Of a DNA stretch of 64,000 nucleotides, positions 1 to 64,000 are shown piece by piece. The notes under the pieces are model-generated. The model saw only the letters and a list, made by a program, of their open reading frames with translations. It had not been told where the DNA came from and did no database searches. The stretch covers positions 118,297 to 182,296 of the forward strand of contig CADCIK010000001.1 in assembly GCA_902801415.1 (NCBI GenBank), given 5' to 3'. How positions within the stretch are numbered: the stretch's first letter is position 1; each line of letters starts with the position of its first letter. This DNA comes from an uncultured Lachnospiraceae bacterium (GTDB lineage Bacteria; Bacillota; Clostridia; Lachnospirales; Lachnospiraceae). Position numbers and translations under genes: made by a program.

Positions 1-235
1 CCGCATTATCTCTGCTCTTTGCGAAATCGCCGTATTTTTCGCCGCGTGCCGGATCTCCCTCTTCTATGCCGAAGTCCCAGACCGCATTGACTTTCAGCTG
101 CGGATACTTTCTCAAATAGTACATAATGAGGTTCGCCAGAAAGAGCTGCTGTTCCTCACTGAGTCCGCCTATTTCGGGATCCGTAAAATAAAAGTCTATG
201 TTGCCTTTGCCGGGCAGGCTTCTCCTGAACTGCAT
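1..235 (-). CDS. Hypothetical protein, N-terminal part (runs off left edge)
   Basis: An open frame on the minus strand begins with ATG at 235, two bases after the stop codon of the upstream formyltransferase gene, and continues without a stop to the window edge (78 codons visible). The protein starts MQFRRSLPGKGNIDFYFTDP and is rich in Asp, Glu, Tyr and Phe, with no signal peptide or membrane segment. I do not recognise the family. The near-overlap with the preceding gene suggests translational coupling in one transcript with purO and the formyltransferase, but no clear Shine-Dalgarno is visible and the start could lie further upstream in the same frame. Confidence 0.5.
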   Translation of the reverse strand, partial: MQFRRSLPGKGNIDFYFTDPEIGGLSEEQQLFLANLIMYYLRKYPQLKVNAVWDFGIEEGDPARGEKYGDFAKSRDNA

Positions 236-237
236 GA

Positions 238-1416
238 TCAGTGGTGGAAGAGACGGATCCCGGTAAAGCACATGACCATGTTGTGGTCATTGCAGGCCTC
301 GATCACGTTGTCATCTCTCACGCTGCCGCCGGGCTGCGCGACATATTTGACACCGCTGCGGAAAGCTCTCTCAATGTTGTCGCCGAAGGGGAAGAATGCG
401 TCAGAGCCGAGTGTGACGTCTGTATTGCCATCCAGCCATGCTCTCTTCTCTTCTGCTGTGAATACAGCGGGCTTCTCTGTGAAAAGCGCCTGCCACTTGC
501 CGTCTGCAAGGACATCCATGTAGTCCTCGCCCATGTAGAGATCGATCGCATTGTCTCTGTCTGCTCTGCGGATTCCCTCTTTGAAAGGAAGGCCCAGAAC
601 CTGGGGAGACTGACGCAGATACCAGTTGTCAGCCTTGCTGCCTGCAAGTCTTGTGCAGTGGATCCTGGACTGCTGACCGGCGCCGATACCGATAGCCTGG
701 CCGCCTTTTACATAGCATACGGAGTTGGACTGCGTGTACTTGAGCGTGATCAGTGCGATCGCCATGTCGTCGCGTGCTGCCTGGGGAAGCTCCTTGTTCT
801 CGGTCACGATATTCGCGAACAGCGCGTCATCGATCACAAGTTCATTTCTTCCCTGCTCGAATGTCACGCCGAAAACCTGCTTCTTCTCAAGCGCTGCGGG
901 CTTGTAATCAGGGTTGATCTTGAGGACGCAGTAGTTGCCCTTTTTCTTTTTCTTGAGGATCTCAAGTGCTTCCGGCTCGTAGTCGGGAGCGATGATACCA
1001 TCGGATACTTCTCTGGATACCAGCTTGGCCGTGCATACGTCGCAGGTATCGGAAAGAGAAATGAAATCACCGAAGGAAGACATTCTGTCCGCGCCGCGGG
1101 CACGTGCATAAGCGCTTCCCATGGGAGTGAGCTCGCCCATATCCTCGACCCAGTAGATCTTCTTCTCTACTTCAGAAAGAGGAAGACCGATTGCTGCGCC
1201 TGCGGGGGAAACGTGCTTGAAAGAAGTAGCTGCTACTTTTCCGGTCGCTTTCTTGAGCTCGCTGACCAGCTGCCAGCCGTTAAACGCGTCGAGAAGGTTG
1301 ATATAGCCGGGTCTTCCGCAAAGTACTTCGATCGGAAGGTCGGAGCCGTCCTCCATGTAAATGCGGGAAGGCTTCTGATTGGGGTTGCATCCGTACTTAA
1401 GTTCCATTTCTTTCAT
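238..1416 (-). CDS. purH: Phosphoribosylaminoimidazolecarboxamide formyltransferase (stand-alone AICARFT)
   Basis: About 392 residues matching the C-terminal transformylase half of bifunctional PurH without the N-terminal IMP cyclohydrolase domain. It would transfer a formyl group from 10-formyl-THF to AICAR, giving FAICAR, the penultimate step of purine synthesis. Family landmarks are YGCNPNQKPSRIY at the N-terminus, SFKHVSPAGAAIG, QSNSVCYVKGGQAIGIGAGQQSR written here in part as SNSVCYVKGGQ, and SDAFFPFGDN. I chose ATG at 1416 (MKEMELKYG) because AAGGAG lies just upstream; a GTG at 1440 would overlap the purO stop. It is directly downstream of purO, which supplies the missing cyclohydrolase activity. 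Confidence 0.9.
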   Translation of the reverse strand: MKEMELKYGCNPNQKPSRIYMEDGSDLPIEVLCGRPGYINLLDAFNGWQLVSELKKATGKVAATSFKHVSPAGAAIGLPLSEVEKKIYWVEDMGELTPMGSAYARARGADRMSSFGDFISLSDTCDVCTAKLVSREVSDGIIAPDYEPEALEILKKKKKGNYCVLKINPDYKPAALEKKQVFGVTFEQGRNELVIDDALFANIVTENKELPQAARDDMAIALITLKYTQSNSVCYVKGGQAIGIGAGQQSRIHCTRLAGSKADNWYLRQSPQVLGLPFKEGIRRADRDNAIDLYMGEDYMDVLADGKWQALFTEKPAVFTAEEKRAWLDGNTDVTLGSDAFFPFGDNIERAFRSGVKYVAQPGGSVRDDNVIEACNDHNMVMCFTGIRLFHH

Positions 1417-1436
1417 ATCTTTTCGTATCTCCTTGC

Positions 1437-2156
1437 TCACTGATTCTTGTTAACGATCCTTGTCTCGTACTCGCCGCTTGCGATGTCAATAAAGCGAACA
1501 AACAGAGACACCTTGTTATCCTCGTTCAGAGCTGTCCACACGCGGTTGGTAAACACGTCGATATCAGCGGTGAAATCATCACTGAGTTCAAGCGCTCTGG
1601 GCTCTCCCTCAAAGCTGGGAAGCGGGTTTCCGTCGCCCATATATGTGGAAATAAAGCGTCCCTCGGCTGCCTTGGGATTCTCATACGCGAATGTGTAGCG
1701 CAGGCAGGAGGAAGGATCTCCCTGATCGCTCTTCAAAATAGACATAGCGTAGCTGTATTTGCCCTTTTCTACGTGCATAACGCCGGAAATACGGGGTGTG
1801 TAGTTGGGAGCATCGGGCTCAAATTCTCTGCTGCGAAGAGCCTGTTCAAATGTATACTGCTTGTCAAGTCCCTCGTAGATCGTATCCGTCTGGTCGCCGT
1901 TTGTTACGATCGTCTTGTTGCCATATACGCGAACAGGCGCGTAGATGATCAGGCTGGGATCTTCCATCTTGGAAGGGTCAAAAGCCTGTGTGCGGATACC
2001 TTCTCCGTCCTCTACGAAGACGCGGTTTCTGCTGTTGACGCTTCTTCCCATGATAAAGTAAGCGGTCACTGCCTTGGCTCCGTCAGCGCTTCTGCCGATC
2101 ATGATGCCGCGGCCGGGGTAACTGGTCTCTCTCAGAATTTTCTCAAAATCTGCCAT
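1437..2156 (-). CDS. purO: IMP cyclohydrolase, archaeal PurO type
   Basis: A 239-residue protein resembling the PurO family of IMP cyclohydrolases, which close FAICAR to IMP. It starts MADFEKILRETSYPGRG and contains the early GRSADGAKAVTAYFIMGRS segment typical of the family. ATG at 2156 is preceded by AAGGAGAGGAAGAG, so a longer frame reaching 2261 is unlikely. Its stop is 20 bases before the formyltransferase start, so the pair forms a two-gene operon that together replaces fused PurH. PurO was first described in archaea and also occurs in some clostridia. The function call rests on overall similarity and on the neighbour. Confidence 0.85.
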   Translation of the reverse strand: MADFEKILRETSYPGRGIMIGRSADGAKAVTAYFIMGRSVNSRNRVFVEDGEGIRTQAFDPSKMEDPSLIIYAPVRVYGNKTIVTNGDQTDTIYEGLDKQYTFEQALRSREFEPDAPNYTPRISGVMHVEKGKYSYAMSILKSDQGDPSSCLRYTFAYENPKAAEGRFISTYMGDGNPLPSFEGEPRALELSDDFTADIDVFTNRVWTALNEDNKVSLFVRFIDIASGEYETRIVNKNQ

Positions 2157-2263
2157 TACGTCTCTTCCTCTCCTTGGTTGATTCAGGGCAGATCCGACGG
2201 ATCTGCGCCAATAAAGCGGTTGACTGCTGCAAGTTTTTGATTCTTCTACATCAGTGCACAAGT

Positions 2264-2292
2264 ATCATAAAGCAACTTTGCGCAAAGCGCAA
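2264..2292 (-). promoter_or_regulatory. Predicted sigma-A promoter of the purO operon
   Basis: Read on the minus strand: -35 TTGCGC (2287-2292), 17-base spacer, -10 TATGAT (2264-2269), about 110 bases before purO. The spacer holds the palindrome TTTGCGCAAA, which could be an operator. No Bacillus PurR box is apparent. Confidence 0.55.
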
Positions 2293-2360
2293 TATTCCAA
2301 ATTGATAAGCAAATTCAATAATATCCGTATTTTGCCGACAATATGCTGTCAAAATACAGT

Positions 2361-3632
2361 TTAAACCTCCACTTTGCGCTTGCCGCCCAGGAATGTGGGA
2401 AGAGCATCCTCCCTGCCTTCCTTGATCCAGGTGGCGTATTCAGCGGTCGCAGCAAACATAACATCGCCGGAGGAATTGAGCATGGTCTCCACGCTGTCCT
2501 GGATCACGCCGATGATGAATCCGACGCCGACGACCTGCATGGCCACGTCGTTGGAGATACCGAACAGTGAGCAGGCCATGGGGATCAGAAGAAGGGATCC
2601 GCCGGCAACGCCGGAAGCGCCGCATGCAGCCAGCGTAGAAAGTATGCTCAGGAACAGAGCTGACGGAATATCCACGTGTACGCCAAGTGTGTTGGCAGCC
2701 GCCAGAGTCATAACTGTGATCGTGATCGCTGCACCGTCCATATTGATGGTCGCGCCGAGAGGAATAGATACAGAATACATATCCTGGTCAAGTCCGAGTT
2801 TCTCGCACAGTTCCATATTGACGGGAATATTGGCCGCGCTGCTTCGAGTAAAGAAGGCAGTAATGCCGCTCTCCCGAAGGCATCTGAATACCAGCGGATA
2901 AGGATTCCTCTTAAGGAACAGGAAGGCGATGAAAGGATCGATCACAAGCGCGACGAACATCATACAGCCGACAAGAACGACCAGAAGGCGTCCGTAATCT
3001 TTAAAGATCGAGAGACCGTATTCGGAAACCGTGCTGAATACGAGTCCGCAGATTCCGAAAGGCGCAAGATTGATGATCCCCCTGACAGCTGCGGAAACGG
3101 CCTCCGCTGCGTCGCCGAGCATCCTTCTTGTCTCAGGCGCCGCGATCTTCTTAAAGGCCAGTCCCAGCACAGCTGCCCAGAACAGGATTCCAATATAGTC
3201 GCCGTTCACGATTGCGGAGACAGGGTTCTCTACCATCTTGATAAGAAGGTTCTGAAGAACTTCACCCACGTTCTGCGGCACAGAATCGGACTGCGCGGCC
3301 TCGCCCAGTCTCATTGTGACCGGGAACACAAAGCTCGCGACAACGGCCGCTGCCGCCGCCAGAAACGTACTGAACATATAGAAGAACAGTACAAGACCGA
3401 ATTTACTGTCCAGTTTGCTCTGTCCGTTACTCAGGGCGCTGATGATCAGCACAAATACAAGAACAGGTGCCACTGCGCGGAGTGCACCGACGAACATGCT
3501 TCCAAAGATTCCGATCCAGGTCCAGCCGTTCATGGTTCTCCCGAGGATCGCGCCTGCCACAAGGCCGATCACGATCCGGATGATCAGGCTGGTTTCCGTA
3601 TATTTTTTGACAACGCTTTTTAAGAATTCCAT
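2361..3632 (-). CDS. sstT: Sodium:serine/threonine symporter SstT
   Basis: 423 residues with multiple hydrophobic segments of the dicarboxylate/amino acid:cation symporter fold. The block FFTRSSAANIPVNMELCEKL followed by SIPLGATINMDGAAITITV and ACGASGVAGGSLLLIP matches the re-entrant loop and substrate/Na+ site signatures of SstT, so Na+-driven serine and threonine uptake at the cytoplasmic membrane is the likely role. Length is normal (about 400-420). It is monocistronic, with its own extended -10 promoter upstream, and the gene ends about 70 bases before the purO promoter. Assignment to SstT over other family members is confident from the RSSAANIP and GASGVAGG motifs. Confidence 0.92.
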   Translation of the reverse strand: MEFLKSVVKKYTETSLIIRIVIGLVAGAILGRTMNGWTWIGIFGSMFVGALRAVAPVLVFVLIISALSNGQSKLDSKFGLVLFFYMFSTFLAAAAAVVASFVFPVTMRLGEAAQSDSVPQNVGEVLQNLLIKMVENPVSAIVNGDYIGILFWAAVLGLAFKKIAAPETRRMLGDAAEAVSAAVRGIINLAPFGICGLVFSTVSEYGLSIFKDYGRLLVVLVGCMMFVALVIDPFIAFLFLKRNPYPLVFRCLRESGITAFFTRSSAANIPVNMELCEKLGLDQDMYSVSIPLGATINMDGAAITITVMTLAAANTLGVHVDIPSALFLSILSTLAACGASGVAGGSLLLIPMACSLFGISNDVAMQVVGVGFIIGVIQDSVETMLNSSGDVMFAATAEYATWIKEGREDALPTFLGGKRKVEV

Positions 3633-3680
3633 ATGCTTCCCCCTCTGACTTCATGTAATAGTATTTTAAAGCGATGCTTC

Positions 3681-3689
3681 ATTATAGCA
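3681..3689 (-). promoter_or_regulatory. Extended -10 promoter of sstT
   Basis: The minus strand reads TGCTATAAT, an extended -10 element, about 50 bases before the sstT start. No good -35 is seen, as is usual for this promoter class. Confidence 0.5.
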
Positions 3690-3734
3690 TTGAGCCGTCT
3701 GATTTTTCCACCTAAGGTGATCGATGTTTTGACC

Positions 3735-5630
3735 TTATTCCGGCGCTTCGCCTGTTCCGATCGCATTGTAGATCATGGAGGAAAGACGCACGATCTCAGG
3801 GATCCTGCCGCCCGCGCCGCTGCTCATGATACAGAGGACATAACTGCAGGAAGGCGCCCATACGATAGCGGCGTCATTGTCAACACTGCCAAGTTCACCG
3901 GTCTTGTTGCCTGTCGGAACGTCGGACGGAATTCCGGCAGGGATCTTCCATGTTCTCTGCTGGTCTCTGAGGTCCTGCAGGATCCTGTCCGAAGATTTCT
4001 GATCGACATACTTTCCTTCAAGTACCTGCTCGAGCATAACGCCGCAGTCCTTCGCGGAAGTATAGTTCTCTTTGCCGTTGCTTTCCAGCATCCGGCGGTT
4101 CAGCTCTGTTGCCTTAAAACCTTTCTCTGCAGCAAATCTGTTGACATTATCCATTCCTACAGCGCCGATCAGGGTATTGGCCGCGCCATTATCGCTTACA
4201 CTGATCATGGAATCCGGAAGCCTGCCGTACATTTCTATATCCAGCATATTCTCGTTAGTCTGCCGGTAGAACTCGCCCGCTATAAAGAGCTTGATCAGAC
4301 TTGCCGCAACCATTTTCTCGTCCTCATTGATCCCGATCACCTGATCCGTATCGAGGCGTTTGAGATATAAGGACCACTTTCCGCCCAGACGGCCGATCTC
4401 CGCCTCCAGGTCCTCCTGCAGCGCCTGCATCTGCGCGCCTGTCTTTGCAAGAAGTTCATCGTGCTTTCTCTTGAGTATACTGTTTGCGGTCGATCCGATC
4501 AGGTCCTTCACGGCCTTCGCTGAGCGCTCTGTCTTGCGGGCCGGTGTGAATATGGTTGAAGCGAGAACGTCTCTGAGAGCCTGGGCTTCTTTCTCCCGGG
4601 CTGCCTCTTCATCTGTTTCCGCGAGTTCAGTGTTCAGGGTAGATCCTGTTGCTGCTGCCTGTGTTGTGCTGCCTGTATCTGCGGTGTCGCCTGTATTTGA
4701 GGTTTCTTCGGCGCTTTCTGTTTCGTCCGTGGTACCTGCGGCAGAGGTCTCTTCTGTGCTGCCTGTGTCAGAGGCCTCTTCGGTGTTTCCTTCATCCGGC
4801 TGCGCTTCTTCGTTTTCACCGGCCGGAGCGGCTTCTGCGTCTTCGCTATCAGGTGCTTCTTCTTCCTTCTTCTCTGCCAGATAGGCTTCGATTCCTGCGA
4901 CAATGCCTTCCGCCATTGTGTCTTGGAAGTCATTGTCCTGCATCTTTGTGTCCTCTTCCGGATTGGTCATATAGCCGAGCTCAATGATCGTCACAGGGAC
5001 TGTGCACCAGTTGATCCCGCTCATCGTATCGGTCTCCCAGACCCGCTCTTTGCGGATCCCTGTGGCCTCTGTATAAGCGTCCAGAACAAGCTCAGAGAGC
5101 CGTTTGGAATCTTCATAGTATTCGCTGTTATAGGGGTTGGAGGACGTCTGACAGATCGTCATAGCGCCGTTAGCGGACGAGCTGTCTGATCCGTTGGCGT
5201 GAACCCTGATGAAGGCGTCAGCGTTCGCTTCATTTGCGACCATCGCCCGCTCCGAATTCGTGATATCCACGTCATTGGTCTCGCGGATCATGACGACCTG
5301 ATAGCCCTTCTCTTCTAACAGGTCTCTCAACTTCAAACTGATATCCAGCGTCAGCTGATACTCAGGAACGCCGGTTGTAGTGCCTCTTGTTCCGCCGGCG
5401 ACTTTGGTCTTCATTGCAGACGATCCGGGTCCGATCGGCTCCTGGCCGAAATTTCCATGCTCCTGATGGCCTGCGTCGATGGCGATCACATAAGCTGCCG
5501 CCTCTTCCATTGCTGCATTCTGTTCTTCTATTCTATGCGCTTCCTCAATGATCAATGAGCAGTCCGCGTTTCCTATAGCCGCGGCCGAACCGATCATTAC
5601 AGATAATATTGCTGCGATCACTCCGTTCAT
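3735..5630 (-). CDS. Secreted fusion: N-acetylmuramoyl-L-alanine amidase (Amidase_3) plus class A beta-lactamase-fold serine hydrolase
   Basis: 631 residues. ATG at 5630 is preceded by GGAGG five bases upstream; a GTG at 5648 would lack this. The N-terminus has a short hydrophobic, signal-like segment. Residues 47-250 form a zinc amidase: IDAGH (H55), E90 in GVPEYQLT, RVHANGS (H144) and IIELGYMTN (E217). A Glu/Ser/Thr/Ala-rich low-complexity linker (255-345) leads to a serine hydrolase with SxxK as SLIK (S444), SDN at 479-481 and KTG at 576-578. These are the three active-site motifs of penicillin-recognising enzymes. It probably acts on the cell wall outside the membrane; whether the second domain hydrolyses beta-lactams or acts as a peptidase cannot be told from sequence. 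Confidence 0.88.
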   Translation of the reverse strand: MNGVIAAILSVMIGSAAAIGNADCSLIIEEAHRIEEQNAAMEEAAAYVIAIDAGHQEHGNFGQEPIGPGSSAMKTKVAGGTRGTTTGVPEYQLTLDISLKLRDLLEEKGYQVVMIRETNDVDITNSERAMVANEANADAFIRVHANGSDSSSANGAMTICQTSSNPYNSEYYEDSKRLSELVLDAYTEATGIRKERVWETDTMSGINWCTVPVTIIELGYMTNPEEDTKMQDNDFQDTMAEGIVAGIEAYLAEKKEEEAPDSEDAEAAPAGENEEAQPDEGNTEEASDTGSTEETSAAGTTDETESAEETSNTGDTADTGSTTQAAATGSTLNTELAETDEEAAREKEAQALRDVLASTIFTPARKTERSAKAVKDLIGSTANSILKRKHDELLAKTGAQMQALQEDLEAEIGRLGGKWSLYLKRLDTDQVIGINEDEKMVAASLIKLFIAGEFYRQTNENMLDIEMYGRLPDSMISVSDNGAANTLIGAVGMDNVNRFAAEKGFKATELNRRMLESNGKENYTSAKDCGVMLEQVLEGKYVDQKSSDRILQDLRDQQRTWKIPAGIPSDVPTGNKTGELGSVDNDAAIVWAPSCSYVLCIMSSGAGGRIPEIVRLSSMIYNAIGTGEAPE

Positions 5631-5799
5631 GGTATCCTCCAAGTGCACTCTATGTGCAGTGTTTATATAAAAGTGTGTTTTGCATATTCTAAATCGTGAA
5701 CACTTGTTATCTTCTTACTCTTTGCATGGTTTGTAAAGTGCGGATTTCATGAATGATGAGAGCCCGGTCAGTTTTTGCTCCAAAATTTGATTTTACTTA

Positions 5800-5828
5800 T
5801 TGACAAACCATTTCTGCTTTCGTATACT
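5800..5828 (+). promoter_or_regulatory. Promoter of tRNA-Met
   Basis: TTGACA at 5800-5805, 17-base spacer, TATACT at 5823-5828, about 30 bases before the tRNA. It is a near-consensus sigma-A promoter. The 5649-5799 stretch upstream holds no gene; it should contain the leftward promoter of the amidase fusion, which I cannot place with confidence. Confidence 0.8.
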
Positions 5829-5857
5829 ATAAAAGCTGACTGATGAAGCAGCAACAT

Positions 5858-5931
5858 GGCGAGATAGCTCAGCTGGCTAGAGCACGCGGTTCATACCCGC
5901 GGTGTCGAGGGTTCAAGTCCCCCTCTCGCTA
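5858..5931 (+). tRNA. tRNA-Met (anticodon CAT), probably elongator
   Basis: A cloverleaf folds: 7-bp acceptor GGCGAGA with TCTCGCT (G1-U72 pair), D arm GCTC/GAGC, anticodon arm CGCGG/CCGCG enclosing TTCATAC, and a T loop TTCAAGT. CCA is not encoded. The G1-U72 start argues against initiator tRNA; a lysidine-modified tRNA-Ile2 cannot be excluded. The 3' 21 bases, T arm to discriminator, are the phage attachment core, so the tRNA stays complete after integration, but its ancestral terminator has been moved to the far end of the prophage (46091). Confidence 0.95.
5911..5931 (+). repeat. attL core (21 bp)
   Basis: The sequence from GTTCAAGTCC to TCTCGCTA at the 3' end of the tRNA recurs exactly at 46066-46086. 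The bases flanking the two copies differ, which fixes the core length at 21 bp. Confidence 0.93.
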
Positions 5932-5964
5932 AGGCTTTCCGGGGTTTTCTTTTTCTCTTTTTTC

Positions 5965-6003
5965 TGTATGCACTTGTATGCACTTTTCCTGTATGCGCAT
6001 ACA
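5965..6003. repeat. Integrase arm-type sites next to attL
   Basis: TGTATGCACTT occurs at 5965-5975 and 5975-5985 in tandem, followed by the palindrome TGTATGCGCATACA at 5990-6003. The same word lies near attR (45957-45978, and inverted at 45731-45741), the distribution expected of tyrosine-recombinase arm sites. Confidence 0.65.
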
Positions 6004-6005
6004 GC

Positions 6006-7247
6006 CTAGTCAATCGCAGAGTCGAACAAGTCCTGCGTCCGTTTCCCCGCCGCATTGAGTCTGATATAGTGCAGCGCCGTCTGTGTCGTAGACCAGCCCG
6101 CAATTTCCATCAGGTCCTGGGCGGAGGCGCCGTTCGATGCCAACGAACTCACTGCCCAAAAGCGGGTTTTGTGTGAAGATCTATACTCCACGCCGGCCGT
6201 CTCGCATGCCTTTTTCAGGTGTCTACCGAACGGAGTTTCATAAAGAAACTTTCCGGAACGGCTGCAGAAAATATAATCTCCGTCCTCTCCGTATTTCTCC
6301 CGGACCTTTTCCAGGATCTTTTGCGCCCGGTCTGTCAACGGCAGCAAACGAACGCCGCTGTCGTGCCCGGTCTTGGTGTGTTCGACTGTCACATAGTGCC
6401 CCCGGCCGTCATCGTCGTATCTCAACACTACCTCCCGGCATATCAGGATCCCGGCCCCGTCCTGTGATATGTCTTTCCATTTAAGTCCACGGAGTTCGCC
6501 AATACGGCAACAAAGACAAAACATCAGGCAAATGGCCAAATCGTATACATTGTCTGACTTTTCCAGCGCCGCCAGAATGGCTGCCCGGTCGTCATCGGTG
6601 TATGTTTTGTACTTGCTGGTCTGTGCCTGCGTCTTGATCGTCCGCGTGTTGTACTGTCTCGAAACGTTGACTGTTACCAGGTCACGAGAAACGGCGTAAT
6701 CAAAAATGCCGTTCAGAATAGACTTGATGTTGCTGACATCATGACGTTTCAGCTTCTCACTGTATCCTGTGAAAAATTTTTCAACATCCGATGCCTTGAT
6801 CTCCTTGATCTTCATCCCGCCGAGCTCGGATCCCTGGATATACTTCCTAAATATGTTGCGTTCTCGCTTGATTGTCCCGCCCTGCGTGTTCCTGAGCTCC
6901 GTTTTCCATTCGACGTAAGGCTCGTAGAGCTCCGCCAGCGTCTTGCCGTTTTCTCCGTAGTAATAGTCATATAACTTGTCATACAGGTCTTCAATCCGTG
7001 TTGCGTATATCTGCCCGCCGTCCGGCGTCCGTGTGTGGTATCTCTTACCTCCTCCCCCGCATATTGCGTATGCGTGCCGCTGGTCAATCAGTTCTCTCAT
7101 CTTTTCTCTTTTCATGCTCTCATACCTACAAAAATCGGTATCAGAACGCGCGTGCTTACATTTTACATCAAGATAATTTATATCGTCCAGCAGGTCTCTT
7201 TCCGCCGCCGGGTCGATCGTGACAACCTTCCTTTTCATTCTCATCAT
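6006..7247 (-). CDS. int: Phage integrase, tyrosine recombinase
   Basis: 413 residues. The C-terminal catalytic domain shows the family residues in order: Arg in CRIGELRGLKWKD, His-x-x-Arg in SSHKTR, a Trp-rich AGWSTTQTALHY segment and the nucleophile Tyr in ALHYI. The middle part is the core-binding SAM-like domain and the N-terminus has an Arg/Lys-rich region. It should catalyse integration and, with an accessory factor, excision at the tRNA-Met att site 75 bases away. The gene reads toward attL. The first of three closely spaced ATGs (MMRM) is given; AAAGGGA upstream fits the second or third better, so the exact start is uncertain by a few residues. Confidence 0.95.
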   Translation of the reverse strand: MMRMKRKVVTIDPAAERDLLDDINYLDVKCKHARSDTDFCRYESMKREKMRELIDQRHAYAICGGGGKRYHTRTPDGGQIYATRIEDLYDKLYDYYYGENGKTLAELYEPYVEWKTELRNTQGGTIKRERNIFRKYIQGSELGGMKIKEIKASDVEKFFTGYSEKLKRHDVSNIKSILNGIFDYAVSRDLVTVNVSRQYNTRTIKTQAQTSKYKTYTDDDRAAILAALEKSDNVYDLAICLMFCLCCRIGELRGLKWKDISQDGAGILICREVVLRYDDDGRGHYVTVEHTKTGHDSGVRLLPLTDRAQKILEKVREKYGEDGDYIFCSRSGKFLYETPFGRHLKKACETAGVEYRSSHKTRFWAVSSLASNGASAQDLMEIAGWSTTQTALHYIRLNAAGKRTQDLFDSAID

Positions 7248-7629
7248 ATCCCTTTCGTTTCTATGAGAATGGAAGAAAGGCTGTTTTTTCTGCCTCTTTT
7301 TTGTCTGTCTTCTTTTTTTATACCAGTTTTGTGTGAAGGCCGGGTTTTATGTGCCCGTGCTTCTCACGGGCCGCACAGACAAATACTTAATATGAAGTTG
7401 TGGCACTATCAAAAAAAAGGGCGCCTCCTGGCGCCCGTCTATCACCTCCAATCTGCTTCTTTCTCTTTCCCACCCCATATATAAGGCGGACAAATCGAAA
7501 AAAGTCTTGTCTATATAGTTTCCGTGTTTCTCCCGCTATTTTTGTTCTACCTGTTAGAGATACTGACTTTTTACAATTTGTCTGGCTTTTATAGTATCCA
7601 CGCATCCCCCCTTTCTTTATGCGATGTAT
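7248..7629. other. Non-coding interval between integrase and the next gene
   Basis: Contains a perfect hairpin with 7-bp arms GCCCGTG and CACGGGC (7353-7371), 106 bases before the integrase start, and a minus-strand terminator (7411-7436). A ribosome-binding-like GGAGGTGAT on the minus strand (about 7447-7455) has no start codon after it. I see no convincing gene; the integrase promoter should lie between the terminator and 7250 but is not obvious. Confidence 0.5.
7411..7436 (-). terminator. Intrinsic terminator upstream of int
   Basis: Minus-strand hairpin GGGCGCC / GGCGCCC with a 4-base loop followed by eight U (A run at 7411-7418). It would stop the leftward transcript of the genes at 7630-8511 before int, so int needs its own promoter or read-through. 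Confidence 0.8.
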
Positions 7630-8193
7630 TCACTCTGTTCCAGGGCCCTTATAACTTCTCCATCCTGCGCCAGTAATAGCCAGTAATATGCAGGCAACCT
7701 CAACCGCATGGTCCCGGTCGTCGTCTTCCGGCTCGCGGCCGTCGATATAGTCCAGTATCATATATGTCAGGGACCGCGCGAGGTCGTTGTCATTTTCGCC
7801 GCGGATCCAGGATAACACGTGGTCCTTTTGCTGTGATGCGTATCTTTCTGCGCGTCTGATTGTTGCCGCGATATACATATCATCGGCCCAACGGATGACA
7901 GCGAGGTCTTCGGTTTCCCTTGTGATCTCTTTCCGGCCGTCCGGCGTATCTATTATCAGTTTGTCATCATCGACATACGTGACGGCAGCAGGCATTGTCT
8001 GGTAGTCGCACATATTAACAGCGCCGCCGTTATACGGATACCAGGACAAGGCAAGCGGCTCCTCACGCCCCGTGTATAGATAGTGCTGCGTTGTGTGTAA
8101 CATCGCATATCCCTTTTCTCCGTCTATTATCGCCGGCCCGGAGAGTCGTATGCCCTCACCGATCCACGGCAGGTCTCTTTCTGTCTCACTCAT
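7630..8193 (-). CDS. Hypothetical phage protein, 187 aa
   Basis: Begins MSETERDLPWIGEGIRLS. ATG at 8193 follows GGGGGG by seven bases and starts one base after the stop of the preceding gene, indicating coupled translation; the frame is open upstream to 8325 but that part overlaps the preceding gene. The protein is acidic, without membrane segments, and has an early region resembling a beta-rich fold (GYAMLHTTQHYLYTGREEPL) and a C-terminal helical part. I do not recognise the family. It is the last gene before the terminator at 7411. Confidence 0.7.
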   Translation of the reverse strand: MSETERDLPWIGEGIRLSGPAIIDGEKGYAMLHTTQHYLYTGREEPLALSWYPYNGGAVNMCDYQTMPAAVTYVDDDKLIIDTPDGRKEITRETEDLAVIRWADDMYIAATIRRAERYASQQKDHVLSWIRGENDNDLARSLTYMILDYIDGREPEDDDRDHAVEVACILLAITGAGWRSYKGPGTE

Positions 8194-8194
8194 A

Positions 8195-8511
8195 TCATTC
8201 CCCCCTAATATCATATCCCTCTTTCTGCATCCGCATTTGTGTGCGCCACAGCGCATTCTCTCTTTTCCGTTCCCCCTCTTCGAGAAGCTGCGTTGCTGAA
8301 AATAAAAAGTCCTTATCATTGACAATTTTCGGATCGTCTCTTATTTGTTTTAACGCGTCCCCGAGTCTCCGCCCGTGTGCCAGGAGCGGCGCGGCAAACG
8401 GCGGGTAGATACAAAATTCTCTATATATTCTCTATATATGATGTATTCGTGATGCGTCTCCTCAAATAGCCGTTTCTCCACTGTCCTCGGTGTCGGTTTC
8501 CTTTTCCCCAT
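8195..8511 (-). pseudogene. Small phage gene split by a one-base frameshift
   Basis: ATG at 8511 has an excellent ribosome site (GGGGGTGATAG) and encodes MGKRKPTPRTVEKRLFEE and so on up to about residue 32 (ENF). It then runs out of frame and stops at about 8350. In the -1 frame an evidently real protein continues (PPFAAPLLAHGRRLGDAL to MQKEGYDIRGE) and ends at 8195, one base before the next gene's ATG. Adding one T to the TTTT run (A run at 8413-8416 on the plus strand) joins them into a 105-residue protein. Either a homopolymer deletion or a sequencing error is likely. Function unknown. Confidence 0.65.
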
Positions 8512-8570
8512 CTATCACCCCCAATCGTATCAACTTATTCTTGTCTAACGTATGTTTGTTATGATATAAT

Positions 8571-8599
8571 ATTATACCCATTTTCACATAAAGTTTCAA
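8571..8599 (-). promoter_or_regulatory. Promoter of the 8511-7630 gene pair
   Basis: Minus strand: -35 TTGAAA (8594-8599), 17-base spacer, -10 TATAAT (8571-8576), about 60 bases before the start at 8511. It lies just downstream of the terminator that ends the early operon, so these two genes are an independent unit. Confidence 0.8.
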
Positions 8600-8613
8600 G
8601 GTTCCGGAAAAAT

Positions 8614-8644
8614 AAAAAAAGAGGATCCCCCGGAAGGGATCCTC
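8614..8644 (-). terminator. Terminator of the early operon
   Basis: Minus-strand hairpin GAGGATCCC / GGGATCCTC with loop TTCCGG, followed by seven U. It lies directly after the ArpU-like gene. Confidence 0.88.
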
Positions 8645-8652
8645 CGTTATTT

Positions 8653-9102
8653 TCATGCAATCGCTCTCTTTTCTGTTCCTTCTTGATATTTCTTTATCAA
8701 TCTTGATATTTCCCTCTGCATGATCTTATATGCACAGTCGTATGACTTATTGCACATCTCCGCGGCCTGCCGGCGTGTCATCCCCTGTACATACACCAGC
8801 AGCAGGAGCTTTTTCGCATCCTTGTTTTCACACCCTTCCAGGATCACCAGGACGGCCTGCACTGCCATTTCTCTGCGATCCACGGCGGCCTTCCTGCACT
8901 TTATCAGGTCTTCAACGCGAGCATAATATGTAGACAGATCCCTTTTCGATCCCCCGCCCCCGCCCGGGGCGAAGCTAAGGGAGGGAGAGCCGGCACAAAA
9001 ACCAGCTCTGACCTGCTCAATTTCTTGATCGATGTCCCGAATCACTGCCCTATATTTTCCCGGCGCCTCAATGATGCGGCATATATCTCTTGCAGCTCTC
9101 AT
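8653..9102 (-). CDS. ArpU/RinA-like phage transcriptional regulator with sigma region 4-like HTH
   Basis: 149 residues. The C-terminal third reads LVYVQGMTRRQAAEMCNKSY and on to YKIMQREISRLIKKY, a helix-turn-helix like those of sigma-70 region 4 and of late activators (ArpU, RinA, LtrC groups). The N-terminus is helical with a Gly-rich stretch. As the last gene of the early operon it is well placed to switch on the late promoter at 41.8 kb. It overlaps the preceding gene by 35 bases. The specific family is not certain; regulator of late transcription is an inference from position and HTH. Confidence 0.72.
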   Translation of the reverse strand: MRAARDICRIIEAPGKYRAVIRDIDQEIEQVRAGFCAGSPSLSFAPGGGGGSKRDLSTYYARVEDLIKCRKAAVDRREMAVQAVLVILEGCENKDAKKLLLLVYVQGMTRRQAAEMCNKSYDCAYKIMQREISRLIKKYQEGTEKRAIA

Positions 9103-9334
9103 ACACTACCTCCACACTAAAATCATCGTCAATCTCTTCGAGCCTGTCCCAGTATTTGTCGGCTCTGTTTTTCTCCGTCTCTCTTTCCGGCTCTTCTTCC
9201 ACTGCCTGCCAGTCTCCATCCGCGCCCTCCGCGCAAACAAAGGATATTCTCTTTCCGCCCGCCGCCTCATTGACCTTTTTCGCCGCCGCGAGCACCTCAC
9301 CAACCAGTCTGCGATTAACTGCTGTATTCTGCAT
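9068..9334 (-). CDS. Hypothetical phage protein, 88 aa
   Basis: Starts MQNTAVNRRLVGEVLAAAKK with AAAGGAGAAAGAA upstream. Short, acidic C-terminal half (EEEPERETEKNRADKYWDRL), probably helical. Its 3' end overlaps the ArpU-like gene. I do not recognise it. A structured RNA element lies about 75 bases upstream. Confidence 0.7.
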   Translation of the reverse strand: MQNTAVNRRLVGEVLAAAKKVNEAAGGKRISFVCAEGADGDWQAVEEEPERETEKNRADKYWDRLEEIDDDFSVEVVYESCKRYMPHH

Positions 9335-9407
9335 CTTTCTTTCTCCTTTCTTATTCTTTAAAAAATATAGATGCTGTTGTTCCGTGCCCGTGCCTCATGC
9401 CCTTGAA

Positions 9408-9480
9408 AGGACCGGCGGGGAGTTGCACCCCGCCCCGTTGCCGGGAGAAGATCTTCCGGGCGGGCTGTTTTATCGGTCCT
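9408..9480 (-). ncRNA. Repeated structured RNA element, copy A (divergent)
   Basis: Minus-strand RNA: outer helix AGGACCG with CGGTCCT, inner hairpin CCCG-GCAA-CGGG, and a second hairpin GGCGGGG / CCCCGCC with loop TGCAACT, plus an extra inserted segment. The architecture and TGCAA loop match copies B, C and D. It starts six bases after the stop of the 9487-9750 gene. There is no U tract, so it is not a standard terminator. Confidence 0.55.
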
Positions 9481-9486
9481 GCTGTC

Positions 9487-9750
9487 TTATGCCATATTGT
9501 CAGTAATGATCCACAATATATCCCTCAGCGTCCTGTATGCGCCTGTATTGTGCGGGTTTGCTGCCAGTGCGTCCAGAGTCCCCAGTGCGTCCACGATGTC
9601 TCTCTGTACTTTTTCTGCGTCCTGGAGCTCTTCCGTCGCAAGTCCCGGCCTGTTCCTGGCTTCCTTGAGTGCCTCAATATACAGCCATTCGGCCGCTGTG
9701 TCTCTGTCCATCCCCGTGGTATATACTTCTTTTTCGTTGATCAGTTTCAT
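9487..9750 (-). CDS. Hypothetical phage protein, 87 aa
   Basis: MKLINEKEVYTTGMDRDTAA to TLRDILWIITDNMA; ATG at 9750 has AGGAGAGAGA just upstream, better than the GTG/ATG options further 5'. Predicted mostly helical and acidic. It lies 14 bases after the stop of the previous gene. No family recognised. Confidence 0.7.
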   Translation of the reverse strand: MKLINEKEVYTTGMDRDTAAEWLYIEALKEARNRPGLATEELQDAEKVQRDIVDALGTLDALAANPHNTGAYRTLRDILWIITDNMA

Positions 9751-9764
9751 TCTCTCTCCTTTTC

Positions 9765-10097
9765 TCATCCGTTGATAATCTCGTCAAAATCATCCATCAT
9801 CGCTGTGACGGCAAACTTTATCTTTTCGCCGTCCTGTCCTTTAACAATCGCCGCTGTCGTTGCGGCATAAGAGATGATCCATGCCATAAGGTCCGAGATA
9901 TACTCTGCGGCGCGCGGTGTCATTCCGGTGTCCTGTGCCGTCTCCAGAACCTCTGCGGCCGCGTTGACCGCTTTGGTCATTTTTCCGACCGTGTGGATAG
10001 GCAGGTCGATCTTGACTTCCGGCGTCCTGTCCTCGCGCTCTCCAATCTTTGTGATTGTTCCGTTTTTGTCTGTTTTGTAAATGTACATTTTTCTCAT
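9765..10097 (-). CDS. Hypothetical phage protein, 110 aa
   Basis: MRKMYIYKTDKNGTITKIGE to DDFDEIING. A short beta-rich N-terminus is followed by helices with many Ala residues. GGGAGA lies 10 bases before the ATG. It sits between rusA and the 87-aa gene in the early operon. No family recognised. Confidence 0.72.
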   Translation of the reverse strand: MRKMYIYKTDKNGTITKIGEREDRTPEVKIDLPIHTVGKMTKAVNAAAEVLETAQDTGMTPRAAEYISDLMAWIISYAATTAAIVKGQDGEKIKFAVTAMMDDFDEIING

Positions 10098-10125
10098 TTT
10101 TAAAATCTCCCTTCATTATTAATAA

Positions 10126-10530
10126 TTATTCCGACATATCTGTGATTGTGATCTCGACGCCGCCGTGGTCCGCCCACACCTTTTTGGCGACAATGGCGAC
10201 GATTGACTTATCGTCATCCCACGCCACGCCGTTGAGCCCGTCAAGCAGCTTCAGCTGGTTATCCAGGTCCGGCTTCCGGTCTGCGTACGTTCCGCGGGCT
10301 TCGTCTCTCTGTTTCTTGCTCCATGACTTGGGCATCGGATGATATGATACATATCTAACCATCACCGGAACCCCGCAGAAACTTTCACCGCCCTGTCTGA
10401 TAAAGGCCTGTCTTATCTCGCTTTCCCGCTGTTTCGTGGCGGCCGGACTATATACGTGGCCGTTTTTTGTCATCCGCGGCCTTCCTTTTCCCCGCGGCTT
10501 TCCGTCAACATAAAAGGAAAAACTCTTCAT
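10126..10530 (-). CDS. rusA: RusA-family Holliday junction resolvase
   Basis: 134 residues with the RusA layout: N-terminal GKPRGKGRPRMTKNGHVYSP, then the conserved KPDLDNQLKLLDGLNG and AWDDDKSIV segments whose aspartates form the metal site. It would cut four-way junctions during phage recombination or replication, before packaging. Length is normal (about 120-140). Its start overlaps the stop of the upstream 77-aa gene by four bases (ATGA), so they are coupled. Confidence 0.9.
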   Translation of the reverse strand: MKSFSFYVDGKPRGKGRPRMTKNGHVYSPAATKQRESEIRQAFIRQGGESFCGVPVMVRYVSYHPMPKSWSKKQRDEARGTYADRKPDLDNQLKLLDGLNGVAWDDDKSIVAIVAKKVWADHGGVEITITDMSE

Positions 10531-10760
10531 GCAGCTCCCATCCTTTCCGCTGTCGCCTGTGCCAGTTCGTCGGCTTCTCTCTCCGCCTCTTCATCCTCTT
10601 GTTCGCAGGCCCAAACATAATACATATCGGCCTGCTCCGAGCTCATGACTGTCAGCCAGTCTCCGTAAAAGTCCCTGGCCATTCTTTCTTCTATCTTGTC
10701 ATCCCATTCATCATCCCAGTACGTGTGTTCCATACGCCATATGTAATCATCTCTCTTCAT
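10527..10760 (-). CDS. Hypothetical acidic phage protein, 77 aa
   Basis: MKRDDYIWRMEHTYWDDEWD and onward, strongly acidic and aromatic. ATG at 10760 has AAGGAGAG upstream and overlaps the previous stop by four bases; a longer frame to 10922 would overlap that gene. No family recognised. Confidence 0.72.
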   Translation of the reverse strand: MKRDDYIWRMEHTYWDDEWDDKIEERMARDFYGDWLTVMSSEQADMYYVWACEQEDEEAEREADELAQATAERMGAA

Positions 10761-11185
10761 ATTTTTCCGCTCTCCTTTCTTGTTTTTGCGTCCCATGTTG
10801 CCGCCAGCTGCGGCAGCAGGTATCTTGTCTCTGCGAGGTAATCCAACTCCGCCTGCGTCTTGTGCTTGTACCGTCCACACGGGATCCTGCGGGCTTCGAT
10901 GATCTCCAATCCCTCCGCACACAGCGCCCGGATGCCATCAGCTCCGAGGTCCCTGTATTTCGGTTCTTTTGCGATCTTCGCTACGGGTTCCAGCTTGTAC
11001 AGAACCCGCCAGCAGAGTTCCTTGATCCTGGGGTCTGTCGCCTTGATGTACAGATATACAAGCTCCTGGCGGATAATGTGGTCCCATGCGTCCCGCATGT
11101 TATTGTCCGCGCCGTCATATACCGCTTTTTTGTCCTGCATCCGGGCAATCACTTCCGCGCCCGGTATCAACTTTAAATCGCGCAT
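10757..11185 (-). CDS. Hypothetical phage protein, 142 aa
   Basis: MRDLKLIPGAEVIARMQDKK with GAAAGGAGAAAG upstream. Largely helical, with no membrane segment or clear motif. It follows the helicase-like gene, separated by structured RNA copy B, and is translationally coupled to the 77-aa gene. A role in replication is only suggested by position. Confidence 0.72.
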   Translation of the reverse strand: MRDLKLIPGAEVIARMQDKKAVYDGADNNMRDAWDHIIRQELVYLYIKATDPRIKELCWRVLYKLEPVAKIAKEPKYRDLGADGIRALCAEGLEIIEARRIPCGRYKHKTQAELDYLAETRYLLPQLAATWDAKTRKESGKI

Positions 11186-11244
11186 ATTTCTTTCTCCTTT
11201 CGTTTGTGTTTTCTATTCCTGTTGTCCGTGAGTCGTGTTTTAGT

Positions 11245-11292
11245 ACCGCCCGGGGGCTTTGCACCCCCGGCGCCCGCTTTGACGGGGACGGT
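11245..11292 (-). ncRNA. Repeated structured RNA element, copy B
   Basis: Begins two bases after the helicase stop codon. Minus-strand RNA: outer helix ACCGTCC with GGGCGGT (one G-U), hairpin CCCG-TCAAAG-CGGG, hairpin CCGGGGG / CCCCCGG with loop TGCAAAG. No U tract follows. Confidence 0.72.
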
Positions 11293-11294
11293 TC

Positions 11295-12368
11295 TCATAC
11301 AAATGGCAGTGTGTTAAAATCTTCGTCCTGTTCTGCCAGCCACTTGCTGTCGTTTAATCGGTCTCTCCATGGGTATTTTTCATCGGCAATATCGGCCTTG
11401 TCTGTCCATATTCGTGAGCTCTGTGCGTCGTAGTAAGTTCTGATCCCCCGCGTTTGAAGGATCCCGCGGTTCCCGCGGTTTTTCCAGATCTTCACTTTGC
11501 GGCTGTATTCCAGTGACGGGTCCCCGGGCTGTTCTTCCGGCTTCTTCGGGTTCCCGTTAATCTCGATATCGGAGTATCTGTTGTATTCGATGATGTAACC
11601 GGCGCTGTTTGATATTGAGCTGCTTCCTAAGATGTTTTCCGGGCCTGTGGACTCTATGCCCTGCACCGACTTGCGGTAATGCGCTACCAGGATCACCCAG
11701 ACGTTGTATGTTTTCGCAAACTCCTCTGCCCATGATCCTATAAAGGTTTGTCTTTCGAGTTCTGACTGTGTCCGCAGTTCTTTGCTTCCTGCAATGTCGG
11801 CCGTAAGTTTCATGACGTTGTCAATCAGAAAAATCTGTGCGCCGGCCTCTGCGTATGCTTCCGCTTCACTGCGTATGTGTGTCCATTTTTCACGCTGCGG
11901 CAGCAGTTTTCCCTGTGCGTCTCTCGTATCAAGCCATATCAATTGCATATCTACCGCCTGGCGTATGGCTGCGTCTGTGCTGTCTGGTATTGCATATTGT
12001 CCGGACGGCATCTTTGTCATGTAGCTCCCGGCCAGCTGCTGGAAGACGTAAAATTTAAATTCGCCCGCCTGCTGTTCGCCGGAATAAACAACCGCCACCT
12101 TGTCAGGATCATCGCTGATTGCTTTTGCGATTATCTGTGACGACAATGTGCTTTTTCCGGTGTGAGTGGGGCCGCATACGATTGTTACATCTCCGCGCCC
12201 GATCCCCTTTTTGCCGTCTTTTCCAGCTCCGAGCAGTCTATCTACTGCGCTGATCCCTGTCGGTATCCGTTCGATGCTGCCAGGGTTCAACACCGCCGCG
12301 TTCGTGACTTTTGTGTCCGGCCTCTGCTTCGTCTTTTCCTTGATCAATGCCCTCAGTTTCTCTTTCAT
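11295..12368 (-). CDS. DnaB/RecA-like replicative helicase or helicase loader ATPase
   Basis: 357 residues with a RecA-fold ATPase core: Walker A GPTHTGKST, Walker B AQIFLIDNV, and a sensor-like VILVAHYRK, as in DnaB C-terminal domains and AAA_25/RadA-like proteins. There is no DnaB N-terminal collar, only about 40 residues before the core. Being adjacent to the replisome organizer and in the early operon points to replication initiation or fork movement. It could be a DnaB-like helicase or a RepA/KaiC-type ATPase; the sequence does not decide. Confidence 0.82.
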   Translation of the reverse strand: MKEKLRALIKEKTKQRPDTKVTNAAVLNPGSIERIPTGISAVDRLLGAGKDGKKGIGRGDVTIVCGPTHTGKSTLSSQIIAKAISDDPDKVAVVYSGEQQAGEFKFYVFQQLAGSYMTKMPSGQYAIPDSTDAAIRQAVDMQLIWLDTRDAQGKLLPQREKWTHIRSEAEAYAEAGAQIFLIDNVMKLTADIAGSKELRTQSELERQTFIGSWAEEFAKTYNVWVILVAHYRKSVQGIESTGPENILGSSSISNSAGYIIEYNRYSDIEINGNPKKPEEQPGDPSLEYSRKVKIWKNRGNRGILQTRGIRTYYDAQSSRIWTDKADIADEKYPWRDRLNDSKWLAEQDEDFNTLPFV

Positions 12369-12413
12369 ACGTTTCTCCTTTCGCTTTCTCTCTTTATTGC
12401 CATTGTTGGCAAT

Positions 12414-12460
12414 GCCGCCCGGAGGCCTTGCACCTCCGGCGCCCGCTTGTCGGGGACGGC
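12414..12460 (-). ncRNA. Repeated structured RNA element, copy C
   Basis: Begins four bases after the replisome-organizer stop. Outer helix GCCGTCC with GGGCGGC, hairpin CCCG-ACAAG-CGGG, hairpin CCGGAGG / CCTCCGG with loop TGCAAGG. The A-U pair in the last stem replaces the G-C pair of copies B and D, a compensatory change. Confidence 0.75.
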
Positions 12461-12464
12461 TCCA

Positions 12465-13343
12465 TCATCCGAATAATGTTTTCTCAATCGCGGCCTGAAG
12501 CTCCGGCACGTATGCCGCTTTCTTGCTGTCCCAGTTTTCTTTGGTAAGATCATCTCCGTAAATCGCGCTATCAACCATTTGATCAGTGATCATAATGGGC
12601 GCCTGCGGTTTCTGTGTTGCCTGTTTTGTCGCCGGTGTCTCGCCGTTCATTCGCGCCCAGTTTCGTATTGTCGCCAGGTGGTTTTTGTAACTCCTGCCCG
12701 TCGACTCCATATACCCGGAAAGGTTTTCAATCCGTTTCTGATAATCGTTCGGGAACTCAGCTTTCAGCTTTTCCAGCTCCTCATCGCTCAATAATACGTT
12801 GTTGTACTCTCCGTATCTGTGACGGACTGGAGCGGGCTTTTTCTTCTTCTTTTCCGGCTTCGCTTCTTCGCTCTCTTCCGGCTGTTCCTGCGTCGTCTCA
12901 ATCGGCGCCGTCGCTTCTGCGGCTTCATTCGTCTCTGCCTGGCGGTTTGCGCGCTTTTCGATCGCTTCTTTTGTCCACGCCCTCGTATATTCGCCTGTCA
13001 TCAAAAACTCGATCCCGCACTCTGTGACCTCGATAAGTCTGTACTTTTCACAAATCTCGACCGCGCTTTCGATAATTTTGAGTTCCGCTTGCCATCGATC
13101 CAGAGCGACTTTTTTGAGCGGCAGAAGACCGAGTATTATTGCAAGTTCCTCTGCCATTGGAACATCGCCTTCAAGTTGGAGCGTTCCGCCCGTCGCGAGG
13201 CTCTTGCACCAAAGCTGCAGGTAGATCCTGAAAATTGTGTCTCCCGCGCTTGTCGCCAGCAGCTGCTGGATGTTCTTGGCCTCAAAAAAGTCCTTGGACA
13301 TCTGCACGTAATAAATCTTTTTCTTCTGTTCTTCCCTTGTCAT
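12465..13343 (-). CDS. Phage replisome organizer
   Basis: 292 residues. The N-terminal domain (YYVQMSKDFFEAKNIQQLLA and FRIYLQLWCKSLATGGTLQL) matches phage replisome organizer N-terminal winged-helix domains that bind the phage origin. A Glu/Lys/Pro-rich linker (about 150-190) leads to a C-terminal RYGEYNNVLLSDEELEKLKA segment of the DnaD-like/DUF type common in Firmicute phages. ATG at 13343 follows AAAGGAAG; the longer frame to 13421 has no site. It probably recruits the helicase encoded immediately downstream. Origin repeats were not identified inside the gene. Confidence 0.87.
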   Translation of the reverse strand: MTREEQKKKIYYVQMSKDFFEAKNIQQLLATSAGDTIFRIYLQLWCKSLATGGTLQLEGDVPMAEELAIILGLLPLKKVALDRWQAELKIIESAVEICEKYRLIEVTECGIEFLMTGEYTRAWTKEAIEKRANRQAETNEAAEATAPIETTQEQPEESEEAKPEKKKKKPAPVRHRYGEYNNVLLSDEELEKLKAEFPNDYQKRIENLSGYMESTGRSYKNHLATIRNWARMNGETPATKQATQKPQAPIMITDQMVDSAIYGDDLTKENWDSKKAAYVPELQAAIEKTLFG

Positions 13344-13400
13344 TTTTTTCTTCCTTTCTATATATTTTTTCGTTCTTTCTGTCCGTGTCTCTCGTCTGAT

Positions 13401-13448
13401 GCCGTCCCGGGGGCTTTGCACCCCCGGAGCCCGCTTGTCGGGGACGGC
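13401..13448 (-). ncRNA. Repeated structured RNA element, copy D
   Basis: Begins six bases after the stop of the 13455-13829 gene. The outer helix is perfectly Watson-Crick here (GCCGTCC with GGACGGC), against a G-U at the same place in B and C. Hairpins: CCCG-ACAAG-CGGG, and CCGGGGG / CCCCCGG with loop TGCAAAG. Confidence 0.77.
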
Positions 13449-13454
13449 TGTGTT

Positions 13455-13829
13455 TTACAGATCCTCATCTATCAGATCTTCGATCTCGATCGCGTCGTGA
13501 ATGTAGTCTGCCAACTGCCATACGGCGTGCACGAAGTCGTCGTTTTTCGGTGTAAAATAACGTCCCGCGAACTCGGTCAGATCTTCTGTCTCTTCGCAGT
13601 CGCTTATATCCATGTCTGCGCAAAAACTTTCTTCGTATCCGTCCGGACCTTTTACGTCTGCATACAGTCCCATCATGTCGTTGTCCGGCTCGTAGTCAAT
13701 GCTGACGTCGTATACTGCCCCATTGCTGGTCTGTACCGTCATCGGGTCCCAAAAATCGTCGCCCTGGCTGGCGAACTTTTCTACCAATGCATCGTCGAAT
13801 TCCTTAATGGTAACGTTCTCGTTCCTCAT
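13455..13829 (-). CDS. Hypothetical acidic phage protein, 124 aa
   Basis: MRNENVTIKEFDDALVEKFA to IEDLIDEDL, with CAGGAAAGGAGAAAG upstream of ATG 13829. Very acidic (many Asp/Glu), a composition seen in DNA mimics and in many early phage proteins, so no function is claimed. It precedes structured RNA copy D and the replisome organizer. Confidence 0.72.
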   Translation of the reverse strand: MRNENVTIKEFDDALVEKFASQGDDFWDPMTVQTSNGAVYDVSIDYEPDNDMMGLYADVKGPDGYEESFCADMDISDCEETEDLTEFAGRYFTPKNDDFVHAVWQLADYIHDAIEIEDLIDEDL

Positions 13830-13854
13830 AGCTCTTTCTCCTTTCCTGTGTGAA

Positions 13855-14115
13855 TTAAAGTGCCTGCGCGGTTTTGCCGGGTCTGATATAGGTCCTGCCG
13901 CAGTACTGCGTCGATGACCATGACGGCGTTTCGTAATACAGCTCTCCGTATCTCTTCCCGCCGGCTTCTTCGACCTCCCAATCTTCCGGCTTGCTTTTCC
14001 GGCTGACATATCCGCGTGTCAGCGTGTGGTCATAGGGCTCCCAGCCCATTTCCGCGGCCTCTGCCGCGTTCTCCGGGATCATCATGTCCTTGCCAAAATA
14101 CTGTGTTCTTCTCAT
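13855..14115 (-). CDS. Hypothetical phage protein, 86 aa
   Basis: MRRTQYFGKDMMIPENAAEA to RTYIRPGKTAQAL; AAAGGAG lies 8 bases before ATG 14115. Aromatic-rich and without a recognised family. The 3' end is 25 bases before the next gene. Confidence 0.68.
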   Translation of the reverse strand: MRRTQYFGKDMMIPENAAEAAEMGWEPYDHTLTRGYVSRKSKPEDWEVEEAGGKRYGELYYETPSWSSTQYCGRTYIRPGKTAQAL

Positions 14116-14138
14116 TGTTTTTTCTCCTTTTCTGTTGT

Positions 14139-14157
14139 GCCCGGTTCTTTGCCGGGC
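14139..14157 (-). other. Intergenic hairpin with CAAAGAA loop
   Basis: Minus strand GCCCGG-CAAAGAA-CCGGGC, about 20 bases before the start of the 86-aa gene. It resembles the first hairpin of the A-D elements but has no second hairpin; possibly a reduced relative. Confidence 0.45.
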
Positions 14158-14272
14158 GGTTCGTTTGTTGTTGCGGTCATTATGCACCAAATATTTTTTT
14201 CATGTTTTTTCTGTATTTCGTTTTGGCGGTTTTCGCGCTGTTTTTGCCGAGTTTAGAAATATTTAATAATTC

Positions 14273-14635
14273 TCACACCGCGCACCCGTCGTAGAGCTCT
14301 TCGAAGCGTTCGATCCTCTGATTGTCTCCATAGGTCCCGGCGATCTCTTTTTCGCGGTCCAAGAACTCACATCCATCTATCAGGACCCTCTCCATAATTG
14401 TTCCGGTCACGACTATGTCAACAAACGCACCAATGTGTGCTTCATCCGCGTATCCGTGCAGTATCACCGGGCAGCGCCAGCTAACAAACGGACCGTATTT
14501 TTCAAATGTGATGGACCTATACACCACCGTTACACTGGCATTTATCCCCGCCTTTTTGAGCTTGTCTTTGCCCCATGTCCTAACTTCGTTCTCGACAATG
14601 TTTTTAAGCATTTTCTTGTAAATCCTTGCATCCAT
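14273..14635 (-). CDS. Hypothetical phage protein, 120 aa; first gene of the early operon
   Basis: MDARIYKKMLKNIVENEVRT with GAGGAGATCAAGAAG upstream of ATG 14635. Basic N-terminus, then beta-rich ASVTVVYRSITFEKYGPFVS and VDIVVTGTIMERVLIDGCEF. No family recognised. It follows a leader of about 600 bases with a terminator, so its expression probably requires read-through of that terminator. Confidence 0.7.
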   Translation of the reverse strand: MDARIYKKMLKNIVENEVRTWGKDKLKKAGINASVTVVYRSITFEKYGPFVSWRCPVILHGYADEAHIGAFVDIVVTGTIMERVLIDGCEFLDREKEIAGTYGDNQRIERFEELYDGCAV

Positions 14636-14839
14636 CTTCTTGATCTCCTCTCTTTTGTGTTGAGTATGCATTTTATCCTTTTATTTTTGCCGTTTTTTTC
14701 GGCTAGTGGAGCTGTCCCGGCATTGCTCCGGGCTGTGTCGCTGTTCTTCTTGATGTCCGTTCAGCTCCGACTCCATTTTTCAGAAAGGTAAAAATCCTCA
14801 TTTTTCCTCTCGCTCTCCGTTTCCGGGTCTTGGCAAGAG

Positions 14840-14862
14840 GCAGGCGCTTCGCCTGCTTTTTT
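14840..14862 (+). terminator. Plus-strand intrinsic terminator inside the early leader
   Basis: GCAGGCG-CTT-CGCCTGC followed by six T on the plus strand. No plus-strand gene lies upstream, so it either blocks antisense transcription or acts as a hairpin in the leftward leader. Confidence 0.6.
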
Positions 14863-14920
14863 CTTTTCCTCATTCTTTTGCTTTCGCTTTCTTTTCCGCC
14901 TTGTTTCGCCGTTTTGAGAT

Positions 14921-14963
14921 AAAAAAAAGGACCGGAAGTGTACTTTCGTATCACTTCCAGTCC
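14921..14963 (-). terminator. Intrinsic terminator in the early leader
   Basis: Minus-strand stem GGACTGGAAGTG / CACTTCCGGTCC (one G-U) with an 11-base loop and eight U. It lies about 300 bases after the early promoter and before any gene, as in attenuated or antiterminated operons. Confidence 0.85.
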
Positions 14964-15257
14964 CTGTTGTGGTCTGGTTTGGCGTCCGTTGTCAGATCAT
15001 CCGTACAGTCTCCGCTTCCTGCGTGCTGTCCCCGGTGTGGTCTTTCTCCTTTCGCCGTATCCTCATTTTATCCCCGGAAGATCCGGGTTTTTATCTTATC
15101 TCTTATCGGCTTTATCTATTCCTCATTTTTGTTGCTTTTCGGGATCCGGTCTCTGCCGGTCTATCCCTGCCGGGTCACATGGTTGCCCGGCTATGAAGTT
15201 TTTAAAGTGCTGTTCCGTCTGAAAAAATGTTTTTCTTTTTTCTGTTCTCTTTTCTTA

Positions 15258-15286
15258 ATTATATAGCAGGTTGATCTATTTTGCAA
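15258..15286 (-). promoter_or_regulatory. Early lytic promoter (leftward)
   Basis: Minus strand: -35 TTGCAA (15281-15286), 17-base spacer, -10 TATAAT (15258-15263). It drives the leader and early operon, divergent from the repressor. Confidence 0.85.
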
Positions 15287-15383
15287 CTACTTTTTTGAAT
15301 TTTTTTAAAAAACTTTTGAAGTTTTTTCTTCCTGCTTTTTTCTTTTTTCTCGTCTCTTTAACTGTCTATATCTTACCATATCC

Positions 15384-15406
15384 CCCTTAATAATGCATTA
15401 AATGGG
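15384..15406. promoter_or_regulatory. Candidate repressor operator
   Basis: A near-palindrome, CCC-TTAATAATGCATTAAAT-GGG, lies between the divergent early and repressor promoters. The direct repeat TATAAAC (15418-15434) is nearby. Binding by the XRE repressor is an inference. Confidence 0.35.
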
Positions 15407-15447
15407 CATAAATTAATTATAAACAATTTATAAACTTGCCGCCGGTC

Positions 15448-15476
15448 TTGTTTATCGACTTAAAATATATTATAAT
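15448..15476 (+). promoter_or_regulatory. Repressor promoter
   Basis: TTGTTT (15448-15453), 17-base spacer, TATAAT (15471-15476), about 40 bases before the repressor ATG. Confidence 0.7.
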
Positions 15477-15517
15477 TTATTATATACATTTGACTGATTA
15501 TATGGGAGGTGTTTTTG

Positions 15518-15856
15518 ATGGATTTTAATGTGATTTTGTCAGAAGTCTTGAAAGAAAAAGGTATGCGGCAGCGGGATCTCGCCGCCCTGATGGGTGTAAC
15601 AGAAGTTACCGTCTCCAACTGGGCGCGCGGAACTGCCTCGCCGTCTGTCGCGCAGGTGGACCGGATCGCGGCCGCCCTGGATATACCGCCTGCGGCCCTC
15701 GTGACGGACTCTGCGGCGCTGCGAGAGCTTATATGTGATATAGACGGTCAAGAGGACGCTATACAGGCGCTCCTGGCGCTCCTGGCGCGTATACGAGTGG
15801 ACAGCGGCACGATCGCGTTTGTACGGGATCTTGCTGACATTATCGGAAAATTGTAA
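15518..15856 (+). CDS. XRE-family phage repressor (CI/Cro-like)
   Basis: 112 residues. An N-terminal helix-turn-helix of the XRE type is clear: LKEKGMRQRDLAALMGVTEV then TVSNWARGTASPSVAQVDRI. The C-terminal 45 residues are helical and carry no LexA-type peptidase residues, so induction by RecA-mediated self-cleavage is not expected. ATG at 15518 follows GGGAGGTG; a GTG at 15509 is within that site. It is the only phage protein gene on the plus strand and is divergent from the early operon, the classic immunity arrangement. Confidence 0.88.
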   Translation: MDFNVILSEVLKEKGMRQRDLAALMGVTEVTVSNWARGTASPSVAQVDRIAAALDIPPAALVTDSAALRELICDIDGQEDAIQALLALLARIRVDSGTIAFVRDLADIIGKL

Positions 15857-15949
15857 AAAGTGGGCGAGTTTCTTCCTATTATAATGTGTTCGCGTTTTTG
15901 CAGCGCTGAGGGACTGAAACGGCGGGATCTGTCGCCGGATCATGACCAA

Positions 15950-16320
15950 ATGGAAGAACGCAGGGCGTTCTTCTGCTGCTCCCTTATCTTATCGCCCTGC
16001 CGGAGAACCCCCGGCCCGGAATTGTTAGTGCGACAAAATTCGCCGCAATCATTACCCCTGCCCTGCAATAAAGGCCTGCCACTTGTCCATTATGGCCACA
16101 GATCCCCACAATGCACTTATGCAGGACAAAATATATAGACTTGCCGAAGCCCCCAGAAGGACGCTGCGCACTCCTGCTGGAAGAATAATATTCCTTCACA
16201 CAAACCCAAGCAGAACACCGCCCCCGCGGCGTCCGCGCCGGAAAACACTATATATAAATATATTTATTTGTTTTCTTTTCTTTTATAGAAAAAAACTTAC
16301 CGCGTAAGAAAAATTCGTAC
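15950..16320. ncRNA. Duplicated 375-bp non-coding element, copy 1
   Basis: Alignable along its length with 41985-42361. It opens with a perfect hairpin GAAGAACGC-AGG-GCGTTCTTC (15953-15973). Conserved blocks follow, including CTATATA-rich stretches, GCAGGACAA, CGAAGCCC and CAGAAGGAC, then a GC hairpin, CCGGAAAACACTATATA and CTTACCGCGTAAG. Open frames in it are not shared between the copies, which argues for RNA or DNA structure rather than protein. The transcribed strand is not determined. It lies between the repressor and the late-operon terminator. Confidence 0.6.
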
Positions 16321-16336
16321 CGCGTAAGAAAAATTC
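16299..16336. repeat. Tandem 18-bp repeat
   Basis: ACCGCGTAAGAAAAATTC occurs twice, 20 bases apart, at the end of copy 1. Related words occur after copy 2 (42340-42395) and at 42647-42673. Confidence 0.7.
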
Positions 16337-16394
16337 TGACGGGCGGGGAAAAATCCCCCGGTTTCTCCCGCCATAAAAATGATCATCCCCAGAT

Positions 16395-16423
16395 AAAAAA
16401 AGAGCCGGGATCGCTCCCGGCTC
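16395..16423 (-). terminator. Late-operon terminator
   Basis: Minus-strand hairpin GAGCCGGGA / TCCCGGCTC with a 4-base loop and a seven-base U run, about 110 bases after the endolysin stop. Confidence 0.88.
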
Positions 16424-16531
16424 AATCTGACTAAATCCCTCGCGAGCGGTTAGATAGTCTCAAAAAAATGAAAAAACAATAAAAATATATAAAGAAAATA
16501 TAAACAAGGCAGGAAGAGAGAAAGAAGAAGC

Positions 16532-19162
16532 TCAGACTCTCTCCACCCAACGCGGCTGTGCAATATAAATCCAGCCGCCGGCCTTCAATTCGCCCCAGTC
16601 TCCGTCTGTCTTGACAACGGTGTATATTCCGACCGGGCAGTCTCTATAAGCCGGATAGGACGTGCCAGGCCCGCGCCTCACATTCATTCCTGTCTTGACT
16701 TTTACCAGAAAACTTTTCACCGGTTCCGTTTCCGTCTTTTTACCGGTATACACGGCCTTTCCCTTGCTGTCATATACTGTGAGGCCGGTTTCGTCGGCCT
16801 TATCCTTCGCATTTTTCAGTATTTTATATGCCCCGACCTGTGACTTGCTGTCGGTCCAGGTCTTCCTGACGCGGTATATCTCTTCTACCGGTTCCGGCTC
16901 TCCTTTGCCGTATTTTATCGCATAAGATATATCTTTCTTTCCGCTCTGTTTCCACGTCATCTTTCCGGCCCTTGCTATACCGACAATATCCCCGTCTAAC
17001 TGCCATACGGGTATGCCCTGCTGCTTAAAACGACGGCTGCCATACTGAGTAAATTCGCAGGATCCCGGCCCTTTCTTTTCATTGTTCGCCTCGATGACAA
17101 GGACAACGCCCCTGTCGTCCGCAGCTGTCGCGTATGCCATTCCGGCGGCGTTTCCGTGATGAGGAGAGTCTATAACCTTGACGGCATAATCCTTAAAATA
17201 TTTCAGCATTTCGGCGCCCTTGCCCGGTCCGTCCGAAGTCCATACCGTGTAACTGTTTGTTTCCAGTATTCCGAGAGCTCCATCGTTGCAATAAGCCCAC
17301 GCATGGCCGTCGTCATATTCCGTGAATTTTGTCGGCTGGTTGCGATATACAATAAAGGACATTTCGCCGACGTCGATCTTGTCGCCGGTCTTGACGTATC
17401 GGACTTTCGCGCCCTTGCTGCGCGCCTTATCTATCAGCTTTTGCAGGTATGCTTTATCGCTCTTGACAGATCGTGCGTTCGCGCTCCCGTCTCCTGCCAG
17501 TTTGAGGCTCGCGGGATCGTAACAGATAAATTCGTCGCATATAATCCCCGCCGTATCCAGCATCTGATAGATACCGCCCAGATGATCGCTGTGCGCGTGT
17601 GATCCTATCGCAGTATAATGCGTGACGCCTTTTTCTTTCATCCGTTTTATCAGTTTCCCGGAAGGGACCGAGTCCTTATCGAAGGCGTCATATACAACGC
17701 AGCGCCCGTTCTGGTCGATGAAAAGCATCCCGGAACCGCGTCTGTCATCCGGGGAGTCCTGGCACGGCCATGAGGGAAAATATATTTCTATCTCTCTCGT
17801 TTTTGTCTCTGTCTTCCCGGCCGCGCTCTCTTTCTTCTCTTCCTGCTTTTTCTCTTCTTTCTTTTCCGCTGCGTTGTATTTTGTCAATCCGTACTGTTCG
17901 ACCAGGCGGCAAAGCTTCGAGACGTAATCCGGAGCCGTCGCATACCCGCCGGCCTTGATGATCTCCGCCGCCTTTTTGTAGTCTGTACATCCGACCAGTC
18001 CCGCATATCGAAGTGCGCTTCCGTTCTTCCGTGCCCCTGCCAGGTATGCAGAATGATCCGCGACGGACTCGGCCCAATTTTTATAAGCGCGGAAGTCCGC
18101 CCTGACTGTCGCAGGCCCGGATGAGTAGACCTCTTTCGTATCCTTCGAATACACGCTCTTTCCGTCCCATGTGGAACCGCTCCATGTATTCCCGGAAAGA
18201 CTGCACTTCATTCCGAATAAATTATGGGCAGTTTTTCCAAGGTCGGAGCGCCCGAAACCGCTCTCTAAAATTGCTTGCGCCACAGTAATACAGGCCAAAA
18301 TCCCCGTCTTTTCCTGATCCTTTCTTGCGAGCTCTCCGATCGTTTTTATGAAGGCGGCGTTATCTGTCGCGGGCGTTTCCTGCTTTTCTTCCCGCTTTTC
18401 TTCCCGCTTTTTTCCGGCTTTGTAGTCCGCCTCCAATGCGGCGCGCGTTTTAGGTCCGAATACGCCGTCTGTCGCCAAGTTATGATCCGCCTGGAATGAG
18501 AGAACGGCCTTCTCCGTATCCGCGCCCCATGATCCATCGGCGCCGGCTTTTCCGCAGTTGTATCCGCAGGCTATAAGCATTTCCTGCATTTTCTTGACAT
18601 CTTCGCCCTGGTCTCCCTTGCTCAGAGAAACAACGACCGCCGCGCCTGTCAGTCTGCTTTTGAATTTTCTCCATTCTGCATCGCCTGAAACAGCACCCCA
18701 GCCCGGAACACGCGGGCAGCTTTTTCCCGTTACGTCGTAGTGACGGATGACATTCGCCGCCGGAACGGAGAATTTCTGCATAAGATATTTTGTCAGCTCA
18801 ACCGCGGCAGAAACGGCCGCCGTTGTGAATTCCCAGTTTTCGCCGTTATAGTGTGTGCAGATCTCTACCCCGATGCTGTTGCGGTTTGTGCATTTGCCGT
18901 ACATCGGATGGAAGGCGCTCTCTATCGGTCCCCCGCAGTGCCATGCGTAGTATCGCGCAGGATCGCAGTATTCCCTTATTTCCCCGGACCTGTCCACGAA
19001 GTAGTGTGCGCTCGCGCCCCTGTTGCCGTTGTTGAAGTAGTTCACATTATTCGCGGCGGTTCCTTCGCTGCCCGTGTAGTGAATAACAATATACTGCACT
19101 CTCTCGCTCCGGTTTCCGCAGTTTCTTCCGGCGTGGAAATTTGTGTTCTTGATTATATTCAT
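16532..19162 (-). CDS. Multidomain endolysin: amidase, PG-binding, glucosaminidase, metallo-beta-lactamase-fold and SH3 domains
   Basis: 876 residues, far longer than usual endolysins. Residues 1-165: Amidase_2 with zinc ligands H28 and H141 plus C149 in HYDVTGKSCP. 180-250: peptidoglycan-binding repeat (DGSWGADTEKAV, TDGVFGPKTR). 265-430: FlgJ-like glucosaminidase with E300 in AQAILESGFGRS. 455-745: metallo-beta-lactamase fold like the ComEC hydrolase domain, with HxHxDH as SHAHSDH (522-527), D644 in WTSDGPG and H668/H669 in DSPHHGN. 755-805: possible SPOR-like segment. 818-876: bacterial SH3. Charged Lys/Glu linkers separate the parts. Placed after the holin and fibres, it should release virions; the role of the metallo-hydrolase domain is unknown. 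Confidence 0.88.
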   Translation of the reverse strand: MNIIKNTNFHAGRNCGNRSERVQYIVIHYTGSEGTAANNVNYFNNGNRGASAHYFVDRSGEIREYCDPARYYAWHCGGPIESAFHPMYGKCTNRNSIGVEICTHYNGENWEFTTAAVSAAVELTKYLMQKFSVPAANVIRHYDVTGKSCPRVPGWGAVSGDAEWRKFKSRLTGAAVVVSLSKGDQGEDVKKMQEMLIACGYNCGKAGADGSWGADTEKAVLSFQADHNLATDGVFGPKTRAALEADYKAGKKREEKREEKQETPATDNAAFIKTIGELARKDQEKTGILACITVAQAILESGFGRSDLGKTAHNLFGMKCSLSGNTWSGSTWDGKSVYSKDTKEVYSSGPATVRADFRAYKNWAESVADHSAYLAGARKNGSALRYAGLVGCTDYKKAAEIIKAGGYATAPDYVSKLCRLVEQYGLTKYNAAEKKEEKKQEEKKESAAGKTETKTREIEIYFPSWPCQDSPDDRRGSGMLFIDQNGRCVVYDAFDKDSVPSGKLIKRMKEKGVTHYTAIGSHAHSDHLGGIYQMLDTAGIICDEFICYDPASLKLAGDGSANARSVKSDKAYLQKLIDKARSKGAKVRYVKTGDKIDVGEMSFIVYRNQPTKFTEYDDGHAWAYCNDGALGILETNSYTVWTSDGPGKGAEMLKYFKDYAVKVIDSPHHGNAAGMAYATAADDRGVVLVIEANNEKKGPGSCEFTQYGSRRFKQQGIPVWQLDGDIVGIARAGKMTWKQSGKKDISYAIKYGKGEPEPVEEIYRVRKTWTDSKSQVGAYKILKNAKDKADETGLTVYDSKGKAVYTGKKTETEPVKSFLVKVKTGMNVRRGPGTSYPAYRDCPVGIYTVVKTDGDWGELKAGGWIYIAQPRWVERV

Positions 19163-19207
19163 TTTTTCTCCTTTTTTGTGTTGAAACGTGTAGATTTTTC
19201 AACACAT

Positions 19208-19231
19208 TAAAAAGAGCGCCCGAAGGCGCTC
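19208..19231 (-). terminator. Terminator between tail-fibre genes and endolysin
   Basis: Minus-strand hairpin GAGCGCC-TTCG-GGCGCTC with a UUCG tetraloop and five U. The endolysin may therefore be expressed partly by read-through. Confidence 0.82.
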
Positions 19232-19256
19232 CGTGTTGGATCGGTATTTACTCTGT

Positions 19257-20012
19257 TTACATCTCGGAAATGCCGTGAATAATGTCGGGACGGGCACTCC
19301 AGTTCGTTGCATTTTTATAATTATCTAACTGATTGTCATTAACATACACAGTTGTGATGTTTGAGCCGTAATAGGCACTTAGGGACATCCCGAGTGTTGC
19401 GACGGAGTTATTGCGGACTATCAAAATCTGTGGACTCATACAAAACGCCTCGCCCTGCAAGTCGATCACATCTGTACGGCCCTCGTCCCCTATGTCTAAT
19501 GTATGGGTTTGCTGTACCTTATAGAACGCCATATTTGCTTCTGCCGTAAAAGCATCCGTTTCCATCACCTCCAGCGCAGGGAAGACAACTTTTTGAATAA
19601 TCTGCCCCAAAGCCTGATCTTGCAATTTGCCAAATGCATTTTTACGGACAGTACGAACCGCCGGAAATGTCAGCACGCCGTTCTGGTCCCCGCGGAGGGC
19701 TATGCATCCCACAAACGCTTTTTCCCCAATTTCTTCCGCCGCCTCAAAATGTACATTTGTCAGATGCTCGTCCAAATAAAAACAGTATGCCGGGATCGCC
19801 AGCGCGTCTTCGTTACTGTATTCGTAATCCGTGCCGTTTGTTCGCATCGTGATAACATCTTCTCCACCGCCGCCTCCCCCTGAAGGGATCGCAGCAATTG
19901 CTGTTGCCATCTGATCGAGAGTCATCGGAGTTGTCGCGCTGCTGTCTTTCGCCTTGATCGCATCTGCGATCGCGTCGAGTTTTGTATTACTAACTATTGA
20001 CTTATTCGCCAT
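19257..20012 (-). CDS. Leucine-rich-repeat (BspA-like) phage surface protein
   Basis: 251 residues. The first 45 residues (KLDAIADAIKAKDSSATTPM) are a short helical module often found at the start of phage fibre proteins. A Gly-rich hinge (SGGGGGG) follows, then BspA-type LRR repeats (IGEKAFVGCIAL, VRKNAFGKLQ, VMETDAFTAEA). The terminal YVNDNQLDNYKNATNWSARP is a typical LRR_5 cap. It is last in the tail-fibre set, so a receptor-binding or accessory adhesin role is likely. The related end NWSAYASQI occurs in the protein at 24120. Confidence 0.75.
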   Translation of the reverse strand: MANKSIVSNTKLDAIADAIKAKDSSATTPMTLDQMATAIAAIPSGGGGGGEDVITMRTNGTDYEYSNEDALAIPAYCFYLDEHLTNVHFEAAEEIGEKAFVGCIALRGDQNGVLTFPAVRTVRKNAFGKLQDQALGQIIQKVVFPALEVMETDAFTAEANMAFYKVQQTHTLDIGDEGRTDVIDLQGEAFCMSPQILIVRNNSVATLGMSLSAYYGSNITTVYVNDNQLDNYKNATNWSARPDIIHGISEM

Positions 20013-20030
20013 CTTTTCCGCCCCCTTTCC

Positions 20031-22754
20031 TCAGCTTCCGTAGGAGCTTGTGTCGCCGTTGTCGTAGTCCGCTTCAATTGCCGCCACGATCGCAGCTTTG
20101 TCCGCTGCCGTGAGAGTATACGCCGGCCCCTGCGGCCCTGCCTGTCCTTGCGGTCCCTGCGGCCCTGTTGCCCCCGCTGGTCCCGCCGGTCCCTGGGCGC
20201 CGTCCGGGATCTCGACTTCATTACCATCAGAAAATGAAATATATGTCTTCCCCGTCAGGTCATCGTGGTAAGAAGACTGCACAGTGATAGACTCGCCCGA
20301 CCGTCCGTCCGGTATATCGATTTTTGTTTCGTCGGAGAATGATATCGCTGTTACACCGGCATCTCCGTCGTGCTCCACGGATGTAATCATGATCGCTTCC
20401 CCGGGCTCGCCCTGTTGTCCCTGCTGTCCATCCGGTATCGTCAGCTCTGTCCCATCGGAGAAATAAATGCGTGTCTGGGTCCCGTCGTGATAAGATGACT
20501 CAATCGTTATCGGATCACCAGCGGGCCCCTGAATACCCTGCGGGCCCTGTGCGCCCTGTATCGGTCCCACGGTGTCGCTAGTTGAGTCTGTATAGTGTAT
20601 TGTCAGTGTGTAGTCGCTGTTGAGTTCCGTATAACTGATCGTCTTTCCGGAAGCCCCGCCGCCGGCTATTTTTGCCCATTCTGTCCATGTCCAGCCGCTC
20701 TGCGTTTTTGCACGGACTCTCGTATATATACTGTCCTTTGTGATTGCCATCTGAATGAGGCTCATAATGTTGTTGGCTTCCGCATTCGTGCCGCCTACCC
20801 AAACATTTAAAGTCCCGCTCGTTACCTCAGACGGCTTATGTGTCGCTGTACTGGTCTGAATTCCGTACATGCCTGGCGTTGTTAAATCATTCAGGTCGCA
20901 GTTCATCATCCATGTTGCTTCCTGTGATCCCGAGAAGTTCCGTATCGCCGGAACCTGTGTCGCTATGACATCCCCGAGGACTCGCCAGGGCTGCCAGGCG
21001 CCGTTATAAAAACGGTAATACATGCCGCTTGTGTTATTAATAAGCAGCTGCATTTTTGCGTATTCCGTCCCTGATACCATCAAGTTACTCACCCCGGTAG
21101 TGACTCCGTCCGGGCCGTTTGAGCTCGAGGACATGTGTACGCCAAAAAGCCCATTCTCCCGCTCGCTGTTAAAATCGAAGTTACGCTTGTACAGGTCCGC
21201 ACTTCCGGAAAAGTTTTTGAGCGCTCCGAGCGCAGCATACCCGAAAGGTATCAGGTTTCTTTTACCTGGCATTTCCACGTCTTCTTCCGTGCTGTCCGGC
21301 GCCATTGTACTGATCGAAGCGCCGTCTATGATGAGGCGGTTTGTGTACAACGGCCCCTGTACGGTGTACCTGTTGTATATATTGTCTGATACCTCGGCAA
21401 ACTGGACGCCAACGGCTGCATTTCCGCGGTGCGCGCTGCCGTATGAGAAAAACCAGATCGTCTTTGCGGCGTCACTCATTCCCTCTCCACTATCCGCCGC
21501 CAGGTAGACCATGTTCTTCTTTTCAGGCATTAAATAATTCCTGCACTGTGAGGCTCCTGTTACGAGGGCGCGGGCGTATGTCCCCATGCTGAAAAATGTC
21601 TCGATCGAGTCGGAGCAGCAGTTGCTGAAGAAGCCGCTGCCGTTGCTGTCGAGTCTGAAAGTACAGGATCCGTCGAAAAGCTCACTATACACAAGCCAAT
21701 GATGCAGACTTGCTATTTCGCTGTTTCCGCCCCCGCTGATCTTCATTCCGACTTTGAAGTTTTGTACGATGATGTCAGAAAACTGGCTGTCTGTCCCGTC
21801 GTCAACGATACCGACGGAGTCCAAGTATTCCGCCGGGTTTGTCAATTTGTTCACAAACTTGACCTTGTTTATACGGCTTTCAATGTTGTATTTATTTGTT
21901 GCGGCGGTCTTCCGTCCCAAATGCAGTCCTACGTGCGCCTGACATACCTGTACATTTTCTACGGTCATTTGCTCGCTGCCGTTGACTGAAATCGCCGTTC
22001 CGGCCCCATTCGCATCGATCGTGCCGCCCGTGATGATACTTCTTTTCGTTATGTATCCGTTCGGCCTGTTAGGGTTGACGTAAATAAAAGGATCAGCGCC
22101 GCCGTCTTTTCTCTTGATCACCGCGCCCGGCGCGAGATGCAGCATGACGTCATCTGCCGCTATTCCGTCGATCAGATATGTTTTTGTAAAATACACTTCG
22201 CGGCCTGTCTGTACCGCTTCCTGTACCGCCTCTGTGTCGTCCGTCTCGCCGTCGCCCTTTGCGCCGTAGTCTTCCGGGTATACATATCCCGTTCCCTCTC
22301 TTTTCGTCGCTTCTTCTGCCGCTTCTTCCGCCCTTCCGGCTGCTGTATTCATTGCTGTGATGAGTGTGTCAATCTCCCCCTGCTGTGACGGCGTGGGCGT
22401 CTCATCCGACATTTCCGGCTCATCGATCACGGGAATAATCACTGTATATAAAGTCGTTACGGCGCCGGTCTCTATAATATGGAAATAAGCGCGTGCCTTA
22501 TAATTCCGCCTGGATCCCGCGAGAACGCTGTCCGGGATCCCAACAGAGAGTACTCCGCCCGTTACCGTCGCAATGACCGGGACGGCCTCTGTATCTCCTT
22601 CCGCCGCGAAGCTGACTTTCACAGCCTGATCATCACAAGGCAGCCCGTATATCTCCAAAACCTGCCCGGAGTTGTGTGCATATGCCTGCGGTGCTATTGC
22701 CACGGTCTCGCCGGGCGCATATAAAACGCGGAGTCTGTTGTATTTGTTAGTCAT
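20031..22754 (-). CDS. Tail fibre/upper baseplate protein with pectate-lyase-like and collagen-like regions
   Basis: 907 residues; ATG at 22754 follows AGGAGGT. The N-terminal 110 residues resemble the BppU baseplate domain (YAPGETVAIAPQAYAHNSGQ). A beta-helix region begins at about 165 with YPEDYGAKGDGETDDTEAV, the pectate lyase_3 signature of tailspikes. The C-terminus has Gly-X-Y collagen repeats (GAQGPQGIQGPAGD, GPAGATGPQGPQGQAGPQGP) alternating with ISFSDGxEVEIPDG units that repeat four times. It is presumably the main host-recognition fibre; polysaccharide depolymerase activity is possible but not shown. Confidence 0.85.
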   Translation of the reverse strand: MTNKYNRLRVLYAPGETVAIAPQAYAHNSGQVLEIYGLPCDDQAVKVSFAAEGDTEAVPVIATVTGGVLSVGIPDSVLAGSRRNYKARAYFHIIETGAVTTLYTVIIPVIDEPEMSDETPTPSQQGEIDTLITAMNTAAGRAEEAAEEATKREGTGYVYPEDYGAKGDGETDDTEAVQEAVQTGREVYFTKTYLIDGIAADDVMLHLAPGAVIKRKDGGADPFIYVNPNRPNGYITKRSIITGGTIDANGAGTAISVNGSEQMTVENVQVCQAHVGLHLGRKTAATNKYNIESRINKVKFVNKLTNPAEYLDSVGIVDDGTDSQFSDIIVQNFKVGMKISGGGNSEIASLHHWLVYSELFDGSCTFRLDSNGSGFFSNCCSDSIETFFSMGTYARALVTGASQCRNYLMPEKKNMVYLAADSGEGMSDAAKTIWFFSYGSAHRGNAAVGVQFAEVSDNIYNRYTVQGPLYTNRLIIDGASISTMAPDSTEEDVEMPGKRNLIPFGYAALGALKNFSGSADLYKRNFDFNSERENGLFGVHMSSSSNGPDGVTTGVSNLMVSGTEYAKMQLLINNTSGMYYRFYNGAWQPWRVLGDVIATQVPAIRNFSGSQEATWMMNCDLNDLTTPGMYGIQTSTATHKPSEVTSGTLNVWVGGTNAEANNIMSLIQMAITKDSIYTRVRAKTQSGWTWTEWAKIAGGGASGKTISYTELNSDYTLTIHYTDSTSDTVGPIQGAQGPQGIQGPAGDPITIESSYHDGTQTRIYFSDGTELTIPDGQQGQQGEPGEAIMITSVEHDGDAGVTAISFSDETKIDIPDGRSGESITVQSSYHDDLTGKTYISFSDGNEVEIPDGAQGPAGPAGATGPQGPQGQAGPQGPAYTLTAADKAAIVAAIEADYDNGDTSSYGS

Positions 22755-22813
22755 ATATAACCTCCTGTATATAATCACAAATTATATATATATGAATGGT
22801 CTATAACAGGGGA

Positions 22814-22833
22814 GAGGCGCCTAAAGGCGCCTC
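22814..22833 (-). other. Stem-loop between holin and tail fibre
   Basis: GAGGCGCC / GGCGCCTC with loop TTTA on the minus strand, without a U tract. It may act as a processing or stability element before the fibre gene. Confidence 0.5.
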
Positions 22834-22851
22834 CCTCTCTCTTTTTCTTTA

Positions 22852-23154
22852 TTATTTTCCGTCGTCCTCGAAGCGGTCTTCAGCCATAAAGCCAATCGCG
22901 GATGTGGAATACTCTTTTTCTTCTTCTTCCTGCTCTTTTCCTGCTTCTGCGCCGGCCTTGTCTGCCCAGCCCTCCGCCAGGATGTAAGAAAGCACGGACG
23001 CGCCGGCCATTATGAGTGCCGTTACCTGTGCGGCCTCGCCCTCCGTGTGTCCCAGTGCTACGACGAGCAGTGATACGAAGGCGCAAATCGCAACCCAGAG
23101 TTTACGGCTTGTTAATTTCCTGACGATCATCTCTTTTGTAGTTTCCTTTTTCAT
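22852..23154 (-). CDS. Holin
   Basis: 100 residues with two hydrophobic segments (LWVAICAFVSLLVVALG and QVTALIMAGASVLSYILAEG) separated by a short turn, a basic N-terminus and a highly charged C-terminus (GKEQEEEEKEY). This is the class II holin layout. It overlaps the upstream gene by four bases and lies in the lysis region before the endolysin. Confidence 0.82.
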   Translation of the reverse strand: MKKETTKEMIVRKLTSRKLWVAICAFVSLLVVALGHTEGEAAQVTALIMAGASVLSYILAEGWADKAGAEAGKEQEEEEKEYSTSAIGFMAEDRFEDDGK

Positions 23155-23465
23155 TTTTCCGTTCCCTCTCTTTTAAAAATTAATTCCTGCACGCGCTCCA
23201 TATAGGCCTGCCCGGTCCCATTGCCTCCGAGCTCCCTGTACGGCTTATAAATATACTCATCAAGGTCCCTGTACTGTCCTTCCGAGATGTACCCCTTATC
23301 AAGGTATGTCTCGCACTGGTCCACGAGTTTTTCATGCAGCAATCCCAACAGCGCCGCCCTTTCCGCGCTCCGTCTGTCCATTTTTTTAATTAAAACGGCC
23401 TGGACGCATGCCCAAAAGCCCGTGCTCATAAAGATTGCGAGTACTATCTCCGTTATATGCTCCAT
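23151..23465 (-). CDS. Small membrane-anchored phage protein next to holin
   Basis: 104 residues with one N-terminal hydrophobic segment (IVLAIFMSTGFWACVQAVLI) and a helical soluble domain with GYISEGQYRDLDEYIYKPYR. Coupled to the holin by an ATGA overlap. It may be an antiholin or accessory holin; the family itself is common in Firmicute prophages but I cannot name a function. Confidence 0.7.
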   Translation of the reverse strand: MEHITEIVLAIFMSTGFWACVQAVLIKKMDRRSAERAALLGLLHEKLVDQCETYLDKGYISEGQYRDLDEYIYKPYRELGGNGTGQAYMERVQELIFKREGTEK

Positions 23466-23468
23466 CGC

Positions 23469-23888
23469 TTATCCCTCCACTTTTTCCCAGCCTGCCGGGT
23501 ATGCGGACGGGCTCCATACGTTGTTATCTATCGTTGACATATACACCGGATCATTTTCGCCGGGGAAGTGGACTTTGTCCCCCTTGCTGTATCCGTTATC
23601 TGCCCCCGGCTGCACCCATACAGGGATAACTTCCGGGTCCGGTATAAGGATCTCTGCAAACAGGGAGACGGCAGAAACGGGATCCCATACCGCCTGTGAG
23701 GTGTGTGCCTGTAAGACCTTGTAAGCCTTGCCGTTATACTGCACCCTGTCGCCGGTCTCATACTGCACGCCGTCTCCGTCCCATGCCGGGAAGATGAACG
23801 GCGCTTTCACGGCTTCTTCATCCGTCGCCTGTGTGCTGTTGTTTTCAATAATTCTTCTCATTGCTTCCGCCTGTGCTCTCGTGATCAT
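23469..23888 (-). CDS. Phage protein with carbohydrate-binding (CBM5/12-like) modules
   Basis: 139 residues. Two Trp/Tyr-rich units are visible: YETGDRVQYNGKAYKVLQAH with downstream WDP, and GYSKGDKVHFPGENDPVYMS with downstream WSPSAYPAGWEKV. This is the ChtBD3/CBM5_12 pattern. The first 25 residues are a helical peptide (ITRAQAEAMRRIIE). It probably decorates the tail tip and binds surface glycans. Confidence 0.75.
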   Translation of the reverse strand: MITRAQAEAMRRIIENNSTQATDEEAVKAPFIFPAWDGDGVQYETGDRVQYNGKAYKVLQAHTSQAVWDPVSAVSLFAEILIPDPEVIPVWVQPGADNGYSKGDKVHFPGENDPVYMSTIDNNVWSPSAYPAGWEKVEG

Positions 23889-24094
23889 TTCGCGCCTCCT
23901 TCTCCGGTCAGTATCGCCAGAAGCTGCTCTGACGTTACCGGGATAAGCTCGTCTGTCTCCGTGTATGTCCTGCCGCTGTCCTCCGGATCAATCGCCTCAT
24001 CGTACACGATGCCGGTCCCGTCCTGTCTGATCTTATACCCGGCGTCTGAATAGGTTCTTGTAAGTCCTTCTTTATATATCTCTGTTCGTATCAT
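23885..24094 (-). CDS. Hypothetical phage protein, 69 aa
   Basis: MIRTEIYKEGLTRTYSDAGY to LLAILTGEGGAK. It overlaps the next gene by four bases. Short and polar, with no recognised family; it lies between the two putative glycan-binding tail-tip genes. Confidence 0.68.
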   Translation of the reverse strand: MIRTEIYKEGLTRTYSDAGYKIRQDGTGIVYDEAIDPEDSGRTYTETDELIPVTSEQLLAILTGEGGAK

Positions 24095-24119
24095 GATCGT
24101 TTCTCTCCTTTATAAAAAA

Positions 24120-25142
24120 TCACGGTTCGACGGCTATCTGTGATGCGTATGCGCTCCAGTTTGTCGCCGTTTGCGCTTCGTCTACGAGCTCCTGCGTCGG
24201 CAGGTATATCGTACCGGTGCCGTTATCTATCGGCGTTCCGCTGAAAACGCCGGAGTTTCCGAGGACCGGCAGCGAGCTTATATCTGTAAGATGCAGCTCT
24301 GTCAGGCTGTAATCATACCTGAACGCGTTCGCCGCTATTTCCTGAGCGCCGGAAAGTGTCAGGCTCTGCAGGTTCGACAGGTATGACATTTCGCCAACAT
24401 TTTCCACTGTCAGTTTGATCTCGGAATAGTTGTGTACGTCGCTCCGGAAGACATTGTCCGCCAGTGTCGTGATCGGATATGCTGTAAGGTCCAGCGTTCC
24501 GGAGTGCGTCTCCGATGCGTCCATAAAGGCAGCCAGCTCCGCCATTCCTCCTCCGCCTGGTACGTTGACGACGGCGTTTTTAAACGCCTCAACATCGTGA
24601 GTGCCGTTAGAATTAATGTATTTCGTGCCGGTCGGGTGTATTCCAGGAACGTTTACAGAAACGCTTTCGTAGGCGCTTATGTCGAAAACTCCGTTGGATG
24701 TGATCTGTTTCTGGCCGGACGGTGTGAGAATATCGATCACGGCCTCGGCATACGGTTTCACGTTGAAAGTTCCGCCTTCTGTGATCCTGATGCTTGACCA
24801 CGCTTCCGGCGCTCCGTCTTCTTTTCCTGCTCTTTCAACTCTCAGAATGAAGTTCGCTGTTCCCACACGTCCATACTGACTATGCAGAAAAACAAGCTCG
24901 CAGCGGACATCTCCTGCAATGTCTGTAAAATCCGCGGACGGTTTCCAGGAGAAACTTGTCAGGCGTCCGTTTGTCGCTATTTGCTGTGTTACGCCTGCCC
25001 CGTCCGGTCTCGTACCGTGTATTTCCGCGGTATCGTAGTAAATGACGGCGTCTGTCTGCAGGTCCACACTACGGCCAGTGTCATACTGGCTTATATGGAT
25101 CACCGGAAGGACGCCGCCCGGTGTTACTGATATATTTGTCAT
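24120..25142 (-). CDS. Baseplate/receptor-binding protein, BppU-like N-terminus with C-terminal leucine-rich repeats
   Basis: 340 residues. The first 110 resemble the BppU domain (MTNISVTPGGVLPVIHISQY, RCELVFLHSQYGRVGTANFI). Then come short repeats PSGQKQITSNGVFDISAYES and PTGTKYINSNGTHDVEAFKN, and an LRR C-terminus (LSNLQSLTLSGAQEIAANAF) ending in the NWSAYASQIAV cap. Its start overlaps the tail-tip protein's stop (ATGA). It probably joins the baseplate and exposes LRRs for adsorption. Confidence 0.75.
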   Translation of the reverse strand: MTNISVTPGGVLPVIHISQYDTGRSVDLQTDAVIYYDTAEIHGTRPDGAGVTQQIATNGRLTSFSWKPSADFTDIAGDVRCELVFLHSQYGRVGTANFILRVERAGKEDGAPEAWSSIRITEGGTFNVKPYAEAVIDILTPSGQKQITSNGVFDISAYESVSVNVPGIHPTGTKYINSNGTHDVEAFKNAVVNVPGGGGMAELAAFMDASETHSGTLDLTAYPITTLADNVFRSDVHNYSEIKLTVENVGEMSYLSNLQSLTLSGAQEIAANAFRYDYSLTELHLTDISSLPVLGNSGVFSGTPIDNGTGTIYLPTQELVDEAQTATNWSAYASQIAVEP

Positions 25143-26248
25143 ACTTTAACCCCCGTTTTCTTTATCATCTGCGCCATTGTCCGTGGCAGTGACGGCTTTT
25201 CATTTCCGAGTGTTATCTTGCTTATTCTCTCTTTTAAAACGTCATATTCTGTCTTGATGACCTTCGCCTGTGCAGCGATGCCGAGACGGTCGAAAATGAC
25301 CTGTGTCGTATCACACAAACGCAGGTCCACAAGCCCCGCCTGGTCTGTTACGCCGCCGTGATCTATCGCCGCCCATATCGGGACAAGGTTAATTGTAAAA
25401 TTGATCTTAGGAACGCCGAAGTCTGAACGTGCGATAAAGCTCTGTCCCTTTGCTGTCAGCTGTGCCGCTGTCGGAGTCGTGCTCTCGTAGTCTGAGGACA
25501 AATCCAGGAGCTGCAGGCGCTGTTCTGAAAAAGCGGCCGTGTTCTTGTAGCTCGCGGTTCCCTGTACATATGTTCCCGTATCTTCTTTATAAAAATAGGG
25601 GAGGACGCCGTTATACACTGTCAGCAGGTCTTCTTCCGCCTTGAAGTCAGTCATATCGCGCCCGTATCTGATCACTGCGCCGCGGTCGCTTCCCCGTTCC
25701 TTATAGGCGAAAATGTCGAGTCCGTCGTATGCGTATTCGCAGTGATTGCGATCCAGAATGGAGCCCTCCACGCCGCCCATGTAGTCCTTTCCGGAAAGCG
25801 GCTTTTTATGCTTCGGGAAAACGGCGGTTCCTGTGTCGTAGCCGTAAAAACGGAAAAAATGTATATTGTTGGCTGATCCGTATTTATCCAGGAAGTCCCA
25901 TGTCTGTGCCAGGTTGTCCGGGTCATAATCAACTGATAGCGGCCCCATAACACCGTATCTCATCATATGCCGCGCCAGCTGTTCCGCCTTGATCGTTATT
26001 TTCCCGTTGATCGGTTTGCTGACGTAGTATATTTTGAACGGCTGTTTCCTTTCAGAAGTCTGTGCGTAAATGATCCTCTGCGTCTGTATCTCCGGGTATA
26101 TCGCACTTTCGCAGGAGAGGACCGCCTCCATAATGAACTCGCCGTTCCGCTCCTCTGTAACAGTGCAGGAAAGAAGATCGGAAATAAAACCGAGGCCCCA
26201 GTCTTGACCGAACGAAGTTTTATCTTTTTCATACAAAATCGGTATCAT
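25139..26248 (-). CDS. Tail tip protein (prophage tail endopeptidase/Tal-like)
   Basis: 369 residues. ATG at 26248 sits in a TAATG overlap with the Dit stop and has GGAGG upstream; upstream frames lie within dit. The protein resembles phage minor structural proteins/siphovirus Gp37-like tail hub proteins (SCTVTEERNGEFIMEAVL, ITIKAEQLARHMMRYGV). It should form the tail hub below Dit. No C-terminal lytic domain is present, so peptidoglycan cleavage would have to come from elsewhere. Confidence 0.82.
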   Translation of the reverse strand: MIPILYEKDKTSFGQDWGLGFISDLLSCTVTEERNGEFIMEAVLSCESAIYPEIQTQRIIYAQTSERKQPFKIYYVSKPINGKITIKAEQLARHMMRYGVMGPLSVDYDPDNLAQTWDFLDKYGSANNIHFFRFYGYDTGTAVFPKHKKPLSGKDYMGGVEGSILDRNHCEYAYDGLDIFAYKERGSDRGAVIRYGRDMTDFKAEEDLLTVYNGVLPYFYKEDTGTYVQGTASYKNTAAFSEQRLQLLDLSSDYESTTPTAAQLTAKGQSFIARSDFGVPKINFTINLVPIWAAIDHGGVTDQAGLVDLRLCDTTQVIFDRLGIAAQAKVIKTEYDVLKERISKITLGNEKPSLPRTMAQMIKKTGVKV

Positions 26249-27255
26249 TACAGCCTCCATGTCCTCGCGATCATTCTCAGCCTTGTATCTGCCGTTATGT
26301 CCCCCTGTGCGCAATAGATGACCATTTCCCCGGACGGGAAAACGGGAACATCTCCGGAAATCTCAGCCGCCGCGTTAGTTTTTGTCGTTCCGTCAGTCTT
26401 GTATATTGCATATGTCTCAGTGTCTATGTAGTAGTCATATGACGGGTTCGCGGCCTGTATCTTTGTATAGTATCTGTACGGGTCCGCCGCCTGTTCTGCC
26501 GTCCCTGCCGTGAATGTGAATGTACTCACGCCCGGCTTAATGATCCATAAGGGACGGGCTTCGAAGTCCCCGGTGTTTTTAATGTAGATACGCCACCCGT
26601 CATATCTTATATTGCTGTTGTCGTAGTTTATGTCTCTTATGCCGTTGGCAGTTACGTCCATATACCCATATCCGGAAGGAACCTGTATTATATGGCTGTT
26701 TCCGGAGAGCGTTTGACTTGTGCTGCCAAGCGTGTATGTCAGCGTAGACATATTCCCGGAAATCTTAACAATATGGTCTCTCGTGCTGTCCGTGAAGAAT
26801 ATCCGGACGTTTCCGCTGCTGCGCATAAGCGGGATCTCCATGACCTGTTCGCCTGCTTTTAACCAGCGCTGCGGCTGGCAGTCGAACTGCAGCGGAAATG
26901 TCCCGCTCCTGTTGTTTCTCGCTGTATGTACATCCGGCGCAAGTGGTCCGATAAACCGCGCCAGCCTGTACTCCTCCGGGTTATAGTCGTCCTCTAATCT
27001 GTGGTATCCCGGGGACGACATAAGGAAGTTCACCAAAGCTCTGAAATTAACGGGGAAATTATCAAGAATAGAACAGTCGGGATATTCGACTGTCGTATTG
27101 TTGAAACACCCGTTGTCGAAGAGCAGGTCTCCGTTCCTGCCGGGAACATGTACCACCTCTATATCACGGGACGGAGCCCCGTAAGTGCCCCGCCCCACTG
27201 CGTTTACTCCATAATCAGAAAGATCTTTTCCGTTGTATACAATCATATCTATCAC
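26248..27255 (-). CDS. Distal tail protein (Dit)
   Basis: 335 residues matching siphovirus Dit: N-terminal YNGKDLSDYGVNAVGRGTYG, DIEVVHVPGRNGDLLFDNGC and the FPLQFDCQPQRWLK belt motif. A larger-than-minimal C-terminal part (about 150-335) looks like an inserted beta domain, possibly carbohydrate-binding as in evolved Dits. It links the tape measure/tube end to the hub and is coupled to both neighbours by short overlaps. Confidence 0.85.
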   Translation of the reverse strand: MIDMIVYNGKDLSDYGVNAVGRGTYGAPSRDIEVVHVPGRNGDLLFDNGCFNNTTVEYPDCSILDNFPVNFRALVNFLMSSPGYHRLEDDYNPEEYRLARFIGPLAPDVHTARNNRSGTFPLQFDCQPQRWLKAGEQVMEIPLMRSSGNVRIFFTDSTRDHIVKISGNMSTLTYTLGSTSQTLSGNSHIIQVPSGYGYMDVTANGIRDINYDNSNIRYDGWRIYIKNTGDFEARPLWIIKPGVSTFTFTAGTAEQAADPYRYYTKIQAANPSYDYYIDTETYAIYKTDGTTKTNAAAEISGDVPVFPSGEMVIYCAQGDITADTRLRMIARTWRL

Positions 27256-29843
27256 CCCGCCAGGACTACTTTATCCATGATGCGCTGCGTTACAATATCA
27301 GCCAGCGCCTCCGGGTCTTGTCCTTCTGATCCATTAACTGTTACATATATGCCGCCATAATTTGACGTGTTTCCCCCGCCGTCTCCGCCGCTGTATCTGC
27401 CTGCGGTTCCGGTCCCGGGTATGACTCCCGTCATCTCATCCGCCACCAGCTCGACACCGGCGCGGAGAGTGGGGATGTTGTTCTTCATGCCAGTAACAAG
27501 GTTTTGTATCATGTCCGGCGCATAAGAATTGAAGTCCTTCAACGGGCCTCTGTCCGGAACGCTGAAATGGAGGAAGCTTCGGATCGTATCCGCAACGCTG
27601 GAAACGGCATCCGTTACCCATGAGAGCCCGCGCCATATTCCGTCAACGAGGTTACTCATTATGTCTGATCCCCATTCATATGCCTGCCCCGGAAGGCTTG
27701 TGATAAAGTCTATTGCCTGCTGGAAGCCGTCTTCTACGATCCCCGGTATCTCTTCTATTTTCTCCTGTACTTTCTCAACTAAATTGTGAGCTATTTCTAT
27801 AACAAGGTCTTTGAGGTCTCCGAACAGCTTTCCGCCGTTCTCTTTTATGTTGTTCCATATTCCCTCAAGGTCTGTTTTCAAGTGATCGAAGTCTCCTGTC
27901 AGCAGGTCTATCAGAATAAGAACGGGCCCGAGAACAAGCGTTTTCAGCAGCTCCCATGCTGCCTTTGCGTCATCCTTTATGTTTTCCCATATACCGAACA
28001 GGAAATCTTTCACGGCGTTGAACTTGTCGGATATATCCTGTTTTATGGCCTCCGAGTCAAGGCCCAGCGCTTCACACACATTGTCGAACAGGTCCATGAC
28101 AAAGTCCCAGGCTGCAGAAAAGATCTGCTTCACACCTTCCCAGACCTCTGTCCAGTCTCTCGTTACAAGACCGTGGAAAATATCCATGACTCCGAGAATA
28201 TACTGTGTCACATAATCGAAGAAGTCTGCGATCGTCTGAAAAACAAAAATGAAGATAGGTGCAAGAAAATCACAAAGAGTCTGCCACGCGTTCTTTATGA
28301 ACGTTGTGACACTCTCCCATGTGATCCCCCAGCCCGCGAGTTTTTCCGTTACTGCGTCAATGAATGCGCTGAAAGTCTCTTTCACCTGTGTCCATATTTC
28401 GATCACACTGTTACGGAAATCTTCGTTCGTGGTCCACAAATATATGAACGCTCCGACAAGAATTGCTATAACAGCAACTATCGCCATGATCGGCGCAACA
28501 GTTGCAAACTCTAAGCCTGCAAATGCTTTTCCGACCGCTGCCAAATCTGCCATAACAACAGAAGCCGCGTGTGATATAAGGGAGAACCCCAGAAGCGCCG
28601 GCGCAAGTGCCGCCGCGATCAGTCCGAAAACAAGGATCACTTTTTTCACGCCGTCAGGCAGTCCCGCTATTTTGTCAACAAAATCTTTAAAGCCCTGCGC
28701 TGCCTCTCTCAGATACGGCGTCAGTATATCGCCGAATTGTACAGCCAGTTCTGATACGGAGGACTTCAATAACGTAAGATCCCCCTGCAGGTTATCCTGC
28801 ATCGTTTCTGCCATATCTGCGGCTTTTCCGTCGCAGTTTTCAATAGCCCCGGAAAGTTTGTCTATGTCTTCCGGAGCCGCGTTCATCAGTGCCAGAAAAC
28901 CGGACATCGCTTCCTGTCCAACAATGTTTTCAGCGTTTGCCGCTTTTTCAGACTCCGACATCTTCGAAAACGCAACGCGGCAGTCTGCCAGGATCTCCGA
29001 GAAGTCCCTCATGCTTCCGTCCGCGTTTTTGGTCTGTACTGTGACGCCCTCCATGTTTTTACCGGAAAAAATCAACTCACCGCGCAGCGAGTTCATGATC
29101 TTTCGGAGGGATGTTCCGGCCTGGCTTCCTTTTATACCGGCGTTTGCCATAAGTCCAATTGCTTCCGCCGTTTCTTCGGATGAATACCCGAGGGCGCCCG
29201 CTATCGGTGCGACATATTTGAATGTTTCGCCCATCAGTTTTACATTCGTGTTCGAATTGGAAGAAGCCGCCGCCAGTATGTCGGCAAAATGCCCGGAGTC
29301 CTTCGCTGTCAGTCCGAACGCTGTAAGCGCGTCTGTTACAATATCGGATGTTGTTCCGAGGTCTTCGCCAGAAGCCGCTGCCAGGTTCATAATGCCTTCG
29401 ATGCCGCCCAACATGTCTTCAGCCTTCCATCCGGCCATTGCCATATATTCATACGCCTGCCCGGCTTCCGTTGAAGAAAACTTCGTATTCTTTCCCATCT
29501 CGCGGGCCTTTTCAGAGAGCAGCTCCATATCTTCCGCCGTCGCTCCGGAAATTGCCTGTACTTTTGACATCTGCCCGTTAAAATCGGAGGACGCTTTTAC
29601 GGATCCGGCGAGAAAACCGCTTGCCGCCAGTGACATCGGCGCGAAGATCTTCGCATATTCGCCAGACTTTTTAGACATTGCTTCAAGGCTCTTTGACATT
29701 GACTCAAGCCCAGAGGCGCTCTGTTTGCTGGTCTTTTCTCCCTGTTCCTGTACGCCTTTGAGGGCGCTTTTTGCTTCTTCCGCGGCTTTTACTAGTCCGG
29801 AGGCGTTGCCGGTTATTTCCGCACTTATTACAAAATCGGCCAT
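27252..29843 (-). CDS. Tape measure protein (TP901 family)
   Basis: 863 residues, predicting a tail of roughly 130 nm by the usual 1.5 angstrom-per-residue rule. The N-terminal part is coiled coil; a TP901 core follows (GFLAGSVKASSDFNGQMSKV, YMAMAGWKAEDMLGGIEGIM). Two hydrophobic segments (VILVFGLIAAALAPALLG and IMAIVAVIAILVGAFIYLW) may form the DNA channel at ejection. Amphipathic helices make up the C-terminus. Confidence 0.92.
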   Translation of the reverse strand: MADFVISAEITGNASGLVKAAEEAKSALKGVQEQGEKTSKQSASGLESMSKSLEAMSKKSGEYAKIFAPMSLAASGFLAGSVKASSDFNGQMSKVQAISGATAEDMELLSEKAREMGKNTKFSSTEAGQAYEYMAMAGWKAEDMLGGIEGIMNLAAASGEDLGTTSDIVTDALTAFGLTAKDSGHFADILAAASSNSNTNVKLMGETFKYVAPIAGALGYSSEETAEAIGLMANAGIKGSQAGTSLRKIMNSLRGELIFSGKNMEGVTVQTKNADGSMRDFSEILADCRVAFSKMSESEKAANAENIVGQEAMSGFLALMNAAPEDIDKLSGAIENCDGKAADMAETMQDNLQGDLTLLKSSVSELAVQFGDILTPYLREAAQGFKDFVDKIAGLPDGVKKVILVFGLIAAALAPALLGFSLISHAASVVMADLAAVGKAFAGLEFATVAPIMAIVAVIAILVGAFIYLWTTNEDFRNSVIEIWTQVKETFSAFIDAVTEKLAGWGITWESVTTFIKNAWQTLCDFLAPIFIFVFQTIADFFDYVTQYILGVMDIFHGLVTRDWTEVWEGVKQIFSAAWDFVMDLFDNVCEALGLDSEAIKQDISDKFNAVKDFLFGIWENIKDDAKAAWELLKTLVLGPVLILIDLLTGDFDHLKTDLEGIWNNIKENGGKLFGDLKDLVIEIAHNLVEKVQEKIEEIPGIVEDGFQQAIDFITSLPGQAYEWGSDIMSNLVDGIWRGLSWVTDAVSSVADTIRSFLHFSVPDRGPLKDFNSYAPDMIQNLVTGMKNNIPTLRAGVELVADEMTGVIPGTGTAGRYSGGDGGGNTSNYGGIYVTVNGSEGQDPEALADIVTQRIMDKVVLAG

Positions 29844-29848
29844 TCTGT

Positions 29849-30289
29849 TCAGCCTCCTTTCTTTTTTAATTTCCAGCCGTTTGCCTGGTATATTTTCTCT
29901 ATCCAGTTCGTAGGCTTTTCTCTTTCCATTTCGAGAATTCTCTTTTTCGTATCTTCGTAATTCTCTTTCTGCGTCTTTGTTAATTTCCCCGTTTTTATCC
30001 AGAGTTTACGGAACTTCTTTCCTTTTTTCCGGTTGACATTGTATTCGGCATTCATAACAGCGTCCCGTGTCATTGTGGAGTCGAATACGATCTTGTTTTC
30101 CCATTCTTTACGGATAAAAAGCAGCTCCGCTCGTGTGAACTCGTTGTATTCGCTTTTGCTCATACCAAGATGAACAACGAACCACGCGAGTTCTTTTTCT
30201 CTCTTATATTCTTTCTCTTCTTTTGTCTGCTTCCTCCCTGACTCGCTCCGCAGATATTCGAAATTGATTAACGAGTCAGGAATAAAAAA
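29849..30289 (-). CDS. Tail assembly chaperone GT, frameshift extension
   Basis: This frame is open from the slippery site to 29849. It encodes IPDSLINFEYLRSESGRKQT, then KELAWFVVHLGMSKSEYNEF to NGWKLKKKGG. It has no ribosome site of its own before the internal ATG at 30163. Translation by -1 slippage from gpG gives the longer GT chaperone, which by analogy with lambda gpG/gpGT binds tail tube and tape measure proteins. Position directly before the tape measure gene supports this. Confidence 0.85.
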   Translation of the reverse strand, partial: FFIPDSLINFEYLRSESGRKQTKEEKEYKREKELAWFVVHLGMSKSEYNEFTRAELLFIRKEWENKIVFDSTMTRDAVMNAEYNVNRKKGKKFRKLWIKTGKLTKTQKENYEDTKKRILEMEREKPTNWIEKIYQANGWKLKKKGG

Positions 30290-30579
30290 CCGAGATCTGC
30301 CTGTATTTGTGTAGCGATCTCATTGCAAACGGTCATGTATCCGGCCTCTCTCATGTACCCGCTGCATATATCCATGGCCTCTTTCGGGTTCACAAAAACA
30401 TCGGGATTATCATCACATACAAGCGCATATGCAAAATGAGCTTTTGCAGATGCGAGTGGAAGGGCCCCGTTCGTTGCGATAAATTCAGAAACGGCGCTCT
30501 TGTCGAGTCTCTTTTCGATCAGTTCAAGCCTGCCCTCTGTGTAATGCAGCCTGTAATTTTTGTCTTTATATACGAACAT
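30268..30579 (-). CDS. Tail assembly chaperone G
   Basis: 103 residues, MFVYKDKNYRLHYTEGRLEL to QIQADLGFLFLTR. It is the zero-frame product upstream of the tape measure gene; the stop at 30268 follows the slippery heptamer by a few codons. AAGGAGAAAAACAC precedes the ATG. Confidence 0.85.
   Translation of the reverse strand: MFVYKDKNYRLHYTEGRLELIEKRLDKSAVSEFIATNGALPLASAKAHFAYALVCDDNPDVFVNPKEAMDICSGYMREAGYMTVCNEIATQIQADLGFLFLTR
30283..30289 (-). promoter_or_regulatory. Programmed -1 frameshift site (T TTT TTA)
   Basis: In the gpG frame the codons are GGT TTT TTA, giving the canonical heptamer T-TTT-TTA. A -1 shift moves ribosomes into the open GT frame. Confidence 0.88.
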
Positions 30580-30597
30580 GTGTTTTTCTCCTTATAG

Positions 30598-30629
30598 AAA
30601 AAAGCGGGAAAGCATTATGCCTCCCCGCT
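30598..30629 (-). terminator. Terminator after the tail tube gene
   Basis: Minus-strand stem AGCGGG / CCCGCT with inner GCAT / ATGC and a six-U run. It probably lowers expression of tail chaperones relative to the abundant tube protein. Confidence 0.75.
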
Positions 30630-30642
30630 GTCGTTATCATCA

Positions 30643-31173
30643 TTATTCCGGCATTGTGTCGCTTGTGGGCGGATCAATGGAGAAGTCCACGAGGGCGCCT
30701 TTGCCCTGGAGAGTGATGCTGTAAGTTACAGCGTCATCATATGGAGCCTCAATCGGGTAGTCTGTTATGACGGCAAGACCTCCAAAGAGTCCCTTGTTCG
30801 TTTTCTTGTTGATCACCTTTACACAAACGGGATCGCCGTTCTTGAACGCTGTCGCAAGTGCTTTGTGCGCATCATCGGAAGCAACCCACAGGCCGTCGTT
30901 GTCGATTGACCATTCCTTCATTCCTGCCAGGCTGTCCTTCCAGCCGCCTTCGGTGGACTTGCTGTTTACTTCGATCGTTTCCGCAGAGCGGTTGATCGTC
31001 AGCCCCTGCTGTCCGGAAATCGCAAGCAGTTTGCTTCCGTCCGTATTCCACAGTGTCAGGAGAATATCCTTACCAGCGACAATATCCGCCGCCGTGTCGA
31101 AGTCACAATACTCACCGCCGTCATAGGCTGTGGGTGTGGGATCCGGGAAAATAAGTGCTTTATAATCCTTCAT
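30643..31173 (-). CDS. Major tail protein
   Basis: 176 residues, TP901-1/phi13-type tube subunit: LWNTDGSKLLAISGQQGLTI, NRSAETIEVNSKSTEGGWKD and SIDNDGLWVASDDAH are the family's conserved core. GAGAGGTAG precedes the ATG. Located between the tail-completion genes and chaperones, as expected for a siphovirus. Confidence 0.9.
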   Translation of the reverse strand: MKDYKALIFPDPTPTAYDGGEYCDFDTAADIVAGKDILLTLWNTDGSKLLAISGQQGLTINRSAETIEVNSKSTEGGWKDSLAGMKEWSIDNDGLWVASDDAHKALATAFKNGDPVCVKVINKKTNKGLFGGLAVITDYPIEAPYDDAVTYSITLQGKGALVDFSIDPPTSDTMPE

Positions 31174-31187
31174 TGTTTCTACCTCTC

Positions 31188-31598
31188 TTATATCTTTATT
31201 TTGTAACCATAACTAACTAAAAACATGAAACTCATCACCGCGTGTTTCTCGCCTGTTTCGTCGTCCTGTATCGTCCTTACTCCGCCGCTGTCCTGTCGAA
31301 CAAGCTTATACGGGCAAGGAATAGATATGTCTTCCGTCATTGCCTCTTCAAGCTTCTGAATATACTTGAACACCGGAACGCTTGACGGGGAAACATCCGC
31401 TATTATGTGAATATCAACGGTGTGACGGTCCACATACATTGTCTTTGTATCCGCCGGCTGGCTGCCTGCGTATGACATAAAATAGAACGGGCTCGCGGCG
31501 TTTTCTGGAACAGAGTCGTAGCACGGAAGGTTTGTGTTTGCCTTTATCTGCGTCTGAACGGCCTTCATCAGGTCTGTTATATTCATTCTTTTCAGCAT
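31188..31598 (-). CDS. Tail completion/terminator-type protein
   Basis: 136 residues (MLKRMNITDLMKAVQTQIKA and on). ATG at 31598 has GGAGG 6 bases upstream, so the GTG at 31604 is not used. In siphovirus gene order this position, between the HK97 gp10-like gene and the major tail protein, belongs to the tail terminator (SPP1 gp17 analogue). Sequence-level recognition is weak; the call rests mainly on order. Confidence 0.68.
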   Translation of the reverse strand: MLKRMNITDLMKAVQTQIKANTNLPCYDSVPENAASPFYFMSYAGSQPADTKTMYVDRHTVDIHIIADVSPSSVPVFKYIQKLEEAMTEDISIPCPYKLVRQDSGGVRTIQDDETGEKHAVMSFMFLVSYGYKIKI

Positions 31599-31600
31599 TT

Positions 31601-31981
31601 TCACCCTCCGTTAATAACCTTATCCAGTTGTTTTTCCGCGTCTTCCTTATATATCGGGCGCTGAATATCAACGTTTGTTTCCAAATAGTGCTGTCCCTCA
31701 ACGAAGCCGCCGTTTCTGGTCCGGTGTCCATACTCAACATGCCCTGCATATTCCTTGCTATATCCGAAGGAAAAGTCATTATAATCCGCGTGTGCGCTTA
31801 TACGCAGTTCGCCAGTATCTCGCGGCGTTGCTCCCGGCGTGCCCAGTGCTGCGGCGGCCCGGTTTGAGATCTCCGTCACCTGTTTCGCCCTTACGGCATC
31901 CAGGCGCGTTTGGAAGTCTGCCAGGTTGTTAAATACTTTTTCAAGCGGCTCCATTCCTGTGAGTTTTATACCGATATTCAT
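31601..31981 (-). CDS. HK97 gp10-like head-tail joining protein
   Basis: 126 residues: MNIGIKLTGMEPLEKVFNNL, GELRISAHADYNDFSFGYSK and YAGHVEYGHRTRNGGFVEGQ, the last being the family's hallmark. ATG at 31981 overlaps the previous stop (ATGA). Confidence 0.85.
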   Translation of the reverse strand: MNIGIKLTGMEPLEKVFNNLADFQTRLDAVRAKQVTEISNRAAAALGTPGATPRDTGELRISAHADYNDFSFGYSKEYAGHVEYGHRTRNGGFVEGQHYLETNVDIQRPIYKEDAEKQLDKVINGG

Positions 31982-32310
31982 GTTCTCACCGCCTTCGCTG
32001 TTGCTGTTACCCAACGCGGCCCGTCGTCTCTAATCGGCGGGAGGATCTTCATCGCGTTTGAATAATCTCTGTGGGCAAAAAATCGAATATGTGTCGCTTT
32101 CCGCAGGTCATCCATGCAATGCGCCGGCATTATAAGCCTTATGGTCGTTTCGGTAACTTCGCGGCCCAGGGCGGCAATTTCTTCGATTGTCCATGGAGAA
32201 ACACGGGCAATTGTGCGCCCGATCAGCGTATAGGAGCCGTTCCCCAGCATGTCATTGAGTGCGTCCGCCGTGCTGTTCTCCGTAAGAAGTTCTATTTCAT
32301 ACCACTGCAT
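31978..32310 (-). CDS. Head-tail adaptor/stopper protein
   Basis: 110 residues with the short beta-barrel pattern of phage head-tail joining proteins of the SPP1 gp16 type (SPWTIEEIAALGREVTETTI, THIRFFAHRDYSNAMKIL). Placed between the connector and the gp10-like gene, where the head-completion stopper is expected. Confidence 0.78.
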   Translation of the reverse strand: MQWYEIELLTENSTADALNDMLGNGSYTLIGRTIARVSPWTIEEIAALGREVTETTIRLIMPAHCMDDLRKATHIRFFAHRDYSNAMKILPPIRDDGPRWVTATAKAVRT

Positions 32311-32322
32311 AACACCGCCCCC

Positions 32323-32649
32323 TTACAGAAAATAGATCGTTCTTTCGCCGTCTGTTTTCGCCTTGCTGTCTCTGTATGCAGCGATCTCATCCGCGTATTC
32401 CGCCAGGATGTCAGCCACGAAGGAAGTCGTTATGCCGTCCGTCCCCTCGCTGCTAATCCCCTCAAACATGGCGCGGCGGTATAACTTAACTGTCGCGTCC
32501 GCCGCGATCCCTTCGAAGGGCTTCGGCAGCGTGTCCGTTCCCAATCTCAGTGTCAGGCGGTCCGTGATGATATTGACATAGTCCGCAATCTTGACGGGAT
32601 CCGGGTTTTCGGCGTCCAGTCTCAACATGACTCGCTCTGTTATTTTCAT
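32323..32649 (-). CDS. Head-tail connector (gp6/gp15-like)
   Basis: 108 residues, mainly helical (DYVNIITDRLTLRLGTDTLP, VKLYRRAMFEGISSEGTDGI). The pattern and place directly after the capsid gene match adaptor proteins that form a ring under the portal. Confidence 0.8.
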   Translation of the reverse strand: MKITERVMLRLDAENPDPVKIADYVNIITDRLTLRLGTDTLPKPFEGIAADATVKLYRRAMFEGISSEGTDGITTSFVADILAEYADEIAAYRDSKAKTDGERTIYFL

Positions 32650-32674
32650 TCTTGCTTCCGCCTCTCTTGTTATG

Positions 32675-32703
32675 AAAAACGGAGCGGCTGTTCTGCCGCC
32701 CCG
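32675..32703 (-). terminator. Terminator after the capsid gene
   Basis: Minus-strand stem CGGGGCGGC / GCCGCTCCG (one G-U) with loop AGAACA and five U. Like the one after the tail tube gene, it follows a high-copy structural gene. Confidence 0.82.
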
Positions 32704-32722
32704 CTGTTAGTCGTTCTTATTC

Positions 32723-33643
32723 TTATGCGATAGATCCTTTGAAGACAAGCGCAAGGTCTTCTGCGTAGAACTTCACGCCGGAGACTGCGTTCGTGTCGAT
32801 AGATACTCTGTCGTTTGCAACGCTGTGGTTTACACCGATCAAGCCGGTGTCATCGAAGGAATATCCGAAGACTGCGAGTTCTCCGTCTGCTGCGATGTAA
32901 GCGCCTTTGATGTTGTCAGAAACTGTCGCAACGGGAGCGCCCTGTGCAATTTCCTTGCTGATGATCATCGTTCCCATGCCGAGGAAGTTTTTCACGTACT
33001 GAAGCCCGAAAGCATCCTGGATAGAAATCTGTGCTGTTCCAAGGTAAGCAGCGGCATCCAGGGGATTAACGAAAAAGACTGTATTTCCGGACTCAATTTC
33101 GACATCCTCGAAGCCGTTTTCTATGGCTCCCCAGAGGTTCGCCAGTGCTGCCTGAAGCGTGGAGCCGGCTGTTGCCGTTCCGGTTCCGGCGTTGATTGTT
33201 GCGAAGAAGCCCTGCTTGATCTCTTTTCCGATCTCTGCGATCTGTTTAGCATCTGTCTCGTTAACAGCGTGATTGAAACCGTCAGCCTGGATCGCTTCGC
33301 CGGAAGTGCTCTTTCTATATTTTTTGAGGGCAATCTCAACAGTCTGAGCAAGCTTGCGCTGGAATTTCGTCAGGGGCACAACTTCACCCTCTCCGACCTG
33401 GTCGGGGCTGTTGACCTTTGTTGTTTTATAGATCTTGATTGTGGCGCCGCTGTCGAGCTTTCGCATCGTTGTGACGCCCAGAGCCTCTCTCAGCTTGCGG
33501 ACGGAATCGCGGAGTCCATAGGCCATATCGATGGAGATCTCAGGCGCGATGTCAGCGTTTGTGATTGTGTTGTTTTCAGGGGTTGTGACTTCGTTGTTAT
33601 TTTCGCCGTCAAAAATAAATGCTTTGTATTCGTATTTATTCAT
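32723..33643 (-). CDS. Major capsid protein
   Basis: 306 residues, HK97-like fold expected. It starts MNKYEYKAFIFDGENNNEVT and contains LAQTVEIALKKYRKSTSGEA and IISKEIAQGAPVATVSDNIK, in the style of SPP1/Lactococcus-type capsids with an N-terminal arm. It is preceded in the operon by the acidic scaffold and followed by a strong terminator. Confidence 0.87.
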   Translation of the reverse strand: MNKYEYKAFIFDGENNNEVTTPENNTITNADIAPEISIDMAYGLRDSVRKLREALGVTTMRKLDSGATIKIYKTTKVNSPDQVGEGEVVPLTKFQRKLAQTVEIALKKYRKSTSGEAIQADGFNHAVNETDAKQIAEIGKEIKQGFFATINAGTGTATAGSTLQAALANLWGAIENGFEDVEIESGNTVFFVNPLDAAAYLGTAQISIQDAFGLQYVKNFLGMGTMIISKEIAQGAPVATVSDNIKGAYIAADGELAVFGYSFDDTGLIGVNHSVANDRVSIDTNAVSGVKFYAEDLALVFKGSIA

Positions 33644-33719
33644 TGTATATACCTCTTTCTTTTTTGTTTAAAATAGTTACACTTTGCTAACTGATTAAAT
33701 ATGAAAAATATAAAAAATA

Positions 33720-34352
33720 TTATCTGAAAAGTTCCGGATGTGCCTTAATCATTTTCTGGCGTTCAGAACGGTCTGCAATTTTGAGAATGTCTGCGCGTGT
33801 GAGCGTTCCGGCGCCGCCTGCTTTCGGAGCCGGCTTTTTGAAGGTCTGTTTTGCCTCCTGTTTGAGCGCCGCTTTGTAGGACTTAATGAACGCCTTGACC
33901 GCTGTGTCCGTGTTCTCGGCGTCGTCCTTAACCAGGGCATCAATGATAATGTCATCGACTATGATCGACTCATCCTGCAGCATTCTGCGGGCCTCTCTCG
34001 CCATTTTGCCGCGGGCTTCTTTTGCCTCGAACGCGTCCAGTCTGTCCTGAAGATCTTTCAGCGCCTTTTTCTGCTTTTCGCTCTCTGACATTCTTGCCAG
34101 TTTCGCGGCTTCGTCTTCGTGCTGCTTGCTTTTTGCTTTTTCTCTTTTGAGTCTTTCGGCGATCATTTTATTGACTTCTGCCTGCGTGTATTTCTTTTCG
34201 CCGTCGTCTCCGTCTTCGTTTCCGTCGCCGTCGCCGTTGTCTTCTCCGTTTCCATCATCGTTTCCGCCGTCCCCGTCTCCCTCATCGAAGATCAGTGCGG
34301 CGTATGCGAATTTCGGATCTTTCAGTATTTCTTTTATTTTTCTAAGTTTCAT
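33720..34352 (-). CDS. Scaffolding protein (DUF4355/GP20-like)
   Basis: 210 residues. A Gly/Asp/Glu/Asn low-complexity acidic stretch (residues 24-50) is followed by a long charged coiled coil (AEVNKMIAERLKREKAKSKQ to EAREARRMLQ region) and a basic C-terminus (TLTRADILKIADRSERQKMI). This is the standard phage scaffold layout, with the C-terminus contacting the capsid protein encoded next. A nearby Prp-like protease may cleave it. Confidence 0.85.
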   Translation of the reverse strand: MKLRKIKEILKDPKFAYAALIFDEGDGDGGNDDGNGEDNGDGDGNEDGDDGEKKYTQAEVNKMIAERLKREKAKSKQHEDEAAKLARMSESEKQKKALKDLQDRLDAFEAKEARGKMAREARRMLQDESIIVDDIIIDALVKDDAENTDTAVKAFIKSYKAALKQEAKQTFKKPAPKAGGAGTLTRADILKIADRSERQKMIKAHPELFR

Positions 34353-34416
34353 TTTCCTGTTCCATCCTTTCCCGTTTATCGCCCGTCGGCGCGTTTGTGT
34401 AACCGTAGCTTTTCAC

Positions 34417-34468
34417 GTCCTCCACGTCTGGACAAACCGTAAGGTTTTAGGTCTCTCACGTCTGGACC
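34417..34468 (-). other. Pair of hairpins sharing a loop sequence upstream of the scaffold gene
   Basis: On the minus strand, GGTC / GACC (34450-34468) and GTCC / GGAC (34417-34433) each present CCAGACGTG in or at the loop. They lie just after a terminator and about 65 bases before the scaffold start, so they could be in the scaffold/capsid leader. Confidence 0.5.
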
Positions 34469-34472
34469 ATAT

Positions 34473-34494
34473 AAAAAACGCCGTTTCCGGCGTT
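34473..34494 (-). terminator. Terminator before the scaffold gene
   Basis: Minus-strand AACGCCG-GAAA-CGGCGTT followed by a U-rich tract. It directly follows the Prp-like gene stop. Confidence 0.8.
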
Positions 34495-34496
34495 TG

Positions 34497-34784
34497 TCAT
34501 ATCATATAAAGTTCAATTTCTCCGGGCCAGGCCTCCGCCTGTGCTTTGAGTATCATCAGAAGGGACATGATTATGTTGTCCCCGTCCTCATCCAGTCTGT
34601 CGGTATGGATCACCGCCAGGCCGCCCCGCTGCTCCATTGGCTCTGTAAGGTCTCCCTCAACAAATCCCAAATTGTCGGCAATAAGGCAGGCTGTTTGTAC
34701 CGCCGCAGAAACGGCGGCGCAGGTCTCTCTCTTTGCGTGTCCCTCAATTATCAGGTCGGCATCGTCCCAGTATACTCTAACCAT
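34497..34784 (-). CDS. Prp-like cysteine protease
   Basis: 95 residues. LIIEGHAKRETCAAVSAAVQ contains the catalytic His (GHA) and Cys (CAAVSA) of the Prp family, which in Firmicutes trims the N-terminus of ribosomal protein L27. Here it is a phage gene right before the scaffold and capsid genes, so a prohead protease role is likely. ATG at 34784 follows AAGG; upstream frames overlap the thioredoxin-like gene. The family call is good, the substrate inferred. Confidence 0.8.
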   Translation of the reverse strand: MVRVYWDDADLIIEGHAKRETCAAVSAAVQTACLIADNLGFVEGDLTEPMEQRGGLAVIHTDRLDEDGDNIIMSLLMILKAQAEAWPGEIELYMI

Positions 34785-35046
34785 GATACCTTCCCCCTTG
34801 AAGCCATCTGATAATACTTTCCGTGTCGAATGTTTTATAGGCAATCCCCGCCCGTTCATCATTCTCAATGAAGAGAATTGACGGCGCGCCTTTTATGTTG
34901 TGCCGTTTGACAAAATCCGGAGCGGCGCTCCCGTTTACTGTATAGCACTGTTCCGGGCATTTTTCCTTTACCGGCTCGAATACCGTCCGCCTTATATACC
35001 CGCAGCGCGGGCAGTTGGCTGTTGTTACAAGTATTATTTTCCTCAT
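34777..35046 (-). CDS. Thioredoxin/glutaredoxin-like protein
   Basis: 89 residues: IILVTTANCPRCGYIRRTVF has a CPRC redox motif, KGAPSILFIEND the cis-Pro loop, and the C-terminus is helical. It overlaps the Prp-like gene by eight bases. Such small redoxins occur in phage morphogenesis modules; it may also keep the Prp catalytic Cys reduced, which is speculation. Confidence 0.82.
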   Translation of the reverse strand: MRKIILVTTANCPRCGYIRRTVFEPVKEKCPEQCYTVNGSAAPDFVKRHNIKGAPSILFIENDERAGIAYKTFDTESIIRWLQGGRYHG

Positions 35047-36029
35047 CGAAAATCTCCCGCTATTTTCTGCGCCTCTTCCTTCGTTGTGCTGTGTCTTTCG
35101 ACATAGTCATCCATCCATTTATCCCAGTCGGATACATGCGGTTCAATCCGGCAGCGGCAGTACGGATGCATCGGAGGAAAATTGACGCCCGCCGTCGCTT
35201 CTGATAATTTGAACGGGCCGTGATCTTCCAGCGCCCGGCATATCTTACAAACTTTATCGTCGTTGTATGTACTGAACGTGTATTCTGTGAAGTCCTCCTT
35301 TATTGCTTCTTTCGAAGCTTCCGCGTGAACATGTGTGCCTTCGGTATAGATGATCCTGTGTGCGTCTTTACGGCTCACATTCTGCAGCCTGTCAGAAAGA
35401 TCTTTCGCCATTTTCTTGTAACTGTCCCCGCGGGCAATTCCCTGTGCAAAGTCAGTCTGCAGGTATTTGGCCATTTTGAGGCGGTCCGTTATCAGGTAAT
35501 CACGGACGCCCAGTGTTGTCGCATAATACGACATATCCGCCGCCGTAACCCTTCCGGGCCTGCTTGCGATCTCCGCCAGTCCTTTATGGAAGGCGCCGCC
35601 TCTGATATTCGTTCCGATCCTGGTTCGTTCTGATACCTTCGACAGGTGCGCCGTTATCAGCTGTTCGTCACGTGCCGCGCTCTCCATCGCTCTCAGTCTT
35701 ATTGACTCCTGTTCCGCTTCCAATCTGTTGAGCTTGTATATATTCTCCCTCTGTGGCGTCAGGTGTGCATATTCCGGGTGTGACTGTGCGAAACTCTCCC
35801 AGTTTTTCCATATCTGTTCCCGTTGTACCGGGTCCGCCGCTTCTAACAGCTTTCGGAATTCTATGACGCCGTTCTCCCCGTACTTTGCATAATACAGCGC
35901 TATCTCTCTTTCAAGCATCTGCGCATCTTGCAGATACAACTTTGCCAGGCGCTTCTTTATTTTTTCTTCATCTTTTTCTAAGGCCTTCAAGAGGTCTATC
36001 TGTCTTTTTATCCAGTATGTATCCGCCAT
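35043..36029 (-). CDS. Minor head protein (Mu F/SPP1 gp7 family)
   Basis: 328 residues. The C-terminal signature KVCKICRALEDHGPFKLSEA followed by FPPMHPYCRCRIEP is that of Mu gpF-like head morphogenesis proteins. The N-terminal half is helical (DIDLLKALEKDEEKIKKRL-type). It binds the portal during procapsid assembly and lies directly after the portal, as usual. Confidence 0.9.
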   Translation of the reverse strand: MADTYWIKRQIDLLKALEKDEEKIKKRLAKLYLQDAQMLEREIALYYAKYGENGVIEFRKLLEAADPVQREQIWKNWESFAQSHPEYAHLTPQRENIYKLNRLEAEQESIRLRAMESAARDEQLITAHLSKVSERTRIGTNIRGGAFHKGLAEIASRPGRVTAADMSYYATTLGVRDYLITDRLKMAKYLQTDFAQGIARGDSYKKMAKDLSDRLQNVSRKDAHRIIYTEGTHVHAEASKEAIKEDFTEYTFSTYNDDKVCKICRALEDHGPFKLSEATAGVNFPPMHPYCRCRIEPHVSDWDKWMDDYVERHSTTKEEAQKIAGDFR

Positions 36030-37323
36030 TATTCATCACCGCTTTCGTCGGATCCTCCGCGGTCCGTCTCGTAATCGGTCATGTATGCCGTCATATCCTG
36101 TTCTTTCTCGATCTGATCCAGTTCTTTGTCAACATCCGGGACGATTGAAAGGACCTGCAGCGCCGTTCTCTTTGATGTTATTCCGCTCATTGCGCCGGCC
36201 GTCTGCGCCTCGTCGAGTAAGTTTGCCGGAAGGTTCAGCGTGTATTTGACATCGATCTTTTGCCAGTCATCCGGTTCCAGGTCTCCCGCCGGGTTGGAAC
36301 ATATCAGCTTGTAAAGCTGTTTTATGCTCTTTGTCAGCCTGCGGTTGATCTTTCCGGCTAAATTCGTCATGGGCTGTAAGCGGTATTTCATCGCCTGTCC
36401 GGAGGCGGCATTAAAGTTGTCGTCGCTGATATTCACCACCATGGCAACCTGGAAGATCTCGCGTTCCAATCTGTTCAAAAGGTTCCCACTACATCAGACG
36501 CGTTCCGCCCTTTCAAGTTGATCACCCTGTTATTACGGATCCAGCGGAGGTTTTTCTCGTCTACGTCTGCGCCGAGGATTTTCAGGTAACAGTCGCTGAA
36601 CGCATCAATATCATTGGACTTGTTGCTCAGGGTCTGGTTGAAGTCGTCGATCAAATTGAGAACGCCCTCGAAGATACCCTTACGGACTATGCCCGTACTC
36701 AGCTCTACCGCCGGGACTCCGTCGAAGCCGTGTCTTTCCTCTCCCGTGAAAGTTATGCCGCCCGCCCAATCGAAGTATCTTATATTCCCTTCGCCATCGG
36801 AGACACTGCCGTGCCGTTTACGGTCTATGTCATAGTAGGTTCTGACAAAATACAAAGGCCTCTGACGGATTCCATCGTCAAAAATTAGGAAGCTCTCCTC
36901 GGGGTCAGTGCAGGCAATCTCGATGTTTCCGTATTCGTTTTCATACGCCATGATATAAGAACGGCCATAAATCAGCATCGAGTCAACGGCTGCCGCAAGC
37001 TGTTCGATCATTCCCACCTGGTCGTTGTAGTCCGTCACTCTTTCCGCCGTCCCGCTGTCATCACTGATCACCTGCTGCGGGATCCCCTGAACATATCCCG
37101 AGAAGGTGTCTGTGATATACGAAGCAAAATTCACCGCGAGGCGATGGTCGGGCTTCCAGGCCGGTTTCTTCGGCTGTCTGAAAATTTTGTACTTATTTTC
37201 ATAAGCATCCCGGAGCGGTCTGTATTTTCTGGCAACATATTCATCGTTTTTGCGTATGAATTTCGCCAGGTCCTCGCTTGTTAATTCCCGTCCGCGGGGA
37301 AATCTGAATATTTTCTTTTCCAT
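36029..37323 (-). pseudogene. Portal protein (SPP1 gp6 family), disrupted
   Basis: The first frame (37323-36475, 282 aa) carries the N-terminal and core parts (YRPLRDAYENKYKIFRQPKK, VNFASYITDTFSGYVQGIPQ) and stops after GRNASDVVGTF. The C-terminal part (LLNRLEREIFQVAMVVNISD to GGSDESGDE) continues in the -1 frame to 36029. Compared with intact portals about 15 residues seem to be missing at the junction, with a frame change, so a small deletion is likely. The second part could only start at TTG with no ribosome site. Without a repair the phage could not package DNA. Confidence 0.8.
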
Positions 37324-37350
37324 TTTCTCTTTCTCCTAATACCAAAGGTA

Positions 37351-38670
37351 TTACAGGCCGCCGGCCCAGTTCGTGCCGGTCTCCAATTCAAGGCCGTCCA
37401 CGACATGCATCCAGCCATATCGCAGCGCGTCGCATGCGTGATCATTTTCCTTTACGGGCTTCTCGACGCCGTGCTTTGCCGCCGTTGAGTCCCATACATA
37501 GCCGGATATTTCCTCAAGTAACATTTCGCAGTTTTTATCTATCTTTATCTCGCCGTTCCCCAGTCCGGAGCTTGTCTCACGGATCCCGTCGAGAACGGCG
37601 TTGTCTGCGTCTTCCGTTTCGAGGCCGTCTTCTTCCAATTGCACTTTGAAGGACGCGGCAGCGGGGTCCACGATAATGACATCCATTGTCATAAGATCAT
37701 CACCCAGCCAGTGAATAATATCTTCCGAATACTGGCGGTCCGTTTTCTGTCTCCCGGAGTCCCTGCCGCTGTGATAATATTCACGGCGGATATACCATGT
37801 ATTATCTCTCCCCAGGCTCCACAACAGCGCCGCCGTCGCGTTGCTTGTACCGTAGTCAACAGATACGAATGTTTTCGTCCAGAATGTTTTCCCGTGCTTC
37901 TTCCGGTATTCTTCCGCGATCCTTTCGGCATCTACCGTGTCGGCCTCGGTATCGATCATGTCATATATAAGACCGTCAGCCGCCACCCATTCGCCCAGGA
38001 TGTAACGGCGGAACCATGTACCGACGTACAAACGACGGTATCTGTCACGGATCTCTTTCGACAGGCTCGTGTTGTCGTCCATGGTAAAATGGAGATACAG
38101 CATCTGCTTTTCTTTGTGCTGGTCAATCCATTCTTTCTTGATCCAGTGCCCGCTATTGCCGGGGTTACAGTTCATCCATATTTTGGAATTTTCGACGGAA
38201 CAACGGCCAATTGCCTGTTCGACGAAGCTACGTGGCATCAGAACAACTTCATCCAGGAATATTCCGGCAAGTGTAATACCCTGTATGAGGTCCTGGCTTC
38301 GTTCGTCTCTGCCGCCGAATATATAGAATTCCGCGCTCTTTTTGCCTTTTTTGATGATCAGCAAATTATCAGCGCGTTTGTCCGTGATCTCATATCCGAG
38401 AGCGGGGAGCGCCTGTTTCATCGGTCCCAGCACGTTGCGTCTGAAAGATCCGATCGTTTTTCCGCACATTCCCAGTGTCTCGCCGTCGTGTGCCGTCAGC
38501 GCCCACATAACAAACGATATACACATGCATAGTGTTTTACCGCTTCGAATGGCGCCGTCTGCGATGATCCCGGAAGCGTTCTCCACCGGTGAACCCGGAA
38601 CCCACCAATCAAGCAGCTGCCTTTGACGTTTTGAGAACGGGGAGAAACGGAACTTATTCTTTTTCTTCAT
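37351..38670 (-). CDS. terL: Terminase large subunit
   Basis: 439 residues. N-terminal ATPase: Walker A GAIRSGKTLCM, Walker B IFLDEVVLM, and coupling region IWMNCNPGNSGHWIKKEW. C-terminal RNase H-like nuclease: VSVDYGTSNATAALLW with catalytic Asp, and IIVDPAAASFK. It belongs to the PBSX/Terminase_3 group, usually headful or cos-variable packaging. Its start overlaps the small subunit stop by 17 bases. Confidence 0.95.
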   Translation of the reverse strand: MKKKNKFRFSPFSKRQRQLLDWWVPGSPVENASGIIADGAIRSGKTLCMCISFVMWALTAHDGETLGMCGKTIGSFRRNVLGPMKQALPALGYEITDKRADNLLIIKKGKKSAEFYIFGGRDERSQDLIQGITLAGIFLDEVVLMPRSFVEQAIGRCSVENSKIWMNCNPGNSGHWIKKEWIDQHKEKQMLYLHFTMDDNTSLSKEIRDRYRRLYVGTWFRRYILGEWVAADGLIYDMIDTEADTVDAERIAEEYRKKHGKTFWTKTFVSVDYGTSNATAALLWSLGRDNTWYIRREYYHSGRDSGRQKTDRQYSEDIIHWLGDDLMTMDVIIVDPAAASFKVQLEEDGLETEDADNAVLDGIRETSSGLGNGEIKIDKNCEMLLEEISGYVWDSTAAKHGVEKPVKENDHACDALRYGWMHVVDGLELETGTNWAGGL

Positions 38671-39202
38671 TTTTTCCCTCTTCTTCCCAGTCCTGTCCGG
38701 CCGTTCCCATAAGCGCTGTCAGGAATGTATCTTCGTTTTCTTCGGCCTCTTCTTCGGCTTCTTCTGCCTTTATGACCTGCTTTTTCAGGGCTTCTTCTTT
38801 TGCCCTGTCAAGGTTCGCCGCTGCTGTTGCACGGTCTGTCTGCGCGTCCTGCTGCCTGTCGTCTCGTTCCGTGTTCGCGCTCTGTCCGCTGTATCTCGCA
38901 ACGTATTCAGCGGCTTTTACGGATCCGGCGAGAGCCTCTCTCACCATCGCCGCGTTAAGCGCTGTCTGCATATCCGGATCAAGTCCGAGGGCTTCGAGCT
39001 GTTCCCTCATGACGTCATCCGGAACCTTCATGGTTAATATTTGGTTTAAGACCTTCTTGAAGTCCGCTTTCTTTCGTCTGGCGGCGCCGCTTGCTTTGCC
39101 GCCCATTGTTGCAATTTTTCTTTGTTCTATGTTTGTTCGGCGGTTAAGCGGGATCAGGTTTTCCGGGTTCCCGCGGCCGCCGGATTTTCCGCCTTTGGCC
39201 AT
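38654..39202 (-). CDS. terS: Terminase small subunit (probable)
   Basis: 182 residues: basic, Gly-rich N-terminus (GGKSGGRGNPENLIPLNRRT, GGKASGAARRKKADFKKVLN), a helical middle and a very acidic C-terminus (EEAEEEAEENEDTFLTAL). Position immediately before terL with coding overlap supports the call. Confidence 0.78.
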   Translation of the reverse strand: MAKGGKSGGRGNPENLIPLNRRTNIEQRKIATMGGKASGAARRKKADFKKVLNQILTMKVPDDVMREQLEALGLDPDMQTALNAAMVREALAGSVKAAEYVARYSGQSANTERDDRQQDAQTDRATAAANLDRAKEEALKKQVIKAEEAEEEAEENEDTFLTALMGTAGQDWEEEGKNEEKE

Positions 39203-39239
39203 GTCAGCCGCCTCTCTTTCTATCTAATTTCTATGAATT

Positions 39240-39260
39240 AAAAAACAGCCTCGGGGGCTG
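39240..39260 (-). terminator. Terminator before the terminase genes
   Basis: Minus-strand CAGCC / GGCTG with loop CCCGA and six U. Confidence 0.7.
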
Positions 39261-39325
39261 GTTCGTTGTTTTCCTTGTTCTTTTCTTTTATTTCTTCTGC
39301 CGTTCGCCTGTCAGCTTTTCCGAAA

Positions 39326-39544
39326 CTATCTGTCTAATGAGATCCACATACCAGGCTTTTCCTCACACTCTTCAGATTTATATACTTTTAGCCAAACAAA
39401 GCATGACTCAAATCGTTTTTTAGCATGATCAGCAGAATATCCATGCACATAATACGTTGGACTCTTGTCATTTAAAGGTCTATAATCTGCTGTTATTTTA
39501 AAGAGTTTAATGTCAGGGTGTGACATGCTCACTTTTTCGAACAC
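39326..39544 (-). CDS. Hypothetical phage protein, 72 aa
   Basis: MFEKVSMSHPDIKLFKITAD to GMWISLDR; GTG at 39544 or ATG at 39526. Compact, with aromatic residues spread evenly (YYVHGYSADHAKKRFESCFV). The frame begins four bases after the previous stop. No family recognised. Confidence 0.65.
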   Translation of the reverse strand: MFEKVSMSHPDIKLFKITADYRPLNDKSPTYYVHGYSADHAKKRFESCFVWLKVYKSEECEEKPGMWISLDR

Positions 39545-39548
39545 CCTC

Positions 39549-39782
39549 TCATCCTTCCTTTTCGCATTCTGCCTGTATTTTCGCTATCAGTTCCTTCTTG
39601 AAGTCCCTGTGATCAACCAGCGCGGCTTCGTATGTTTCGATACATGCACGGGCCGTTCTAAAAGTCATTTCGTCTTCATATACGCCATTTTTAAGATCTT
39701 CAAGGATCCCCTCGATCTCCCTGATCTTTTCATTGATTGTCATTAAAACGTTGTAATACCTGCAGATATTCTTCGCGTTCAT
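39549..39782 (-). CDS. Hypothetical helical phage protein, 77 aa
   Basis: MNAKNICRYYNVLMTINEKI with AGGAGG 6 bases before ATG 39782. Almost entirely helical, with heptad-like spacing (IREIEGILEDLKNGVYEDEM). No family recognised. Confidence 0.72.
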   Translation of the reverse strand: MNAKNICRYYNVLMTINEKIREIEGILEDLKNGVYEDEMTFRTARACIETYEAALVDHRDFKKELIAKIQAECEKEG

Positions 39783-39819
39783 CTCTTTCCTCCTGTTCGC
39801 TTCGCTCACTCTTACAAAT

Positions 39820-39841
39820 AAAAAAACAGCCCTCAGGCCGT
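39820..39841 (-). terminator. Weak terminator overlapping the sigma-like gene stop
   Basis: Minus-strand ACGGCC / GGGCTGT-type stem with one mismatch, then seven U. The gene's TGA lies in the loop. Confidence 0.55.
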
Positions 39842-40723
39842 CTCTCTTTCTTCTTTCCTTTTTCTGTATCTCTCTCGGTCCTGTGCCCGTCTGCGCTCTT
39901 TTTCTGCTTCGCTCATTCTGTTCCAGCGCTCTTTGTTTCTTGCCCTTATTTCTGCCTTGTGCGTCTCGTAGTATTTACGGCTGTATGCTCTCTGTTTTTC
40001 CGGGTTGTTTTCGCGCCATTCGCGCATATAGTCCGGATGACGTTCCAGCCAGTCTTCTGTGTAGCCTTTCTGACCGGCGGCTTTTCTTTCGTAGTATTTT
40101 TTGAGCTCTCGCTCTTTTATCTCTTCCTTGTGGGCTTCGTAATACTTTCTGCTGTATTCTCTCCGTTTTGCCTTCTGGTCCTCGTCCATGGAGTGATACC
40201 GCTTATTCTGTGCCGCCTTTTGTTCCTCTTTATGCTCCTGGTAGTACTTCCGGCATCTCTCGTTGATCTCATCGCGACGTTCCTGGTAATACTGTCTCGC
40301 ATGCTCTCTCTCGCGGTCCATGTTCGCGGCCCGTCTCTCACGTATTCTTGTAAGGATCCTCTCGCGGTTTTTACGGTAATATTCTCTATACCGTGCCCGC
40401 TCCCTTGCAAAATATTCATCGTCGAAGGAAACAGTAACATCTGTGCAGTCCCTTGATAAGACTGCATCGGAGAGTTCACATTGTGACCATTGTCCGCGGC
40501 GGTGTTCTTCGCGAATGATCTCCTTGAAGCGGTTTGTAATGATCGCACGGGCAAGCGGCTTGTATCCATCGCCCGGCGCCGCCTGCAATTTTTCCAGACA
40601 TTTAAACAATACAAGGTGTGCTTCCTGGCGCAGGTCTTCGCGCTCCGTTTTTGCGTTACGGAATTTCAAGCATACACTATCAATTATTGGTTCTAATACC
40701 GGCATATAGTCTTCATACGTCAT
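39833..40723 (-). CDS. Sigma-70-region-2-like regulator fused to a repetitive Arg/Glu/Tyr helical tail
   Basis: 296 residues from ATG 40723, which overlaps the previous stop (ATGA). Residues 5-75 resemble sigma factor region 2 (MPVLEPIIDSVCLKFRNAKT, EREDLRQEAHLVLFKCLEKL, FKEIIREEHRRGQWS). The rest is a string of about seven imperfect units of the type YYxxHKEEIxxRxRK: YYRKNRERIL, YYQERRDEIN, YYQEHKEEQK, YYEAHKEEIK, YYETHKAEIR. It has no region 4, the DNA-binding half for -35 recognition. It may act on late transcription near the operon start; function inferred. Confidence 0.65.
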   Translation of the reverse strand: MTYEDYMPVLEPIIDSVCLKFRNAKTEREDLRQEAHLVLFKCLEKLQAAPGDGYKPLARAIITNRFKEIIREEHRRGQWSQCELSDAVLSRDCTDVTVSFDDEYFARERARYREYYRKNRERILTRIRERRAANMDREREHARQYYQERRDEINERCRKYYQEHKEEQKAAQNKRYHSMDEDQKAKRREYSRKYYEAHKEEIKERELKKYYERKAAGQKGYTEDWLERHPDYMREWRENNPEKQRAYSRKYYETHKAEIRARNKERWNRMSEAEKERRRAQDRERYRKRKEERETA

Positions 40724-41085
40724 TCGGCAGCGGCCTCTCTTTCTGCCGCTTTTCTGGCCCTTACCTTTTCGCGGTATTTTCTGTTTTGTTCGGCTTTTTG
40801 CGCTTTGTGTGTCTCGCGCCATTCTTTCGCTTTTTCCAGGTATTTTTCACGGTTCTCGGAATAGTACTTTCTGCCGTACTCCCTCGCCCTTTCGCGGTTC
40901 CGGTCTCTCCACTCGTTCAGATATTCCGGATGATCTTCACGCCATTTTCGGCCTTGTTCGTTGTTTCTGTCCCTGTATTCCTGATGCGTCGCGCGGTATT
41001 TAGCAGCATATCCCGGATGCGCCTCTCTCCATTTTCGGAAATATTCTCTTTTATTATTTTCCTTGCTTTTTCCATTATCTTCCAT
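40720..41085 (-). CDS. Repetitive basic helical phage protein, 121 aa
   Basis: Built almost wholly from the same kind of unit as the tail of the next gene: YFRKWREAHPGYAAKYRATH, GRKWREDHPEYLNEWRDRNR, YGRKYYSENREKYLEKAKEW. Lys/Arg/Glu/Tyr-rich, likely one long helix. It overlaps the sigma-like gene by four bases, so the two could work together or descend from one repeat array. No known function. Confidence 0.7.
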   Translation of the reverse strand: MEDNGKSKENNKREYFRKWREAHPGYAAKYRATHQEYRDRNNEQGRKWREDHPEYLNEWRDRNRERAREYGRKYYSENREKYLEKAKEWRETHKAQKAEQNRKYREKVRARKAAEREAAAE

Positions 41086-41117
41086 CTCTCTTTCCCTCCT
41101 TTTCTGCTTTGTGTTTT

Positions 41118-41537
41118 TTACGGAACCGGCGTTTCGATTGCCTTTTTTATATCCCAGCCGGCTGCAAGCCTGTGTCTCAGGGTATCCGGTTTAATCCCCG
41201 CCCAGGCTGCCCACTGGCTCGCGGTTCCGGTAAGTGTCAGCGTGAAGTAGTTACAATTCGTCCTGTTTCTGTTGCTCTGTATTCGTGATACCCACCTGCA
41301 ATTTTCCGGACAGTAATCGCCTTTCGGGTCAATACGATCGATCACGAGGCGGCCCGGCTTCCAGCCGTGCGTGACGGCCCAGCGACCGAACGCCCGGTAA
41401 TCATGTCTCCATTCATCACATACCTTGATACCTTTCGCGCCGTAGTATTTATAGCTTTGATGTGCCTCACAATAGCAGCGTAAAAGCATGTTGATCCATG
41501 ATATATACCAGCCCGGCCTTTTGTTACTCTTTTCCAT
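41118..41537 (-). CDS. Phage DNA-binding protein of the HNH/AP2-associated type
   Basis: 139 residues. WINMLLRCYCEAHQSYKYYG, then AKGIKVCDEW, and IDRIDPKGDYCPENCRWVSR form the signature of a phage protein family found near homing-type endonucleases. The C-terminus TASQWAAWAGIKPDTLRHRL plus GWDIKKAIETP is a helix-turn-helix-like module. No HNH catalytic histidines are evident, so DNA binding rather than cleavage is more likely. It is the first gene of the late operon, following the leader terminator. Confidence 0.68.
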   Translation of the reverse strand: MEKSNKRPGWYISWINMLLRCYCEAHQSYKYYGAKGIKVCDEWRHDYRAFGRWAVTHGWKPGRLVIDRIDPKGDYCPENCRWVSRIQSNRNRTNCNYFTLTLTGTASQWAAWAGIKPDTLRHRLAAGWDIKKAIETPVP

Positions 41538-41561
41538 TTTTTACTATTCCCCTATTGCAAC

Positions 41562-41587
41562 AAAAAAAAGACCGGTTTCCCAGTCTT
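41562..41587 (-). terminator. Terminator at the end of the late leader
   Basis: Minus-strand AAGACTGG-GAAA-CCGGTCTT (one G-U) followed by eight U, between the late promoter and the first late gene. Confidence 0.85.
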
Positions 41588-41767
41588 TAACAGGTCCATG
41601 CCGTGCTGCCTGCCTGTCCCGCACGGTTTAGGACGCTTCTTATTTAATTGATCATCCCCCCATAAGGGAGGCCGGGTAGGATAATATCCCGCCCGGCCAG
41701 TGTTTCAAAACAGAAAGGAGATGATGAGATTGACGGAAAAGTAGCTTTTCTTCTACTCTTTCCATCA
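41588..41767 (-). ncRNA. Late-operon leader RNA or small RNA
   Basis: The transcript from the promoter at 41773-41801 would run about 200 bases to the terminator at 41562. It contains hairpins GGCCGGG / CCCGGCC (41670-41698) and CCGTGC / GCACGG (41601-41626). A frame starting with ATGATGGAAAGA near its 5' end (about 40 codons) has no ribosome site. Either a read-through-controlled leader or an independent sRNA. Confidence 0.58.
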
Positions 41768-41772
41768 TAGCA

Positions 41773-41801
41773 ATTATAGCACTTTGCTCTGGACACGTCA
41801 A
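41773..41801 (-). promoter_or_regulatory. Late promoter (leftward)
   Basis: Minus strand: -35 TTGACG (41796-41801), 17-base spacer, -10 TATAAT (41773-41778). It is the best promoter upstream of the late module. Confidence 0.85.
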
Positions 41802-41984
41802 CAACAAAATATACATTTTGCACATTTTATATATGTTTTGCAGTTATATTTATCATGTGAGTGTAACAAGAACGCATGTTTTCAAGTGGGATATTTTACA
41901 AAGTTTCTGCCTGTGTTTTGTGAAGTACTGCTAATGTCTGTTGCTGCGTCATGGGATCCGTACTGCGTCAGTTCTGTTTGCCAT

Positions 41985-42361
41985 ATGGAAGAACGCGAGG
42001 CGTTCTTCTGCCCGTTCTTATTTTAAAGCCCCGCCGGAGAAACCCGCCGCCCACGGAACTGTTAGTACTACTAATTATGCCCCGGTAGCAGGTCCACCGC
42101 AGAAGGACTAACACAAAGCCCCACACACAACATGGCCACCCGCCCAGCCAGTGCACTTCGGCAGGACAATATAATATAGGATCATCGAAGCCCACAGAAG
42201 GACAGTCTTTTCTCATGCAGAATAATATATATAGTATTTTCAAAACCCGCAGAAAGAACATTCCCCGGCGGCGCAGCGCGCCGGAAAACACTATATATAT
42301 AAATATATTTTTTTTCTTTTCTTTTACAGAAAAAAACTTACCGCGTAAGAAAAATTCGTAC
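41985..42361. ncRNA. Duplicated 375-bp non-coding element, copy 2
   Basis: Homologous to 15950-16320 in the same orientation. Opening hairpin GAAGAACGC-GAG-GCGTTCTTC (41988-42008) keeps the stem and changes the loop. A second GC hairpin near the end is CCGGCG / CGCCGG here, against CGCGG / CCGCG in copy 1. In this copy the word GCAGAAGGAC and close variants occur three times. It lies upstream of the late promoter and downstream of the restriction gene. Confidence 0.6.
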
Positions 42362-42386
42362 GCCGTCAGAAAATTTCTTACCGTTT
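42360..42386. repeat. 27-bp repeat, first copy
   Basis: ACGCCGTCAGAAAATTTC, then T/G, then TACCGTTT recurs at 42647-42673 with one mismatch. It overlaps the iteron-like CTTACCG words at the end of element copy 2. Confidence 0.7.
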
Positions 42387-42450
42387 CTTACCGATTATCC
42401 AAAAAACGTTCATTTTTGCACACGTTATATATAACTAACCGCCTAAGAAG

Positions 42451-42472
42451 CCTTTATTTATCAGCTTTTTTA
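42451..42472. repeat. 22-bp direct repeat, left copy flanking the RM cassette
   Basis: The 22 bases beginning CCTTTATTTATCAGC recur exactly at 46021-46042, 24 bases inside attR. Confidence 0.85.
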
Positions 42473-42781
42473 AACCGCCCGGCAGTTTATAAAATTTTTA
42501 TAATTTAACGATATATCGTATTTTTTCATCAAAAAACAGCAAAAAACGCATTTTTTTACACTAAAAAACACACGAATTTCATGCCTTTTTTTTGCCCTTT
42601 TTTCTCTCTTTTTTCTCTCTTTTTTCACTCTTTATGATACCGTTCGACGCCGTCAGAAAATTTCGTACCGTTTTTTATATATATTATCTATTATTATATA
42701 CTTAAAAACCCGCTGCCCGGTCCTACCATAAAAGTATATAAAGGTATATAATATACATGATATGCTATTATATCACTCCCT

Positions 42782-42825
42782 AAAAAGAGGAGCCGTCCCA
42801 ACCGGAACAGCCCCTCTTTTTTTTT
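42782..42825. terminator. Bidirectional terminator after the RM gene
   Basis: A long hairpin with arms near AGAGGAGCCGTCC and its complement, flanked by an A run on one side and nine T on the other, so it can stop transcription in both directions. Confidence 0.8.
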
Positions 42826-42852
42826 CTCTCTCTTTTTTCTCTCTCTTCCTTC

Positions 42853-45657
42853 TTATTTTTTCTCTGTCATTTTCTGGTAGAGACGCATCAACCACGCAAC
42901 GCAGGCAGCTTCGTCCGTCTCTTTTATCGGCATCCCGTATGCCTGCATAACGGCTTTGTCGTTCGCCGTGTGCGCTTTTCTCAATTCCGGCGGCATTGTT
43001 AACGGATCATATAAATCCGCAAGACTGCTGTCAGGATACAGCGCCCGCGCTTGTAAGATCCCCCGCGCCGTGTCTTCAATCCTCTTTCGTTGTTCTAAGG
43101 ACGGAGAGGGCCAGGGGAAGTTATTATAAACAGCTGGGGAATATCTGAAATCGCTCTTTATCCTTCCGCATACAACCCGCAGCCATGCGTTGTGAACATT
43201 CGATGTCAGTATCCCAAAGCTGTAAATCTTAACGTTCGGAATAATACTGCACGCGTCCCCCGCTATCACTTCCGGTTCAATAAATCCAATCGGGATATAT
43301 CTCCTGTTCTGTGATGAATGACGAGGAAACACAAGGTATGTCTCCTCGGGCTGCCTTATCTGACAAAACAAATAAGGATACTGCGCCATTTTCTGTATTC
43401 TGTCCGCATTGCTTCTGCTTCTTAGTTTCTGTACTCTTTGCAGTCTCTCTTTTATCTCCGGTATCTTTGAGTATTCGGACGGGTTTCCGTCCTTGAACCA
43501 CAGGCAATATCTTGAAAAGCTCCCAACTTTGTCATGTAAAAACTCACGAGCGCCAATAAACGGCCTTATATACTTGTTCAAAACAGGATATTTCCGGAGC
43601 ATTTCTTCTTTTTCTTCTGCTGTTAGTGTCAGAGCTCCGTCATCTGTCGGAGGGCTGCCTGTTGTCATTTTCGGCATTCCGTTTTTCGGTTTATTGATCC
43701 TGTTTTCAATCCATATATCTGGAGCTGCGAGCAAATACGGGTTTATGTGGTCAACATAGCTTTTTGACTCCGTTTCAACGAGAAGCTTCTTTTTGTTGTC
43801 GTCTCCAATAGAAAAACCGACAATAACACAGTGCACGACCGCTTTGTCAGAGGCCTCACTATCCCATATAAAGGTCCTGTGTGCGAAGTCTATAATCGTT
43901 CCTTCACTCATCATATATCGCCAGAATGTAGGAACTGACTCACCCTGACAAATAGAATTTGTAGAAACAAACGCGACCTTTATTTTCTTTCCGGCGCCTT
44001 TAATCAGCGTGACCGCCTTTTTATACCAGCAAATAACGTAATCCAATTTTGTCTCAACCGAACCCGCGCCCCATATAAGAGACATTTCTTCCGCCTGCTC
44101 TTTTGTTCTGACTGACTGCCCCACAAACGGCGGGTTTCCGATAATGTATGACAGCCTTTCGACCGGAACGCAGTCTCTCCAATCCACGCGCAGTGCGTTC
44201 TTTTCCTTTATGCCCTTATATTCTTTCAGCGGGAAAAAGTCCAGGCTCTGATGTACTATGTCTTCCGTTTCTTTCATGGTCTGTGACTCAGCTATCCATA
44301 AAGCCGTCTGTGCCACGGAAACAGCAAAATCATTTATCTCTATGCCGTAGAACTGATGTATGCTCACCTGTATCGGTGACTCCTCTTCGAAGCCGAACGT
44401 TATCTGCCCGGTCATCGTCTTGGAGTCCGCCGCCACGATCAGCCGAAGGACCTCGTTTTCAATCCGTCGCAGTGAAAGGTATGTCTCCGTCAAAAAATTC
44501 CCGCTGCCGCAGGCCGGATCAAAGAACACGAGCCCCGCCAGTTTTTTCTGGTATTCTTTCAGCTTTTTCTTCTGTGTTCCGGGGACCTGTATTTTCTTTA
44601 TCTCTTCCAGCTCCGCCCGCAAGTCATCTAAAAACAGCGGGTCTATGACCTTGTGAATATTCTCTATGCTGGTGTAGTGCATTCCCCCGGCCCGTCTCGT
44701 TTCCGGGTTCAGCGTGGACTCAAACACCGCGCCGAATATCGTGGGAGAAATCTTCGACCAGTCAAACTTCGCCGCCTCTGCGAGCGTGTCTTTAAGCTCC
44801 TGCGTTATTTTAGGAATGACTATGTTCTCGTCAGAAAACAGGCCGCCGTTGACGTATGGGAAGGCCTCCACCTCTTCCGGCAGATACATGTCAGCGCGGT
44901 CTTGTAAGGGTTTGTCAAGCGCCTTGAACAACTCCACGAGCTTTCCGCGTATGTCTCCGGGTTTGTACTGCAATATATACCGGCTGAAAGCGTCCTTCGC
45001 GCCGAACAGCCCCGCATCCTCTGCATAGAAACAAAATACCAGGCGGACACATAATATATTAAGGCTCTTTTGCGTTCTCTTTGCCAGTGGGTCATTATAC
45101 TGTGTCAGGAAGCGGTCACGGATCTTTCCGACAAGTTCGCCCGCTGCTTTCGACAGTTCGACTTCTTCCGTTATCTTTTTTGTATCTTTTTTAACAAGGA
45201 AGTCCAAAAGATGATACTTCGCCGGCAGCTCATCCAATGTAAGCTTTACCGGTTCCGGCTTCCGTGTATTCAGGTCATAAATCCAAATATCACGAAAATT
45301 GGAGAGAACGATCCACCGTGCCCGTTCTTCATACGGCAGATAGTTGTCATACCCCTTCGCCTGTTCGTAAGGCGTTTTGCCGTCGTGTCCGGCCTGCGGT
45401 TTGTCAAGCGGGATCCCGAGTGACTTTTGTTCTATGATAACGCGCGTCTCCGGGATATAGACATCTATTCTCTCCGTGCTGCCCTTCGCCCCGGTCAGTT
45501 TCTTTTCAAACTGCACGCGCTGTGTGACGTCCTCAACGCCTAAAATGTCGTGAAGAAGCTCAATCCAATAGCTGCGCGCGTCTTCGTCCTCTTTTCCTTT
45601 TCCGTTCCAGCGGTAATAAAATTGTCTTGCTGCCTCGCGGGCCTGTGCGTCTGTCAT
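42853..45657 (-). CDS. MmeI-like single-polypeptide restriction-modification enzyme (type IIL/IIG)
   Basis: 934 residues; ATG 45657 follows AGAGGTG. N-terminal PD-(D/E)xK nuclease: ERIDVYIPET with VIIEQKS (ExK). A helical connector follows. Adenine-N6 methyltransferase: motif I FFDPACGSGNFLTETYLSLR and motif IV IGNPPFVGQS (NPPF). The C-terminal target-recognition region has family blocks RPFIGAREFLHDKVGSFSRY, SSQNRRYIPIGFIEPEVIAG and SFGILTSNVHNAWLRVVCGR then YNNFPWP. It methylates and cuts with one chain, so no partner genes are needed. As prophage cargo it could exclude other phages. Recognition site cannot be predicted. Confidence 0.9.
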   Translation of the reverse strand: MTDAQAREAARQFYYRWNGKGKEDEDARSYWIELLHDILGVEDVTQRVQFEKKLTGAKGSTERIDVYIPETRVIIEQKSLGIPLDKPQAGHDGKTPYEQAKGYDNYLPYEERARWIVLSNFRDIWIYDLNTRKPEPVKLTLDELPAKYHLLDFLVKKDTKKITEEVELSKAAGELVGKIRDRFLTQYNDPLAKRTQKSLNILCVRLVFCFYAEDAGLFGAKDAFSRYILQYKPGDIRGKLVELFKALDKPLQDRADMYLPEEVEAFPYVNGGLFSDENIVIPKITQELKDTLAEAAKFDWSKISPTIFGAVFESTLNPETRRAGGMHYTSIENIHKVIDPLFLDDLRAELEEIKKIQVPGTQKKKLKEYQKKLAGLVFFDPACGSGNFLTETYLSLRRIENEVLRLIVAADSKTMTGQITFGFEEESPIQVSIHQFYGIEINDFAVSVAQTALWIAESQTMKETEDIVHQSLDFFPLKEYKGIKEKNALRVDWRDCVPVERLSYIIGNPPFVGQSVRTKEQAEEMSLIWGAGSVETKLDYVICWYKKAVTLIKGAGKKIKVAFVSTNSICQGESVPTFWRYMMSEGTIIDFAHRTFIWDSEASDKAVVHCVIVGFSIGDDNKKKLLVETESKSYVDHINPYLLAAPDIWIENRINKPKNGMPKMTTGSPPTDDGALTLTAEEKEEMLRKYPVLNKYIRPFIGAREFLHDKVGSFSRYCLWFKDGNPSEYSKIPEIKERLQRVQKLRSRSNADRIQKMAQYPYLFCQIRQPEETYLVFPRHSSQNRRYIPIGFIEPEVIAGDACSIIPNVKIYSFGILTSNVHNAWLRVVCGRIKSDFRYSPAVYNNFPWPSPSLEQRKRIEDTARGILQARALYPDSSLADLYDPLTMPPELRKAHTANDKAVMQAYGMPIKETDEAACVAWLMRLYQKMTEKK

Positions 45658-45730
45658 ATATATCACCTCTCTTTTATCATTTTACCCCATATATGATTAA
45701 AAGAAAATTTAAAAACACGCCCCCTCTCGC

Positions 45731-45741
45731 AAGTGCATACA
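45731..45741. repeat. Inverted integrase arm-type site
   Basis: AAGTGCATACA, the reverse complement of the TGTATGCACTT word at attL. Confidence 0.5.
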
Positions 45742-45956
45742 TCCCCTGTATTTGTAACATTTTGTTAATATCTAGCATACACGGCAGCGGGCTCTTTTCT
45801 CCCTCTTTTCTTATTCTCTCTTTTATTTTTTCTCTCTTTCTTTCGTGATCTTTTCCTATGTTTGCAAAAAGAGAGGGAGCACGCCCCCTAACGGTTCCCG
45901 TTCCCCCTCTTTCTTTTTCCTTCGTTTTTCCCTTGTTTTTCGGCTTTTTAAAATCT

Positions 45957-45978
45957 TGTATGCACTTTTGTATGCACT
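45957..45978. repeat. Tandem integrase arm-type sites near attR
   Basis: TGTATGCACTT at 45957-45967 and TGTATGCACT at 45969-45978, matching the attL set. Confidence 0.65.
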
Positions 45979-46020
45979 CGCCGTTTTTGCCGTTTTTCGC
46001 GCGTTCTGATGCCGTTTTTT

Positions 46021-46042
46021 CCTTTATTTATCAGCTTTTTTA
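46021..46042. repeat. 22-bp direct repeat, right copy
   Basis: Exact match to 42451-42472. A short stretch after both copies (GCAGTT followed by ATTTTTA-type sequence) is also similar. Confidence 0.85.
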
Positions 46043-46065
46043 GCAGTTACATTTTTAATGAGGGT

Positions 46066-46086
46066 GTTCAAGTCCCCCTCTCGCTA
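46066..46086 (+). repeat. attR core (21 bp)
   Basis: Exact repeat of the tRNA-Met 3' end at 5911-5931; beyond it lies host DNA. Confidence 0.93.
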
Positions 46087-46090
46087 CTTA

Positions 46091-46123
46091 AAAAGGAAAA
46101 CGCGAAACGCGTTTTCCTTTTTT
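46091..46123 (+). terminator. Ancestral tRNA-Met terminator, displaced by the prophage
   Basis: A perfect 14-bp stem AAAAGGAAAACGCG / CGCGTTTTCCTTTT with loop AAA and a T run on the plus strand, four bases after attR. In the unlysogenised chromosome it would directly follow the tRNA. Confidence 0.88.
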
Positions 46124-46126
46124 TAT

Positions 46127-46188
46127 GGGGTCTGACCCCATTACGTAATTGTTTCACAGTTAACAATTTTGTAATGGGGTCAGACCCC
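46127..46188. repeat. Imperfect palindromic REP-like element
   Basis: Two 27-base arms in inverted orientation with two mismatches and an 8-base loop. Each arm starts with the palindrome GGGGTCTGACCCC followed by ATTAC. Such GGGGTC(A/T)GACCCC palindromes are dispersed repeats in several bacterial genomes, some tied to Y1/RAYT transposases. No transposase is in this window. Confidence 0.7.
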
Positions 46189-46195
46189 TAATACT

Positions 46196-47294
46196 TTACG
46201 ACAGCATGCTCTCCTTACTGTCTTCCAGCTTCTGCAGATATCTGTCAAACTGCAGTTTCAGGAGCGCGGCCGTCGGGACGGCAACCAGCAAGCACACCGC
46301 CTCCAAGAAGGGCGGCGACAACAAGCAAAGGATGGACGTCAACATTTGCAGAAAGAAGTCTTGGATTGATGATGTTGCCGTCAATAAACATAATGATCGC
46401 TATGATCGCGACTCCCAGGATCATTTTGCCCCAGTCCCCGGATGGAATGCACACGATGACTGTTGCAGCATAGCCGATAATAGGCCCAAAATAGGGGATC
46501 AGATTGCCGAATCCCATGCAAATACCGATCAATACGGCGTAGGGAATGCCTGCAATCGAGAGTGCTATAGAAGAAAGCACGCCTACAATAGCGGCATCCA
46601 CCATCTGCCCTCGTATATACCCTGAAAATGCATTGTCCGCGTCTTTCATAAAAATCATGAATTCATTCTTATGCTTATCTCCAAAGATCAGACGGAAAGC
46701 GCGTCCCCAATAGGAGACAATGCTGTTCTTTTCATCCAACAGGAAATAGACAGCAAAAATGACGCCGAACAACAGGCCTGAGAAGAAGTTTTCTAAAGCA
46801 CTCGTCACCCCCTTAAGGATCGACGAGATGCTGCCGCTTGAAAAATTAAGAGTCTGCATGATCTGTTCCAGATACTTGCTGAAATCCTGATACTCTTCTT
46901 CCAGCTGCGAGTATACACTGGTAATTGAATCCAGACTCAGTGCCCCAAGATTTTTATAAATGGATACAATGATCATGATCAGCGCTGTGATGAGTATTGC
47001 TGCAATGATGCCAAATGTAATGAGTACGCTGGCCGGCCTTGCATATCCGCGCTTCTTATCTCTGTTAAAAAATTTCTCAAACCGATTCACTACCGGCAGG
47101 AGGAGATACCAGATGATCCCTCCTATAATGATCGGTTTGAGAACGGCGCTGAAGATTGCCCCCAGCCTTGACCAGACAGGCCCCGTACCTGAAAGCAGTA
47201 CCGCTGCGATACCGGTCAGAAGGACTGTAACTGCCGCATATACGCATATCTTCAGGTATTTCTGATCCAGTCCGCTTAAAAACCTCTTTAACAT
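46196..47294 (-). pseudogene. AI-2E-family transporter, C-terminus frameshifted
   Basis: The main frame (349 residues from ATG 47294) has the family's many hydrophobic segments (ICVYAAVTVLLTGIAAVLLS, FFSGLLFGVIFAVYFLLDEK, NLIPYFGPIIGYAATVIVCI) and the late motif GNIINPRLLSANVDVHPLLV. After LLGGGVLAG it leaves frame, ending at 46245. The expected end VAVPTAALLKLQFDRYLQKL is present in the next frame and ends at 46196. Several residues (about LLGML) also seem lost, so a small deletion near 46290 is likely. Members export quorum signal AI-2 or act in Na+/H+ exchange; substrate not predictable. Confidence 0.78.
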
Positions 47295-47318
47295 ATTTCT
47301 CCTTTAGCTTCTGTCAGA

Positions 47319-47525
47319 CTATCTCCGTCTGTAATCCGCCGATACATCCGCATAAGTACGTTTTCCGCTTATATAGTCTGCATAAGCGTGTTCTGCATCT
47401 TTGCCGCGGAACACTTTGCACAGGCCGCACATATCGCAGTCGGCAATACAGGGATATTTGGTTTTGATGAAAGCTCTTCGCTCTTCAGCGGTCGATCCTG
47501 CAATCTCTGGCGCGTTGATCATCAT
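47319..47525 (-). CDS. Small Cys-rich protein (68 aa)
   Basis: MMINAPEIAGSTAEERRAFI, then KYPCIADCDMCGLCKVFRGK with four Cys in a CxxxCxxCxxC pattern that could bind a metal or Fe-S cluster. AGGAGGAATT precedes ATG 47525. It lies next to a second Cys-rich small gene (47607) that has a similar end (YxxYIxGxxx). Function unknown. Confidence 0.75.
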   Translation of the reverse strand: MMINAPEIAGSTAEERRAFIKTKYPCIADCDMCGLCKVFRGKDAEHAYADYISGKRTYADVSADYRRR

Positions 47526-47606
47526 AATTCCTCCTGTTATCATCTGTTTCCAAATCATATCACCCGGTCTTTACGGCGCAAGGTAATATTGCGGCGCACC
47601 GCAGCT

Positions 47607-47825
47607 TCACCCGCGGACAAACGGCGCGCGGAATTCCGCGTTGATCTCCCGGATCTCTTTGATCCCGTCGATATACGGCTGGTAAATGCTTTCTGTTCTG
47701 CCGCCTCCGCGGTTGTCACATCCGGAACAGAATTCACAATCGATCCCGCATGCACCCCAAAGCGCCTGATGGACTATGCGGATCCTCTCTTCACGTGTGG
47801 TATCTTTGATCAATATGGAGTTCAT
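47607..47825 (-). CDS. Small Cys-rich protein (72 aa)
   Basis: MNSILIKDTTREERIRIVHQ, ACGIDCEFCSGCDNRGGG with four Cys, and IYQPYIDGIKEIREINAEFR. AAGGAG lies before the ATG. Proteins of this kind are common in clostridia; metal binding is likely but no role is known to me. Confidence 0.78.
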   Translation of the reverse strand: MNSILIKDTTREERIRIVHQALWGACGIDCEFCSGCDNRGGGRTESIYQPYIDGIKEIREINAEFRAPFVRG

Positions 47826-47941
47826 ATGCTTACTCTCCTTTCTGACAAAGTATATGTCTTTTGCTTATTATATCATATCAATAACGTAGGGATACAATAA
47901 CAAGCGTAAAGAACAATCTTTTGTCAAAAGACCAATGATCA

Positions 47942-48949
47942 TCACAGAACTTCCTCGTAAACACGCATAACATTGCGCCAGAAGATCTTTTCGATTTCAT
48001 CCTCTGTGAATCCTGACAGAGACAGTGCGTCCGCAAGCATCTGCATCCGGCCGGCTCCGCTGATCTCCAGTGTATCATCGATCCCGTCAAAATCCGTCCC
48101 AAGGCCGATCGCGTCAATACCTGCCGCATTTCTGATGTGCTCTATATGAGCGATCATATCACTGACGCGGCTCACTCCCTTTCCGTCACTCGTCAGGAAA
48201 TCAGCGCAGAAATTGATGCCCGTCACGCCGCCATGCTCTGCTATACAGCGAAGCATCTTGTCGGTGAGATTGCGCGGATGCGCGGTAACGGCACGTGCAT
48301 TGGAGTGACTCGCTATTACAGGTGTATGCGGATCCACTATGTCGAGAATCTCAAGAATGCCTGCATCTCCCAGATGGCTGACATCGATCAGCATACCAAG
48401 TTCTTCCATAAGCTGTACAGCGTCCCGTCCCGCTTTCTTGAGACCGCGTTCAGTTTCCGGTGTCACATGGTATTCTCCTGTAACAGGATCCTTATATGCG
48501 CGGTTCGGAAAGGCGAGCTCATTCTCGAAGTTCCAAGTCAGCGTAGATTTTCTCACACCGCGGTCATAGAAATATCGGATGTTATTGAGGTCTCCCTTAT
48601 ACACGGCGCCTTCTTCGATCGTTCTGATACAGGAAAGCAGCCCGTCGCGGTAATTCTGCCGTATATCCTGTGCAGTAAGCGCAGGCCTTATCAGATCTTC
48701 ATTCGATTTGAGCTCTTCATCCAGTATGTCCAGAAGCGCCTTTGCATAGTCCAGGGGATCGATTCCCGCTTCAAGGATCTCCGGCAGATATGTGAACATG
48801 GCAAAGCACTGACCCATATATCCGCTTTCTTTCATTCTCACAAGGTCCACATGCAGATCGTTGTTTCTAAGGCTGATCTCTCTGCCCTTACAGCGCTGCT
48901 TATAGATTGCGTAGATGGTGTCACAATGCATGTCAATGATCGGGATCAT
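47942..48949 (-). CDS. Membrane dipeptidase (peptidase M19, renal dipeptidase family)
   Basis: 335 residues. Zinc ligands of the TIM-barrel metallopeptidase are visible: DMHCDT at the N-terminus, the bridging acid region (CIRTIEEGAVYKGD), ELGMLIDVSHLGD and VIASHSNARAV. LGTDFDG completes the site. The family hydrolyses dipeptides, including those with a D-residue. Its ATG overlaps the stop of a 33-codon gene, which itself overlaps dinB. Confidence 0.92.
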   Translation of the reverse strand: MIPIIDMHCDTIYAIYKQRCKGREISLRNNDLHVDLVRMKESGYMGQCFAMFTYLPEILEAGIDPLDYAKALLDILDEELKSNEDLIRPALTAQDIRQNYRDGLLSCIRTIEEGAVYKGDLNNIRYFYDRGVRKSTLTWNFENELAFPNRAYKDPVTGEYHVTPETERGLKKAGRDAVQLMEELGMLIDVSHLGDAGILEILDIVDPHTPVIASHSNARAVTAHPRNLTDKMLRCIAEHGGVTGINFCADFLTSDGKGVSRVSDMIAHIEHIRNAAGIDAIGLGTDFDGIDDTLEISGAGRMQMLADALSLSGFTEDEIEKIFWRNVMRVYEEVL

Positions 48950-49047
48950 TTATGTGCCTCCATAGCCGCTTCCACTTCTTCCTTCAGAGCAGCGACATGT
49001 GCCTCGTCTGCTGTTCCGTTCTCAAGACTTGCTAATAATCTTTTCAT
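48946..49047 (-). CDS. Small protein, 33 aa, between dinB and the dipeptidase
   Basis: MKRLLASLENGTADEAHVAA and on to AAMEAHK. The ATG (49047) lies in the dinB stop (ACATGA) with AAAGGGGAGA upstream, and its stop overlaps the dipeptidase ATG (AAATGA). Two coupling overlaps and a good ribosome site argue for real translation. Likely helical; it may simply carry coupling between the two large genes. Confidence 0.68.
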   Translation of the reverse strand: MKRLLASLENGTADEAHVAALKEEVEAAMEAHK

Positions 49048-50339
49048 GTCTCCCCTTTCTTTACCGTACCTGTTCCATAGCGGTTGTTGATCGTCTCCAT
49101 CATTTTATTCAATCGGGCCTGCTTGGCATTTCGCTTTTCATTTTCTTCAGCGATTGCGCGGCGCTTCTCTTCTTTCCGCTTCTCCTCTTCCAGATTCTGA
49201 TCGGCCCACTCGAAGAGATCCATCTGGTGGATCTGCTTCTGCGTAAGCTTTGATACGCCTACGCCGATCAGGCGGATCGTCATTCCGGCCTCAAAGAGCC
49301 CGTCAGGTCCGTTTAAAAGGCGGTCTGCGAGCATAAGAGCCGCCGATTCGATCTCCTCTGCCCTGTCGGTGGCTTCTGAAAGTGACATCTGTCTGGAATA
49401 GCGTTCAAATTCCGAGGATTTGACCTGCAAAGTGACGGTCTGTCCCACAAGTCCCTTTTTCTGCATGCGTGAAGCGACTTTCTGCGACAATCCCCGGATC
49501 ACGGGTATGCCGTCCGTCTGATAATTCTCCCTGTTTATATCCTCAGAAAGTGTGCGTTCATTAGAAATACTCTTGGCCTGCTCTCTCTCTGCGACTACCG
49601 GAGACCTGCTGATGCCGTTTGCGCTGTTATAGATATACGCACCGCTCTTTTGGCCTAGTATAGACTGCAGAAGCATGGGATCCGAGGCAGCCGCCTCACC
49701 GATCGTGTTGATCCCGATGAGCTGCAGTTTCTGCGCGGTTGATTTCCCGCATCCATGGAGGGAATCGATTGGAAGCGGCCACATTTTGGATGGCACTTCG
49801 TCCGGATACAGGGTGTGTGTCCGATCCGGTTTCTCAAAGTCGCTTGCCATCTTGGCCAGCAGCTTATTGGTCGAAATGCCGACATTGACGGTAAACCCAA
49901 GTTCCTTTTTCACCTGCTCCCGAATTCGCATGGCCCACATTTTCGCAGCTTCGCGGTCTCCGGGTGCGATTCGGTCCGACATATCCAGATACGCCTCATC
50001 AATGGACACCTGCTGCAGCAGAGACGAATATTGTGCCAAAATATCCATCAAAGCCCTGGAATATTCCTGATAGGTCTGAAAATCAGGCGGTACCAGTACA
50101 AGCTGCGGACATTTCTGCAGCGCCTTGACGACCGGTTCTGCTGTCTGGATGCCGTATTTCTTAGCAGGTATGGATTTGGCTGTTATAATTCCATGACGGG
50201 TCTTTACATCGCCTCCTACTGCGGAAGGGATCGTGCGAAGATCCACGGATCCGGGCTCGTCGCGAAGCTTCTTGAGCGCCGACCAGGAGAGAAAGGCGGA
50301 ATTGACATCCACATGGAATATAGTACGTTCAGCATTCAT
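49044..50339 (-). CDS. dinB: Y-family DNA polymerase (Pol IV/DinB-like)
   Basis: 431 residues. FHVDVNSAFLSWSALKKL and SIDEAYLDMS carry the catalytic acids; GISTNKLLAKMASDFEKPDR is the family block; thumb and little-finger domains follow. KQIHQMDLFEW near the C-terminus is a beta-clamp binding motif (QxDLF). The C-terminal tail is charged. Acts in translesion synthesis. GAGGTGAT lies 12 bases before the ATG. First gene of the dinB-sORF-dipeptidase operon. Confidence 0.92.
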   Translation of the reverse strand: MNAERTIFHVDVNSAFLSWSALKKLRDEPGSVDLRTIPSAVGGDVKTRHGIITAKSIPAKKYGIQTAEPVVKALQKCPQLVLVPPDFQTYQEYSRALMDILAQYSSLLQQVSIDEAYLDMSDRIAPGDREAAKMWAMRIREQVKKELGFTVNVGISTNKLLAKMASDFEKPDRTHTLYPDEVPSKMWPLPIDSLHGCGKSTAQKLQLIGINTIGEAAASDPMLLQSILGQKSGAYIYNSANGISRSPVVAEREQAKSISNERTLSEDINRENYQTDGIPVIRGLSQKVASRMQKKGLVGQTVTLQVKSSEFERYSRQMSLSEATDRAEEIESAALMLADRLLNGPDGLFEAGMTIRLIGVGVSKLTQKQIHQMDLFEWADQNLEEEKRKEEKRRAIAEENEKRNAKQARLNKMMETINNRYGTGTVKKGET

Positions 50340-50386
50340 CTTACGTACATCACCTCAGGTTAACGATCGAAATACTGTAAAACTAT

Positions 50387-50415
50387 AAGGACCACCGGAT
50401 TAACCGGTGGTCCTT
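50387..50415 (-). terminator. Terminator of the hydrogenase operon
   Basis: A perfect 12-bp stem AAGGACCACCGG / CCGGTGGTCCTT with a 5-base loop, about 40 bases after the hydA stop; the downstream minus-strand tract is only moderately U-rich. Confidence 0.75.
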
Positions 50416-50456
50416 ATTATACCATCAATATGGTGATTGTTTAAATCCGAGCCTCT

Positions 50457-52202
50457 TTATTTCCTGGATGTATATGTTGTGTGAAGCAGGCTGTGTGCTT
50501 TCGCTTTGCCGGGCTTCTCCAGGAACTCATCGTAGAGCATCTGTACAACAGGGCTCTCGTGTGAGCAGCGAAGGTCATTTTCCTTGTCGGAATCGTAAAG
50601 GACCTGGGACCTGAGAGACTTGAGGTCCACATAGTTGCGGACGCTGTCGCTCTGTACGGGCTGTCCGCCGCCGTTGATGCAGCCGCCGGGGCAGGCCATG
50701 ATCTCGATGAAGAGATAATTCTTCTCGCCCTTCTTGACCATCTCCACGACCTTTCTTGCATTACCAAGGCCGCTGGCAACACAGACGTCCACTTCGTTGC
50801 CGGCAATGCGGTAGGTCGCTTCTTTGATGCCGGGGATTCCACGGACATCCATGAAGTCAACCTTCTCATTGGTTCCGTCGAGGATATTGGCTGCTGTACG
50901 AAGCGCTGCCTCCATAACGCCGCCGGTTGCGCCGAAGATCTTGCCTGCGCCGGAAGCGATCGCGAACGGATTGTCGAACTCCTGGCCTTCAAGATCCTTG
51001 AAGCTGATGCCGGCGCCCTTGATCATTCTGGACAGCTCTCTGGTTGTGAGCGCTACGTCGACATCCGGAATTCCGCGGTTGGAAAGCTCAGGTCTGGAGA
51101 CCTCGAACTTCTTGGCCGTGCAGGGGATGACAGAAACTACAAACAGATCCTTGGGATCGATGTGGTTCTTCTGGCAGTAGTAGCTCTTAAGCAGCGCACC
51201 GAACATCTGCTGCGGGGATTTGCAGGTAGAGAGGTGCGGAAGCATCTCGGGATAATTGTGCTCCATGAACTTGATCCAGCCGGGGCAGCAGGATGTAAAC
51301 ATGGGAAGCGGCGGCTTGTCCATCTTGTTGGAGGTGATGCGGCTGATCAGCTCGTTGGCCTCCTCAAGGATGGTAAGGTCCGCTGTCACGTTCATGTTGA
51401 AGACTTTGACGTCGCCGAGCATTCTGATCGCCTGGACCATCTTGTCCTCGACATGGGTTCCGGGAGCCATGTCAAAGCATTCTCCGAGTGTAGCTGCAAT
51501 AGAAGGCGCCGTAAAGAATACGACCTGCTTCTTGGGATCTGCGATCGCATCCCATACGTCGTCGATATTGCTCTTCTCATAGAGAGCGCCGACAGGACAT
51601 GCTACGATACACTGGCCGCAGCCGACACAAGTAGTTGTATCAAGGCCCTGGTCGAAGGGAGAGCCGACACGAACGTCAAATCCGCGGCGGATCTGGCCGA
51701 TGGCGCCGATACCCTGCACGTTATTGCAGGTGGATACGCAGCGCAGGCACTGGATACATTTATTGTTGTCGCGTACTACGTAAGGCGTGGAATCGTCGAT
51801 CTCATACTGAGGCTCTTCATCCTTGAAGTGGTCTTCGTCAATGCCGTAGTCATACGCAAGTTTCTGCAGTTCGCAGTGATTGCCGCGCACGCAGGAAAGA
51901 CATTTCTTGTGGTGCGTGGAAAGGATCAGCTCGATCGTGGTCTTTCTGGACGCGCGGACAGTCGCCGTGTTGGTCAGAACTTCCAGACCCTCTTCTACCG
52001 GATATGTGCAGGCAGCTGTGAGTCCGCGTCTTCCCTTGATCTCAACAACGCATACACGGCAGGCGCCGATGCAGTTGATGTCCTTGAGATAGCAAAGAGA
52101 AGGGATCTCAATGTTGGCCGCTTTTGCTGCCTGAAGGACAGTTGTGCCTTCAGGAACAGTGACCGGAATATTATTAATCTTTAAATTGATCATCTTCTTC
52201 AC
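50457..52202 (-). CDS. hydA: [FeFe]-hydrogenase catalytic subunit, NADH/ferredoxin-dependent (HydA/HndD type)
   Basis: 581 residues from GTG 52202 (GGAGG upstream). N-terminal [2Fe-2S] domain (IGACRVCVVEIKG), His-ligated cluster domain (HHKKCLSCVRGNHCELQ), two [4Fe-4S] clusters (CIQCLRCVSTC, CVGCGQCIVACPVGALY), then the H-cluster domain: L1 TSCCPGW, L2 VIPCTAKKFE and L3 MACPGGCINGGGQP. L2 has Ile where most hydrogenases have Met (MPCTAKK). With hydB and hydC it forms an electron-bifurcating complex producing H2 from NADH plus reduced ferredoxin. Confidence 0.94.
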   Translation of the reverse strand: MKKMINLKINNIPVTVPEGTTVLQAAKAANIEIPSLCYLKDINCIGACRVCVVEIKGRRGLTAACTYPVEEGLEVLTNTATVRASRKTTIELILSTHHKKCLSCVRGNHCELQKLAYDYGIDEDHFKDEEPQYEIDDSTPYVVRDNNKCIQCLRCVSTCNNVQGIGAIGQIRRGFDVRVGSPFDQGLDTTTCVGCGQCIVACPVGALYEKSNIDDVWDAIADPKKQVVFFTAPSIAATLGECFDMAPGTHVEDKMVQAIRMLGDVKVFNMNVTADLTILEEANELISRITSNKMDKPPLPMFTSCCPGWIKFMEHNYPEMLPHLSTCKSPQQMFGALLKSYYCQKNHIDPKDLFVVSVIPCTAKKFEVSRPELSNRGIPDVDVALTTRELSRMIKGAGISFKDLEGQEFDNPFAIASGAGKIFGATGGVMEAALRTAANILDGTNEKVDFMDVRGIPGIKEATYRIAGNEVDVCVASGLGNARKVVEMVKKGEKNYLFIEIMACPGGCINGGGQPVQSDSVRNYVDLKSLRSQVLYDSDKENDLRCSHESPVVQMLYDEFLEKPGKAKAHSLLHTTYTSRK

Positions 52203-52217
52203 GTTTATGATCCCTCC

Positions 52218-54113
52218 TTAGTCCATATAGACAGCGTCGAACTTACAGTTCTGTTTGCAAAGTCCGCACTTGATGCATACGTTGATGTCGATGTGGTGAG
52301 GCTCTTTCACCTTTCCGCTGATCGCGCCAACAGGGCAGTTTCTGGAGCAGAGCGTGCAGCCTTTGCACTTGTCGGGATCGATCACATAGTGCAGCAGTTC
52401 TTTACACTTCTTAGCCGCGCATCTCTTATTGACGATGTGCTCAATATACTCCTCGCGGAAATATCTGAGTGTGGAGACAACGGGGTTGGATGCCGTCTGG
52501 CCCAGAGCGCACAGGCAGGAGACCTTCATATGCGCTGCCAGCTCTTCGATCTTATCCAGCTCTTCCAGAGTCGCGTTGCCCTTTGTGATGTCGTCGAGCA
52601 TATGAAGGAGACGCTTGGTACCGATCCTGCAGGGTGAGCACTTGCCGCAGGACTCCTCGCAGGTGAATTCCAGATAGAATTTCGCGATATCGACCATGCA
52701 GGTGTCCTCGTCCATAATGATCAGTCCGCCGGATCCCATCATGGAGCCGATCTTCGCAAGGCTCTCATAATCGATAGGTGTGTCAATGTGGACAGACGGA
52801 ATACATCCGCCAGAAGGACCGCCGGTCTGGGCCGCTTTGAACTTCTTGCCGTTAGGAATACCGCCGCCGATCTCTTCGATGATCGTGCGAAGGGTTGTTC
52901 CCATGGGAACTTCAACAAGACCTACGTTAGTGATCTTGCCGCCGAGCGCGAATACTTTGGTACCCTTGGAAGTCTCTGTTCCAATCGCGGAATACCACTC
53001 CGGACCCTTGCGGATGATCTGCGCGACGTTTGCATATGTCTCAACGTTGTTGAGAACTGTGGGCTTCTTGAAGAGGCCTTCGACTGCCGGGAACGGAGGT
53101 CTGGGACGAGGCTCGCCGCGCTTACCTTCGATGGAAGTCATCAGAGCTGTTTCTTCGCCGCATACGAATGCGCCTGCGCCGAGACGGATCTCAACGTCAA
53201 AGCAGAAGTCTGTACCGAAAATATTCTTGCCGAGAAGGCCGTACTCTCTGGCCTGCTTGATCGCGATCTTGAGACGCTCAACAGCGATCGGGTACTCCGC
53301 ACGCACATAGACATAACCCTGGCTGGCGCCGATCGTATAACCTGCGATCGCCATAGCCTCGAGTACTGCGTGAGGGTCGCCTTCCAGAATGGAACGATCC
53401 ATGAACGCGCCCGGATCGCCTTCATCCGCGTTGCAGCATACATACTTGATATCGGACTTGGTCGCTTTACAGAACGCCCACTTTCTGCCTGTAGGGAATC
53501 CTGCGCCGCCTCTTCCGCGAAGTCCGGATGCGAGCATAACGTCAATAACCTGATCCTGGGTCATGGATGTCAGGACCTTATACAGTGCCTGATAGCCGTC
53601 CAGAGCGATATATTCCTCGATATTCTCGGGGTCGATCACGCCGCAGTTTCTCAGCGCGATACGCATCTGCTTGGCATAGAAATTGGTCTGGCTCAGAGGA
53701 AGGATCTCGCCGTCCTCATGCACAGTCTCGGGATACAGAAGATCCTTGCAGATCATGCCTTTCATAATGTGCTCATCAATGATGCGCTTTGCGCCTTCAG
53801 GCGTTGTCTGTGAATAGAAAGCGCCTTCCGGATATACAATAACGACAGGGCCCAGTGCGCAGAGGCCAAAACATCCGGTCTTAACAACGAGGACGTCTGT
53901 AATGCCTTTCTCTTTGATCTCGCTCTCGAGGGCTTCCACTACCTTGTGGCTTCCGGAGGAAGTACATCCGGTACCGCCGCAGACAAGGATCTGCTTGCGA
54001 TAGGCAGTGTGTTTAGCCATTTCCTCAGCCTTGGAAGCGACCAGTCTGCGGACCATGACCAGCTCTCGGTTGTTATTCTTGATCTCATTGAGCTTTTCAA
54101 ATGTCATTGCCAT
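52218..54113 (-). CDS. hydB: Bifurcating hydrogenase flavoprotein subunit (HydB/HndC, NuoF-like)
   Basis: 631 residues. N-terminal thioredoxin-like [2Fe-2S] domain (CGGTGCTSSGSHKVVE, TGCFGLCALGPVV), NuoF core with GLRGRGGAGFPTGRKW for FMN/NADH, SLBB segment, CGKCSPCRIGTKRLL for a [4Fe-4S] cluster and a C-terminal two-cluster ferredoxin (CKGCTLCSRNCPVGAI, CIKCGLCKQNCKFDAV). This is the flavin site of bifurcation. Its stop is 15 bases before hydA. Confidence 0.94.
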   Translation of the reverse strand: MAMTFEKLNEIKNNNRELVMVRRLVASKAEEMAKHTAYRKQILVCGGTGCTSSGSHKVVEALESEIKEKGITDVLVVKTGCFGLCALGPVVIVYPEGAFYSQTTPEGAKRIIDEHIMKGMICKDLLYPETVHEDGEILPLSQTNFYAKQMRIALRNCGVIDPENIEEYIALDGYQALYKVLTSMTQDQVIDVMLASGLRGRGGAGFPTGRKWAFCKATKSDIKYVCCNADEGDPGAFMDRSILEGDPHAVLEAMAIAGYTIGASQGYVYVRAEYPIAVERLKIAIKQAREYGLLGKNIFGTDFCFDVEIRLGAGAFVCGEETALMTSIEGKRGEPRPRPPFPAVEGLFKKPTVLNNVETYANVAQIIRKGPEWYSAIGTETSKGTKVFALGGKITNVGLVEVPMGTTLRTIIEEIGGGIPNGKKFKAAQTGGPSGGCIPSVHIDTPIDYESLAKIGSMMGSGGLIIMDEDTCMVDIAKFYLEFTCEESCGKCSPCRIGTKRLLHMLDDITKGNATLEELDKIEELAAHMKVSCLCALGQTASNPVVSTLRYFREEYIEHIVNKRCAAKKCKELLHYVIDPDKCKGCTLCSRNCPVGAISGKVKEPHHIDINVCIKCGLCKQNCKFDAVYMD

Positions 54114-54116
54114 GGC

Positions 54117-54608
54117 TTACACCTCCTCGTAGTAGGAATCAATGATCTTCACTGCGGATTCCGGTGTGCATTTGCCGTAAACTTCTCCGTCAACAGTCAT
54201 GACGGGAGCAAGTCCGCAGGCACCCAGACAGCGGCAGCTGTCGATGGAGAAGAAGCCGTCCGGTGTACATTCGCCGGCTTTGATCCCCAGGCGTTCTTCA
54301 ATCGCAGAAAGGATCTTATCCGCGCCTTTAACATAGCAGGCCGTGCCGAGACATACACTGACAGTGTGCTCTCCCTTAGGTGTCAATGTGAACTGTGAAT
54401 AAAATGTCGCTACGCCAAAAACCTGTGAAAGCGGCACATTCATCTCTTCTGCGATGATCTCCTGCACTTCCCTGGGCAGATATCCGTAGATTCCCTGTGC
54501 TTCCTGCAGTACAGGCATCATAGCGCCAGGCTGGTCCTTGTGCTTCCTGATAAATTTACGAAGCTCGCGTTCTTGTTTGGGGGTTCCCCGAAAAGCCATA
54601 TTAGCCAT
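54117..54608 (-). CDS. hydC: Bifurcating hydrogenase [2Fe-2S] subunit (HydC/HndA, NuoE-like)
   Basis: 163 residues with the NuoE fold: YGYLPREVQEIIAEEMNVPL, GVATFYSQFTLTPKGEHTVS and four Cys in VCLGTACYVKGA and CRCLGACGLAPVM. First gene of the hydCBA operon. GGAGAAGGGA precedes the ATG. Confidence 0.93.
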   Translation of the reverse strand: MANMAFRGTPKQERELRKFIRKHKDQPGAMMPVLQEAQGIYGYLPREVQEIIAEEMNVPLSQVFGVATFYSQFTLTPKGEHTVSVCLGTACYVKGADKILSAIEERLGIKAGECTPDGFFSIDSCRCLGACGLAPVMTVDGEVYGKCTPESAVKIIDSYYEEV

Positions 54609-54747
54609 CGATTCCCTTCTCCTTTCGGTTACAAGTAAGATTCTTTGTTGATCCGGTCTAACAGATCATATTTTATTGCACCAAATAAAAGACCCGTCTT
54701 TTTGGATCTTGCCTCATTCTACACTATTTTGATAATTATTAACATCC

Positions 54748-54759
54748 ATTATCGATAAT
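54748..54759. promoter_or_regulatory. Palindrome upstream of hydCBA
   Basis: ATTATCGATAAT, a perfect 12-base palindrome in the AT-rich region 140 bases before hydC. It could be an operator; no consensus Rex site is evident. Confidence 0.3.
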
Positions 54760-54826
54760 TCTTTATCAAATTCTTTGCTGATAAAGAAAAAACAGCTCTA
54801 TTAGTGTGTTTTCCTTCGAAAACAAT

Positions 54827-54854
54827 AAAAAAGAGCACCATTCGGTGCTCTTTT
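54827..54854. terminator. clpB terminator (bidirectional)
   Basis: GAGCACC-ATTC-GGTGCTC with an A run before and a T run after, about 25 bases beyond the clpB stop. Works on the minus strand for clpB. Confidence 0.82.
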
Positions 54855-54875
54855 ATGCACTATCTGCGCTTGATA

Positions 54876-57482
54876 TTAATCTTCATAACTGACGACATAG
54901 GCTCCGAGTTCTCCGTTCTCCACGTCGATCTCGATGATATCGCCCTCTTCCACTTCATCCTGCAGGATCAGCCGTGCGGAGAGCGTCTCGACATGCTTCT
55001 GGATATATCTCTTGAGCGGCCTTGCGCCGTAAGAGGGATCATAAGCCGCGTCAGCGACAAATTTCTTGGCTTTGTCCGTAAGGCGGATCGTGATCTGTCT
55101 GTCTTCCAGTCTCTTGTTGAGGTCTTCGATGATCAGGTCTATGATGCCGGCAATATTGTCCTTGGTCAGAGGCTTGAAGAGAATGATCTCATCAAGTCTG
55201 TTGAGGAATTCGGGGCGGAAATGGCTGTGCAGGAGGTCCATAACGCCCTTCTGCGTAGCTTCCGTGATCTCGCCGTCTTCGCCGACATTGTCTTCCAGAT
55301 CTGCCAGGATCATCTGCGCGCCGATATTGGACGTCATGATCAGGATCGTATTCTTGAAGTCCACGGTCCTTCCCTGGGAATCTGTGATCCGTCCGTCGTC
55401 GAGTACCTGCAGCAGGACGTTGAAGACATCCGGATGCGCTTTCTCGATCTCATCGAACAGTACGACGCTGTAAGGTTTGCGGCGAACCGCCTCCGTCAGC
55501 TGACCGCCTTCTTCATATCCGACGTATCCGGGCGGCGCTCCGATCAGTCTGGATACGGAGAATTTCTCCATGTATTCACTCATATCGATGCGGACGATAT
55601 TCTTCTCGTCATCGAACAGGGCCTGTGCCAGTGCTTTGGCAAGTTCTGTCTTACCTACGCCGGTAGGTCCCAGGAACATAAAGGATCCGATCGGCTTAGT
55701 GGGGTCTTTAATGCCGGCCTTGCTTCTGAGGATCGCCTCAGAGACTTTCGTGACCGCCTCATCCTGTCCGATCACTCTTCTGTGGAGTTCATCGTCCAGA
55801 TGCAGGGTCTTGCTGCGCTCGCTCTCGGTCAGCTTGCTGATTGGGATTCCCGTCCAGCGCGATACAATGCGGCCGATCTCATTTTCCGTGACCCTCTCGT
55901 GAACAAGGGAGACATCCTTCATCTTGTTCTCTTCTTCCGCAAGCTGCTTTTTCAGGGACGGCAGTGTGCCGTACTGCAGTTCGGCAGCCTTGTTCAGGTC
56001 ACCCTTCTGCTGTGCTTTCTGGATCTCTCCGTTGACCTGATCGATCTGCTCGCGGATCCTGGAGAGCTGGTCCACTCTCGCTTTCTCATTCTCCCACTGC
56101 GCCTTGCGGCTTGCAAAAGATTCCTTGAGCTCTGCAAGTTCTTTCTGCAGATCCTGCAGGCGCTCCAGACTGAGCTTGTCATCTTCTTTCTTGAGCGCTG
56201 TCTCCTCGATCTCCAGCTGCAGGATCTTCCTCTGCTGTTCATCGAGTTCAGTGGGCAGGGAGTTCATCTCTGTCTTGATCAGCGCGCAGGCTTCGTCCAC
56301 AAGGTCGATGGCCTTGTCGGGCAGGAATCTGTCCGAAATATATCTGTTGGAGAGCACCGCGGCGCTCACCAATGCGTTGTCCATGATCTTGACGCCGTGA
56401 TAGACTTCATAGCGCTCTTTGAGGCCTCGCAGAATGGAAATAGTATCCTCTACGGTCGGCTCATCGACCATGACAGGCTGGAATCTTCTTTCCAGTGCGG
56501 CGTCTTTCTCAATATACTGTCTGTACTCCTTGAGGGTCGTAGCGCCGATGCAGTGCAGTTCGCCTCTGGCCAGCATGGGCTTAAGCATATTGCCTGCGTC
56601 CATAGCGCCTTCCGATTTGCCTGCTCCGACGATCGTATGCAGCTCATCGATAAAGAGGATGATCTCGCCGTCACTCTGGCGGACGTCCTCCAGAACGGCC
56701 TTAAGTCTCTCCTCAAACTCGCCTCTGTACTTGGCGCCTGCGACCAGAGATCCCATATTCAGGGAGAAGATCTTCTTGTCCTTGAGCCCCTCAGGCACGT
56801 CGCCTGCTGCTATTCTCTGGGCAAGTCCTTCAACGACCGCCGTCTTGCCGACGCCGGGTTCACCGATCAGAACGGGATTGTTCTTGGTCTTTCTGGAGAG
56901 GATGCGGATCACATTGCGGATCTCCGCGTCTCTTCCAATGACGGGATCCAGTTTCTGGTCTCTCGCTTTTCCGACGAGTTCCTCGCCGTACTTGGCAAGC
57001 GTATCGTAGGTTGCCTCCGGATTATCCGAAGTCACTCTCTGATTGCCTCTGACAGTCGACAGGGCCTTCAGAAAACTGTCTCTTGTAATTCCATAATCCG
57101 CAAAGATCTTCTTGAGAACGCGGTCCGCGTTGCGGATGAGGGACAGGAACAGATGCTCCACACTCACATACTCGTCACCGAGCTGCTTGGCCTCACTCTC
57201 TGCGCCGAGAAGCGCTTTGTTGAGATCACCGCTGATATAGACGCGGGATTCCGAGCCCTGCACCTTGTTGACGCCGGCAAGTGCTCTCTCCGCTCTCTGT
57301 TTGAATTCCTGCGGGTCAATTTCCATCTTCTGGATCAGTTTCAGGATCAGACTGTCTTCAATCGTCAAAAGACTGTATAACAGATGCTCCTGTTCGACCT
57401 GCTGATTACCATATTCATATGCAAGCTTCTCACACTGATTCACAGCTTCAATGGACTTCTGTGTAAATTTCTGGATATTCAT
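54876..57482 (-). CDS. clpB: Chaperone ClpB (Hsp100 disaggregase)
   Basis: 868 residues from ATG 57482 (AAGGAGGAC upstream). N-domain repeats, first AAA module (Walker [13 protein letters not shown], Walker [16 protein letters not shown]), the long coiled-coil middle domain (about 405-530) that separates ClpB from ClpA/C, and second AAA module ([27 protein letters not shown]). No ClpP-binding loop is evident. Solubilises aggregates with DnaK. Confidence 0.96.
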
Positions 57483-57521
57483 AGAAAAGTCCTCCTTGCT
57501 TAAATTCTTTGTTCTATAACT

Positions 57522-57549
57522 ACTATAACACGCGCTAATCACTTGTCAA
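57522..57549 (-). promoter_or_regulatory. clpB promoter
   Basis: Minus strand: -35 TTGACA (57544-57549), 16-base spacer, -10 TATAGT (57522-57527). The -35 lies in an inverted repeat TTGTCAA-N8-TTGACAA (57543-57564) that may be a repressor site. It is not a CIRCE element. Confidence 0.65.
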
Positions 57550-57561
57550 GCAGTATTTTGA

Positions 57562-57607
57562 CAAAAAATATAAAACAGGCCTTCGCACATCGAAATGCAA
57601 AGGCCTG
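57562..57607 (-). terminator. Terminator of the DUF308 gene
   Basis: Minus-strand stem CAGGCCTT / AAGGCCTG with a smaller inner GCA/TGC pair and a U-rich tail. Confidence 0.75.
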
Positions 57608-57639
57608 CCGCATATTATCACTTTGAATCATTCTCCCGG

Positions 57640-58587
57640 TCACTTGTCAGGGTCTTCCGGCGTGATCGGATCAGCGCTGCCGGATACAGGCGGTTTGTAC
57701 TCTCCGTCCTGTTCCTCCTGATTCATATATGCAGGTGTCTCCTCTTCGCCAAAAGACAGCTCCGGCTTGTAAGGCTCAGGGTCCGGCGATGCAGGTTCAG
57801 CTTCTGATCTGTCTGCAGATTTCTCCGGCGCTGCAGCTTCGGGTTCCTGATTGATTTCTGTCTGTACCGGTGCAGATGCTGTCTGGTCAGGCGCGGGCTG
57901 CACGGGTACTGCCGCTTCCGTATCAGGGGAATTCTGTACAGGAGCTTTCGCTTCCGTATCTGCTGCGGGGCTCACAGGCGCAGAGCTTTCCGGTTCTGCA
58001 GGTGCCTGTCCGGGCGCCGCCTCAGTCTTCACTTCCTCAGCCTTCACATCCACAGCCTGCGCGTCCTTATCAGCCTTGGATACTCTGGAGATGACCCAGA
58101 GGTCCGAGAGGCCGTCAAAGAGCAGGATCCCGCCTGCGATCCGTGTAATGAGCGCTGCCAGGCTGAAGGCCCTGGTGATCAGGAAAATACCGGCTCCGAT
58201 CGTAAGAACCGCTATGATCAGAGAGAGCCACCATCTGTTGTACCGCTGTCTTGAAAGAGTAAATGTCTCGCCGAGATTGATAATGCCGCTGAGCAGGACG
58301 AGTATTCCCATGATCATGGGAATCAGCTTGACGAGTTCCTCCGGATGAAGGAAGATAACTACTCCGCAGATGATCATTACGGCGGCCATAACAAGAAGCA
58401 GCGATTTTACTGCGGAATCGTGATCTCTAAAAAACTGATATGCAGCAAAAAGTCCGCCGATCGCAACAGCTGCGCCGATGCATTTAGCCATAATGATCAG
58501 GCTCGTACCCGGCCAGATCAGCAATATGATACCTAAAACGGAAGCTCCAATTGCAAACACAATGCGGTTGGTCGTAAAGCTCTTCAT
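57640..58587 (-). CDS. HdeD/DUF308-family membrane protein with disordered C-terminus
   Basis: 315 residues. About six hydrophobic segments in the first 165 residues (IVFAIGASVLGIILLIWPGT, LLLVMAAVMIICGVVIFLHP, AALITRIAGGILLFDGLSDL) match DUF308 repeats. The rest (170-315) is a Pro/Ala/Glu-rich, presumably disordered cytoplasmic tail (PAEPESSAPVSPAADTEAKA). In enteric bacteria HdeD is linked to acid stress; role here unknown. Confidence 0.82.
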   Translation of the reverse strand: MKSFTTNRIVFAIGASVLGIILLIWPGTSLIIMAKCIGAAVAIGGLFAAYQFFRDHDSAVKSLLLVMAAVMIICGVVIFLHPEELVKLIPMIMGILVLLSGIINLGETFTLSRQRYNRWWLSLIIAVLTIGAGIFLITRAFSLAALITRIAGGILLFDGLSDLWVISRVSKADKDAQAVDVKAEEVKTEAAPGQAPAEPESSAPVSPAADTEAKAPVQNSPDTEAAVPVQPAPDQTASAPVQTEINQEPEAAAPEKSADRSEAEPASPDPEPYKPELSFGEEETPAYMNQEEQDGEYKPPVSGSADPITPEDPDK

Positions 58588-58669
58588 GATCCCCTCCGAT
58601 TCACATTCTTAAAATCTGTTCGGACAGCAGAGAATCCCTGCCACTGGATAGACGGAAAACTACTTACTA

Positions 58670-59290
58670 TTATACCATAGGTTCGTCTTTGTGAAGAAAT
58701 CCTTCCAGTATATTATAGAGTTCTTCCCGGCCCGCTTTGTTCAAACCGGAGAAGGGAATCACCTCAAAGCTCACTTCATGGCTCGCTTTGCTCTTCTCCT
58801 TGAAAGTCCTTCGGATCATAGCAGTCTGCTTAGCGATCTGACTTCTCTTAAGTTTGTCGGATTTGGTCGCAATGATATAAGGCGTAAAGCCCGCAGCGAC
58901 GACCCAGTCAAACATCATGACATCATTGTCGGAAGGTTCGTGCCGCGCATCGACCAGGAGGAAAACCGCTTCCAGCATCTTGCTGGTGTGGAGATAGTTC
59001 TCGATCATCTTCCCCCACTTCTGCTTGACTTTGACGCCCGCTGTCGCGTATCCGTATCCGGGCAGATCCACCAGATAAAACTCGTCGTTGATGTTGTAGT
59101 AGTTGATCGTCTGTGTTTTGCCCGGTGTGGAGCTTGTCCTGGCATAGGATTTGCGGTTCATCAGCGCGTTGATCAGTGTTGATTTGCCGACGTTGCTCTT
59201 GCCCGCGAACGCGAATTCCGGCCTGGTATTTTCGGGAAGTTTGCTGGTGATGCCGCAGACTGTCTCGAGATTAACGGTCTTAATGATCAT
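58670..59290 (-). CDS. engB: Ribosome biogenesis GTPase EngB (YsxC/YihA)
   Basis: 206 residues. G1 GKSNVGKSTLIN, G2 region SSTPGKTQTINYY, G3 LVDLPGYGYA, G4 ATKSDKL and the G5-like IPFSGL. ATG at 59290 follows AGAAAGGAA. Needed for large-subunit assembly. It follows clpX, as in the common tig-clpP-clpX-(lon)-engB order; lon is absent here. Confidence 0.94.
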   Translation of the reverse strand: MIIKTVNLETVCGITSKLPENTRPEFAFAGKSNVGKSTLINALMNRKSYARTSSTPGKTQTINYYNINDEFYLVDLPGYGYATAGVKVKQKWGKMIENYLHTSKMLEAVFLLVDARHEPSDNDVMMFDWVVAAGFTPYIIATKSDKLKRSQIAKQTAMIRRTFKEKSKASHEVSFEVIPFSGLNKAGREELYNILEGFLHKDEPMV

Positions 59291-59386
59291 AGATTTCCTT
59301 TCTGTTGGAACATCAGTATAAAGATTTCGCTTCCGCATAAGGATGCAGAAGCGAATTCATTTCTGTTGTATATCCTCGTGATCTCC

Positions 59387-60685
59387 TCAATTGGCCTCTA
59401 AAAGGTCGATCGTCTTGATCTCCGGTCTCTCCCTGATGATCAGAGGTGAAGCGCCGTCCAGGACACAGGCCTTGGTAATGACGCATTCCTTGATCGTATT
59501 GTCGGAAGGGATCGTGTACATGACATCCATCATGGCCTTTTCCATAATGGAACGGAGTCCTCTGGCTCCGGTCTTTCTTTCCACAGCCAGGTCCGCGATC
59601 GCGTCGAGCGCATCGTCTTCAAAGGAAAGTTTCACTCCGTCATAGGAGAACAGCTTTCTGTACTGCTTGATCAGCGCGTTCTTAGGCTCCTTCAGGATCC
59701 GGATCAGCGCGTCCCGGTCAAGCTCATTGAGCGTTGTGACGACCGGCACACGTCCGATAAATTCGGGGATCAGTCCGAACTTGACCAGGTCCTGGGGAAG
59801 GACCTGCCTGAGTGTCTCATCCATTTTCTTGGTGTCCTTACCCTGAACCGCGGCGTTGAATCCCATGGATCTGCGGTCCATGCGCGCGTTGATGATCTTC
59901 TCGAGTCCGTCGAAAGCGCCGCCTACCATGAACAGGATATTGGTCGTGTTGATCTGGATCAGCTCCTGCTGGGGATGCTTGCGGCCGCCCTGCGGAGGTA
60001 CAGACGCGATCGTTCCCTCAATGATCTTGAGCAGCGCCTGCTGAACGCCCTCACCGGAGACGTCTCTTGTGATCGATACGTTCTCGCCCTTCTTGGAGAT
60101 CTTGTCGATCTCGTCGATATAGATGATACCGAGTTCAGCGCGCTCGATATTGTAATCCGCTGCCTGGATCAGCTTCAGCAGGATGTTTTCCACATCTTCG
60201 CCGACATAGCCGGCCTCTGTGAGTGTCGTGGCGTCTGCGATCGCGAACGGCACGTTGATGATCTTTGCCAGCGTCTGGGCCAGGTATGTTTTGCCTGATC
60301 CTGTGGGACCAAGCATCAAAATATTGCTCTTTTGCAGCTCGACACCGTCGTCATCCTGCGTTCCGGACTTTTTGATCACACGCTTGTAGTGATTATAGAC
60401 AGAGACAGCCAGCGTTTTCTTGGCTTCGTCCTGTCCGATCACATACTCGTCGAGAAATGCTTTGATCTCGGCAGGCTTTAACAGATTGATCCCCTCTGCA
60501 GAGCTCTCACTGTCAACATAATCGTCGTCCGGCATGGATTCATCAATAATGTCAGCGCAAATCGCAACGCACTCGTCGCAGATATAAACGCCTTCCGGGC
60601 CGGCGATCAGTTTGGAAACCTGATTCTCTGTCCTGCCGCAGAAGGAGCATCTGCGCGGCGGCTGCATTTTCGTTTTATCTGCCAT
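59387..60685 (-). CDS. clpX: ATP-dependent unfoldase ClpX
   Basis: 432 residues. N-terminal zinc-binding domain ([22 protein letters not shown]), Walker [16 protein letters not shown], Walker [11 protein letters not shown], and the ClpP-binding IGF-type loop region (PEFIGRVP follows). Overlaps the clpP stop by 11 bases. Partner of ClpP. Confidence 0.96.
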
Positions 60686-61280
60686 CCGTAATCTCCTTGC
60701 GGGTCGTATAGATCCTGTCGATCAGGCCGTATTCAAGTGCCTGTTCGGGTGTCATCCAATTGTCGCGGTCTGTATCTCTTACGATCTTTTCGTAGGGCTG
60801 GCCGGTGTTCTGCGCGAGGAGTCTGTTCATTCTCTCCTTGACCGCCGCCATATGAGCCGCCTGGATCGCGATATCAGAGGCCTGTCCTTCTGTTCCGCCC
60901 AGAGGCTGATGGATCAGGATCTCAGAGTGGGGAAGAGAATATCTCTTACCCTTTGTACCGCCTGCCAGAAGGAAGGAACCCATGCTGGCAGCCATGCCGA
61001 CACAGATCGTAGATACGTCGCACTTGACAAACTGCATTGTGTCATAGATCGCCATACCTGCGGAAATGGATCCGCCGGGGCTGTTGATATAGAACTGAAT
61101 GTCCTTATCGGGATCTTCTCCCTCAAGGAACAGCATCTGGGCTACGATGAGCTCGGCAGATGCATCCGTCACCTGATCGCCGAGGAAAATGATCCTCTCC
61201 TTAAGGAGACGGGAAAAAATATCGTAGGAACGCTCGCCGGTTCCTGTCTGTTCGATTACATAAGGAATAAAATTCGCCAT
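60675..61280 (-). CDS. clpP: ClpP protease subunit
   Basis: 201 residues. Catalytic Ser in [13 protein letters not shown], His in [12 protein letters not shown] and Asp in [16 protein letters not shown] precedes the ATG. Between tig and clpX. Confidence 0.96.
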
Positions 61281-61387
61281 TTTCGATCTCCAATCTTTTA
61301 CGTAAGCCGGATCAGTGATCCGTTGTGTTAGCTGCCGTGATCAGATCGTCTTTTAAGGCCCGCAGGGCGAGCCGCTGAGATAAAAGC

Positions 61388-61417
61388 GGCGGAGCGCATG
61401 ATTTCCTGCACTCCGCC
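61388..61417 (-). terminator. Terminator after tig
   Basis: Minus-strand stem GGCGGAGTGCA / TGCGCTCCGCC (one G-U) with an 8-base loop and a short U tract, so clpP-clpX may be partly uncoupled from tig. Confidence 0.7.
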
Positions 61418-61423
61418 TCCCAA

Positions 61424-62716
61424 TTACTTCTCTACAGCATTGTCAGCGACAAAGGAAACAGCCTTCTGAACAGCGATATCCTCCATCATTCTGTCTTTCT
61501 CTCTGCCTTCGAAGATCTTCTTGATCGTCTCAAGATCGGTTCCATAAGCTTCTGCAAGCTTGCCGAGCTCGACTTCAAAATCTTCTTCTGTAGCGACAAT
61601 ATTCTCAGCCTTAACGATCTCTTCCAGAACGAGACGGGTGCGGATGCGCTTGTCAGCCTGATCCTTCACCTCATCCATCATCTTCTCTCTGCTTCCGCCC
61701 ATGTAGGAGAAGTACTGATCGATGTTAAGTCCCTGAGACTGAAGTCTCTGTGCGAACTCATCGACGATCTGCTCCTGCTGTGCCTTGAGCATGGGCTCAG
61801 GAATTGTGATATCGGAGTCAGCGATGATGGCGTCGATCACTTTGTTCTCTTTCTCGGTTCTGGCCTGCTCTTCCTTGCGGACTTCGAGGTTCTTTCTGAT
61901 GTCAGCCTTGTACTCGTCAAGTGTGGAGAACTCGGACACATCATCAGCAAACTCGTCGTTGAGCTCAGGAAGGACCTTCTCTGTGATCTTGAGGATCGTG
62001 CACTTGAATACTGCGGGCTTTCCTGCCAGATCTGCAGACTGGTAATTCTCGGGGAATGTCACATTGACATCCATCTCTTTGCCGATCTCAGCGCCGATCA
62101 GCTGCTCTTCGAAACCGGGGATAAAGGAACCGGATCCGATGGTCAGGGGATAATCCTCACCCTTGCCGCCTTCGAATGCAACGCCGTCAACAAAGCCCTC
62201 AAAGTTGAGGTTGACTCTGTCGCCATCCGCGACTGCTCTGTCTGTTACGTCATTGTATGTCGCGTTCTTTTCCTGCTCTTTCTTAAGCTCAGCTTCTACT
62301 TCCTCGTCGGATACGCTGATCTCAGGCTTCTCGACCTCTACGCCCTTGTACTTGCCAAGGCCTACCGGAGGCTTAACTGCAACAACTGCTGTGTAGATGA
62401 AAGGCTTTCCGGCCTCAACCTGGACAACGTCGATCTCGGGATTGGAAGAGATCTCATTGCTGATCTCGCAGTTCTGCGCGTTTTCAGGATATGTGCTGTT
62501 GATCGTATCATTGATGGCGTCCTCAAGGAATACGCCGGTGCCGTACATCTGCTCGATGAGCTTTCTGGGAGCTTTGCCCTTACGGAAGCCGGGAACATTG
62601 ATCCTGCCTCTCTGCTTACGATATACTTTATCAATTGCTTTATCAAATTCTTCGGCGCTCACTTCGATGGTGAGTTTCGCCATACTGTTTTCCAGTTTTT
62701 CAACGGTTACGCTCAT
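61424..62716 (-). CDS. tig: Trigger factor
   Basis: 430 residues. N-terminal ribosome-binding domain with GFRKGKAPRKLIEQMYG, central FKBP-type prolyl isomerase (LNFEGFVDGVAFEGGKGEDY, PLTIGSGSFIPGFEEQLIG), and the helical C-terminal chaperone domain. GGAGGATAG precedes the ATG. Confidence 0.96.
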   Translation of the reverse strand: MSVTVEKLENSMAKLTIEVSAEEFDKAIDKVYRKQRGRINVPGFRKGKAPRKLIEQMYGTGVFLEDAINDTINSTYPENAQNCEISNEISSNPEIDVVQVEAGKPFIYTAVVAVKPPVGLGKYKGVEVEKPEISVSDEEVEAELKKEQEKNATYNDVTDRAVADGDRVNLNFEGFVDGVAFEGGKGEDYPLTIGSGSFIPGFEEQLIGAEIGKEMDVNVTFPENYQSADLAGKPAVFKCTILKITEKVLPELNDEFADDVSEFSTLDEYKADIRKNLEVRKEEQARTEKENKVIDAIIADSDITIPEPMLKAQQEQIVDEFAQRLQSQGLNIDQYFSYMGGSREKMMDEVKDQADKRIRTRLVLEEIVKAENIVATEEDFEVELGKLAEAYGTDLETIKKIFEGREKDRMMEDIAVQKAVSFVADNAVEK

Positions 62717-62799
62717 TGAATACTATCCTCCTGTCTGGTTTACGCAATTACAGTGCATTATATCACAACATCTTTCAAATTTCCAACATGGAAAACTGC

Positions 62800-64000
62800 T
62801 TATTTGCCGATTCTTCCGTAAATTCCCGCGAATTCCTTCATGGAAGCGGCAAGTTCCGGCGTCAGTTCACCCGGAAGCAGTCTCCAGCACCAGTTCCCGC
62901 CGACTGTGGAGGGCGTGTTGATCCTGCCTGCTGAACCGATGTCGAGATAATCCTGGATCGGAATGATCGCTGTATTGGCAACACTGCGCATTGCGAGCCG
63001 GATCAGATCCCATGTGGCGGTGCGGCTGCTGTGAATGTCAGCGTATTTTTTGATAAATTTTCTCTGCTTCCTGTCTGCGGTCGTAAACCATCCGCGCGTC
63101 GTATCATTGTCGTGCGTACCTGTATAGACAACGGCGTTTGTGGGATAATTGTGAGGCAGATAAGCGTTGTCCGCGTCTCCATCAAAGGCAAACTGAAGGA
63201 CTTTCATGCCGGGATATCCGGTCTTTTTGACGAGGCGAAGGACCGATTTGGTCAGATACCCGAGATCCTCCGCAATAATGTCCTGCTTGCCCAGCTTCTC
63301 TTTGACAGCTGCAAAGAGTTCGTAACCCGGGCCTTTGCACCATTTGCCTTCCATCGCAGTGGGACTTCCGTAAGGAATTGCCCAGTATTCGTCAAATCCG
63401 CGGAAATGATCGATCCTGACAACATCGTAAAGGCGGAACATCTGCTCGAGGCGGCGGATCCACCATTCATAACCGGTCTTTTTGTGATATTCCCAGCGGT
63501 AGATCGGATTGCCCCACAGCTGCCCGGTTGCCGAAAACGCGTCCGGCGGAACGCCTGAAACTACCGTAGGAAATCCTTTCTCATCAAACTCAAACAGCTC
63601 TGGATGGCTCCAGGTGTCAGCGCTGTCAAAGGCCACATAGATCGGAATATCGCCGATGATCCTGATCCCCTTTCCGTTGGCATAATCCTTCAGCTTCTTC
63701 CACTGTGCAGCGAACAGATACTGAAGAAATTCATAGAATCGTACCTCTTCGTCAAGCATTGTTCTGTAGTGGTCCATGGCGTCCTTTTTACGGAGCCTTA
63801 TATCCTCGGGCCATACCATAAACATCAGGCCGTCATAATGTTCTTTCACGGCGCTGAACAGGGCAAAATCAGGGAGCCAGTCGCTGTTCTCAGCCCGGAA
63901 ATCCTCAAATTCTTTCCGCACACCGTCATATTCGTCCTCTGCCCATTTCCCGCAGGGACGCAGGCAGAAGGGGCTGTTGGCGTATGCTCTGCGAAGAAAC
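62800..64000 (-). CDS. malQ: 4-alpha-glucanotransferase (MalQ), 5' end outside the window
   Basis: About 400 codons visible, in frame from the right edge (FLRRAYANSPFCLRPCGKWA) to 62800. GH77 motifs: GDIPIYVAFDSADTW, VVRIDHFRGFDEYW with the nucleophile Asp, IIAEDLG with the acid/base Glu, and YTGTHDNDTTRGW with the stabilising Asp. Moves maltodextrin units between glucans. The N-terminal part is cut off by the window. Confidence 0.93.
   Translation of the reverse strand, partial: FLRRAYANSPFCLRPCGKWAEDEYDGVRKEFEDFRAENSDWLPDFALFSAVKEHYDGLMFMVWPEDIRLRKKDAMDHYRTMLDEEVRFYEFLQYLFAAQWKKLKDYANGKGIRIIGDIPIYVAFDSADTWSHPELFEFDEKGFPTVVSGVPPDAFSATGQLWGNPIYRWEYHKKTGYEWWIRRLEQMFRLYDVVRIDHFRGFDEYWAIPYGSPTAMEGKWCKGPGYELFAAVKEKLGKQDIIAEDLGYLTKSVLRLVKKTGYPGMKVLQFAFDGDADNAYLPHNYPTNAVVYTGTHDNDTTRGWFTTADRKQRKFIKKYADIHSSRTATWDLIRLAMRSVANTAIIPIQDYLDIGSAGRINTPSTVGGNWCWRLLPGELTPELAASMKEFAGIYGRIGK

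Follow-up and report, generated by a model that had tools for sequence, protein, structure and literature searches.

Two homologous intergenic elements at the ends of a prophage late module: a possible pair of replication-origin-type sites

We wondered why a temperate phage should carry two similar non-coding blocks, one at each end of its late genes. The blocks lie in a prophage of an uncultured Lachnospiraceae bacterium (genome G000; 116 contigs, 86% complete), within a stretch of 64,000 nucleotides of contig C1 that was analyzed as a whole and is referred to as the window. An earlier note on this DNA had proposed either a paired DNA site or a large structured RNA that occurs twice, and had suggested that the pair might mark the late module for recombination or jointly regulate it.

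The prophage spans 40.2 kb and is bounded by a 21-bp repeat of a tRNA end (Table 1). The ORFs taken as phage genes are on the minus strand, with the exception of the gene for an XRE regulator. Early genes lie at 6-15 kb and include those for an ArpU-like regulator, RusA, a DnaB-like ATPase and a replisome organiser, the last of which matches PF09681 (E 1.5e-7) and the replisome organiser PHROG (E 1.1e-15). Late genes span 41537 to 16532, and a portal of the SPP1-type family is present.

Table 1. Positions in the window of the two elements, their parts and the prophage features discussed in the text. Promoter and terminators are candidates from consensus scans.
Feature	Position	Strand	Remarks
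att core (left)	5911-5931		3' end of tRNA-Met (5857-5932)
Tyrosine integrase gene	6006-7247		adjoins tRNA-Met
RusA Holliday-junction resolvase	10126-10530	-	
DnaB-like helicase / RecA-fold ATPase	11295-12368	-	
Replisome organiser (Phage_rep_org_N)	12465-13421	-	318 aa; proposed repeat binder
XRE (Cro/CI-type) regulator	15509-15856	+	
Copy 1 (W1)	15946-16340		between XRE gene and predicted late-operon terminator
Left-end hairpin, copy 1	15953-15973		9-bp stem, loop AGG, read from sequence
GC dyad, copy 1	16225-16237		CGCGG/CCGCG
AT tract, copy 1	16249-16299		least stable 50-bp window of prophage; candidate unwinding element
Dyad repeats, copy 1	16287-16336		20-bp unit AGAAAAATTCGTACCGCGTA, 2.5 copies; score 79, rank 1 of 60 tandem rows
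Candidate intrinsic terminator, end of late unit	16423-16402	-	after endolysin gene
Candidate intrinsic terminator, late leader	41588-41567	-	before HNH gene
Candidate late promoter	41801-41773	-	TTGACG-17-TATAAT, TG before second hexamer; 11/12
Copy 2 (W2)	41981-42381		between predicted late promoter and MmeI-like gene
Left-end hairpin, copy 2	41988-42008		9-bp stem, loop GAG, read from sequence
GC dyad, copy 2	42265-42284		CCGGCG/CGCCGG
AT tract, copy 2	42290-42340		third least stable 50-bp window of prophage
Dyad repeats, copy 2	42337-42395		20-bp; CTTACCGCGTAAG, GTACGCCGTCAG, CTTACCG...; score 55, rank 8 of 60 tandem rows
Further piece of copy-2 repeat array	42643-42677		92% to 42355-42390
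att core (right)	46066-46086		21-bp repeat of tRNA end

The two copies align in direct orientation at 72.2% identity over 410 columns (E 1.2e-45) and are the longest and strongest among the repeats listed within the 40-kb prophage. Their alignment scores 180 bits, compared with a maximum of 22.9 bits in 50 Markov-resampled pairs. Identity is unevenly distributed, with 181 of 291 ungapped columns (62%) in the left three quarters and 84 of 92 (91%) at the right end, and the longest exact stretch in common is 34 bp. Gaps of one, two and three bases separate W1 from W2 so that no frame is kept throughout. The earlier description of two homologous non-coding blocks with unshared reading frames was thus confirmed. 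A search of the own genome with the elements returned both copies and one 35-bp piece adjoining copy 2 (E 0.001).

Read from right to left, each copy is composed of dyad repeats of about 20 bp, a pyrimidine/AT tract, a GC dyad and a left part. The hairpin with a 9-bp stem and differing 3-base loops was found in both copies, and the GC hairpin indeed keeps its pairing despite changed letters, both as first noticed. AT-tract stability was calculated as nearest-neighbour energy and ranked at 50-, 80- and 120-bp windows. The ranks fall with longer windows: at 80 bp the tracts stand fourth (W1) and tenth (W2), and at 120 bp neither is in the best 12. The repeats read CTTACCGCGTAAG and GTACCGCGTAAG in the window, and mixed half-sites, not perfect dyads, stand beside them. 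The left part holds conserved blocks including a GCAGAAGGAC-like word, which was picked from the elements themselves and has five of its nine occurrences in the prophage (at most one mismatch) inside the two elements.

Promoters and terminators come from consensus scans and are not mapped ends. The candidate late promoter sits 180 bp from copy 2 on the late-gene side, and a similar late promoter followed by a leader hairpin with a T run was read by eye in a sister prophage (genome G008) and in a viral contig (L025). As copy 2 is upstream of the predicted promoter and copy 1 is beyond the predicted terminator, both copies seem to lie outside the predicted late transcript. This agrees with the earlier placement of one copy past the late operon and one ahead of its promoter. 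The scan found no promoter-like site on either strand at 15500-16600.

We then asked how far the elements are shared by other phages. At E 1e-30 the terminase was found in three of the 62 genomes of the genus, namely the own genome, G008 (TerL 95% identical) and G023 (53-54%). The G008 prophage has the gene order of the window prophage and carries elements in the XRE/endolysin gap and in the HNH/MmeI-like gap, matching the two places in the window; one of these elements contains a run of N. Its copies are 86% identical to each other over 316 bp, plus 83% over 103 bp of repeat arrays, and their AT tracts are the first and fifth least stable 50-bp windows of that prophage. Contig L025 covers the copy-2 place only, with an element 95.6% identical to G008 copy 2 over 595 columns. 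Its element arrays hold ranks 1-2 of 15 tandem rows; in G008, ranks 2-5 of 54 fall within the two elements (three distinct arrays) and rank 1 lies elsewhere (7195-7276). The dyad repeat of G008 copy 2 and of L025 reads TTCGCACCGCGTGCGAA, so letters differ from the window on both arms. The sister-type copy 2 also has an extra array of four 21-bp dyad repeats (CTTGTAATTTTTACAAGATAC; 3398-3479 of locus L026 in G008, 2600-2685 of L025), and by eye three GTTAC...GTAAC-like repeats stand beyond the right end of the sister-type copy 1.

Around the elements, DNA of the window phage aligns with that of the sister type at 66-81%, with values of 66% for HNH, 77-80% for the MmeI-like gene and its 3' flank, 79% for the end of the endolysin gene and 81% for the early block. 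Beside copy 1, the XRE gene gave no alignment as DNA. Seventeen of 32 late proteins are 70-95% identical to those of G008 (TerS 86%, TerL 95%) and 13 have diverged below 70%, tail proteins above all. Among 12 early proteins, eight have a match at 24-55% identity, with values of 52% for XRE, 47% for the ArpU-like protein and 39% for the initiator. Simple descent of both copies in place would lead one to expect orthologous copies to be more alike than the copies within one phage. This is the case on the short branch between G008 and L025 (95.6% versus 86%), and the reverse is true of the long branch. Window elements match those of G008 and L025 over 39-50 bp at best (E 1e-7 to 1e-9, in the AT tract or the repeats) though W1 and W2 are 72% and the G008 copies 86% identical, which suggests joint replacement. 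The simplest account of the three phages is that the pair was replaced jointly or slowly homogenised, as far as can be read from their sequences.

A DNA search of the 62 genus genomes returned the own genome and one 28-bp AT-rich match in G008, which pointed to the sister prophage; the sister element has no second genome among the 62. A sequence-only model (R1) matched six of the 62 at E 0.1, including the window and G008. The matches in the other four (G025, G026, G027 and G029), of which those in G029 and in contig C26 of G027 were read, were treated as chance, and tblastn with 45 window phage proteins against their six loci gave nothing at 1e-4. Across 397 genomes of the family seven had a match, namely the own genome and six with short AT-rich matches that were read and dismissed as chance. 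Two patterns drawn from the window element found no stretches in viral contigs; sister-element patterns found L025, and a further match in L194 lies inside a protein gene and was dismissed as chance. Against named phages (blastn, E up to 10), copy 2 gave three records, all short matches, and copy 1 gave 126, the best 20 of which are short and all in the AT-rich part. In the more distant G023, a 27.9-kb contig that covers an endolysin-like gene and TerS-TerL and ends 2.7 kb before TerS, there is no R1 match and no self-repeat of at least 50 bp. Arrays of this kind stand upstream of TerL in four of 95 loci; the scan took those of 161 loci with enough upstream DNA, and its coding filter drops the array of G008 itself (L035), which limits its sensitivity.

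We speculated that the elements might act as DNA sites in replication. The lytic Bacillus phage SPP1 is described as having two origins, oriL and oriR, about 12-13 kb apart on the circle, each with direct repeats and an AT-rich DUE and both bound by gp38 (PMC3485210). Its oriL lies inside gene 38, and oriR has been proposed to be a protein-bound fork barrier. The window phage likewise has two distant sites with direct repeats and an AT-rich tract, 13.7 kb apart along the shorter arc of its 40.2-kb circle, encodes a replisome organiser and a DnaB-type helicase, and has a portal of the SPP1-type family. Unlike SPP1 it is temperate, and its sites are both intergenic, stand at the ends of the late unit and have about 400 bp in common. 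Because no site lies inside the window initiator gene, we filed the pair as working like SPP1 and not as a member of that system. The likeness is one of build and setting, not a proof. On the reading that we favour, with a probability of roughly 0.45, the two elements would form a pair of origin-type sites for phage replication, comparable to oriL and oriR of SPP1. Between the alternatives first offered, a paired DNA site fits the data, whereas a structured RNA is weakly supported at best.

Under such a scheme the replisome organiser would bind the repeats, together with the DnaB-like ATPase and host replication proteins, and melt the AT tract, giving theta replication from one site, probably copy 1 beside the early operon. 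The other site would serve as a further origin or as a protein-bound fork barrier. A barrier might help the switch to concatemer-forming replication, where the RusA resolvase could serve. The need of both sites to fit one initiator would account for joint replacement of the pair upon a change of the early region. Since head and packaging proteins are conserved and early proteins diverged, the partner of the elements is more likely an early protein. Comparison of the two phages does not single it out, as XRE and the ArpU-like protein have diverged much like the initiator. Against origins stand the intergenic position of both copies, whereas oriL of SPP1 is found inside the initiator gene, and the length of the conserved left part (about 290 bp), which exceeds what an origin needs. 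Third-position GC skew differed between late and other genes in the window phage and in G008 (p 0.031 and 0.025; rank test on genes with at least 15 G or C sites), and in both phages the late module came out as the best arc; the analysis omitted ORF 40720-41085 and the plus-strand XRE gene and represented G008 by 30 listed genes only. We rejected the skew as support for origins because permuted gene orders gave an equally good arc in 81 of 200 and 48 of 200 cases.

In Firmicute phages with a replisome organiser, the origin is commonly located within that gene. We collected ten replisome-organiser-like genes, the window's and nine found with it as query. Tandem repeats scoring at least 50 occur in or at six of them (Bo-Finn and Arian, which have the same array, 4995_1, B1578, G054 and contig C44 of G034), and the remaining four (window, G008, contig C144 of G034, G051) have no in-gene repeats of that score. 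The maximum is 35 in the window gene, inside which we found no iterons, and 36 in the G008 gene. As in-gene repeats are missing, unlike in six of the ten genes, the window prophage and its sister seem to be without the usual in-gene origin and to carry origin-like DNA elsewhere. As a further point against origins, no non-coding pair was seen in G034:C144 (contig of 58.7 kb) or in G051 (25.4 kb); G034:C144 has only the C-terminal part of the initiator in common with the window phage and no other of its 45 proteins. In a mobile element of the genus (L214 12190-13870; G051:C21), a largely non-coding region of 1.7 kb with a 36-bp repeat, inverted repeats and an AT-rich stretch lies among genes for a DnaB-like ATPase, a replisome organiser and HNH. 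It is perhaps a single origin region of the same kind.

Phage lambda has one ori inside gene O, with dyad iterons about 20 bp apart, an AT-rich tract and an inverted repeat. The window elements resemble it in the order of their parts and differ in being two intergenic copies and in the family of the initiator. A wider generalization strikes us as doubtful. It holds that a temperate phage family keeps its origin as matched intergenic modules outside the ends of the late unit, one firing and the other acting as fork barrier or late origin, and that a given type of pair is exchanged together with its initiator; the type of origin pair would then define replication-specificity groups among phages with otherwise closely related head and packaging genes. 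If true, such phages would be natural experiments on how initiator and origin co-evolve and on what a second site does for a phage, and it would become possible to test the idea that a fork barrier serves the change from theta to concatemer replication. A well-described two-origin phage of Firmicutes is the lytic SPP1, and here it would be a temperate family with matched intergenic pairs. In open-licence PubMed Central, papers with oriL/oriR in phages include those on SPP1 and P1 and a Staphylococcus aureus phage study, and none, as far as titles and abstract openings show, describes a homologous intergenic pair around a late module.

The dyad repeats might instead be operators at which an early regulator, either the XRE repressor or the ArpU-like protein as late activator, binds both ends of the late module, as lambda CI acts at OL and OR, two homologous clusters of dyad sites. 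Joint regulation of the late module by the pair, as raised in the earlier note, would take this form. The 20-bp spacing of the dyads, the position of copy 2 upstream of the predicted late promoter, and the XRE gene that adjoins copy 1 and has diverged in the sister phage (52%) along with the element are all in line with operators. However, the copy-2 repeats lie about 540 bp upstream of that promoter, the copy-1 repeats have no promoter-like site nearby in the consensus scan and the outer copy-2 repeats only weak 9/12 ones, and the dyads are absent from the XRE/early promoter region. Operators would also leave the AT tract, the hairpin and the 290-bp left part unexplained. In lacking a promoter-like site at the copy-1 cluster and in having a much longer common sequence, the pair departs from lambda OL/OR. 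We regard operators as unlikely, though they are, with a structured RNA, the main rival.

More unlikely still are two paralogous genes for a structured regulatory RNA on either strand. With GOLLD, ROOL and HEARO the elements share a non-coding length of hundreds of bases, here within a Lachnospiraceae prophage; unlike these they have no Rfam match and come as two copies. GOLLD, ROOL and HEARO are longer than the window elements. The Rfam comparison proposed at the outset gave no match to either copy at the gathering score, GOLLD, ROOL and HEARO included, tRNA being the only family found in the window, and at E up to 5 each copy had sub-threshold matches only. No Rfam family thus fits either copy. 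Folding energies of both strands are moderately better than those of shuffled sequences (z -2.4 to -3.75), and the W1-W2 consensus fold has energy z-scores of -3.7 (minus) and -3.0 (plus). Covariation was assessed on consensus folds of two window sequences and of three sister-set sequences, with 100 column shuffles each. Double changes number 15 on the whole minus strand against a mean of 9.4 (reached by 2 of 100 shuffles), 10 against 5.5 on the whole plus strand (6 of 100) and 10 against 5.6 for the left part alone on the plus strand (1 of 100). The left part on the minus strand gave 12 against 9.5 (25 of 100), and the sister set 2 against 2.1 on the plus strand (62 of 100) and 4 against 2.3 on the minus strand (21 of 100). 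Since an excess appears in some combinations of strand and region and not in others, no strand is supported throughout, and the covariation seen in these alignments is weak and mixed. The consensus scan moreover shows no promoter-like site near copy 1 and no terminator-like sites at the ends of the copies, only weak ones inside and on the minus strand.

That the elements serve in packaging (cos/pac) or recombination strikes us as very unlikely. In favour of such sites, the HNH-TerS-TerL genes follow shortly downstream of copy 2, and the copies are direct repeats around the late module with a longest exact common stretch of 34 bp. Yet two cos sites would cut the genome in two, and TerS and TerL are conserved between phages whose elements are not. 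Exchange between direct repeats would delete the late genes, which also argues against the earlier suggestion that the pair marks the late module for recombination. A role as linker for module exchange was rejected because too little sequence is left in common between the pairs of the sister phages for modules to be exchanged. That the elements are remnants of a mobile element (MITE or IS end) inserted twice is scarcely credible: two similar non-coding copies with a hairpin at one end would fit, but the 116 contigs of the own genome hold only these two copies, no inverted repeat of at least 11 bp joins the element ends, and in the sister phage these two places are occupied by another pair. The terminal inverted repeats and dispersed copies of an insertion sequence, an origin considered earlier, were not found.

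Several further features of the prophage were observed. The portal gene (36029-37323) is split over two frames (149 and 282 aa), whereas G008 has a single frame of 445 aa; the split may reflect a defective prophage or an assembly error. Early in the late operon, 39833-40822 encodes a 329-aa protein with repeated RKYYEAHKEE-like segments, 70% identical over 309 aa in G008, and a weak match to sigma-70 region 2 (E 2.4e-4, below the curated cut-off). The ArpU-like protein has a weak match to sigma region 4, and together the two recall a split sigma factor. Three gaps of the early operon each contain a CCCGGAGGCCTTGCACCTCCGGCGCCCGCTTGTCGGGGACGGCT-like GC-hairpin segment (11246-11304, 12412-12461 and 13399-13449; 78-90% alike), which is a possible leader or antitermination element; the early region of G008 has short repeats of its own. 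Towards attR lies a gene for an MmeI-type single-chain restriction-modification protein (42853-45666), also present in G008 and, at least partly, in L025, and a perfect 22-bp direct repeat occurs near copy 2 (42451-42472) and next to attR (46021-46042). Butyrivibrio phage Bo-Finn (L201) carries three similar, mostly intergenic segments among its early genes (17701-17801, 18786-18958 and 19657-19831), and Arian likewise has three similar early-gene segments; repeated intergenic modules thus occur in other phages of this bacterial family.
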